DNA of 29,881 nucleotides. Source: a virus. The DNA is taken from IMG/VR virus record IMGVR_UViG_3300009163_000127, positions 1 through 29,881 of that record. One strand, written 5' to 3'. The notes beneath the pieces were generated by a model. That model did not search any database. It worked only from the letters and a program-made list of their open reading frames with translations, and was not told where the DNA came from. The first letter of the stretch is position 1, and each line of letters starts with the position of its first letter. A program made the translations under genes and the position numbers. Shown piece by piece: positions 1 to 29,881 of the stretch.

Positions 1-1737
1 AGCGATAGTGACATCTATGTTGATGCTAAAGAACTGTGGAAAAAGATCATTCATAATGCATGGTTAAGAGCTGAACCCGGTCTTTTGTTCTGGGATCAAA
101 TCACTAAGTACAATGCCGTTGATTGTTATGCAGAAGATGGATATAAAACTATATCAACAAATCCTTGTGCAGAATTACCAATTTGCGCTTTTGATAGTTG
201 CCGCTTAATGGTTCTCAATTTGTTCTCTTATGTTGTCAATCCGTTTACCAAAGATGCATATTTTGATTTTGCGTTGTTTGAAGAACACGCAATAATCTGT
301 CAGCGATTGATGGATGACATGATTGATCTTGAACTTGAAAAAGTAAGAGAAATTATTAAGAAAATCAAGAAAGACCCAGAATCTAGCATTATTAAAGCCA
401 ATGAAATTGAACTTTGGGAAGAGATTTACAGAAAATGTGAAAATGGTAGAAGAACTGGTACTGGATTGACTGCTTTAGGCGATACAATGTCAGCTTTGAG
501 TATTGCTTATGGTAGCAGACAAAGCATTGAAATGACTGGTAAAATTTGCAAGACTTTGTGCTTATCATCGTTCCGGTCTAGTGTTGACATGGCTAAAAAG
601 ACAGGTGCATTCCCTGTTTGGGATTGGAATAAAGAAAAGGATTCTGAATTTCTTTTGATGTTGAAAGATCTTGATGCAACTCTTTATGAAAACATGCAAA
701 AGCATGGCAGAAGGAATATTGCTAATCTAACAATTGCTCCAACAGGATCTGTGTCCATCATGACACAGACAACATCTGGTATTGAACCTTTGTTCATGCT
801 TTTCCCATATACTAGACGCAAGAAGATCAATCCAAACGATAAAAATGCAAGAACAGATTTTGTTGATCCAAATGGTGATCACTGGCAAGAATTTGAAGTG
901 TATCATCCTAAAGTTAAGATGTGGATGGATATCACAGGGGAAAAAGATCTTAAGAAGTCTCCTTGGTTTGGCTGTTGTGCTGAAGATATTGATTGGGTTG
1001 CAGCTGTAGAATTACAAGCTGAAGCACAAAAATATGTTGATCATGCAATTTCCAAGACTGTTAACTTGCCAGAAGAAGTGACAGAAGAACAAGTTGCTAA
1101 GATTTATGAAGCTGCATGGAAATATAAATGCAAAGGTATGACCGTTTATCGTAAGAATTGCCGAACAGGAGTTCTAGTAGAAAAGCCTGTTAAGAAAGAA
1201 GTAGAAGAAAAGATTATAAAGAATGATGCTCCAAAACGTCCTGCTGATATTGAAGCAGAATTATACCTTCCAATAGTTAAAGGTGAGCCTTATTATGTTA
1301 TTGTAGGTCTTTTTGGTGGTGAACCATACGAAGTATTTGCTGGGTTAAACACTGAAGATGGCAAACCATTAATTAAGTGCAAAGAATCCAAAGGATTGCT
1401 CAAGAAGCTTAATAGAGGCAAATATGTATTCCAAGCTGGCAATGAATCATTTAATTTGATTAACATCTCCAACCATGAAAATGGAGATGCTTTGTGCAGA
1501 ATGGTAAGCACATCATTGCGTCACGGAGCTGATATTAGCTTTGTTGTTCATCAACTTGAAAAGACCAAAGGTGACCTTATCAGCCTTAGTAAGGTGCTTG
1601 CCAGAACACTTAAGAAGTACATCAAGGACGGCACTAAGGTGCATGGAGAAGAATGTCCTAGCTGTCAAGGCGGTCAAATTGAAAGAAATGATGGTTGCGT
1701 TATTTGCAAATCATGTGGATGGTCTAAGTGCGGTTAA
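1..1737 (+). CDS. nrdJ: Class II (adenosylcobalamin-dependent) ribonucleotide reductase, C-terminal part
   Basis: The reading frame is open from the first base, so the gene is cut by the window edge; 578 residues are visible. It reduces ribonucleotides to deoxyribonucleotides for phage DNA synthesis. NPCAEL (about residues 51-56) matches the N-x-C-x-E active-site signature, with Cys as the expected thiyl-radical site. NLTIAPTGSVS near residue 245 is the conserved phosphate-binding region. The C-terminus is a Cys4-type zinc ribbon (CPSC, CVIC, CKSC and a terminal SKCG), typical of class II NrdJ. Such enzymes need no separate small subunit, and none is seen here. A strong terminator follows directly. 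Family assignment is secure; the absence of inteins or insertions in the missing N-terminal part cannot be judged. Confidence 0.93.
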   Translation, partial: SDSDIYVDAKELWKKIIHNAWLRAEPGLLFWDQITKYNAVDCYAEDGYKTISTNPCAELPICAFDSCRLMVLNLFSYVVNPFTKDAYFDFALFEEHAIICQRLMDDMIDLELEKVREIIKKIKKDPESSIIKANEIELWEEIYRKCENGRRTGTGLTALGDTMSALSIAYGSRQSIEMTGKICKTLCLSSFRSSVDMAKKTGAFPVWDWNKEKDSEFLLMLKDLDATLYENMQKHGRRNIANLTIAPTGSVSIMTQTTSGIEPLFMLFPYTRRKKINPNDKNARTDFVDPNGDHWQEFEVYHPKVKMWMDITGEKDLKKSPWFGCCAEDIDWVAAVELQAEAQKYVDHAISKTVNLPEEVTEEQVAKIYEAAWKYKCKGMTVYRKNCRTGVLVEKPVKKEVEEKIIKNDAPKRPADIEAELYLPIVKGEPYYVIVGLFGGEPYEVFAGLNTEDGKPLIKCKESKGLLKKLNRGKYVFQAGNESFNLINISNHENGDALCRMVSTSLRHGADISFVVHQLEKTKGDLISLSKVLARTLKKYIKDGTKVHGEECPSCQGGQIERNDGCVICKSCGWSKCG

Positions 1738-1757
1738 GAATTAGATTTTAAGATTAA

Positions 1758-1797
1758 AATAAAGATGTTACTACCAAAGTAACATCTTTATTTTGTT
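1758..1797 (+). terminator. Rho-independent terminator after nrdJ
   Basis: A perfect 15-bp stem (1758-1772 with 1778-1792) closes a 5-base ACCAA loop and is followed by a T-rich tract. It lies 20 bases after the nrdJ stop and separates nrdJ from the next gene, which has its own promoter-like box. Confidence 0.9.
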
Positions 1798-1803
1798 TAA
1801 TGC

Positions 1804-1811
1804 AATAAATA
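1804..1811 (+). promoter_or_regulatory. T4-late-like promoter box (AATAAATA)
   Basis: AATAAATA ends 6 bases before the ATG at 1818. The T4 late box TATAAATA lies at about -13 to -6, so transcription would start at or next to the ATG. No Shine-Dalgarno sequence is present. This is inference from motif and spacing. Confidence 0.5.
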
Positions 1812-1817
1812 ATTGTT

Positions 1818-2681
1818 ATGGATGAAATAACATTTTATTATGTCGTTTATATAAACGATAGCAATCCCGGATTTTCAATATTTTGGAAAAATTTCATAAT
1901 ATCATTGACAATATTGAGAGAAACATATCCTTACAATAAAGTTGTCGTAATAACTTATGAGAATGCTACACCGCCTCGTTTGATTTACGATCTTGCAAGT
2001 GTTCTTAATTATGAATTGGTTCAAGAAGAACCTGTTTACAATCATTATGATCATCAGCAATTTAATTATATGATGTTTTCAAGGCAGATTAATTGTTATA
2101 ATCACGGCAAACATAATAAAGCCAAGATAATATACTTGGATGTAGATGTTTTTGTAATGAAGAAGTTTGATAATTTAAATTGGGATAAATTTGGCGTACT
2201 TGGTAGCAATCACGGTAGTATAAATGGTGGTGTCTTTTATTTTGATACAACAAAACCATCAACAGAATATTATGTTGAATTTATAAAAAAAGAAATTCAA
2301 TATTTAATTGAAAACCACAAAAAAACTAAAACAGATTACATAAGGAATGTTTATCCTCATTGCAATGACAATTGTTCAGTTCAAGAAGAAACAATGTTAA
2401 GAAATTTTTGTAAAAGAGATTCAAAAGAATATTTTAAACATATTTACAATATAGGCAGTCAGAATAATGGTGTTGCAGGAGAGCATAAACTACATGACGA
2501 CAATTACATGAAACAAATTAACAATATCCATTTAGTTGTTGTTGCACCTAAAAGAATACCATCTCTTATTTATAAGTCAAAATATTTCAATCATATGCTT
2601 CGTGGAAAAGATCATATAAGGAAGTTATTACCAGAATTAGCAAACGATGAATTTAAAAATTTAATCATAAAAATGATTTAA
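1818..2681 (+). CDS. Putative GT-A fold glycosyltransferase (GT8-like)
   Basis: 287 residues. YLDVDVF (DVD at residues 108-110) is a DxD-type metal/nucleotide-sugar site after a hydrophobic strand, and NGGVFYF (136-142) resembles the second conserved block of GT8-type enzymes. The N-terminal third alternates hydrophobic strands and helices as expected for a nucleotide-sugar-binding fold. There is no signal peptide or membrane segment, so it should act in the cytoplasm; donor and acceptor are unknown. It follows the nrdJ terminator and is a single gene under an AATAAATA box with no ribosome-binding site. Other glycosyltransferase-like genes occur in the window (18035, 27189 and possibly 10589). 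DNA, virion proteins or host surface are all possible targets. Confidence 0.65.
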   Translation: MDEITFYYVVYINDSNPGFSIFWKNFIISLTILRETYPYNKVVVITYENATPPRLIYDLASVLNYELVQEEPVYNHYDHQQFNYMMFSRQINCYNHGKHNKAKIIYLDVDVFVMKKFDNLNWDKFGVLGSNHGSINGGVFYFDTTKPSTEYYVEFIKKEIQYLIENHKKTKTDYIRNVYPHCNDNCSVQEETMLRNFCKRDSKEYFKHIYNIGSQNNGVAGEHKLHDDNYMKQINNIHLVVVAPKRIPSLIYKSKYFNHMLRGKDHIRKLLPELANDEFKNLIIKMI

Positions 2682-2705
2682 TAAATAAACAATTGATACT
2701 TTGTT

Positions 2706-2713
2706 AATAAATA
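2706..2713 (+). promoter_or_regulatory. T4-late-like promoter box (AATAAATA)
   Basis: AATAAATA ends 5 bases before the ATG at 2719, the spacing that would put the transcription start on the A of the start codon. A second TAATAAATA lies about 25 bases upstream. The box also decides the start: a TTG at 2701 in the same frame would lie upstream of it. Confidence 0.5.
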
Positions 2714-2718
2714 GAAAT

Positions 2719-3201
2719 ATGACAGACTTTAATTTTAGAGAATACGTTTTAAACGAAAACAAGGTTTATTTAGCCAAAGAAATTGGTGATGTGCTTAATT
2801 CTGCTCAAGAATTATCTGACGAAGTGAATAAAATAGGTACAAGAAACTTGGTTCGTTATGGACAAATTATTGTAAATAAAGCCAGAGGTATTCTTCAAGG
2901 ACATTGGGGCAATGAAAATAGGAAGTTTCTCAAAGCATTGCAAAAATGTGCCGTTGCATTAGCAAAATCAATTGATGAAAATGATAACATTGAAAATGTT
3001 TTAAAAAGCACAATTAGTACATTGCAAAAGGCTGTCGAAAAGATGGGTGTTCCTATCAATGCTTTCCAAATTACAGAAAAGCCAAAAGAAACTGAAAAGC
3101 CAAGAGATGTTGCTAATCAAGATATTGCACCTGAAATGCCTCCTGCAAGCGGTTTTGATATGTCTCAAGCAGCACCTATAAGTCAAATGCCACAAAAATA
3201 A
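2719..3201 (+). CDS. Small protein with capsid-targeting-like N-terminus
   Basis: 160 residues, not recognised as a known family. The chosen ATG follows an AATAAATA box by 5 bases and has no Shine-Dalgarno sequence. The N-terminus MTDFNFREYVLNE resembles the short aromatic/acidic leaders of T4 internal head proteins (MKTYQEFIAE), and LNE at 11-13 fits the (L/I)xE cleavage rule of T4 gp21 protease. The middle (about 15-120) is predicted helical and lysine-rich. The last 45 residues are a low-complexity Pro/Glu/Met/Gln tail. A head-packaged or scaffold-associated protein is possible, but this rests only on the N-terminus. Confidence 0.6.
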   Translation: MTDFNFREYVLNENKVYLAKEIGDVLNSAQELSDEVNKIGTRNLVRYGQIIVNKARGILQGHWGNENRKFLKALQKCAVALAKSIDENDNIENVLKSTISTLQKAVEKMGVPINAFQITEKPKETEKPRDVANQDIAPEMPPASGFDMSQAAPISQMPQK

Positions 3202-3206
3202 TTATT

Positions 3207-3214
3207 AAGGAAGG
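3207..3214 (+). promoter_or_regulatory. Shine-Dalgarno site selecting an ATT start
   Basis: AAGGAAGG ends 6 bases before ATT at 3221. The frame has a stop (TAA, 3206-3208) immediately upstream and no ATG, GTG or TTG between it and the catalytic Cys codon, so this site marks ATT as the start. Confidence 0.8.
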
Positions 3215-3220
3215 TGTGTT

Positions 3221-4012
3221 ATTTGCGGTATCGCTGGTTTTATAGGCAATTCTACTAATCAAAAATTTACCTATAATCTTTTAAAAAGAATATTTAGACT
3301 TCTCGAATATCGTGGAATTCATGCTTCTGGAATTTACGCTATTGACGAAAATAATAATTCATATTTTAAAAAAGAACCAATTCCATCCTCAGAGTTTGTT
3401 AAAACAGATTATTTTCGTAGCATTAAAAACATTAATATGAAACTTTGCTTGCTCCATGCAAGACAAGCTACTGCCAATTGTGGTGATCCCGAAGATAATA
3501 TTAACAATCATCCATTTATCAGCAAAGATAATAAAAAGATTCTTGTACACAATGGCGTAATCGAAAGAACTGAATATGATGATTTAAAAGAAGTGTTCCC
3601 AACAGAATCAACTTGTGACTCTGAAGTGCTTCTTCGATTTTTCGAAAATAATCAAGAACAAACTACTAAATCATTTTCAAAATTAACAGGACTTATTCCA
3701 AAAAGTCAATTTGCTATATCTTTGTGCGAATTAGAAGACAAAAAAATAAAACTATATCTTTACAGAAATCATGCAAGACCATTGTATTTTTTTGATTTAA
3801 GAGAAACTATTGGTCAAATTTTCTTTTGTTCAACAGTTGAAATATTTCTTCATGCGATTTCATATTATGTTAAAGCAAATCAAATTATGGAAGAATGTGG
3901 CTTTTATAAAGTAAGTCCTTATAAATTATGCGAATTTTCACTTACTGATAACACCTTAGATAAAAAGTTTTACTCAATTAAACTACACAAAGAGGTGGTC
4001 CTTGAATACTGA
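3221..4012 (+). CDS. Stand-alone class II glutamine amidotransferase (Ntn hydrolase), ATT start
   Basis: 263 residues if translation begins at ATT. The protein then reads MCGIAGFIG, placing the nucleophile Cys at position 2 (Cys1 after Met removal), as this family requires. HARQAT (79-84), NNHPF (95-99) and LVHNG (108-112) match the glutamine-binding and oxyanion elements of GlmS/AsnB/PurF-type domains. The enzyme should release ammonia from glutamine for transfer to an acceptor. Only the amidotransferase domain is present, with no synthetase or isomerase domain, so the ammonia acceptor must be another protein. The first ATG in the frame (3437) would remove 72 residues including the nucleophile. 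It overlaps the next gene by 11 bases. Confidence 0.85.
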   Translation: MCGIAGFIGNSTNQKFTYNLLKRIFRLLEYRGIHASGIYAIDENNNSYFKKEPIPSSEFVKTDYFRSIKNINMKLCLLHARQATANCGDPEDNINNHPFISKDNKKILVHNGVIERTEYDDLKEVFPTESTCDSEVLLRFFENNQEQTTKSFSKLTGLIPKSQFAISLCELEDKKIKLYLYRNHARPLYFFDLRETIGQIFFCSTVEIFLHAISYYVKANQIMEECGFYKVSPYKLCEFSLTDNTLDKKFYSIKLHKEVVLEY

Positions 4013-4538
4013 TGATTTCTCTGGTCTTGATGTTGATGAAATACAATCTAAGAAATCCAAAAAGGTCAATGGTAAGAAAAAAGGTAATCGTACCGAATTA
4101 GAATTAACTAAGATTCTATCTAATCGTTTTAACATGCCATTTACCCGTTCTATTGGAAGCGGCAATAGATGGGGACAAGTTGAAAAAATGACTGAAGAAG
4201 CTACACAAATTTTTAGCGGTGACCTTGTTGTTCCTAAAGGTTTTAAATTTGTCATTGAAAGCAAAGGAGGCTATGACAGCATTGACATGAGTGCTGTATT
4301 TATTAAGGGCAATAGCGAATTAGACAGCTTTATGGAACAAGTAACCGATGATAGTAGACGTTGTGGCAGAAGTCCTATGGTTTGCTGGAAAAAGACCCGC
4401 AAACCTTGGCTTGTTTTTGTGCTTACAAGAGATCTTGTTGGCTATGAGTTCGAATATGCAATGAAGTATAAAGAATGGACAGGAGTGGCTTTAGATCACA
4501 TCCTAAAGCTCAACGATGACTTCTTCTACCAATCCTAG
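4002..4538 (+). CDS. Holliday-junction-resolvase-like PD-(D/E)XK nuclease
   Basis: 178 residues from a TTG start preceded by GAGGTGG; no ATG lies nearby in frame. After a basic N-terminus, the order GNRTELELTKIL (Glu32/34), RSIGSGNRWG, SGDLVV (Asp74) and IESKGG (Glu86-x-Lys88) reproduces the E...D...ExK core of archaeal Hjc-like resolvases and related nucleases, including the G-S-G element. It would cleave branched DNA during recombination or packaging. It is translationally coupled to the amidotransferase through an 11-base overlap and ends 8 bases before a convergent gene. The motifs fit well, but a different nuclease of the same fold cannot be excluded. Confidence 0.65.
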   Translation: MNTDDFSGLDVDEIQSKKSKKVNGKKKGNRTELELTKILSNRFNMPFTRSIGSGNRWGQVEKMTEEATQIFSGDLVVPKGFKFVIESKGGYDSIDMSAVFIKGNSELDSFMEQVTDDSRRCGRSPMVCWKKTRKPWLVFVLTRDLVGYEFEYAMKYKEWTGVALDHILKLNDDFFYQS

Positions 4539-4546
4539 ACTATCAA

Positions 4547-5794
4547 TTATTCAAAATCATCAAGATTGTAAGCAAATGATTTTTTAGGAATATATGTTTT
4601 GATATTTTTAGATAAAAACCAATGCCATCTTGTTGGATGTTCTGGAGTTACTTTACTACCCATCCCATCAGTAATAATAAACACCACTGATGGATATTTT
4701 TTGTTTTTTAATTTTTCTTTTTGAATATAATCTTCTATAATTTTAAAACAAGTACCTCCCCCACCATAAATTTTACCAGAAGATAAATCAGTTTCTTCGA
4801 CTTTTGTATCGAAGCAAAATAACCTAACATTAAACTTTTCTTTTGCTAAACTATTAGCAGCTGTGAAAAATCTTTCTGCTAAATTTATACAACTTCCTGA
4901 CGTGTCTAAAAAGAAATGAACATCTATTTTATTCTTACTAAGATGGAAGCATTCTATTTCAGCATTTGTTGGCAAGATAAGACCATTAGAAAAACCACTC
5001 ATTCTTCTAGATTTTCTAATCCACTGTTCTCTTTCAACGCTGGAAAAACGTAATGTTTCAAGTTGCCATTTCTTTATGATTGATTCCCATTTTTTGTTTT
5101 TCGACTTTTTAATCTTGTTAATCGTTATCCAAGAACCTGCATTAGTTCCTGCTTTCTTAATGTTATTCAAAGCATCGCTCAATTGTTCTTTTTCAGGACC
5201 ATCTAATTTATCAATAGTTTGTTTAACAGCTTCTTCAAGCTGCTCATTTACTAAACCTGAATGATCATCAACAAGATTGCCATTATTGTCTCCTTCGCCA
5301 GAACCACCACCATTGCTTTCTTTTTGTTTTTCAATTTCATTATAATAAAATTCAGTAGATTCATCATCTGGATAAGGAAATCCCAAATACTTTTTATCCT
5401 TGAAAACAGTATCAACCCAACAATATTCACTATTTGGATCAACATCTTCTTTAATAAAACCAAAATCTCTTACAAGAGAATGATTTACTACAACATCCAT
5501 GGCTATGTTTGATATCTTATTATTGACTCCTTCAAGGAATCTTGACCCATGCTGAAGCACAATATGAAGTGCTTCATGACATATAACAAACATTTTTTTA
5601 TAATCATCACATGTTTCCCAAAAATTTTCATTAAAAAGAAAGTTAATAAATTTTCCTTCCTTATCAAATTGTACTGCTGCCGTAGGGATTGAATCAGTAA
5701 AACTAGGTTTACCAATTTCTACTATTTTGTAGAAAACGCTATGGTGACAAGCAAGCTTTTCTTTAATGCGCTCCCAATCTGAATTAATATTCAT
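4547..5794 (-). CDS. HExxH metallopeptidase-like / VWA domain protein (DUF2201-type), partner of the AAA+ ATPase
   Basis: 415 residues. The ATG at 5794 is chosen because a GGAAGGA site sits directly before it; an in-frame start at 5836 lies deep inside the upstream gene. N-terminal domain: VICHEALHIVLQHG with HEALH at 73-77, a zinc-peptidase-type motif. A Gly/Asn/Glu linker lies near 160-180. C-terminal VWA domain: intact MIDAS with DTSGS at 297-301, Thr348 in a GGGGT loop and Asp376 in IITDG. This arrangement matches bacterial VWA-like proteins encoded next to MoxR-type ATPases. The gene overlaps the ATPase by 11 bases, so the two are co-translated. The role is probably chaperone- or remodelling-like; substrate unknown. 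The HExxH domain argues against cobaltochelatase CobT. Confidence 0.8.
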   Translation of the reverse strand: MNINSDWERIKEKLACHHSVFYKIVEIGKPSFTDSIPTAAVQFDKEGKFINFLFNENFWETCDDYKKMFVICHEALHIVLQHGSRFLEGVNNKISNIAMDVVVNHSLVRDFGFIKEDVDPNSEYCWVDTVFKDKKYLGFPYPDDESTEFYYNEIEKQKESNGGGSGEGDNNGNLVDDHSGLVNEQLEEAVKQTIDKLDGPEKEQLSDALNNIKKAGTNAGSWITINKIKKSKNKKWESIIKKWQLETLRFSSVEREQWIRKSRRMSGFSNGLILPTNAEIECFHLSKNKIDVHFFLDTSGSCINLAERFFTAANSLAKEKFNVRLFCFDTKVEETDLSSGKIYGGGGTCFKIIEDYIQKEKLKNKKYPSVVFIITDGMGSKVTPEHPTRWHWFLSKNIKTYIPKKSFAYNLDDFE

Positions 5795-7184
5795 TTTTAA
5801 TTCCTTCCATTGCGTCAATGATTTCCAAACTTTCACACTTCTTCTTAAAAACTAGGTTCTGAGTAACCTTAACAGCAAACATTTTATTCAGTTTTACATA
5901 ACATTTATTCCATGCGTTTACCAATAAATCTAAATTGTATTGCTTTATAGTTGCTTCCCATTTTTCAATCACAAAATCTACAATAAATGCTATTGTCTTT
6001 TCACAAACAACAATATCTGGATCATCTGGTAAATTTTGCAAAACAATTTTCATTCTATCGTTTTTGTTACAATTTTCTATTCGATCCATATAGTCAGCGT
6101 TTGACAAAAACTCAGTAAGATCATTAGTGACAGTTTTATTTATACTCAAATCTTCTACACTATTAGCAGCATAATATGATCTTATTTTCATCAATGCCTT
6201 GGGATTAGAACCAGCAGTTAATATCTGCTCAATCACATTCTTAAACTCTTGATTATTATCTTTATTCTTTAAGATATAATCAGATATTTTTAGTTTTTCA
6301 TCAGCTATCAATAAAGATAATTTTTCCTTTTTCAAAAGAGGAATGAAAAATTTCATATAGTTATCATTAAGATTAATTATCTTGATGGCTGAATTGTAAT
6401 TGTTTTCAACATTTAAAAACAATTTTGCTTCTTTTGCATTTTTTGTTTCATACAATTTAGATAATTTCTTATCAATTGGTCCATTGCTAATATCTTGTCT
6501 AAGTTTGCCAATGTTGCTATCCTTCGGAAGTATATCTTCTAAAGGAATACCTTTACTCATAAAGTTTAATGCGTAATCAAGTCTTCTAGGAGATATCTGT
6601 TTTTTAATATTTTCTGGTAGATCATTCCACCAATTAATACTAGCAGCAGCTATATCATTTCCGTATTTATTGCTAAAGTATTCCATATCGCAAGCATACG
6701 GAACAATGATTTGATTGGCATGAAAACGATCTTTGTGGGCTGGATCTAGCCTTTCAACATCATATGTATTTTGTTCATCTTCTGGATTGATAGCTGCCCA
6801 AACTACTTTTAGATTAGGAAACTTTCTTCCATTGATTGATTTAAATTGACATAATTCAAGTAAGGCATTCCTGATCTTGCTAGGAGATCTGTTGAATTCA
6901 TCAACAAAGATAGCTTGTATTTTACCTTCATCAACAAATGCTTTCGGAGGTATAATTTCAATACATTTTTTGCCGTTATATTCGACTTCTTTTGGTATTC
7001 CGATAAAGTCAACCCATGGATCAAGCGTACTTCCAGAAAAGTAAAGCCATGATTCGTTTAATACTAATCCGCTTTCTTCAAACACTTGCTTGACAATAGA
7101 TGTTTTACCAACACCATGTTCTCCAGTAAGAAGAACATTCATTTCACAATCGTAGTGCTTCTTTAACTTTTCAACCAAATTCAT
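5784..7184 (-). CDS. MoxR-type AAA+ ATPase
   Basis: 466 residues. Walker A GEHGVGKTS (21-29), Walker B AIFVDE (91-96), sensor-1 Asn133 in WAAINPED and an arginine-finger-like DRF (152-154) are all present, so the ATPase core looks intact. The C-terminal 250 residues are helical and not recognised. MoxR ATPases act with VWA-domain partners to remodel or activate protein complexes, often for metal-centre insertion; the VWA partner is the next gene, overlapping by 11 bases. The start is supported by AAGGAGG 6 bases upstream and by a consensus TTGACA promoter 27-55 bases upstream. CobS is a related AAA+ protein common in T4-like cyanophages, but the partner here does not look like CobT. Confidence 0.85.
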   Translation of the reverse strand: MNLVEKLKKHYDCEMNVLLTGEHGVGKTSIVKQVFEESGLVLNESWLYFSGSTLDPWVDFIGIPKEVEYNGKKCIEIIPPKAFVDEGKIQAIFVDEFNRSPSKIRNALLELCQFKSINGRKFPNLKVVWAAINPEDEQNTYDVERLDPAHKDRFHANQIIVPYACDMEYFSNKYGNDIAAASINWWNDLPENIKKQISPRRLDYALNFMSKGIPLEDILPKDSNIGKLRQDISNGPIDKKLSKLYETKNAKEAKLFLNVENNYNSAIKIINLNDNYMKFFIPLLKKEKLSLLIADEKLKISDYILKNKDNNQEFKNVIEQILTAGSNPKALMKIRSYYAANSVEDLSINKTVTNDLTEFLSNADYMDRIENCNKNDRMKIVLQNLPDDPDIVVCEKTIAFIVDFVIEKWEATIKQYNLDLLVNAWNKCYVKLNKMFAVKVTQNLVFKKKCESLEIIDAMEGIKNEY

Positions 7185-7210
7185 AGCATCCTCCTTGCTT
7201 GGATGACGCT

Positions 7211-7239
7211 ACAATAAAAAAATTTTACAGGCTTGTCAA
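7211..7239 (-). promoter_or_regulatory. Sigma70-type promoter of the AAA+/VWA operon
   Basis: On the minus strand: perfect -35 TTGACA (7239-7234), a 17-base spacer, and -10 TATTGT (7216-7211). The start would fall near 7204, giving a leader of about 20 bases with AAGGAGG before the ATG at 7184. The -35 box overlaps the stop codon of the upstream gene. This suggests early expression by unmodified host polymerase, unlike the surrounding late genes. Confidence 0.65.
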
Positions 7240-7973
7240 GTGAAGATTTGTAAATTCATGCGGTCAGAAATAAATACATTTTCGCCCATTTCCATCGTGA
7301 ACCAAATATTGTAAATACCTATTTCTAAATCAGTTGTGTTAAGCATATAGTAAGCGTAATTCTTTTCTCTATAATCAGTCGGAACATTATCAAGAACTAA
7401 TCTTAAATCCTGTTCAGCAGGAACACAATCCCCACAATTTAATTCCATGCTAATTTTTACATTTGAATTAACAATCAAATTTTCATAATATCGCCCAAGA
7501 TCTGTTCCCCTTGGGACATTAGGCGTAATCTGGCAGATAATATATTGCTTTGAACCTTTTCTGAAACGATTGGGACGAAACACGAAACTAAAATCATAAA
7601 CAACTGGAATTGGAGTCGTGTACCAAAGATCTGCATAAAGATTAAATGTATTGATAACTTGGCTTACACCTTCATTTGACATAAAGGTAATATACCAAAC
7701 ATCAACATACTTTCCAATTGTATAAAGAGGATACTCAGCCACAGGATCAATATAGTACTTACCTGTGTCGTCCTGTTTTACATCGTTAGAACCAATTGTC
7801 TGAACAAGAGTCCCCTGAGACAAATCGTTAATCGAACTATTATCTGGAATTTTATAAATTTCTACTTTTTCAATAGATTGCACATTTGAAAAACTATTTT
7901 GGTTATATATGAATAGCCTTAATATGACTTTGTCATCAGGAACAGGATTTTGATATCTTTCTTTAGTAGCCAT
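7236..7973 (-). CDS. Putative virion or baseplate structural protein
   Basis: 245 residues, family not recognised. The composition is rich in Tyr, Asn, Val and Thr with few charged clusters, as in beta-sandwich virion proteins, and there is no signal peptide. AGAGGT lies 5 bases before the ATG. It starts 20 bases after the small GpE-like frame ends and is last in the minus-strand tail module that begins with the gp26-like gene, so a baseplate or tail role is likely by context. A CTAAATA sequence just upstream (7983-7989) could act as an additional late promoter. The function is unproven. Confidence 0.6.
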   Translation of the reverse strand: MATKERYQNPVPDDKVILRLFIYNQNSFSNVQSIEKVEIYKIPDNSSINDLSQGTLVQTIGSNDVKQDDTGKYYIDPVAEYPLYTIGKYVDVWYITFMSNEGVSQVINTFNLYADLWYTTPIPVVYDFSFVFRPNRFRKGSKQYIICQITPNVPRGTDLGRYYENLIVNSNVKISMELNCGDCVPAEQDLRLVLDNVPTDYREKNYAYYMLNTTDLEIGIYNIWFTMEMGENVFISDRMNLQIFT

Positions 7974-7992
7974 TGTTACCTCTATTTAGACC

Positions 7993-8208
7993 TTACCTTT
8001 TTTTCTTAAATTCCTTTTCTTGTTCTTCTCTTTCCTTTTGCTTCTGTTCAATGAACTTTTCAACAAGATATCTTCTTTCTGCAATTGTAAATTGCATAAA
8101 GTCTTGTTTGTTGACATGCAGATGATAAAGAAAGAAAAATATCTCATCCATCAACGCTTGCCATAACTTCAGGCTTGGACTTAGTTCGCCTTCTTGTTCT
8201 TTGGGAAG
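7993..8208 (-). CDS. Small GpE-like tail domain, probably made as a -1 frameshift extension of the gp26-like protein
   Basis: This open frame continues without a stop from the slippery heptamer at 8214-8208 to TAA at 7995-7993, giving a 71-residue extension. Its core, FFLYHLHVNKQDFMQFTIAE followed by RRYLVEKF, resembles the small P2 GpE-type and contractile-tail proteins (hydrophobic start, then a YHxH motif, then a Glu-Arg-Arg helix). An internal ATG at 8151 could start a 52-residue protein, but no Shine-Dalgarno sequence precedes it. The tail is strongly charged (Lys/Glu). By analogy with lambda G/GT and P2 E/E', the fusion (about 411 residues) would be a tail-assembly chaperone form. Confidence 0.65.
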   Translation of the reverse strand, partial: LPKEQEGELSPSLKLWQALMDEIFFFLYHLHVNKQDFMQFTIAERRYLVEKFIEQKQKEREEQEKEFKKKR

Positions 8209-9227
8209 AAAAAACCCGAATCAAGTGGCAAATCAATTTCAAATTCTTCGTTAGAATATGGAGACAAGATTGCAATCTTTGTCTGCATGCCAAAAGGAGG
8301 TTCATTTATCAAGTTTCTAATGTAATTTACATCTTGAATAGGTAGATTCCTAATCAAAACCTTAAGCTCTTCTTTGTCAGAAATATTTTCAATATTATTG
8401 ATAAGCTGAGCAGTCCTGTAAGTAAGAGTGTCATCCGTTGCACTGTCACTAAACGCCTTGAGCTTTCTTTCTCTATATTCTTGGATTTCAGTCTCATCTT
8501 TACCTTTTCCAAGCCTATAACTGAATTTCAAGCCACTCTTTGGCAATACACCAGAAAGATTAGCTGGACCATAATTGTCTGGACAACGATCAATTACTAA
8601 TCCATCAAGATCAACAATTGTGCTAAATTGTTTGTCAGTGTCAGGGCAACGAACTTGAACTTCATAATCAGTGCCGTAACTAATACCACGAAGGTAGATT
8701 AACAAGAATGTTCTGTCTTGTGAAAGAAGATTTTCAGGCTTAATATTTTCTCGAATACATTTGCTGAAAATCATATTTACAGCAGTACCCTTTTTAACGA
8801 ATCGAGGAGTAGCAAGAATCTGTTCTTCTTCTCCTGTCATAGGACGAATGTTGATGACACCATTTGTAGGACCATCTGTGCCATCATAAAATTTACCTTT
8901 ACTTGGCAACATAACTTCTTCGTAATGAGCACTATGTTGCTTCAATGTGTTAAGAATTGCGCTTAATTCTGTATTTCCATTCATCATAACCATAGCAGTA
9001 GCGGCATCCATGGGTGCCCTTACTGGTGGTTGATTCATTCCAGCTATATCACCAGCCATTTGTGCTCTAAACTGTGGAGGAATATTACCAGTTATGCCGG
9101 GATGCAAACCATTACCAAACTCTGAATTAGACTGTTGTCGCAAAGGATGATTTTCTGGAAGTTCAATTTGAGGTTCATTGAAAGAATTGTTAACAGGTCG
9201 TTGTGGTCTAAAAATCTCATCAGCCAT
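8181..9227 (-). CDS. gp26/T4_baseplate-family tail protein (likely tail assembly or baseplate hub)
   Basis: 348 residues from the ATG at 9227, which has AAGGGGAAAA before it; a TTG 8 codons upstream lies ahead of that site. The first 100 residues are Pro/Asn/Gln/Met-rich and disordered. The domain starts at VMLPSKGKFY (106-114) followed by INIRPMTGEEEQIL (125-138), a signature of the phage T4_baseplate (gp26-like) family found in contractile-tail clusters. The zero frame ends at TAA 8183-8181, eight codons after a TTTTTTC slippery site. It heads a minus-strand tail module and is probably expressed in two forms. Confidence 0.75.
   Translation of the reverse strand: MADEIFRPQRPVNNSFNEPQIELPENHPLRQQSNSEFGNGLHPGITGNIPPQFRAQMAGDIAGMNQPPVRAPMDAATAMVMMNGNTELSAILNTLKQHSAHYEEVMLPSKGKFYDGTDGPTNGVINIRPMTGEEEQILATPRFVKKGTAVNMIFSKCIRENIKPENLLSQDRTFLLIYLRGISYGTDYEVQVRCPDTDKQFSTIVDLDGLVIDRCPDNYGPANLSGVLPKSGLKFSYRLGKGKDETEIQEYRERKLKAFSDSATDDTLTYRTAQLINNIENISDKEELKVLIRNLPIQDVNYIRNLINEPPFGMQTKIAILSPYSNEEFEIDLPLDSGFFFPKNKKAN
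8208..8214 (-). other. Programmed -1 frameshift heptamer (T TTT TTC)
   Basis: In the gp26-like frame the codons read GGT TTT TTC. The heptamer fits X XXY YYZ, and slippage moves ribosomes exactly into the open frame ending at 7993. Tail assembly chaperone genes of many long-tailed phages use such sites. Confidence 0.65.
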
Positions 9228-9309
9228 TTTATTTTCCCCTTTTATACGCAAATCGTATTTTTAATTTAGTGTAATTCATTTAAAACTATATTATTGCAGG
9301 AGATTTTTT

Positions 9310-9678
9310 ATGATACAAATTGGTTTTCACAATGTTGCTGAATTAATTTTTCAAAACAATTTAGTAAAAAACTCACTGCCAAAATACAAACATCTTTTCG
9401 ATTCATGGGAATTAGCACAAAAAATTCCACAAATGAGAAGTTTAGGCATAAGATCTGTTCTAGATTTTATTAATACCATCACAGAAAAAGATATTGAAAC
9501 AATATCAGAAATATTTAAATTTCCAATTGAAATAATGAAAATTGAACTTAATCCATATAAAAATGTTACTGGAAATATTCAAGATTTTGAATTACAGCTT
9601 CCTCTTAATAGTAATATACAAGATATGTGCCTTCACAGAAAAGGCGATAAAATATCAGTTCTTATAACAACGGGGTAA
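9310..9678 (+). CDS. Hypothetical protein, 122 aa
   Basis: Not recognised. AGGAG lies 8 bases before the ATG. The sequence is mixed helix/strand, without Cys clusters, signal peptide or membrane segments. It ends two bases before the next ATG, so it is translated together with the membrane protein and the two following small genes. The divergent 82-base gap upstream separates it from the gp26-like gene; it is AT-rich and contains CTATATTA, a possible weak promoter element. Confidence 0.6.
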   Translation: MIQIGFHNVAELIFQNNLVKNSLPKYKHLFDSWELAQKIPQMRSLGIRSVLDFINTITEKDIETISEIFKFPIEIMKIELNPYKNVTGNIQDFELQLPLNSNIQDMCLHRKGDKISVLITTG

Positions 9679-9680
9679 TC

Positions 9681-9995
9681 ATGTTTGATGTCATTCTTTG
9701 GGTTTTTGGTTCTATTGGCATGACTAATATTATCGTTGAATCAGACATTGGCAGAGCATTTAAGGATAAAATTAAACCTTATATTTCAACCTTTATAATG
9801 AAAGGTCTTAATTGCTACCAATGCACAGGTTTTTGGGCAGGAGTTTTCACCACAACCCTTATGTACGTTTTTAACGAATGGGATTGGCATAAGCTTCCTT
9901 TAATCTTCCTTGGAGGATGTGCAACAAGTTTCTTCGCAACTTTCTTTGCATTTCTGCAAACTTACTTGGAAGCTAATAGTATTATTTCGGAGTAA
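9681..9995 (+). CDS. Small membrane protein with CxxCxGFWxG motif (DUF1360-like)
   Basis: 104 residues. There is a hydrophobic N-terminus (residues 1-18), a hydrophobic stretch near 50-63 and a long one near 72-95, predicting two or three membrane passes. The motif CYQCTGFWAG (about 45-54) is the hallmark of the DUF1360-type small membrane proteins found in bacteria and phages; their function is unknown. A GGGG sequence overlaps the previous stop and serves as ribosome-binding site. It is the second gene of a four-gene plus-strand cluster. It should sit in the host inner membrane. Confidence 0.65.
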   Translation: MFDVILWVFGSIGMTNIIVESDIGRAFKDKIKPYISTFIMKGLNCYQCTGFWAGVFTTTLMYVFNEWDWHKLPLIFLGGCATSFFATFFAFLQTYLEANSIISE

Positions 9996-9996
9996 C

Positions 9997-10212
9997 ATGC
10001 ATATCATTTGCGACAATTGTAACAAAAAGTATTTTGAAAAAGATCTTGAAAAATTGGTAAAAATTTCAAGATCAGAAATACAAAACATCGTTACTAAGAA
10101 GGAAACAGATAAGGAGAAATTTGTTAAACAAAATACTCTTTATAAATGTATAAGCTGTGGTTATGCTTTAAGGGGAAGTAAAAATGAGCGATCAAGATCA
10201 GAAACAATCTAA
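9997..10212 (+). CDS. Small zinc-ribbon protein
   Basis: 71 residues from the ATG at 9997, chosen because GGAG lies 5 bases upstream; starting earlier would bury the frame in the membrane-protein gene. CDNC (residues 5-8) and CISC (about 51-54) form a likely four-Cys zinc site separated by a charged helical linker. Candidate roles are nucleic-acid or protein binding. It overlaps the next gene by 29 bases, indicating coupled translation. Confidence 0.65.
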   Translation: MHIICDNCNKKYFEKDLEKLVKISRSEIQNIVTKKETDKEKFVKQNTLYKCISCGYALRGSKNERSRSETI

Positions 10213-10588
10213 AAGCTATGTAAGTTTGATGGACATCAAATCAGCTATGAAAGATGAAGACTTTCGTAGCAAACTTCCTGAATCATTAGCTCCAGAAATT
10301 CAAAAATTCATCAACAATCCTAGCTGCTCTTGCAATGTTCCACTCTATAAAAAGATTATTAAAGAAGCAAAAGAACAAGTACTTGCTTACTTCCCCGGCA
10401 AAGACGTTATGACTCAAGAAGAAGAAATCGAACGCCTTTCTAAAAACAATTGGCGTGTCATTAACTGCTCAATTGGGGACGTAGAAAAAGAAATGAAAAA
10501 ACTTCCTAACGGACGTAAACAAATTGCTATGGCTCGATACGAAGATCAAGTAACCATTATCGTCAATGATCTTGATGTTACTTTCTAA
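10184..10588 (+). CDS. Hypothetical protein, 134 aa
   Basis: Not recognised. The start follows AAGGGGAAGT, a good ribosome-binding site inside the end of the zinc-ribbon gene. The N-terminal 30 residues are polar. SCSCN near residue 47 gives two Cys only. The C-terminal half (WRVINCSIGDVEKEMKKLP, then two strands) looks like a small alpha/beta domain. It ends exactly where the next, convergent gene ends; no terminator is visible. Confidence 0.6.
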   Translation: MSDQDQKQSKSYVSLMDIKSAMKDEDFRSKLPESLAPEIQKFINNPSCSCNVPLYKKIIKEAKEQVLAYFPGKDVMTQEEEIERLSKNNWRVINCSIGDVEKEMKKLPNGRKQIAMARYEDQVTIIVNDLDVTF

Positions 10589-11353
10589 TTAAATCATAGT
10601 ATCATATCGAGATATGATGCCTTCTATATTAGCCAACATATTCTCAGGATGACTTTTGTGCATTCTGGGAATCATTGGCATAAAATCGTATATGTTTCTG
10701 TGCTGAGCTATTTTTATTGCACTCTCATAACATACCTTTGCATCCATAAATAAATTTAATTCATATAAATAATCACCCCACAAACTAACAAGTTCAGCAA
10801 ATAACGGATACTTATCCATCATCAAACGAATCATTTCTACCAATTCATCATCATGCTTTCTTTGTTTTAATTTCTCAAAAAAATACTGATAAATCAAAAA
10901 TATTTCATTTAAATCTGGTTCATTAACAAAAATATATTCTTCCAACTTGTTCAAAAAATTATCACTAGAATACAAATTACACCAAATTTCATCAAACCTT
11001 TTTATGTTTCTAAAAGAACTTTTTATGAAAATCTTAGAAACTTCAGGTGACTTTGTATTACTCCTTCTTACCTTTATAATCCATTTGTCAACAACTAAAT
11101 TGTAATGTGATTTAAAAGCCTCTTCTTCATCCCAAAATAATATCTCTTCATCAGGATGTAAAATAAAAAATGATTCATTTTTATAAAACAACTCTAATTC
11201 TTGAAAGAAATTTTTCTTACTTTTAAGAAAATTTAAAGATTTTAACTTTGAATCAAAAGTAAAAAATGTTTTATTTGCTATATCAGCAAATTTAATAAGA
11301 CATTTTTCTTTATCTTCTAAAGAATCAATTATTATTGCACAATTTATTTTCAT
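10589..11353 (-). CDS. Hypothetical protein with glycosyltransferase/TPR-like features
   Basis: 254 residues. The N-terminal half alternates strands and helices; FILHPDEEI (about residues 61-69) sits where GT2-type enzymes carry a DxD/DADE motif, and KIFIKSSFRN resembles the following strand of such enzymes. The C-terminal half (about 150-235), with LVSLWGDYLYEL and MDAKVCYESAIKIA, looks like one or two TPR helices. The resemblance is weak, so a degenerate glycosyltransferase is only a suggestion. It is a single minus-strand gene whose start faces the gp55-like gene across 22 bases; no Shine-Dalgarno sequence is visible. Confidence 0.5.
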   Translation of the reverse strand: MKINCAIIIDSLEDKEKCLIKFADIANKTFFTFDSKLKSLNFLKSKKNFFQELELFYKNESFFILHPDEEILFWDEEEAFKSHYNLVVDKWIIKVRRSNTKSPEVSKIFIKSSFRNIKRFDEIWCNLYSSDNFLNKLEEYIFVNEPDLNEIFLIYQYFFEKLKQRKHDDELVEMIRLMMDKYPLFAELVSLWGDYLYELNLFMDAKVCYESAIKIAQHRNIYDFMPMIPRMHKSHPENMLANIEGIISRYDTMI

Positions 11354-11362
11354 AGAGTCACA

Positions 11363-11370
11363 CTATATTT
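11363..11370 (+). promoter_or_regulatory. Late-like box (CTATATTT) before the gp55-like gene
   Basis: CTATATTT ends 5 bases before the ATG at 11376, matching the spacing of the AATAAATA boxes elsewhere. There is no Shine-Dalgarno sequence. The box is a poorer match than most, so confidence is low. Confidence 0.3.
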
Positions 11371-11375
11371 CTAAT

Positions 11376-11864
11376 ATGAGTAATCATTATCTTGATAATA
11401 AATACCTTGAAAAAAATATTATTGATTTCCAACAAGCAAAAAAATATAAAAGAAAATATGACCTTATTCGACAAGATTACGAAGAACATAAAAAAAACAC
11501 TGAAAAAATAACATTAAAGCTAGATGAAGATAAAATAACACAAAATGATAAAATACTTAAACAAAGTCAAGACAATCTAGCAAAAGAATTCTTCACACTA
11601 GCAGAAAACATTGTCAGATTTAGAAATTTTCAAAAAATAGATTATGATGACGCTGTCCAAGAAGGTGTCTTTATTTGTTTCTCTAAAATCGAACGATTTG
11701 ATCCCACCCGTGGAAGCAAAGCATTCAACTTCTTGACAACATGCCTAATTCATCATCTACGACAAATATACAGATCTAATAAAAACTTCGAAGAACTTAA
11801 GAAAAGATATCAAGAATTTTATTACACAAAAATTAGTAAAGAAATTCCTATCAAAAGACTTTGA
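11376..11864 (+). CDS. gp55-like late sigma factor
   Basis: 162 residues, close to T4 gp55 (185). Residues 90-134 match sigma70-family region 2: YDDAVQEGVFICFSKIERFD, then PTRGSKAFNFLTTCLIHHLR. This region binds the core polymerase clamp and the -10 element. There is no region 4, as in gp55. The N-terminal 70 residues are charged and helical. It should direct host RNA polymerase to late promoters of TATAAATA type, and boxes of that type occur before many genes of this window. It stands alone opposite a minus-strand gene, and a small basic/acidic gene follows 67 bases later. Confidence 0.75.
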   Translation: MSNHYLDNKYLEKNIIDFQQAKKYKRKYDLIRQDYEEHKKNTEKITLKLDEDKITQNDKILKQSQDNLAKEFFTLAENIVRFRNFQKIDYDDAVQEGVFICFSKIERFDPTRGSKAFNFLTTCLIHHLRQIYRSNKNFEELKKRYQEFYYTKISKEIPIKRL

Positions 11865-11888
11865 TTTTAATTTAGATTTGTGTATATT
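11861..11888 (+). promoter_or_regulatory. Possible sigma70-type promoter
   Basis: TTGATT (11861-11866) and an extended TGTATATT with -10 TATATT (11883-11888) are separated by 16 bases, just at the end of the gp55-like gene. It would drive the 90-residue gene at 11932. The T-rich context makes chance matches common. Confidence 0.35.
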
Positions 11889-11931
11889 ATAATTTAACTT
11901 ACTAATCTACTTATAGTAATAGGAGATTTGC

Positions 11932-12204
11932 ATGAAGAACAAATTTTTGGAAGGTGTCGAAAACACAGAACTTCTTCATATACTTGAAAATAGCTACCTC
12001 AAAGAAAAAATTAATCTATTACTGTCAAACGAAAATTTAGTATACACAAAAAAAGGCAGACTAAATAAGTCGGGCGCTTGTCGTATCCTCAGTATGAAAA
12101 ACAAAGAACTAGACACTTTCCTCGAAGAATGCCGCAAAATTCTTGAAGTCGATCAATTCTTGGAACCAGAAGAATACCAAAACTTACAAGAAGATAACGA
12201 ATAA
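11932..12204 (+). CDS. Small hypothetical protein next to the sigma factor
   Basis: 90 residues, not recognised with certainty. AGGAG lies 7 bases before the ATG. The segment KKGRLNKSGACRILSMKNKE and the following helix look like a small helix-turn-helix or helical bundle, and the C-terminal 20 residues are acidic. Its position behind the gp55-like gene invites comparison with the T4 late co-activator gp33, but the acidic end lacks the hydrophobic clamp-binding tail of gp33, so that is not claimed. It ends 22 bases before the convergent tail operon. Confidence 0.55.
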   Translation: MKNKFLEGVENTELLHILENSYLKEKINLLLSNENLVYTKKGRLNKSGACRILSMKNKELDTFLEECRKILEVDQFLEPEEYQNLQEDNE

Positions 12205-12226
12205 TTTTTTATAAACTATTCCACAA

Positions 12227-12874
12227 TTAAATAGGAGGCTCAAGCTCGTTGGGAATAATAAAGCCCGGAACAGATCCAATTGCATCTGGTTCATTTTCTG
12301 GGAACATAAGACTGGAAGCAAGACCTATTACTTCTTTTGTACATTTTTCCCAATAAGCTCTATCATATCTTAATGTCATCGTAACTTTCATAGCATTGTT
12401 TTGTCCCATATCAACTTCACCAAAATCAATATCAGTAGGAAAAGCATTCATGTATGTCCATGCTTCCATAGCATAACCACAACCATCTAACATAAATATT
12501 TTAACATTTCTTTTGAAATTACTATACAATGAACCATAAAAGTTCATTTTTATATCTCCACCCTCATTTCTAATATTATAAATTTTAGTAATCCACTCCC
12601 ATGCAGGATTGGTTTCAGCTACATCGTAAAGCGTTACTGTAATTGGATTCCATTCAGGTCTATCAGCAAACCAAATTGTTTCCGCTAAATGAGGAATATC
12701 AAATTCTTTAAACTTCAGTTTAGGTCTAGCAGACTTTTCTTCTATTAAAACATCCGTCAAGAAACGAAGACTACCAACAGCACCCCTATGAGTGATGTCC
12801 GGTATATACATCAAAAAACGGTTTTGCCTCTTGAAAACAACAGATGAGGCAAAACCGATTCCCATATTAGGCAT
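12227..12874 (-). CDS. Tail tube protein, copy 2 (gp19-like)
   Basis: 215 residues (T4 gp19: 163). The N-terminus MPNMGIGFASSVVFKRQNRF parallels copy 1 (MGIGPLNNVAFKRKYRW). Later blocks are also shared: a TLYDV block (TYYDV in copy 1), LDGCGYAMEAW, a PTDIDFGEV strand and the final LRYDRAYW. These are the beta-barrel strands of myovirus tube subunits. It is the last gene of the minus-strand tail operon, 15 bases after copy 1, with TAGGAT before the ATG. It may form the tube or a tube-like cap or adaptor; which copy builds the main tube cannot be told. Confidence 0.8.
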   Translation of the reverse strand: MPNMGIGFASSVVFKRQNRFLMYIPDITHRGAVGSLRFLTDVLIEEKSARPKLKFKEFDIPHLAETIWFADRPEWNPITVTLYDVAETNPAWEWITKIYNIRNEGGDIKMNFYGSLYSNFKRNVKIFMLDGCGYAMEAWTYMNAFPTDIDFGEVDMGQNNAMKVTMTLRYDRAYWEKCTKEVIGLASSLMFPENEPDAIGSVPGFIIPNELEPPI

Positions 12875-12889
12875 AATTCAATCCTATTA

Positions 12890-13543
12890 TCAATACGTTC
12901 CAGTTGCTGGAACATTAACATTACCTGTACATACAGGCTTGGTGCATTGCTCAGCAGCAATTGGATTGCAATGACTTTGATAAGTTGCAAATGAATATCG
13001 AAGATTTACAGAAATTTCACATTCTCCAGACTCAGAATAACTAAGATCACCAAAATCCATCTTAGTGGGCCAACAGTTAACTAAGTTCCACTGTTCTAAA
13101 GCATATCCGCAACCGTCTAAAAGCAAGAGTTTACCAAGTCCTGCATAACCTTGACCATCAGCAGTATAAGCATAACTTCTCTGTGTTGCAGAAATCTGAG
13201 TTGGCGCTCCGTTTGCAGGAGCATTAAAGTTATAAACTCTGTTAACCCATCTGAGCAAATTGCTTACAGTTGCATCACCCTGAACAGCAACATCATAGTA
13301 AGTAAAATCAAGAGCTTCAAATGTTGCTTTACCGGGAATCCAAGTTTTTCCGTTCAAGAAATTGATTTCTGTGCCGTCATCAACTGTGATACTTGGTCTT
13401 TTCGCAGTTTTAACATATTTTCCAGATACGTTAAAACTGGGATCACCACCGATGTTTTCTACAGAAAACACCCATCTATATTTACGTTTGAAAGCCACAT
13501 TATTAAGTGGACCTATTCCCATGTTATTTGCTGTAATAGCCAT
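12890..13543 (-). CDS. Tail tube protein, copy 1 (gp19-like)
   Basis: 217 residues. It follows the sheath gene by 33 bases, the classic sheath-tube order. LDGCGYALEQWNLVNCWPTK and the strand EISVNLRYSFATY match gp19-like tube subunits. GGGAGG lies 6 bases before the ATG and is a strong ribosome-binding site, as expected for a protein made in over a hundred copies. A TATAAAG sequence upstream (in the sheath-tube gap) might add a late promoter. The final 25 residues contain Cys/Pro/Thr-rich sequence absent from copy 2. Confidence 0.85.
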   Translation of the reverse strand: MAITANNMGIGPLNNVAFKRKYRWVFSVENIGGDPSFNVSGKYVKTAKRPSITVDDGTEINFLNGKTWIPGKATFEALDFTYYDVAVQGDATVSNLLRWVNRVYNFNAPANGAPTQISATQRSYAYTADGQGYAGLGKLLLLDGCGYALEQWNLVNCWPTKMDFGDLSYSESGECEISVNLRYSFATYQSHCNPIAAEQCTKPVCTGNVNVPATGTY

Positions 13544-13576
13544 TAAAATCCTCCCTTTATATCAATTAATATTTTG

Positions 13577-15916
13577 TTATGCTAAAGTCCTTACTAGGTT
13601 AAATTCGATGAATATGAATTCGATAGCGTAGACTGGAACAATTCCAATTCTTGCTCTCAATTCGTTTCTTGCAATTACATCTGATGTGTTTAATTCTTCG
13701 TCACATTTGATTGAATAACTTTGTGCGCCAGAGTTTGCAACAAGATCAGACAAGATCTGAGAACATTTTGTTACAAATGCTGACCTTGTTGCTTCTGTGT
13801 TTGGCTCAAAGAGGAAGCTCTTAGCAGCATTTTTAATTGTTTTTTCGACATAGAATAACATTCTGCGAACATTTACTCTATCGAGAGCAGTCGGTGTTCT
13901 CTGAAGAGTTTTCTGACCCCAGATTACAAATCCAGTAATGTCTGGATAGGTAATAATTGGATTGATAGCATTATTGTTACCATACATCAAATCACGTTCA
14001 GCCAAGGTTGGTCTGCTGAATACATTGTTGATATTTGGCACAACACCTCTGTTCAAGCCTGCTGGAGCAAACCAAGGACCAGATTGTGCGTCACTTTGGC
14101 AGTATGCAGCTAATACTGAACCTGAAGGAGGAACCCAAACAGGAATATTATTGAACACATCGGTTTGTTCAACCCAAGGATAATACAAAGCAGCAAAGTC
14201 TGTATCGAGTCTAGCTGAATTTAATGGATGAACACCATTTTGCCAGTTAATGATTTCATTGACAGTTAGTCCAAATGGAGGATCAATAATAGCAAGACAA
14301 TCTTGACGATATGTTTCACAGAGATCAATTAAAGCTCTTACAACTGCTGTTGAGCTTCTTCCCGGCGTAGCAACCAAATCAATATCAATTTGTTCTGGTT
14401 CAGATAATGTGTAAAGACCAGTTCCAGCAGTTGCATTGCCAATAACAAGGTCATCCTGATTATCAGGATCGATTGGAATTCCATCAGTACCACCGCTTAG
14501 AAACAATCCAGTTACACCTGTATTTGCAGGAGGAGCTGGTACTGAAGTATTGTCGGTAACTCTGATGAAGCTGCTAACAGTATTAATATAAGATTCAACA
14601 TAGAAAGAAGATAGTTCATTCTTGGTCAAATTGCCCCAAGCTTCAACTTGCTGTCCATTATTGTATACTTGTATTTGGAAAGTGCCATCATAAGGATTAG
14701 TTGTGATGACAATAGCAGTTTTGTTTCCTTCAATTCCGGGACTGTCAGCGTATACTGTGAAGCTGATATCACTTGAAGTGTTGGAGCTACCAGTTACTTT
14801 TCCACCTTCGTCAGTATTACCATCGCCAGTAACTCTGGGAGGAGATGTGCCAGTAGCTGTAGTATTACTTAGACCAAAAACAACATCCAATGTACTTGCT
14901 GTTTTAACAACTAATCTGCTACCAACACCATAAGTCATTGTATTAAGAATGATGTGGTCAGATCCATCGGTGCTGGCTTCAAATCCACCGGGGAAACCAA
15001 TGGATGATATTTGTGTTTGGATTTCTGTCAAAACTTGATTAGTTGTCCAAGAAGAACCAGCGAGTGCTGACAAGTCGATTACCTGAACAACATCATCGAT
15101 ATTTACGTTTCCTGTGCCGCTAATAACAACTTGGAGTGCATTAGCAAGATAATCTGCGCTAATTCCACTGAAGTTCCAAGTGCCAGCTGATGTATAAATA
15201 TCATCAGGATAGTTTGTATTAGTTCCTGTGAGGATAGCTTGTGTCATATCTGTACCAAGACCAACGATGCTTGATACACCGCCATAAATGGAATCTTGAT
15301 ATGAAACTAATTCGATTGAAGAAGTGCTTCCGAAAGCCCAAACAGATCTTAGACCTAATGTGTCACTGCTTGTTTTATAGAATTCGATACCATCAATTTC
15401 TTTATTTAGACCAAGATTTAAGGCTAAAACAAGTTCGTCTATGGTATATGTGTCTGCGTCAATGGTAAGAATCTTGCTTGCAAGAACTCCGTTTAATTTC
15501 CAGCTGAAGTAGCTATCAACTGCAAATACATAAGGACCAGTAACACTGCCAATGATATCAACTACACCACCAGTTGCAGGAACATCAGCAGAAGCTGATG
15601 TCGCTTGTGTGCTACTGGTTGGATCTGTGTCTGCAACTCTTGTAATAATGAGTTCGCTTGAAACTCTAAGAATTTGTTGAGCAGCATAAATCAAATAAGG
15701 ATCACTGGTGTCAGGATGTGGATTACCAAATTTGGTAACAAGATCTGTCAAACTAGTAACACTAGTTGGTGTATTAATTGGACCCTTGCTTGCAAATCCT
15801 ACTAAACCTATCTTGTGGAAAGTTGTAGAAGGACTAACAAAAGTCAAGTCATTTTCTGTGATTCTCACAGAAGGACTGATTGTGTTGCTTGCAGGAAAGC
15901 CTCGTAAAGTTGCCAT
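13577..15916 (-). CDS. Contractile tail sheath protein (gp18-like)
   Basis: 779 residues (T4 gp18: 659). The N-terminus has ISPSVRITENDLTFVSPSTT and the GLVGFASKGPINTP strand. The C-terminal domain carries FVIWGQKTLQRTPTALDRVN followed by RRMLFYVEKTI, the signature of myovirus sheath subunits. The long Ser/Thr/Gly-rich middle (about 100-480) would form surface-exposed insertion domains and accounts for the extra length. GGGAGAAAAG precedes the ATG. It is one base downstream of the small gene and followed by the tube. The sheath surrounds the tube and contracts during DNA injection. Confidence 0.93.
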   Translation of the reverse strand: MATLRGFPASNTISPSVRITENDLTFVSPSTTFHKIGLVGFASKGPINTPTSVTSLTDLVTKFGNPHPDTSDPYLIYAAQQILRVSSELIITRVADTDPTSSTQATSASADVPATGGVVDIIGSVTGPYVFAVDSYFSWKLNGVLASKILTIDADTYTIDELVLALNLGLNKEIDGIEFYKTSSDTLGLRSVWAFGSTSSIELVSYQDSIYGGVSSIVGLGTDMTQAILTGTNTNYPDDIYTSAGTWNFSGISADYLANALQVVISGTGNVNIDDVVQVIDLSALAGSSWTTNQVLTEIQTQISSIGFPGGFEASTDGSDHIILNTMTYGVGSRLVVKTASTLDVVFGLSNTTATGTSPPRVTGDGNTDEGGKVTGSSNTSSDISFTVYADSPGIEGNKTAIVITTNPYDGTFQIQVYNNGQQVEAWGNLTKNELSSFYVESYINTVSSFIRVTDNTSVPAPPANTGVTGLFLSGGTDGIPIDPDNQDDLVIGNATAGTGLYTLSEPEQIDIDLVATPGRSSTAVVRALIDLCETYRQDCLAIIDPPFGLTVNEIINWQNGVHPLNSARLDTDFAALYYPWVEQTDVFNNIPVWVPPSGSVLAAYCQSDAQSGPWFAPAGLNRGVVPNINNVFSRPTLAERDLMYGNNNAINPIITYPDITGFVIWGQKTLQRTPTALDRVNVRRMLFYVEKTIKNAAKSFLFEPNTEATRSAFVTKCSQILSDLVANSGAQSYSIKCDEELNTSDVIARNELRARIGIVPVYAIEFIFIEFNLVRTLA

Positions 15917-15917
15917 T

Positions 15918-16145
15918 TTACTTTTCTCCCTCAGTCAAAATATTATTTTGTACATATCTAGTCTTAATAAGACCCATTTTTTCTACTCTTTCTATATATG
16001 CAGTAGACCTTTCATCTTCTAAATTATAAATATTTTTTTTAGAACCAATTCCCGGAATGTTCAATGTTGTAAAAGAATTTACTTTTTTTCTACTCTTGAT
16101 AACAAGTTGAACTGGGTGCTTGCAAACATTTGTAATTTCTATCAT
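15918..16145 (-). CDS. Small hypothetical protein of the tail operon
   Basis: 75 residues. Its ATG overlaps the stop of the gp15-like gene (ATGA, 16142-16145), so translation is coupled, and it ends one base before the sheath ATG. The sequence is basic at the start (VCKHPVQLVIKSRKKVN) and beta-rich. Such small beta proteins with an early conserved KHPVQLVIKS-like strand are common near phage tail genes, but no function is assigned. The tight spacing shows it is a real part of the late tail operon. Confidence 0.65.
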   Translation of the reverse strand: MIEITNVCKHPVQLVIKSRKKVNSFTTLNIPGIGSKKNIYNLEDERSTAYIERVEKMGLIKTRYVQNNILTEGEK

Positions 16146-17140
16146 AATGTGGGTGCCATCTCCTCAATTTTGGCTAAAACTTCAGTAATTGTTGATTCTT
16201 CTATTGAGTTTACTAGATCTGCTTTTACAACCTTGATTACTGAATCGTATATCTTTGCTGGCATAGGTACAAAAGTTTCTGCTGTAAGTCCAAACTGAAA
16301 TTTTATTACCCTTATTGCTGCGTCTCCCGGTTGTGTTTCAAGATTACTAGCGATAGAATCTAATTTAACAATTACTTCTTGTAATACGCCTCTTACTTTT
16401 ATGTACGCTACCAAGCTAAATTTTGTAACTATTTGTTCAAGTATTTGGTTCATATCTTCTAATTGCATTGTCCAAGCATACATCGTATAAGAAATATTAA
16501 TTGGAATTCCTCTAGCAACACCAAACAATGTTTCTTTATTTGCAAATTTATTTTCTTTTGTTGGTTCAAATCCATTGTATGCTTGCACATAGCTTAATGC
16601 TTGATGGTATGTGTATCTTTTGGAATCAAATTCATACCCAGTTGCACTAATTGCAAGCATTGGTAATTTGATTCTATCAACTACAAGTGTTTCGTCTTTT
16701 CTTACATTTTGTTGTAAGATTGCAGCCACTGCTCTTTCTTGAGTTGCCCAGATTATTGGAATTTGATGTGCTTTTCCATCTTCATCAATTACAACAATAT
16801 TTCTGAATAAGTCTATTACGCCTTCATCAGTTCCTCTGAGTGACTTGGAATATCTGTAAATTGTGTCTTCGTTTAATCCGCTTGCTGGTTCGTTGACAAT
16901 TTTGCCTGCTTGCATTGGATCACAGTTATTAGCTGCGCCATTGCCGAGATTGTTGACAAAATTATCTCTTAACCAATCAGCTGCACCATTATCTCCGACA
17001 TTATTTTGATTGTCAGGTTGCATGTGACAATCCATACCCGGAGGTGGATCTTGATTATTTGACCGTCCAAGCAAACTTGGATCTGGGCAAGGATTTATTT
17101 GTTTTTCGTATTGGTTTGGATTTGGACCTATAGGTAACAT
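16142..17140 (-). CDS. Tail sheath stabiliser/terminator (gp15-like)
   Basis: 332 residues from the ATG at 17140, chosen because an ACTAAATA box ends 5 bases upstream; a GTG at 17173 in the same frame would add 11 residues. The first 110 residues are Pro/Asn/Gln-rich. The domain from about 115 has IVVIDEDGKAHQIPIIWATQ, then IPINISYTMYAWTMQLEDMN, then AIRVIKFQFGLTAETFVP, in the order seen in gp15-like proteins of T4-type phages. T4 gp15 forms a hexamer ending the tail tube and sheath below the neck. It is the first gene of the minus-strand tail operon. Confidence 0.75.
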   Translation of the reverse strand: MLPIGPNPNQYEKQINPCPDPSLLGRSNNQDPPPGMDCHMQPDNQNNVGDNGAADWLRDNFVNNLGNGAANNCDPMQAGKIVNEPASGLNEDTIYRYSKSLRGTDEGVIDLFRNIVVIDEDGKAHQIPIIWATQERAVAAILQQNVRKDETLVVDRIKLPMLAISATGYEFDSKRYTYHQALSYVQAYNGFEPTKENKFANKETLFGVARGIPINISYTMYAWTMQLEDMNQILEQIVTKFSLVAYIKVRGVLQEVIVKLDSIASNLETQPGDAAIRVIKFQFGLTAETFVPMPAKIYDSVIKVVKADLVNSIEESTITEVLAKIEEMAPTL

Positions 17141-17145
17141 GAAAT

Positions 17146-17153
17146 TATTTAGT
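17146..17153 (-). promoter_or_regulatory. T4-late-like promoter box (ACTAAATA) of the tail operon
   Basis: On the minus strand ACTAAATA ends 5 bases before the ATG at 17140. The spacing equals that of the AATAAATA boxes. It would start the sheath/tube operon. Confidence 0.45.
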
Positions 17154-17184
17154 ATTATTTGTTCGAATTTCACTGTAATATATT

Positions 17185-18021
17185 ATGGAAAAGAAAACCA
17201 AAGTGCTTTATAGAACTTATGGCACCAGTATTGGTCCCCGTAAGATCAAGATTGAAATTCCCGGTTTTGCTGGTGAATCAAACGACCATGCAAATGGAAG
17301 TAAAGCTCAACCTTTCCATTGTTTGCCATTTGTAGACGGAAGCACATATGGTCTTGAATTAATATATCATTTTGAAACAACAACTATTGTCAGAAACGTA
17401 AAAGGTAAATTAATATTTGATGGGGATTGGTCTAAAGAAAAATTAAATGTAAAGTATTCGACAATTCCACCGTTTGGTACATTTGCAGAAGGACATTATG
17501 GATTCACATCAAGTCTTGATATTATGCCGCCACCGGGACATATTATCAGAGTAGAACCACATCCTAGCTTTTATACAGATCCAACTTGGTCAACACCATG
17601 TGCTGTTCCCGGTCATATCCAGTCAGAATTTTGGAGTAGTATTTTCTTTGTTGTATTCAAAGCTCCTCTTGAAGGACAGCAGCAAATATTCCAAAAAGGC
17701 AAACCTTATGCACAAATTTTCATTTTACCTAAAAAAGCAACTTATGAAATTGAGGAAATGCCTCTTGATGTTCGGAAGAAAAGAGAAAAAAGAAATGATA
17801 TTGTTTTCAACAATAGAAGAAAAGTTGCTAAACACAACTGGAGAGATAATTTAAATCAAGAGTTTGATGACAAGTACAAACAACTTAAGATGATATTTGA
17901 GAAAAAAGGCATTGATGGCGTTGATGCATTCTTAGAAAAAATTGCATGTCCTGTTGTTAAAGGCAAACTACGTTACAAATTAGTCAACTACAGCAAACTC
18001 AATAAGAAAAAACAAAAATAA
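17185..18021 (+). CDS. DUF6065-like protein
   Basis: 278 residues. A beta-rich core (about 60-185) contains YGFTSSLDIMPPPGHIIRVE, then PGHIQSEFWSS, and ends with FQKGKPYAQIFILPKK. This order (aromatic strand, PPG turn, a target-type Glu/Trp segment, then F-x-KG-x-P) resembles DUF6065-type proteins of phages, function unknown. The last 80 residues are very basic and helical and may bind nucleic acid. The ATG directly follows AATATATT; there is no Shine-Dalgarno sequence, and the spacing is too short for the usual late-box geometry. The start lies 44 bases from the divergent gp15-like gene. Confidence 0.6.
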   Translation: MEKKTKVLYRTYGTSIGPRKIKIEIPGFAGESNDHANGSKAQPFHCLPFVDGSTYGLELIYHFETTTIVRNVKGKLIFDGDWSKEKLNVKYSTIPPFGTFAEGHYGFTSSLDIMPPPGHIIRVEPHPSFYTDPTWSTPCAVPGHIQSEFWSSIFFVVFKAPLEGQQQIFQKGKPYAQIFILPKKATYEIEEMPLDVRKKREKRNDIVFNNRRKVAKHNWRDNLNQEFDDKYKQLKMIFEKKGIDGVDAFLEKIACPVVKGKLRYKLVNYSKLNKKKQK

Positions 18022-18034
18022 TTTTATTTTACAA

Positions 18035-18700
18035 ATGCAAGTAAACATTGCAATAGCTACAAATATAAACTTTTATAAAAATACAATTCCTATTATTGTC
18101 AAATCTTTGATTGATGCAGGAATAGACAAAGAATATATATTCATTTTCAATGGTGGGTTTGACAAAAGAGAAGAAATTGTTGAAAATGAAATAAAAACAA
18201 TTTTTTTAGATCATAATTCTTTTGAATATGCGCCGCTTATTGATATAGCAGAAAATAAATTAGAATCTGATTATTGGTTTTTAATTCATGATACTTGTAA
18301 AGTTGGACCAAATTTCAAAAATATTTTGTGTTCTGTTGCATGTTATAATCCAATAAAAGTTGCTTTAAAAACATCTCCATCAATGTCTATTGGATTGTAT
18401 AAATATGATTACATATTAAAATATTACGATAAATTAATAAAAATCAAAAATAAAGATTATTCTTTAGAAGGTTTACAAAAGTGGAAACAATGGGGAATTG
18501 CTTCGGAAGATTATTTATTATGGAAACATGAACCTGAAAATACAACTTTATTTAATCCAGATAATTCTTTCACGAAAATCAAACAAGAAAATTGGTATGG
18601 TCAGTCAACGGTAAGAATTGTTGAATATTACCCCCAATTGGACTTATATAAAAATAAATCCAATTGGTTTCCTAAATCTTGGATGGAATTAAATCTTTAA
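18035..18700 (+). CDS. Putative GT-A-like glycosyltransferase
   Basis: 221 residues. The N-terminal strand-helix-strand NIAIATNINFYKNTIPIIVK and the next strand YIFIFNGGFD look like a nucleotide-sugar-binding fold. LESDYWFLIHDTCKVGPNFK places HDTC where a DxD motif would be, so catalysis is uncertain. It begins 13 bases after the previous stop with no Shine-Dalgarno sequence, and is probably read by reinitiation. The sequence is extremely AT-rich (many AAA, AAT and ATA codons), like the glycosyltransferase at 1818. It may modify the same target. Confidence 0.5.
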   Translation: MQVNIAIATNINFYKNTIPIIVKSLIDAGIDKEYIFIFNGGFDKREEIVENEIKTIFLDHNSFEYAPLIDIAENKLESDYWFLIHDTCKVGPNFKNILCSVACYNPIKVALKTSPSMSIGLYKYDYILKYYDKLIKIKNKDYSLEGLQKWKQWGIASEDYLLWKHEPENTTLFNPDNSFTKIKQENWYGQSTVRIVEYYPQLDLYKNKSNWFPKSWMELNL

Positions 18701-18714
18701 AATAAAGTTATTTG

Positions 18715-18722
18715 AATAAATA
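18715..18722 (+). promoter_or_regulatory. T4-late-like promoter box (AATAAATA)
   Basis: AATAAATA ends 6 bases before the ATG at 18729 and lies between two genes of the same strand. No Shine-Dalgarno sequence is present, so a leaderless mRNA is implied. Confidence 0.5.
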
Positions 18723-18728
18723 AATATT

Positions 18729-19211
18729 ATGAAAACATTTTTTGATTGGATGGCAAGTTCTAAATATTACACTGAAGATACAAGAACAGGCATGCCTGTT
18801 GCTCCTAATCAGCAACAAACAACTGGTTTCCCAGATAATCGTGACACAAGTGTAAGAAGAGCAGCACCAAGCAAGCCACAAGCCAACAATCAAATGAATG
18901 TAAGCAAAGAATTCCAACAAAGATGGTCTGCAAATCTTCCGTTAATAGTACAATCACTTAAACAAGCTGATCAATCGATTCAGAATATAAGCCCCAATGA
19001 CCAGTCAGCCGCCAATGGTATCAGCAATATTTCAAAAAACTTAGATGATGTCGCAAAGAATTTTTTAACATACAAAAATCATACTGTTCAAACTTTTGCT
19101 AAGTTAAGAAATATGTTGAACCAAAAAACACAAGAACTAAAAAATTCGCCGCCGCCTGTTGATCGTATGAGTGATCCCGCCTACAGTAGAGAGGCGGGAA
19201 AGGTCAGATAA
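18729..19211 (+). CDS. Small protein with MKTF capsid-targeting-like N-terminus
   Basis: 160 residues, family unknown. The N-terminus MKTFFDWMASSKYYTED resembles the T4 internal-protein leader MKTYQEFIAE and the starts of other small proteins in this window. Residues 20-60 are polar and Gln/Asn-rich; 60-145 form an amphipathic helical region (KEFQQRWSANLPLIVQSLKQ onwards), perhaps a coiled coil. A CCCGCC...GGCGGG hairpin lies in the last codons, in a region more GC-rich than the rest. It converges on the Gly/Met-rich gene across 16 bases. Confidence 0.6.
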   Translation: MKTFFDWMASSKYYTEDTRTGMPVAPNQQQTTGFPDNRDTSVRRAAPSKPQANNQMNVSKEFQQRWSANLPLIVQSLKQADQSIQNISPNDQSAANGISNISKNLDDVAKNFLTYKNHTVQTFAKLRNMLNQKTQELKNSPPPVDRMSDPAYSREAGKVR

Positions 19212-19227
19212 AAAATAAATTTTTAAA

Positions 19228-19980
19228 TTATACGCCGCCGTAGCCGCCGCCCATACCAGTGCCGCCCATGCCGCCACCTTGACCGCCACCACCCATACCG
19301 GCTCCCATACCGCCGCCGCCCATGCCGCCGCCAAAGCCACCTGCCATGTTGCCTGCACCCATTCCACCTTGTCCACCACCTTGATCGCCTTGTTCTCCAC
19401 TCATGTCGGCTGATCCACCCATAGCACCACTCATGTCAGGTGCGCCAGTGTCGCCTTTCTTTTTATTTTCGCCTTCTCCATCTTCATCTTCGCCTTCGTC
19501 TTCGTCACCTTCCTCATCCTCATCGCCAGAAACGCTGCCAATTAGGTCTTCAAGTTGCTTGACAAGATCTTCAATTTGCTGACCTTTGTCTTCATCTTGT
19601 GACTTGTAGTTTTCAAGTTGATCTTTAATAGTTTCAATAGCTGATTTTACTGTATCTTCATCTGCTCCACCTTCACTTGGTGAAACATTTGCATCATCTG
19701 TATCAGCTGGAGCAGATCCCATTTGATCATTACCCCCACCCATTTGATTTTGTTGACCTTGTGCATTACCAGAAAAATTAGGCTGACCCATTCCTTGACC
19801 GCCGCCCATATTGCCGGGAGGTGCCATTCCACCGCCCATATTACCACCCATGTTGCCGCCCATGTTACCGGGAGGTGCCATTCCACCGCCCATATTGCCG
19901 CCCATGTTACCGGGAGGTGCCATGCCGCCGCCCATGCCTTGTTCTTGAAGAATGCGATACATTTCATAAAAAGTCTTCAT
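19228..19980 (-). CDS. Gly/Met-rich repeat protein with MKTF N-terminus
   Basis: 250 residues. The leader MKTFYEMYRILQE (LQE at 11-13 fits an (L/I)xE protease site) is followed by three copies of a GGGMAPPGNMGG unit within residues 15-60, an acidic coiled-coil segment (about 105-160) and a D/E run (about 155-170). The last 60 residues are almost entirely Gly, Met and Ala. TAGGAG precedes the ATG. The composition predicts a disordered protein. The GGN/CCG-rich DNA contrasts with the AT-rich neighbours. Function is unknown; the shared leader suggests a head-associated protein. Confidence 0.65.
   Translation of the reverse strand: MKTFYEMYRILQEQGMGGGMAPPGNMGGNMGGGMAPPGNMGGNMGGNMGGGMAPPGNMGGGQGMGQPNFSGNAQGQQNQMGGGNDQMGSAPADTDDANVSPSEGGADEDTVKSAIETIKDQLENYKSQDEDKGQQIEDLVKQLEDLIGSVSGDEDEEGDEDEGEDEDGEGENKKKGDTGAPDMSGAMGGSADMSGEQGDQGGGQGGMGAGNMAGGFGGGMGGGGMGAGMGGGGQGGGMGGTGMGGGYGGV
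19811..19938 (-). repeat. Tandem imperfect repeats encoding GGGMAPPGNMGG
   Basis: Three near-identical stretches of about 32 bases begin at 19811, 19865 and 19907 (spacings 54 and 42). The unequal spacing comes from an extra NMGG unit, suggesting slippage or unequal recombination within the coding sequence. Confidence 0.8.
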
Positions 19981-19988
19981 ATGTGCTC

Positions 19989-20525
19989 CTAGACAATTTT
20001 AAAGTCAGCGTCTTCAGTTTTTCCAGTAGAACTACCACTAACAGCGTCTTCTTGGAATCTCTGACAGATTAGTTGCAATCTCAATGCATTATATAGTTTA
20101 AACTCACCTAATTTTCGTTCTATAATAACCCAATCTTCATTAAGAAAAGGAGTTTTAACTCTACTACCAATTTTGGGAGCATGTCCTAAATCTCTTAGAA
20201 CTGCACGATAATTTAATTCAAACGTCATCTCATCTGGAGAATCAATCCCAAATGCAGTTTGCATATTTTGTGATGGAACTGGTTCATAAACACACCACAA
20301 TTGAACAGGATTTTGACTATAAATCTTTGCTCTTGATTCGACATACAAAGGATCAACATTGTTTACGTCAATGAATAATTCAAAATAAAACAAAGGAGAT
20401 CCACCAAGTCTAATGGTTTCTTCATCATAAATATTAAATAAATCTCTTGCAGGATTCTGGTCATCAAATTGCTGCAAGCTTCCTGTCGGACAAAACGGTT
20501 TACCATCAGGTTTGTATATTGTCAT
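19989..20525 (-). CDS. Putative virion structural protein
   Basis: 178 residues. It starts MTIYKPDGKPF, echoing MAVYKKDGSVY of the gene at 20978 on the other strand. The middle is beta-rich (SPLFYFELFIDVNNVDPLYV, then VQLWCVYEPV), and the end has ALRLQLICQRFQED. Similar small beta-proteins occur between the head and tail genes of T4-like phages, but no specific role is claimed. AAAGGAAT precedes the ATG. It forms a short minus-strand operon with the 135-residue gene upstream (9-base gap) and the Gly/Met-rich gene downstream (8-base gap). Confidence 0.6.
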   Translation of the reverse strand: MTIYKPDGKPFCPTGSLQQFDDQNPARDLFNIYDEETIRLGGSPLFYFELFIDVNNVDPLYVESRAKIYSQNPVQLWCVYEPVPSQNMQTAFGIDSPDEMTFELNYRAVLRDLGHAPKIGSRVKTPFLNEDWVIIERKLGEFKLYNALRLQLICQRFQEDAVSGSSTGKTEDADFKIV

Positions 20526-20534
20526 AATATTCCT

Positions 20535-20942
20535 TTATGCACAACTGTTTAAAGAAACTTGTGATGTAATAAGTACTTGTCCTCCACTGCCCGGAAGTTG
20601 GAAAGGAGCAGCTGTAAATCTTTCAAGCCACAACAAATCACCAGCTACATTTGTGATGTAATAACCATAAACAGTAGCACTCGTTGTTATGTTGAATGTT
20701 TGTTCTGCGTAACTTGCTGTGGTAATACCGCCACCTGATGTAGCCACAGTCCAGCTTAAAGAAGTAAGGGTAATTGCAGCGTAACCACCGGATGTTACTT
20801 CTGTTACATCTCCAACCACAGTAGTTGAACTTGGCGTTAAATTATTTGAATATAAATGTAAAATGGTATTGGTTGGCGTAGCTACATTGAGCATATTGTT
20901 TAAAAGTGTAACTTCACTAACATTAGGAATTACAAGAGCCAT
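20535..20942 (-). CDS. Phage structural beta-protein (virion-associated)
   Basis: 135 residues. The start MALVIPNVSEVTLLNNMLNV, the VYGYYITN strand and the Thr/Ser/Gly-rich beta pattern match a family of phage virion proteins often found in head or fibre gene clusters and usually annotated as hypothetical. The composition has almost no Lys and only a few charged residues, as in a compact beta-sandwich. AAAAGGAGAA precedes the ATG, a strong ribosome-binding site. It is the first gene of the minus-strand group that ends with the Gly/Met-rich gene. Confidence 0.6.
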   Translation of the reverse strand: MALVIPNVSEVTLLNNMLNVATPTNTILHLYSNNLTPSSTTVVGDVTEVTSGGYAAITLTSLSWTVATSGGGITTASYAEQTFNITTSATVYGYYITNVAGDLLWLERFTAAPFQLPGSGGQVLITSQVSLNSCA

Positions 20943-20962
20943 AAAATTCTCCTTTTATTACT

Positions 20963-20970
20963 AATAAATA
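20963..20970 (+). promoter_or_regulatory. T4-late-like promoter box (AATAAATA)
   Basis: AATAAATA ends 7 bases before the ATG at 20978, in the 35-base gap between divergent genes. No Shine-Dalgarno sequence is present. Confidence 0.5.
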
Positions 20971-20977
20971 TATAGTC

Positions 20978-21583
20978 ATGGCAGTGTACAAAAAAGATGG
21001 AAGTGTTTACAAATTGAATGGACCAAACAACTTGATGTTTACACAAGAAAATTGGAATTCATTTGTAACACATAACTTGAAGAACCTAAAAGACTTCAAA
21101 ATGGAATCAAATATTCCACATGTTGTATTAGGTTCTAAGAAAGAACCGATTGTTGTTAAAGAAGAACCGATTATTGTTAAAGAAGAACCTGAAATTAAAG
21201 AAACAGCACCAATTGTCGAAGGAATTAAGCCAATTGTTAAACCAGAACCAAAAATTGTCCATCAAATAAAAAATGAATTTGATGATTATATAAAAACAAT
21301 TATTCATTGTGCTTTGGCAAAAAGAGAAGAAAAAAAAGATAATTTATACGATGAAGTAACCGTCAAATATAAATTTGTTGATAAATTTACATTTGAATCA
21401 ATTATTTTATCGACAAATGATTTTACACTTATTTTTTGGACAATGTTGGACAAATTAACAGTTGGATCTATTCTTTACCCACAAGATGACTCAAAAAGAT
21501 GGTGGGAAATAAAAGAAATTGAGAGTGCTCCCGGTGGTTACAAAGTTGTTTGTGTATTTACCAGAAACACTCCTTCTTTTTAG
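20978..21583 (+). CDS. Hypothetical virion-type protein with KEEP repeats
   Basis: 201 residues. The N-terminus MAVYKKDGSVYKLNGPN resembles the start of the gene at 19989-20525. A linker (about 48-95) carries repeats such as KEEPIVV and KEEPIIV, encoded by near-identical 21-base DNA repeats. The C-terminal domain (about 100-201) is alpha/beta with WWEIKEIESAPGGYKVVCVF. Such an N-terminal tag plus Pro/Glu linker plus domain layout suits a virion attachment protein, but this is inference. Its TAG stop overlaps the TAA of the convergent 664-residue gene. Confidence 0.6.
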   Translation: MAVYKKDGSVYKLNGPNNLMFTQENWNSFVTHNLKNLKDFKMESNIPHVVLGSKKEPIVVKEEPIIVKEEPEIKETAPIVEGIKPIVKPEPKIVHQIKNEFDDYIKTIIHCALAKREEKKDNLYDEVTVKYKFVDKFTFESIILSTNDFTLIFWTMLDKLTVGSILYPQDDSKRWWEIKEIESAPGGYKVVCVFTRNTPSF

Positions 21584-23574
21584 TCTCTCATCGTTTTGTG
21601 CATCATTTCTTCCATCCTTGCCATAACAGCTTCTACAGCTGAAAGTTGACCAACTCTTCTGTGTTTAGTGCCTGCTTGACCTACATTTTTTTCTGTAAGT
21701 CTTTGACATAGTTCCATAGTTAAAAATCTTAGTGTTTTTTCTATTTGATTGTAAATAGCTTTTTTATTTCCTTCTAAATCAAACTTGCCAATATTTCTTA
21801 ATGCTTTGTCTCTAATAAGAGTTTTAAACAATTCGTATGCTTGAGGATTGGTTATTCTTTTATCTCTGCTTACAAATGTCTTGAACATGATATTATATGG
21901 TCCGTTATAATTAGCCCCAATGTATTCTTTTACGAATTGATCAAAAACATTGCTAGGATCATTTAGGTAACCCATTAAATTATTTAAACTATTATTAAGA
22001 TTGGTTAATCTCGCACCAACATCTAATGAAAATTTCTTGTTAGGATGAATACCACCAGCAAGAGTTAAATCTCTTCTGTCTAGTTCATCTGGAATATCTT
22101 CTTCTCTTGCAAATTGATAAAATATTCTTCCTCTTTTGCCTACTTTATTTTTTTCTGCAATTTCTCTAGGATTATAATGATGACCAACTGCGTTTTCTCT
22201 GTCTAATCGTGCCATAAGATTTCTTAGTTCTTGTGCTTCTTCAGGATTGTCTTCACTTATTGCTTTAGCAATTTTTTTGTTTAATTTACTTTTAACAACA
22301 TCGATATTGAAAAGAAATTTTCCACTATGAATTTCTGGAATAACATCTCCTGCCACATGAGGATTTGGCTCACTTGGATGTGTCAGTTTTGTTCCTTTTT
22401 CTGGATCGATTATTTGACCGTGATAACCTTTAATCTTATGAGAAAATAAATCTATATCTGCTAATGCTTCACTTAGTCTTCTTTCAAGAGGATTGTTAAC
22501 ATCTACAAGCATTTCTATTAATTCTGTAAATTGCTCATCACTAAAATCATGAGCCTCATGATCACCAATTGCTGCTTCCAAAATGTTAGGGAAATTACCG
22601 TTTAACGCATATCTGTAAGCATAGTTAGTTCCTAATGGAGTTTCAATCATTAAATTAAATTTTCCTCTTAAGAAGTCTAATTTTTGTGGATCAATGCCTT
22701 CTTCAGTTCCTATCATGTTTTTAAGATTTGTGATATAATTTTTATAAAAATTTACTAAAGATGGTTTGTAAATTGTTTTGTCTGCAATGTCAACAGTTTC
22801 TCCTGTACTGCCTAAATAAGGTGTTCTTGCTCTTCTTCTATGTGTTTCTTGATTTATAATAGATCTTGGATCATTTAGAAGTGCTTGTGATGAAAAACCA
22901 ATCCATTCCTGCAAATTGTTAACAATTGTGTCTTTTTCAGGACAAGTAAAACCATCTGTGTACCAGTTACCTTCTTGCTCATGATCTGGAATATCAGGAT
23001 TAAAATTCTTGATTCTACTTAAGTCAAATCCTTTATCACTTGACCCTTTTGCCCCTTCAAGTCTTGTGACTAATTCTGCAATATAATTGTCTCTTATTGT
23101 GTGAGAACCTTCATCAGCAACGCCATGTTTATGTTTTCTTGAAAAATTATACACAGTTCTTGGATAGGTTACATTCATCCATGCGCCACCACCATCTTCT
23201 CTTTCAGATAAAAATCTATCAACAGAATTTTTTGCATTATCATGAGCATTATTTTGAATTCTTATTGTTTCTTGCTCTGTGTTACCTCTAGGATTGTCAA
23301 GATTACCTAATATAACTTGCTGTCTAGAATTTATTAGTCCATAATAAGTTAATTTGCTCTGCTTACCCTTTGCATCATTCAGTCCTTCTAAAGGTCTATT
23401 TCTTGCTTCTTCCCTTTTTAGTAAAGCTTTTGGTAAATCAACACAATAACGCTGTGCAATAGCCCTTTCCCATAGTTTTGCAGGGAATTGTCTAAGGAAT
23501 TTCATGTCATCTTCACCGAACAAATGAAAGTCGTGATTAATGTGTCCAGCAAAGTATTCACTAAAAAGTTTCAT
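21580..23574 (-). CDS. Large protein of unknown function, 664 aa
   Basis: The largest gene here without a recognised family. It begins MKLFSEYFAGHINHDFHLFG, again an M-K-x-F aromatic/acidic leader. The protein is hydrophilic, rich in Asn, Arg and Glu, without signal peptide or membrane segments; HGVADEGSHTIRDNYIAELV and NIMFKTFVSRDKRITNP give no clear enzyme motif. GAGGAAC lies 6 bases before the ATG, and the TATATATA box at 23602-23609 could serve it too. Its size, leader and position between structural genes suggest an internal virion protein, but this is unproven. Confidence 0.7.
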   Translation of the reverse strand: MKLFSEYFAGHINHDFHLFGEDDMKFLRQFPAKLWERAIAQRYCVDLPKALLKREEARNRPLEGLNDAKGKQSKLTYYGLINSRQQVILGNLDNPRGNTEQETIRIQNNAHDNAKNSVDRFLSEREDGGGAWMNVTYPRTVYNFSRKHKHGVADEGSHTIRDNYIAELVTRLEGAKGSSDKGFDLSRIKNFNPDIPDHEQEGNWYTDGFTCPEKDTIVNNLQEWIGFSSQALLNDPRSIINQETHRRRARTPYLGSTGETVDIADKTIYKPSLVNFYKNYITNLKNMIGTEEGIDPQKLDFLRGKFNLMIETPLGTNYAYRYALNGNFPNILEAAIGDHEAHDFSDEQFTELIEMLVDVNNPLERRLSEALADIDLFSHKIKGYHGQIIDPEKGTKLTHPSEPNPHVAGDVIPEIHSGKFLFNIDVVKSKLNKKIAKAISEDNPEEAQELRNLMARLDRENAVGHHYNPREIAEKNKVGKRGRIFYQFAREEDIPDELDRRDLTLAGGIHPNKKFSLDVGARLTNLNNSLNNLMGYLNDPSNVFDQFVKEYIGANYNGPYNIMFKTFVSRDKRITNPQAYELFKTLIRDKALRNIGKFDLEGNKKAIYNQIEKTLRFLTMELCQRLTEKNVGQAGTKHRRVGQLSAVEAVMARMEEMMHKTMRD

Positions 23575-23601
23575 ACATGTTCCTCAATTTGATTCTTTCT
23601 T

Positions 23602-23609
23602 TATATATA
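23602..23609 (+). promoter_or_regulatory. Late-like box (TATATATA), possibly bidirectional
   Basis: TATATATA ends 5 bases before the ATG at 23615, the T4-late spacing. The box is a palindrome, so the same element could start minus-strand transcription about 25-30 bases before the ATG at 23574, whose gene does have a Shine-Dalgarno sequence. Confidence 0.45.
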
Positions 23610-23614
23610 TTAAC

Positions 23615-24502
23615 ATGGCATATTCTTGCGCTTCAAATACAATGTATTTTAAACGACCAACTGCTGAGTCGCAAAATTGCAGTACCAATAATTTTAATCT
23701 TGGTGTTTCTGATCCTTTGGATATTGGACAGCTATCACCAAGAACAAACAGAACAAAGGTTAAATCGCAATTAAGAGATTATATTCTCTTAATGTTAGGT
23801 GCTCCTGTTGTTACAATTGAACTTGATGATCAGCAATTAGATGCTGCTGTAGATCTTTCTTTGCAGATTTACGAAGATTATGCGCCAAGGGAATTTTTTC
23901 AGTATTATGTTTTTAATACAATTCCCGGTAAAAGCATTTACACATTGCCTCCTGATGTTGGATTTGTAAGAAATGTTTTTTACAAGCAAATGGCAACATT
24001 TAGTTTTAGTTCATCCGATCTTGGTGGTGCAATTCCTATTGAATATTTCTATCCCGGTGGTGCTTACGCATCAATTACAGGTGGTATGATTGACTCTGTA
24101 ACTCCTATTTGGGGACGTGTAGGTGAATGGAGTTTATATAAAGAATACGAAAGAACTTATGCTCGTAGTGCAAGTAATCTAGGTGGTTGGGAATGGTTGG
24201 GAGATTATCAGAATATTAAAGTATATCCAATTCCGAGAAGTCCAACCGCTGTGATTGTTCATTATTTACAAAAGAATAAAGACTGGCAACGTGTTAGCCA
24301 AGCGATGCAAGAAGGTGCCTTGGCGCATGCAAAGATCATGCTAGGACGCATTAGAGGCAAATATACTACATTACCCGGCGCTCAGGGCGGTGTGCAGCTA
24401 GATGGCACTACTTTGTTAACAGAGGGCATTCAAGAAAAGAAAGATTGGGAAGAAAGATTGATTACTAGGTATGGAGATATTCCTTATATTTCTATGGGAT
24501 GA
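23615..24502 (+). CDS. Neck/head-completion-like structural protein
   Basis: 295 residues from the ATG at 23615, 5 bases after a TATATATA box; in-frame upstream codons would overlap the divergent gene. KVKSQLRDYILLMLGAPVVT, then ELDDQQLDAAVDLSLQIYED, match the N-terminal helices of head-completion or neck proteins of many T4-like and jumbo phages. A beta-rich centre with Gly/Ser/Tyr loops follows, then helices near LAHAKIMLGRIRGK. Whether it corresponds to T4 gp13 or gp14 cannot be decided here. The next gene starts three bases after its stop. Confidence 0.65.
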   Translation: MAYSCASNTMYFKRPTAESQNCSTNNFNLGVSDPLDIGQLSPRTNRTKVKSQLRDYILLMLGAPVVTIELDDQQLDAAVDLSLQIYEDYAPREFFQYYVFNTIPGKSIYTLPPDVGFVRNVFYKQMATFSFSSSDLGGAIPIEYFYPGGAYASITGGMIDSVTPIWGRVGEWSLYKEYERTYARSASNLGGWEWLGDYQNIKVYPIPRSPTAVIVHYLQKNKDWQRVSQAMQEGALAHAKIMLGRIRGKYTTLPGAQGGVQLDGTTLLTEGIQEKKDWEERLITRYGDIPYISMG

Positions 24503-24505
24503 CAT

Positions 24506-24958
24506 ATGAGCAAATTTGATGAAAATTTGAATGAAGGGTCACAGAATTCAAGATATTCTGTTGAGGTTAATTTTGACACAACTAAAGATGATTGTCTGAT
24601 TTCATACGCCAAGATTATGCTTGGTTATATTAGCGCAGCAATGAAAAAAATGAATTATCATGTTAAGCTTATATTTTCCCAGAAACCATTAAGATTAATT
24701 GTTGCTTCTAGGAATTGGGATGATGGTGAATGGGTTGGAATGGTTTCTTACAACGAACAAAAAGACCATTTCACAATTTCTAAAGGATTTTATAATAAAT
24801 TAAATAAAACTGTTTCTGTTGAAGAAACAAAAATTCTTGATAATCCTATTAATGCAAAAATTTTGTCCCACAAATTGCGGGACATGATGAAAGATTTAGA
24901 AGGCACAAAAGATCGTTTCGTGCCTTCATTTAGAAAAATGCGATTCAATCAGAAATAA
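24506..24958 (+). CDS. Hypothetical protein, 150 aa
   Basis: Not recognised. It follows the neck-like gene by 3 bases; only a weak GGGATG precedes the ATG, so translation is probably coupled. DCLISYAKIMLGYISAAMKK is a helix, then KLIFSQKPLRLIVASRNWDD suggests strands, giving a small alpha/beta domain. GEWVGMVSYNEQKDHFTISK continues it. It overlaps the convergent gene by 14 bases at the 3' end, without a terminator. Confidence 0.6.
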   Translation: MSKFDENLNEGSQNSRYSVEVNFDTTKDDCLISYAKIMLGYISAAMKKMNYHVKLIFSQKPLRLIVASRNWDDGEWVGMVSYNEQKDHFTISKGFYNKLNKTVSVEETKILDNPINAKILSHKLRDMMKDLEGTKDRFVPSFRKMRFNQK

Positions 24959-25307
24959 TTTTAATGCCAGCTGAAGGACTTTCGACAAGAAGGATTTGAT
25001 CCTTGCTGTCTAGTTCACCTTCTGTTAGTACTTTCTTTTTACTTGTAGTAACATGTTCAACCTTACCTTCGTTGGTAACGATAGGTGGTTGATCAAGAAT
25101 TAGCTTATGCTCCATGATAACCTCTTTTTTTTGTTCATAAGGACCAATATATCTAATCATTCCAACTTTAACATATTCTTGAAAACTTTTATCAGCAACA
25201 AATACACCTTTAGGCTTTACTGTTGTTAAACCTTTGCAGGCAGGTTTAGGCAACATTAAATCATAAGTATGATGGTTTTCGAAAATATGCAGTTCTGAAT
25301 TATTCAT
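24945..25307 (-). CDS. Hypothetical protein, 120 aa
   Basis: 120 residues from the ATG at 25307; an upstream start at 25370 would run across the divergent gene. Not recognised. The protein is beta-rich with several Lys/Glu stretches (EQKKEVIMEHKLILDQPPIV) and no motif. No Shine-Dalgarno sequence lies before the ATG; instead TATTATAT ends 4 bases upstream. It is one half of a divergent pair separated by only 15 bases. Confidence 0.6.
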   Translation of the reverse strand: MNNSELHIFENHHTYDLMLPKPACKGLTTVKPKGVFVADKSFQEYVKVGMIRYIGPYEQKKEVIMEHKLILDQPPIVTNEGKVEHVTTSKKKVLTEGELDSKDQILLVESPSAGIKIISD

Positions 25308-25322
25308 AACTATATAATAGTA
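25308..25322. promoter_or_regulatory. Divergent late-type promoter in a 15-base gap
   Basis: The gap reads AACTATATAATAGTA on the plus strand and contains the near-palindrome ACTATATAATAGT. On the plus strand TATATAAT ends 4 bases before the ATG at 25323; on the minus strand TATTATAT ends 4 bases before the ATG at 25307. The whole intergenic space is therefore promoter box plus spacer on each side. Confidence 0.45.
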
Positions 25323-25667
25323 ATGAATAGCAAAAATAAAATGCCTGAATGGTACGAAATTTATCCACAAGGGACTGTGGAAGGAGAAGAAGAGAAGAAA
25401 TTTTTCATTAGTTTAGCAAGAAATAAAAAATATAAAAATTGGCGTAGCGTTTCTGCAATATCAAAAGAAATTGGTATTCCTGATGAAAGAATTGAAGAAA
25501 TTATCTTTAAATACAGTAAAACAGGATTAATAATCCAGAACCCATCTAATACTGAGTTCTGGGGTTATTATCATAATAATCTTGATGCTCTTCCAGAAGA
25601 ACCAGATTCTGTTATCAACGAGGAAAGAAAAAAACTTTTAAAAAATAAACAGAATCCTACGCCTTAA
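25323..25667 (+). CDS. Winged-helix-like small protein
   Basis: 114 residues. MPEWYEIYPQGTVEGEEEKK, a helix, then WRSVSAISKEIGIPDERIEE and the following KYSKTGLIIQNPSNTEFWGY form a likely winged helix. Similar small proteins with this MPEWYEIYPQGT start occur in T4-like phages; function is unknown, with DNA binding plausible. The ATG has a TATATAAT box 4 bases upstream and no Shine-Dalgarno sequence. Its TAA overlaps the TAA of the convergent gene. Confidence 0.65.
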   Translation: MNSKNKMPEWYEIYPQGTVEGEEEKKFFISLARNKKYKNWRSVSAISKEIGIPDERIEEIIFKYSKTGLIIQNPSNTEFWGYYHNNLDALPEEPDSVINEERKKLLKNKQNPTP

Positions 25668-25894
25668 GTCATTCTGTCATGATGTGTGTAGCGGAATTGA
25701 CCATGATCAACCTTCTTATCATCAACTTTTGGACCCATTTTAAATAATGCGTCAGCAGCTGTTGGCATAAAATAACTAGCTGGATAATGAGAACGAATAT
25801 AGGCATCGGGATAAGCCCAATGCGCTATACCTGTTCTCCTAACAGTTTCAAAAATATTTTTATCTCTTTTTTCGAGATATTCAATAAACTTCAT
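25664..25894 (-). CDS. AYPDAY-module protein, copy A
   Basis: 76 residues. After the leader MKFIEYLEKRDKNIFE comes HWAYPDAYIRSHYPASYFMP, then AADALFKMG. The central 30 residues match the preceding gene (copy B) at most positions, so the two are tandem paralogues. IFE at about 14-16 could be an (I/L)xE processing site. The ATG shares a base with the previous TAA (TAATG), so the two are co-translated. Abundant Tyr, Pro and His suggest a structural packing role; unproven. Confidence 0.65.
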   Translation of the reverse strand: MKFIEYLEKRDKNIFETVRRTGIAHWAYPDAYIRSHYPASYFMPTAADALFKMGPKVDDKKVDHGQFRYTHHDRMT

Positions 25895-26115
25895 TAATTC
25901 TCAATCATTTCTTTTGGTCCGCCCCTAGCAATCTTAGTAGCTCCAAGTTTGAAAGGTGCATCAGCAGCAATTGGAGTGAAGTAGTTACTAGGATATTGTC
26001 CTCTTACATAAGCATCTGGATAAGCGTAAGGGGCAAGACCGCCACGCTTGATACTTTCTGTTACAGCAGGAATCTTAAGATTGTTCTCAGTAGCCCAACT
26101 TGTAAATGTTTTCAT
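25894..26115 (-). CDS. AYPDAY-module protein, copy B (MKTF leader)
   Basis: 73 residues. The leader MKTFTSWATE aligns residue by residue with the T4 internal protein leader MKTYQEFIAE (MKT, aromatic, x, x, aromatic, x, x, Glu). After a short linker come APYAYPDAYVRGQYPSNYFT and AADAPFKLG, shared with copy A. TGAGGAAA precedes the ATG. A TCTAAATAAG sequence about 35 bases upstream is a possible late box. A virion-internal small protein is the best guess. Confidence 0.65.
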   Translation of the reverse strand: MKTFTSWATENNLKIPAVTESIKRGGLAPYAYPDAYVRGQYPSNYFTPIAADAPFKLGATKIARGGPKEMIEN

Positions 26116-26180
26116 TTATTTCCTCACAAAAAATTTTCCTTATACTTATTTAGATAGATCTATTCATTTTTATGTAAAAC

Positions 26181-26741
26181 ATGCCTAAAAAAAACATTCA
26201 ATTAACTGCAACAACAATTCAAGAAATTGAAGATTATTCAGGTGCAGAGCGTATTAAAATATGTTCTGCATGCAAAACATTTTGCGATATGTCCGAAATT
26301 AATAGTAAAAACAAACTTTGTATCAGTTGTTCTAAAAAAACAGAACAGTTTGGAAAGATAAAAATATTTACTTTTAAATCATGTTCATATTTTTTTCATA
26401 AGATTGGTATTTCCAAAATTGATTTAGAATTATTGGAATATGATCAAATGAAGCATGGCATGAATACAAATTTTTTAGAATATAACAGCAGCAATATGGT
26501 TTGGTATGTTTATCGTGATGTCAAAATAAACGCTTTATATTCAAAAGCTGTTGAACTTTTTGATTTCTATAAAAAATTTAATCTTGGAAATAAGCTTTGC
26601 ATGAAGAACAGTATTGATAAATTTCGACATATGTTTGTAAGAAATCATGATTATATTTCTATTCAGATGATTGTGTCAGATTTCCCTAATTATGGCTTAA
26701 ATTTTTCGAGTTTTTTATCAAGAGATCGTATTTTTGTTTGA
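26181..26741 (+). CDS. Zinc-finger-containing hypothetical protein
   Basis: 186 residues. CSAC (28-31) and CISC (47-50) form a probable zinc ribbon similar to those of HNH-like or regulatory phage proteins, but no nuclease motif follows. The rest is aromatic-rich helix (SCSYFFHKIGISKIDLELLE). No Shine-Dalgarno sequence lies before the ATG; TTATGTAA a few bases upstream is a poor late-box match. The 65-base gap to the divergent gene contains nothing else clear. The final codons contain the -35 element of the next promoter. Confidence 0.6.
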   Translation: MPKKNIQLTATTIQEIEDYSGAERIKICSACKTFCDMSEINSKNKLCISCSKKTEQFGKIKIFTFKSCSYFFHKIGISKIDLELLEYDQMKHGMNTNFLEYNSSNMVWYVYRDVKINALYSKAVELFDFYKKFNLGNKLCMKNSIDKFRHMFVRNHDYISIQMIVSDFPNYGLNFSSFLSRDRIFV

Positions 26742-26766
26742 CATAACATCAAAATAATACTACTTT
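26738..26766 (+). promoter_or_regulatory. Sigma70-type promoter of the basic protein gene
   Basis: A perfect TTGACA (26738-26743) overlaps the previous stop codon, with a 17-base spacer to TACTTT (26761-26766), which keeps the key T/A/T positions of -10. It is one of two TTGACA promoters in the window and suggests early expression. Confidence 0.5.
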
Positions 26767-26784
26767 AAAGTGGGTTTTTAAAAG

Positions 26785-26798
26785 GCGCTTAATAGCGC
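26785..26798 (+). promoter_or_regulatory. Leader hairpin (GCGCT-TAAT-AGCGC)
   Basis: A 5-bp GC-rich stem with a TAAT tetraloop lies 8 bases before a strong AAAAAGGAGAG ribosome-binding site. Placed just after the predicted start of transcription, it may protect the mRNA 5' end or tune translation. No T-run follows, so it is not a terminator. Confidence 0.45.
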
Positions 26799-26816
26799 AC
26801 GAAAAAGGAGAGAGTG

Positions 26817-27197
26817 ATGAACACAGTAAAGAGTAAGATCGCTAAGACCACTGTTAAGGCTGCAACTAAGCCTATTGCTAAGACCAAGTCAGCTGTTCCT
26901 GCAAATAGCATTCGTTATAAGATTATCACAAGGATTGATGGATTAAACGAAGTGTACGAAGCTACTGCCGAAATCCCCGGATTCAAGGCTACGAAGGTTC
27001 TTCGCAGCGATGGCGGAACTGTTTTCACCACTCGTTCTGCTCTTACCAAGGCTTGTCGTGATCGTGCAAATGCTCTCAAGCGTTTGCCAATTTTTGATCT
27101 TGGTACTCCAGCAGCCACCAAGGCTCCAAGATCCAAGAAGGTTTCTACTTTTGTTTCAACTAGCGGTGTTTGCCCAGTTACTGGCGCATCATCCTGA
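26817..27197 (+). CDS. Basic Ala/Lys-rich protein, possibly DNA-binding
   Basis: 126 residues. The first 30 residues are a histone-H1-like Lys/Ala/Thr tail (KSKIAKTTVKAATKPIAKTK); a compact domain follows (about 32-95: RYKIITRIDGLNEVYEATAE, then TRSALTKACRDRANALKRLP) and a basic Pro/Ser/Thr tail ends in CPVTGASS. The start follows AAAAAGGAGAG. Codon choice is unlike the neighbours (many CGT, GCT, AAG, CTC and GGT, fewer AAA/ATA), as in a highly expressed or foreign gene. Likely roles are DNA binding or host takeover; the fold is not recognised. Confidence 0.7.
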   Translation: MNTVKSKIAKTTVKAATKPIAKTKSAVPANSIRYKIITRIDGLNEVYEATAEIPGFKATKVLRSDGGTVFTTRSALTKACRDRANALKRLPIFDLGTPAATKAPRSKKVSTFVSTSGVCPVTGASS

Positions 27198-28634
27198 ATT
27201 TCTTTCTAAATCAACAAGACAAGACCCAATCACATTTTTTAATGATTGGGTTTTGTCTTTTCTATAGATCTTAACATTCGGATACCATTCGGAATAATCA
27301 CCTGTCTTGCCCCAACGCCAATCAGGCTTGTCACTTACTATTACTGCACTTGGTATTCCAACTGATCCAGCAATGTGAATAGGCAAGCTATCAACACTAA
27401 TAAAATAATCCATTTGTTCTAAATGTCTAATTGTATCTTCAATTGATTCTAGTTTATCTGCCAAATCAATTACTTTGTATTGTTCTAAATTTTTTGAGTA
27501 ATCACATGTTTCTTCAGAATAAGAATATTTTCTTGCTCGTTTGTCTTTTTGAAAAGAATAAACTTCATATTTATTGAAATTTATTTGAGTGAGGAAGTCT
27601 TCAGCGTAACAACTTCGTTGAAAATCCATTGGGTGTGCAGGATTCCCAGCCCAAACAATACCTATTTTTTTTATTTCTTCTGAATACTTGTAATTACCAA
27701 GCTTGTATGGCAAAGGAATGTCCTTAACATTCATGTAATAAGGCAAGCTTAATAACGATACACCATACTTAGTTGTAGGTTTTTTAGAAAATTCAATTCT
27801 TAAATCCTTGCAAATGGATTTGAAATTTTCATTTGCAACAAAATAACTGTTTTTATATTTTCTTTGAAATTCTGGCAAAAACCTTAAAAACATTAAATTA
27901 TCACCTAATCCTTGCTCTAAAAATACACAGAATTCCATATCATCAGTTATTTTTTCTGGTTTTTCTAAATTGTTTGATTGCATGTATTTTATCAAATTAG
28001 CATGACAGCTAAATCTACTTTCATAGTGTTTCCAAGCAATGTCATATTTTTTCTGAAATGCTAATGAATAAAAATAATCAACTTCAACATCTTTTTGACA
28101 ATTTTTATTTTCAATTGCTTTCTCAAAATGAACTTCTGATTCTTTATATTTTCCAATATCAGCCAGACAACAAGCTTTATTGGCATGATAATACCATTCA
28201 TTCGGTTCTAACTCTAATGCCTTGTCAAGCTTTTTTATGGATATATTATGTCTGTCTAATTGCGTTAACGACAATGCTTGATTGCAATAATATGCAGCTT
28301 TTTTGTCATTTATTTTGATTGCTTTGTGTGCAGCTAAAACGGCTTCAACAAATTTTTTACGATTTTTTAAATGAATAGAATAATTGTTCCAATCGTCAGC
28401 ATTATTGTATTTTTCACACAATTCTGGGAAGAACTTATCACATTCATCCATTTTATCCATTTTTTGTTTAACAATTGCAAGTAGTTGATAATATTTGTGT
28501 TCATCAAAAACTTTAACAGCTTGTTCTAGAGTTTGTTCTGCTAGTTGAAAATTTTTACTTTTAAAATATTCTTTAAGTGCATTGTCTAGTTTTTGTTTCA
28601 AAGTGTCTAAATTGATTTCTGTATTTTGTTCCAT
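27189..28634 (-). CDS. TPR-repeat glycosyltransferase (GT9/GT41-like)
   Basis: 481 residues from the ATG at 28634 (a GTG 6 codons upstream is possible). Residues 10-210 are TPR helices (e.g. LDKALELEPNEWYYHANKAC). The catalytic half starts with FLEQGLGDNLMFLRFLP (about 238-254), then IGIVWAGNPAHPMDFQRS (about 324-341), DYFISVDSLPIHIAGSVGIP (about 409-428) and a DWRWGKTGDYSEWYP block. This is the classic pattern of TPR-linked heptosyltransferase-like enzymes. It probably transfers a sugar to a protein or surface glycan. Its 3' end overlaps the basic protein gene by 9 bases and carries that gene's terminator. Confidence 0.85.
   Translation of the reverse strand: MEQNTEINLDTLKQKLDNALKEYFKSKNFQLAEQTLEQAVKVFDEHKYYQLLAIVKQKMDKMDECDKFFPELCEKYNNADDWNNYSIHLKNRKKFVEAVLAAHKAIKINDKKAAYYCNQALSLTQLDRHNISIKKLDKALELEPNEWYYHANKACCLADIGKYKESEVHFEKAIENKNCQKDVEVDYFYSLAFQKKYDIAWKHYESRFSCHANLIKYMQSNNLEKPEKITDDMEFCVFLEQGLGDNLMFLRFLPEFQRKYKNSYFVANENFKSICKDLRIEFSKKPTTKYGVSLLSLPYYMNVKDIPLPYKLGNYKYSEEIKKIGIVWAGNPAHPMDFQRSCYAEDFLTQINFNKYEVYSFQKDKRARKYSYSEETCDYSKNLEQYKVIDLADKLESIEDTIRHLEQMDYFISVDSLPIHIAGSVGIPSAVIVSDKPDWRWGKTGDYSEWYPNVKIYRKDKTQSLKNVIGSCLVDLERNSG
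27218..27260 (+). terminator. Terminator of the basic protein gene, lying inside the opposite CDS
   Basis: A 15-bp stem (27218-27232 with 27243-27257, one G-T wobble) with a 10-base loop is followed by TTTT. It is 20 bases after the stop at 27197. The same bases encode the C-terminus of the glycosyltransferase on the minus strand. Confidence 0.8.
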
Positions 28635-28653
28635 AAAAATGTTCGCTTTCACA

Positions 28654-28661
28654 TATATATT
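28654..28661 (+). promoter_or_regulatory. Late-like box (TATATATT)
   Basis: TATATATT ends 6 bases before an ATG at 28668 that opens a 26-codon frame. On the minus strand the same ATATATAT lies just before the GTG/ATG region of the glycosyltransferase, so it may act in both directions. Confidence 0.35.
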
Positions 28662-28667
28662 AGTTAA

Positions 28668-28748
28668 ATGAGTTGTGAAGGTACAATAATTACTTTATCA
28701 GAGATTGTGTTTAAAATGTACGATTGCGATGTTGAAAAAATCATTTAA
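28668..28748 (+). CDS. Possible 26-residue microprotein
   Basis: The frame encodes MSCEGTIITLSEIVFKMYDC and six more residues up to TAA. There is no Shine-Dalgarno sequence, but the start has the same box spacing as other leaderless-type genes. It fills most of the 140-base gap before the next gene. Chance is possible; there is no homology I can name. Confidence 0.3.
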   Translation: MSCEGTIITLSEIVFKMYDCDVEKII

Positions 28749-28774
28749 ATTACGTTGATTTTTCAGGAGGACTT

Positions 28775-28990
28775 ATGGCTTGCGGATGTGGAAAAAAAGG
28801 TAATTTGCCCAAAAGAAATGTCAATGCTATCAAACCAGCTATTCAACAAAGCATAGTTCGTTCTATGGGTGTTAACCCCCCAGAACAACAAAAACAACAA
28901 ACTACTCCTATTGGAATGGACAAGAATCGGCTTGAAATTGAAAAGAAAAGAAGAGAATCTATAAGAAAGTCTTTAGGAAAAATGATATAA
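28775..28990 (+). CDS. Small Cys/Lys-rich protein
   Basis: 71 residues with CAGGAGG 6 bases before the ATG, a strong ribosome-binding site. The start MACGCGKKGN (Cys3, Cys5) resembles short phage proteins beginning with a Cys-x-Cys-Lys motif. Residues 20-48 are Gln/Pro-rich, and the end (MDKNRLEIEKKRRESIRKSL) is a charged helix. It is followed after 39 bases by the acidic protein gene. Function unknown. Confidence 0.65.
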   Translation: MACGCGKKGNLPKRNVNAIKPAIQQSIVRSMGVNPPEQQKQQTTPIGMDKNRLEIEKKRRESIRKSLGKMI

Positions 28991-28994
28991 GGAA

Positions 28995-29004
28995 GTATAT
29001 ATAC
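28995..29004 (+). promoter_or_regulatory. Late-like box (GTATATATAC)
   Basis: The palindrome contains TATATATA (28996-29003), and transcription would start near 29009. It leaves a leader of about 20 bases with GGAG before the ATG at 29030, so this gene would have a conventional leader. Confidence 0.35.
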
Positions 29005-29029
29005 AAAATCAAGTTTTTGGAGAAAAAAC

Positions 29030-29881
<852 letters not shown>

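Follow-up and report, generated by a model that had tools for sequence, protein, structure and literature searches.

T4-type late promoter boxes stand directly before start codons in two sets of T4-type phages, very large ones from fresh water and marine ones that infect SAR11 bacteria, an arrangement that is real and beyond chance. From the position of the boxes and the geometry of the T4 promoter, we consider leaderless late mRNA the best explanation, at a probability of about 0.8. The starting point was a window of 29,881 nt, the whole stretch of DNA analyzed here (virus; IMG/VR record IMGVR_UViG_3300009163_000127, positions 1 to 29,881). The arrangement recurs in related contigs and in a distant relative, the huge phage LR756511 (595 kb), which has a different base composition, and it is found separately in Pelagibacter phages. 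Both the promoter type and leaderless mRNA were known before; what is new is their systematic combination in T4-type phages, and our searches of open-licence PMC papers brought up no account of leaderless late mRNA made by such phages.

Boxes at start codons in the window

The initial annotation placed late-promoter boxes 4 to 7 bases before nine ATGs, none of them with a Shine-Dalgarno (SD) site. We defined the box as N[AC]TA[AT]AT[AT] and gave its position as that of its first base relative to the ATG, with -1 the base before the A. Matching boxes were present at eight of the nine starts, with a gap of 5, 6, or 7 nt, while the box at 25307(-) has one mismatch; a script check found an SD tetramer at 0 of the 9. 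In the available text of PMC2988020, the first base of the T4 late box lies at -13 from the transcription start and is an A at nine of fifty sites. With the T4 distance, a box whose first base is at -13 of an ATG predicts +1 at the A of that ATG, and boxes beginning 13 to 14 nt before the ATG thus give a predicted RNA start at the A or one base before it. The boxes, with the leaders implied by this geometry, and the putative sigma gene are as follows.

1804..1811 (+): box AATAAATA at -14, implied leader 1 nt, gene 1818-2681
2706..2713 (+): box AATAAATA at -13, implied leader 0, gene 2719-3201
9285..9292 (+): box ACTATATT, leadered mode, leader of 12 nt with SD, gene 9310-9678
11362..11369 (+): box ACTATATT at -14, implied leader 1 nt, 5' of the gp55-like sigma gene at 11376
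11376..11864 (+): gp55-like late sigma factor, 162 aa, sigma domain 2 only
17146..17153 (-): box ACTAAATA at -13, implied leader 0, gene 16142-17140, gp15-like tail sheath stabiliser
18715..18722 (+): box AATAAATA at -14, implied leader 1 nt, gene 18729-19211
20963..20974 (+): overlapping boxes AATAAATA at -15 and AATATATA at -11, implied leader 2 or -2, gene 20978-21583
20969-20976 (-): minus-strand reading of nearly the same stretch, ACTATATA, 21-nt leader with SD, gene 20535-20942
23602..23609 (+): palindromic box TATATATA at -13, implied leader 0, gene 23615-24502, head-tail adaptor
23602..23609 (-): the same box on the minus strand, 22-nt leader with SD, gene 21580-23574
25309..25316 (+): box ACTATATA at -14, implied leader 1 nt, gene 25323-25667
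25314..25321 (-): imperfect box ACTATTAT at -14, one mismatch (by eye), implied leader 1 nt, gene 24945-25307
26147..26154 (-): box TCTAAATA, leadered mode, leader of 26 nt with SD, gene 25894-26115
28996..29003 (+): box TATATATA, leadered mode, leader of 21 nt with SD, gene from 29030

The annotated range, 1804-28667, also takes in a TAATATATAT stretch 5' of a GTG at 28652(-), a weaker site that was left uncounted. Of 37 starts examined in the window, 22 have an SD tetramer; boxes with an implied leader of 0 to 1 nt are absent from all 22.

Orthologues keep the spacing between box and ATG, though several, besides the sigma genes of LR756511 and contig G013, have no box. The box of gene 17140(-) lies at exactly -13 in 20/20 orthologue rows although the flanks diverge, and that of gene 2719 lies at -13/-14 in 14/14 rows listed, down to LR756511 at 33% protein identity. 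Upstream of the sigma gene the box is kept in 21/23 rows, and upstream of gene 25323 in 7/9, both times missing from G013 and LR756511. The box of gene 1818 is kept at -13/-14 in G005, G006, and G007 and absent in G010; the orthologues of gene 18729 have a variant box (score, 4.3 bits) in contigs G010 and G016, box spacing shifts among orthologues of gene 20978, and the comparison for gene 23615 took in LR756511.

Enrichment of the box next to ATG

Gene starts were taken as the first ATG of open reading frames passing a codon score, and frames shorter than 50 aa, without an ATG, or no more than 70 nt from a record end were dropped. Of the 16 AT-rich relative contigs, all but G012 were taken in full; removal of orthologues with at least 26 of 40 identical upstream bases reduced their genes from 687 to 384. 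Among these 384 genes, 28 (20 protein clusters) have a box with an implied leader of 0 to 1 nt, compared with a mean of 1.08 and a maximum of 4 in 200 dinucleotide-preserving shuffles, which set the chance level. Window genes 18729 and 23615, uncalled or called from an upstream ATG, add nothing to this count. In LR756511 the figure is 16 of 553 genes (shuffle mean, 0.92; maximum, 6), and in the marine and Methylophilales phages it is 12/158 for HTVC008M, 4/156 for Mosig, and 2/133 for Melnitz. A lack of enrichment at this distance, which the initial annotation named as a refutation of its reading, was looked for and not seen: enrichment is strong in the AT-rich training set, in LR756511, and in Pelagibacter phages. 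Nine comparison phages, T4 included, have only 3 such genes in 1803, T4 itself having 0/190; where these nine carry the box, it lies 12 to 32 nt further back. The annotated contrast with T4 therefore holds, but the arrangement is not unique to the window phage, as it also occurs in Pelagibacter phage HTVC008M.

De novo motif discovery in 155 non-SD genes, run without favoring any position, returned A[AC]TA[AT]AT[AT], concentrated at -14/-13. Applied to the unseen LR756511 genome, the same matrix matched 23 genes at -15 to -12 (3.7 in shuffles), with 12 hits at exactly -13. Independently of annotation, ATGs 13 to 14 nt from a box start numbered 47 against 13.1 expected in AT-rich records (six of the 16, window included), 20 against 7.8 in LR756511, and 29 against 9.8 in the three marine phages; GTG and TTG showed no excess at this offset in any of the three data sets. 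Two results count on the other side: unguided expectation maximization (EM) on the non-SD genes of LR756511 gave a T-rich noise motif instead of the box, perhaps because many first-ATG starts there are wrong, and EM on the upstream regions of SD genes did not return the box.

Implied leaders mostly fall into two classes, 0 to 1 nt without an SD or 12 to 32 nt, usually with one. Where the box is 12 to 32 nt upstream, an SD is present in 31/43 AT-rich genes and 17/20 LR756511 genes. At an implied leader of 0 to 1 nt, a strong SD tetramer occurs in 0/28 AT-rich, 0/16 LR756511, and 3/12 HTVC008M genes; the lack of SDs is in part forced, since the SD position is taken up by a box at -13. Counting against our reading, AT-rich distant-box genes as classed by the matrix have an SD no more often than others (30/52 versus 176/301; P = 1.0).

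Genes bearing the box tend to come first in their unit: near-box genes of LR756511 adjoin a divergent gene in 16/23 cases, versus 31/298 SD genes without a box. Many close divergent pairs have an apparently leaderless gene on one side and an SD-led gene on the other, with ATGs only 15 to 40 bp apart; the spacer between the divergent ATGs of 25307(-) and 25323(+) is only 15 bp. Late functions among box genes include a tail sheath stabiliser, a head-tail adaptor, virion and tail proteins, and an endolysin (the function scan of LR756511 near-box proteins covered 10 of 23), and at least one box gene, polynucleotide kinase-like, has no obvious late function. In HTVC008M, box genes include baseplate, tape-measure, and DNA-end-protector genes, and their deposited starts are the predicted ATGs.

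A candidate reader of the boxes

The initial annotation connected the boxes with gp55, and this link stands in part. The window does encode a protein consisting of sigma domain 2 only, weakly similar to the gp55 family (Pfam Sigma70_r2, E = 2e-6; PHROG 234 late sigma, E = 3e-7), whose fold is nearest to sigmaA domain 2 (best Foldseek E, 0.027); searching PDB sequences with an alignment of the sigma proteins gave no match. PHROG 234 matches were found in 10/10 records searched but are weak in this lineage (E about 1e-8, versus 1e-70 in T4). Homologues of gp33 and gp45 were undetected in the relatives. The gp33 family (PF16805) was found in T4 and HTVC008M and in none of LR756511, ten AT-rich records, the window, and PA5oct; the gp45-type clamp (PF02916) was strong in T4, sub-threshold in HTVC008M, and undetected in LR756511 and the AT-rich records, a result that concerns this clamp family alone and, for the AT-rich records, fragments. 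No hydrophobic-acidic C terminus, the clamp-binding epitope, was seen by eye among ten aligned sigma proteins, and no phage RNA polymerase beta subunit was found.

The box matrix from the de novo search agrees with the 8-bp TATA-type T4 late box, TATAAATA. A fixed -35-like element was absent from 54 and 58 aligned boxes, which had only a weak A/T tract upstream; one upstream motif scored above mononucleotide shuffles yet had no fixed position.

These features suggest that the boxes are T4-type late promoters, each a -10-like A/T box with no -35 element, which the host RNA polymerase would recognize once equipped with the small gp55-like sigma of the phage, a pairing of sigma and box that we infer. 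At about two-fifths of the genes whose box lies at one of the two favored distances, transcription would start at the A of the ATG or at the preceding base, and the resulting mRNA, beginning with AUG and having neither leader nor SD, would be translated via recognition of its 5'-terminal AUG. The annotated claim that mRNAs begin at the start codon is thus supported, as something we infer from box geometry. At other genes the box lies 12 to 32 nt further upstream, so that an SD fits in between, and within operons most genes have just an SD. Between divergent genes, one near-palindromic box could act in both directions, giving a leaderless mRNA for one gene and a short leader with an SD for the other. 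Two modes of translation start are thus probable in these phages.

Alternative explanations

If the box were the -10 of an ordinary early or middle promoter of the host sigma70 type, lying right next to the gene, the mRNA would be leaderless all the same. The distant relationship of the phage sigma to gp55 and the polynucleotide kinase-like box gene fit this idea, yet there is no positioned -35, the consensus fits the T4 late box with the A at the first base included, and several structural and lysis genes bear the box, so we give it little probability. The box might instead be a translation element, an A/T-rich unstructured ribosome entry site of the Bacteroidota type that replaces the SD, with transcripts beginning upstream. 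Although the box does fill the usual ribosome-binding position where an SD is absent, the same box also lies 12 to 32 nt upstream of genes that mostly have an SD (counts above), its spacing is fixed to 1 to 2 nt, near-box genes of LR756511 mostly adjoin a divergent gene and are not operon-internal, and closely spaced divergent ATGs leave little space for a second promoter outside coding DNA; we regard this explanation as very improbable.

Start codons are predictions, and the promoter could be real while translation begins at a codon further downstream that has an SD and follows an ordinary leader, the box-adjacent ATG being unused. However, an SD-preceded start within codons 3 to 41 occurs in 1/16 near-box LR756511 genes and 3/28 near-box AT-rich genes, no more commonly than in SD genes (65/330 and 20/206). 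Most orthologous proteins are similar from residue 1 onward, enrichment at the offset is limited to ATG, and the deposited HTVC008M starts concur, making this extremely unlikely. A/T-richness plus chance in a 33%-GC genome might be invoked for boxes that are almost purely A/T, but it is refuted here: dinucleotide shuffles gave about 1 gene against 28, 16, and 12 observed, and the AT-rich genomes of T4, P-SSM2, PA5oct, and CPt10 show only 0 to 2 genes each at an implied leader of 0 to 1 nt.

Comparison with known systems

Leaderless late mRNA, our preferred reading, would join features known separately. Leaderless mRNAs occur in bacteria and archaea, for example, lambda cI and in mycobacteria; they share with the present genes the lack of an SD, an AUG located at the predicted 5' end or close to it, and an AUG-only preference, and differ in that here, where 5' ends are predicted, a class of phage promoters is seemingly positioned to make them. 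Leaderless messages are reported to be spared by kasugamycin (PMC5230787). With T4 and gp55 these phages share an 8-bp A/T box at -10, no -35, a small domain-2-only sigma, and presumptive use of host polymerase. They differ from T4 in the many genes with an implied leader of 0 to 1 nt, in the consensus ANTAWATA, in undetected gp33 and gp45, and in a sigma with no clamp epitope evident by eye. HTVC008M, which we group as similar with Mosig and the Methylophilales phage Melnitz (marine phages of 141 to 147 kb), is alike in its late boxes 13 to 14 nt before ATG, a phage bS21, and T4-type virion genes; it differs in its strong gp55 and gp33 matches. AR9 and phiKZ are likewise giant phages with phage-determined late promoters, but they use their own polymerases, and UTRs of AR9 are given as 26 to 491 nt in the available text of PMC5312081.

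Two relatives encode IF3 and bS21, and no S1-domain proteins were found in 16 records. We rejected bS21 as a marker of leaderlessness: it is present in LR756511, G006, and HTVC008M but does not discriminate, because PA5oct and Vibrio phage 2.275 carry it without the arrangement. Separately, an amidotransferase gene has a conserved AUU start. It is conceivable, though unlikely, that these phages run a two-mode program in which phage IF3 and bS21 alter the initiation machinery and so steer host ribosomes to leaderless late mRNAs, the amidotransferase AUU being a third, IF3-controlled mode.

If the leaderless reading is true, two separate lineages of T4-type phages, from lakes and oceans, have a class of promoters positioned for leaderless mRNA. 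It would offer an explanation for the failure of late-promoter prediction in pelagimyophages, as described in the available text of PMC7029224. It makes an exact prediction, a 5' end at the A of the ATG, cheaply testable in the cultivated phage HTVC008M, and it would be relevant to the presence of IF3 and the ribosomal protein bS21 in large phages.

Probable late promoter boxes at start codons

The window, a complete virus record of 29,881 bases (33.6% GC), is probably part of a larger genome and carries T4-type virion genes for the tail sheath, two tail tube proteins, a gp15-like sheath stabiliser and a head-tail adaptor. It is related to metagenomic contigs (29 loci) and to LR756511 (LR), a huge phage of 595 kb; fifteen related contigs and LR were analyzed. 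Other features of the window are as follows.

3221-4012, plus strand: glutamine amidotransferase gene (PF13522/PF13537)
4547-7184, minus strand: DUF2201-type protein gene and adjoining AAA_3 (MoxR-like) ATPase gene
11376-11864: 162-aa sigma factor; Sigma70_r2 is its only Pfam domain, and it matches the PHROG late sigma family weakly
19228-19980, minus strand: repetitive protein with many GGNMGG-like stretches; no Pfam match
29030-29881, plus strand: very Asp/Glu-rich frame open up to the contig end, with a terminal tandem repeat of ATGTCACCTAAG; no Pfam match

The initial annotation had placed late-type boxes close to ATG at nine window starts, without Shine-Dalgarno (SD) sites. Both observations hold: eight of the nine carry N[AC]TA[AT]AT[AT], beginning 13 to 15 nt ahead of ATG, the ninth (25307, minus strand) carries ACTATTAT, and SD sites were found at 0/9. 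In T4, according to Geiduschek and Kassavetis (PMC2988020), a late promoter consists of an 8-bp TATA box roughly one helical turn before the start site, with its first base numbered -13 and no -35 element. By this numbering, a box 13 nt before ATG predicts an RNA starting at the A of AUG, and a box at -14 predicts one extra base; the predicted distance from RNA 5′ end to ATG is here termed the implied leader, and boxes that begin about 12 to 15 nt before ATG are termed near boxes. Alignments of 54 and of 58 near boxes showed no upstream element at a constant distance.

Placement of the box before ATG is beyond chance: the count of box-to-start distances against a shuffled control, proposed in the initial annotation, gave enrichment in both the AT-rich relatives and LR. 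In the AT-rich relatives, a motif search without position preference in 155 genes lacking an SD site yielded A[AC]TA[AT]AT[AT], with about 30 of ~85 assignments at just -14 and -13. With a regular expression, implied leaders of 0 to 1 nt occurred in 28/384 AT-rich genes (shuffles: mean 1.08, maximum 4) and 16/553 LR genes (shuffles: 0.92, maximum 6). The matrix from the motif search in the AT-rich relatives was applied to LR, which at 42% GC lies outside the training set, and matched at -15 to -12 in 23 of 553 genes versus 3.7 in dinucleotide shuffles, with 12 matches at -13. Even without gene calling, ATG lay 13 to 14 nt from the box start 47 times versus 13.1 in the AT-rich set and 20 versus 7.8 in LR; GTG and TTG showed no excess at that distance (6 versus 5.0 and 19 versus 19.3 in the AT-rich set; 3 versus 3.8 and 11 versus 10.9 in LR).

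Among aligned orthologues, the gp15-like gene has a box at -13 in 20/20, as ACTAAATA, ACTATATA or ACTACATA, with flanking bases that diverge. Gene 2719 has one at -13 or -14 in 14/14, down to 33% identity, and the LR head-tail adaptor (53% identity) has AATAAATA at -13. Counting against conservation, a good box is missing from this position before the sigma genes of contig G013 and LR, before the orthologue of 1818 in contig G010 and those of 25323 in G013 and LR, and before most orthologues of 17185.

Near boxes and SD-led genes: two probable modes in one genome

An SD site is present at 22 of 37 window starts examined, and none of these 22 has a box with a 0- to 1-nt implied leader. At six of the 22 (9310, 29030, and 9227, 20942, 23574 and 26115 on the minus strand) a box implies a leader of 12 to 30 nt, and at one, 7973 (minus strand), a leader of 4 nt. 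In the relatives, SD sites accompany boxes at implied leaders of 12 to 32 nt in 17/20 LR genes and 31/43 AT-rich genes, versus 0/16 and 0/28 at 0 to 1 nt, an absence that is partly forced because the box occupies the SD position. In a second comparison, with looser matrix classes for distant-box genes, SD sites were commoner in distant-box than in box-less genes in LR (30/35 versus 300/495, P = 0.003) and no commoner in the AT-rich set (30/52 versus 176/301, P = 1.0).

The near box could in principle be a translation signal inside operons rather than a promoter. In LR, however, the upstream neighbor is divergent for 16/23 near-box genes versus 31/298 box-less SD genes (P = 4e-10), as expected of promoters; the AT-rich counts are 16/30 versus 45/174. 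Among 63 distinct spacers of 5 to 60 bp between divergent starts (near class, -15 to -12, final A or T allowed), 38 had a near box for one or both starts, and 19 paired a near box for one start with an SD site for the other. The window offers these cases.

20963-20976: two-way box stretch serving 20978 and 20942 (minus strand), similar to the next
23602-23609: palindrome TATATATA, implying leaders of 0 nt for 23615 and of 22 nt, with an SD site, for 23574 (minus strand)
25307 (minus strand) and 25323: divergent starts only 15 bp apart

Comparison with other T4-type phages

The initial annotation had set these genes apart from T4, whose late mRNAs have leaders, and the comparison agrees: unlike in the window's relatives, 0/190 T4 genes have an implied leader of 0 to 1 nt, and 20 have boxes at 12 to 32 nt, 19 of them with SD sites. 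The other counts at 0 to 1 nt were 0/273 in KVP40, 2/196 in P-SSM2, 0/101 in S-PM2, 1/199 in PA5oct, 0/147 in Cr30, 0/194 in phiM12, 0/170 in CPt10 and 0/333 in Vibrio phage 2.275. In most of these nine phages the box leaves 12 to 32 nt; in Cr30 boxes are almost absent. Pelagibacter phage HTVC008M, by contrast, resembles the window's relatives, with 12/158 genes at 0 to 1 nt and 11 matches at exactly -13; for its DNA end protector, tape measure, tail tube cap, baseplate wedge and others, the deposited start is the predicted ATG. The signal is weaker in Pelagibacter phage Mosig (4/156) and Methylophilales phage Melnitz (2/133), where matches to the exact pattern numbered 8 and 4 (control, 0). 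Prediction of late promoters in pelagimyophages was unsuccessful, according to PMC7029224, and near-ATG box geometry may be the reason.

Transcription and translation machinery

The window sigma, whose predicted structure has a mean pLDDT of 79, comes closest in fold to sigmaA domain 2 (best E 0.027, probability 1.0), the LR sigma is 44% identical to the window sigma, and PHROG 234 matches were found in 10/10 records. LR has a second gp55-like sigma match at 400609-400929 (E 2e-5). A search of 18 records for an RNA polymerase beta subunit found none, and host polymerase is therefore presumed. Models of gp33 and gp45 matched their targets in T4 but found neither in LR or the AT-rich records. 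These promoters would thus work like gp55 promoters, but that they belong to the whole gp55/gp33/gp45 system is a weaker possibility.

Full-length IF3 is encoded by contig G006 (E 2e-29, 177 aa) and LR (E 5e-27, 195 aa), with a bS21 gene within 7 kb in each.

G006:C1:62834-65912 (in locus L051): IF3 and bS21 genes within ~3 kb
LR756511 325993-332384: IF3 and bS21 genes within ~6 kb

According to a review (PMC9031893), 70S ribosomes bind leaderless mRNAs at a 5′-terminal AUG, and IF3 modulates this binding; a role for phage IF3 in leaderless initiation here is a guess. In the window amidotransferase gene, ATT, not ATG, precedes the catalytic Cys codon, with AAGGAAGG 6 nt upstream. The same position is ATT in 8/12 other contigs and ATG in 4/12; a conserved AUU start codon is the probable reading. 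IF3 discriminates against AUU start codons, and an IF3 gene occurs in two relatives.

Probable leaderless late mRNAs

From box position and T4 geometry, the best supported reading remains that of the initial annotation, that box-led late mRNAs are leaderless, with a predicted RNA start at or next to the start codon (probability about 0.8). Late TATA-box promoters and leaderless mRNA are each already known, and a 2017 paper even notes that leaderless transcripts are frequent in phages (PMC5312081). Among the open-licence PMC papers searched, what appears to be new is that two lineages systematically place T4-type late promoters at the start codon, alongside leadered promoters of the same kind.

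Follow-up and report, generated by a model that had tools for sequence, protein, structure and literature searches.

Whether a single gp26-family gene of a T4-related phage yields two proteins by programmed ribosomal frameshifting, and what this would mean for gp26 and gp51 of T4 itself, is the question raised by a minus-strand locus in a viral DNA stretch of 29,881 nucleotides (IMG/VR record IMGVR_UViG_3300009163_000127). This whole stretch, as analysed here, is called the window. A standard review (PMC5009743) describes G-T frameshifting as a conserved feature of long-tailed phages, "except T4". An earlier note on this DNA had linked a gp26-like frame through a -1 slip to a GpE-like domain and had proposed a tail assembly chaperone. 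Our analysis suggests, with high probability, that this gene serves a T4-related myovirus as its frameshifted tail assembly chaperone and that T4 gp26/gp51 are its duplicated form.

The slip site and the two overlapping frames

The 0-frame ORF runs on the minus strand from ATG 9227 to the stop codon at 8183-8181 (Table 1). Residues 102-318 match the Pfam family PF12322 (T4_baseplate, the gp26/gp51 family) with 55.9 bits, above the curated cut-off of 24.5 bits, and the protein also matches the PHROGs family phrog_150, annotated 'baseplate hub'. Near its end the frame reads GGT TTT TTC, which contains the heptamer T TTT TTC (8214-8208), and after eight more codons it stops at TAA. From this heptamer the -1 frame is open to the stop codon at 7995-7993, over 73 codons including the two slipped Phe codons and 71 beyond them. 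The position of the heptamer eight codons short of the 0-frame stop, and the 71 open codons after it, are thus as the earlier note had described them. Among the 8,995 codons of the window, in-phase TTTTTTC is present at this site only.

Table 1. Coordinates of the frameshift locus and its immediate surroundings in the window
Feature	Position	Strand	Description
Slippery heptamer T TTT TTC	8208..8214	-	P and A codons both Phe; single in-phase copy in the window
-1 frame extension (T-like domain)	7993..8214	-	73 codons + stop; 411-aa fusion with the 0 frame
gp26-family (PF12322) 0-frame ORF	8181..9227	-	348 aa; predicted short, G-like product; PF12322 6e-15, phrog_150 7e-17
Probable Shine-Dalgarno AGGGGA of the gp26-family gene	9235..9240	-	read in the sequence, 7 bases before ATG 9227
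Gene next downstream of the frameshift gene	7236..7973	-	245 aa; no family match (Pfam, PHROGs)

Conservation and selection in close relatives

We scanned viral contigs and obtained 80 relative loci, of which two run off their contig and 78 have an intact 3' end. Every one of these 78 has an open -1 frame, which continues for 167 to 200 bases counted from where the 0-frame stop begins. At the slip site 75 loci read T TTT TTC and three (L017, L018, L031) read C TTT TTC. Relatives that lose the heptamer while keeping both frames had been named in the earlier note as evidence that would refute its reading; the three C TTT TTC loci come close to this, whereas the exact heptamer is kept in all the others. 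In these three both frames are intact and re-pairing in the P site would be imperfect.

The exact heptamer is found in 54 of 56 distinct sequences (the other two differ) and in 28 of 30 clusters formed at 75% amino acid identity of the -1 domain. Together with its single in-phase copy in the window, these counts argue that the heptamer does not stand there by chance. Elsewhere in the relatives' genes Phe is encoded by 426 TTT and 342 TTC codons. By codon usage NNT TTT TTC has a chance of about 0.15 per lineage, and kinship among the loci makes any p-value derived from it too small.

Past the 0-frame stop, the differences between relatives fall on the three codon positions of the -1 frame as 4243/2687/8060, and single changes in this frame are synonymous in 4356 cases vs 1808 nonsynonymous. 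Judged by these substitutions, the -1 frame is under purifying selection and evolves as coding sequence beyond the 0-frame stop. No conserved RNA structure was found downstream of the slip site in the relatives (mean z -0.4), and an upstream SD-like stimulator is present in 7 of 57 and hence not conserved.

The -1 frame could instead be a separate small gene, starting in the overlap (ATG 8151 or TTG 8154) and coupled to the upstream stop. An in-frame ATG does exist in the window, and in cyanophages an ATG is conserved two bases after the gp26 stop, so that reinitiation could also yield a free small protein there. As the earlier note had stated, ATG 8151 is not preceded by a Shine-Dalgarno sequence, and the relatives do not conserve it. 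The first in-frame ATG, GTG or TTG shifts between codons 14 and 39 in the clade of the window, often falling inside the conserved core, whereas conservation of the -1 protein begins at the slip site, with an F-F-L-P junction upstream of any start. In Aeh1 there is no start before the core, and a separate gene would have no need to keep the heptamer. We regard this explanation as extremely improbable.

The shifted product could also come from slippage of RNA polymerase, not of the ribosome, on the T run, and the T run, six long in the relatives and seven long in the sister clade described below, is indeed conserved. The exact codon phase, the C fixed at position 7 and the C TTT TTC relatives, which have just five T, make transcriptional slippage very unlikely; T runs this short rarely cause it. 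A ribosomal frameshift within a chaperone-like gp26-family gene, as the earlier note had proposed, best fits the slip site and open -1 frame kept in 78 of 78 relatives, the lack of a usable internal start and the purifying selection.

The same design across the PF12322 family

We went through the PF12322 homologues of annotated phages individually. From their sequences, the frameshift arrangement is family-wide in PF12322 (gp26/gp51) and no quirk of the window phage. The small domain lies in the -1 frame in cyanophages, KVP40, Aeh1 and jumbo phages, and in the +1 frame in Microcystis, Flavobacterium and Bacillus phages. KVP40, Aeh1 and S-PM2 each have a single PF12322 gene with the same slip site. 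The Aeh1 domain (NC_005260, locus L286) is an unannotated stretch after this gene. Five jumbo phages have a -1 domain, three of them behind T TTT TTC (Atu_ph07, Phosso and Vibrio 2.275) and two behind T TTT TTT (XacN1 and RAS14); scans of viral contigs for relatives of Vibrio 2.275 and XacN1 found none.

In cyanophages the gp26 frame ends with TTT TTC, one codon and the stop. Of 80 cyanophage loci, 77 have T TTT TTC as the site and three have T TTT TTT, and the -1 frame is a small gene annotated 'baseplate hub assembly catalyst', the name used for T4 gp51.

A large sister clade consists of Microcystis phage Mel-JY01 and many viral contigs, with Flavobacterium phage immuto close by (loci L201-L280, L105, L108). 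At the end of its gp26-like frame TTT TTT TGG CCT is strongly conserved, and the small domain follows in the +1 frame, which is open in 63 of 65 distinct loci. The sequence could be read by +1 or by -2 slipping. Variant sites occur in some members (L252, L260, L264, L271, L273). The domain is likewise in the +1 frame, near CC CGA, in SP-15, LIS04 and GXN1.

The gene order in LIS04 and immuto is sheath, tube, frameshift gene and annotated tape measure, and in SP-15 and Mel-JY01 a long protein occupies the tape-measure place; a check of the long proteins of these four phages supported a tape measure for LIS04 only. This placement fails in the window, where the tube genes lie at 12227-13543 but the downstream neighbour of the frameshift gene is unmatched and, with 245 aa, too small for a tape measure. 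The claim made here is therefore that the window gene works like G/GT and E/E', not that it is a canonical member of their group.

Other genes of the window were noted. Two adjacent minus-strand genes (12227-12874 and 12890-13543) each match tail tube families (phrog_4542 and phrog_45). The tail sheath protein at 13577-15916 has 779 aa, with C-terminal sheath domains and a long middle part. An AAA ATPase gene (466 aa) and a putative metallopeptidase-like gene (PF13203) overlap each other, together cover 4547-7184, and come after the frameshift gene on its strand. A protein of 487 aa at 27189-28652 has TPR repeats and a weak match to glycosyltransferase family 9.

Relationship of the shifted-frame domains

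Profile comparison by hhalign related the window -1 domain to the +1 group (E 1.9e-10), the +1 group to a set of KVP40, Aeh1, cyanophage and gp51 sequences (E 5.6e-6, prob 86), and the cyanophage domain to the C-terminus of T4 gp51 (E 9.5e-12). Through this chain of matches we infer that the window -1 domain is related to the gp51 C-terminus. The relation is not claimed as a single observed step, since the window domain compared directly with the gp51 C-terminal domain (phrog_634) gave no significant hhalign match (E 0.12; E 0.0012, prob 19).

The GpE-like core that the earlier note had seen in the -1 frame found no support. Pfam detected no GpE in any of 41 members, and P2 E' gave no significant hhalign match to four alignments. 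Weak Pfam matches to DUF6760 were obtained for 8 of 41 members of the -1 domain and 10 of 25 of the +1 domain (best E about 0.003), so that DUF6760 is possibly a remote relative. As assignments for the -1 domain, the Pfam matches to Tma16 and DUF6760 were set aside as weak and unexplained.

Origin of the two-gene form in T4

T4 gp26 (208 aa) and gp51 (249 aa) both match PF12322 end to end and are paralogues; gp51 carries an additional C-terminal domain that is absent from gp26. T4 has two PF12322 genes vs one in each of 16 frameshift-bearing contigs, whose completeness is not certified. Seven gp26 and seven gp51 sequences group into one clade (100/99) of a maximum-likelihood tree. This clade is nested among the frameshift genes, adjoining KVP40 and Aeh1 and then the cyanophages, and frameshift genes are present on either side of the deepest split. 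The root is the midpoint and certain gp26 branches are long, which makes the exact branching unsure.

From the paralogy of gp26 and gp51, the extra domain of gp51 and the position of their clade inside the frameshift-bearing genes, it is very probable that the two forms which the relatives produce by frameshift are kept in T4 as separate genes. The gp26 and gp51 genes of RB43 and RCIP0002 lie side by side and overlap, which looks like the outcome of a tandem duplication. We consider it likely that T4 is the derived case. A frameshifted chaperone gene would have been duplicated once; one copy would have lost its T-like domain, and the other would have come to read into that domain without a shift. 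The relatives, ranging from cyanophages to jumbo phages, would still obtain both forms from a single gene, by -1 slippage or, in one large clade, by a shift into the +1 frame.

Structure and function of the products

The AlphaFold model of the gp26-like protein (pLDDT 77) has the HK97 tail assembly chaperone 2ob9 as its best PDB match by VIA-align (Z 5.9, rmsd 3.6, 90/104 residues), with unrelated rows near Z 3. The resemblance is suggestive and no proof, since Z 5.9, at 10% identity, is below the level proving a shared fold and can reflect a common arrangement, and plain Foldseek gave the same match at E 4.1. Among viral models, Foldseek matched the gp26-like model to baseplate-hub and hub-assembly proteins. 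The -1 domain is modelled as a small helical hairpin, helix-turn-helix (pLDDT 85), for which Foldseek found no PDB match. A search by sequence found no solved structures for the gp26 profile, the -1 domain or gp51.

The frameshift may be real and the protein still be a structural component of the baseplate hub with a minority extended form, not a chaperone. The PF12322 and phrog_150 annotations name the baseplate or hub, older genetics assigned gp26 to the hub (PMC3004832), and no tape-measure gene adjoins the gene in the window. T4 gp51, however, is needed for assembly yet absent from the particle, and gp26 was named 'hub assembly chaperone' in a 2010 review that terms gp51 essential with function unknown (PMC3004832). 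The gene stands between tube and tape measure in LIS04 and immuto, and the top structural match is a chaperone. We find a purely structural role unlikely. The T4 gp51 and gp26 roles and the tube/tape-measure position in relatives make a G/GT-type chaperone the best reading. The earlier note had called this role foreign to the textbook view of T4 gp26; it does depart from that view, but by less than was thought, because the 2010 review already lists a chaperone.

What the sequences show directly is architecture, conservation, selection, paralogy and tree position. If the gene is such a chaperone, ribosomal slipping, the ratio of the products and their binding partners would follow the scheme that we infer here. 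Most ribosomes would stay in the 0 frame, and their product, in the role of G, would be the 348-aa gp26-like protein. A minority would slip back by one base at T TTT TTC, where the two Phe-tRNAs can re-pair with TTT TTT, and would read 71 further codons to give the 411-aa fusion with its small helical C-terminal domain, in the role of T. By analogy with lambda G/GT, the part common to both products may coat the tape measure or recruit it, while tail-tube or hub subunits may be recruited by the rare domain; both products would then leave. T4 gp26 and gp51 would be a duplicated, frameshift-free version of the same short/long pair.

The frameshift mechanism itself is already known; finding it in the gp26/gp51 family, and connecting it with T4, appears to be new. 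A literature search covering few subscription journals found no paper that ties gp26/gp51 to frameshifting. Sullivan et al. described gp51 of cyanophages and vibriophages as short by about 200 N-terminal residues and Aeh1 as lacking gp51 (PMC3037559). The frameshift design in relatives would explain both the "short" and the "missing" gp51. If this reading is true, the T4 exception to the G-T frameshifting rule (PMC5009743) is removed, and T4 gp26 and gp51 gain a concrete role as a short/long chaperone pair. A programmed frameshift would have been replaced by gene duplication, a question testable in T4 itself.

Comparison with known frameshifted chaperones

The window gene has a slippery site near the end of the 0 frame and an overlapping, conserved shifted frame, as have lambda G/GT and P2 E/E'. 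The lambda slip site is G GGA AAG. Like lambda G/GT, the window gene is one gene that would give a short product and a long -1 product with a small C-terminal domain, and a transient role in assembly is proposed for it by the same parallel. Unlike G/GT, it has no match to a Pfam or PHROGs profile of that kind, slips on T TTT TTC and is not adjoined by a tape-measure gene.

The P2 E/E+E' site, GG T TTT TTG, is very similar to GG T TTT TTC of the window, and a small -1 domain follows in both. P2 E differs in having 91 aa and in lying directly before the tape-measure gene T, and E' has no significant profile match to the window -1 domain. T4 gp26 and gp51 belong with the window gene to the same Pfam family end to end, and gp51 resembles the predicted window fusion in joining a gp26-type core to a small C-terminal domain at the place where the frameshift extension of the relatives sits. 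T4 has two paralogous genes and no frameshift, in contrast to the single gene of the window phage with its -1 site.
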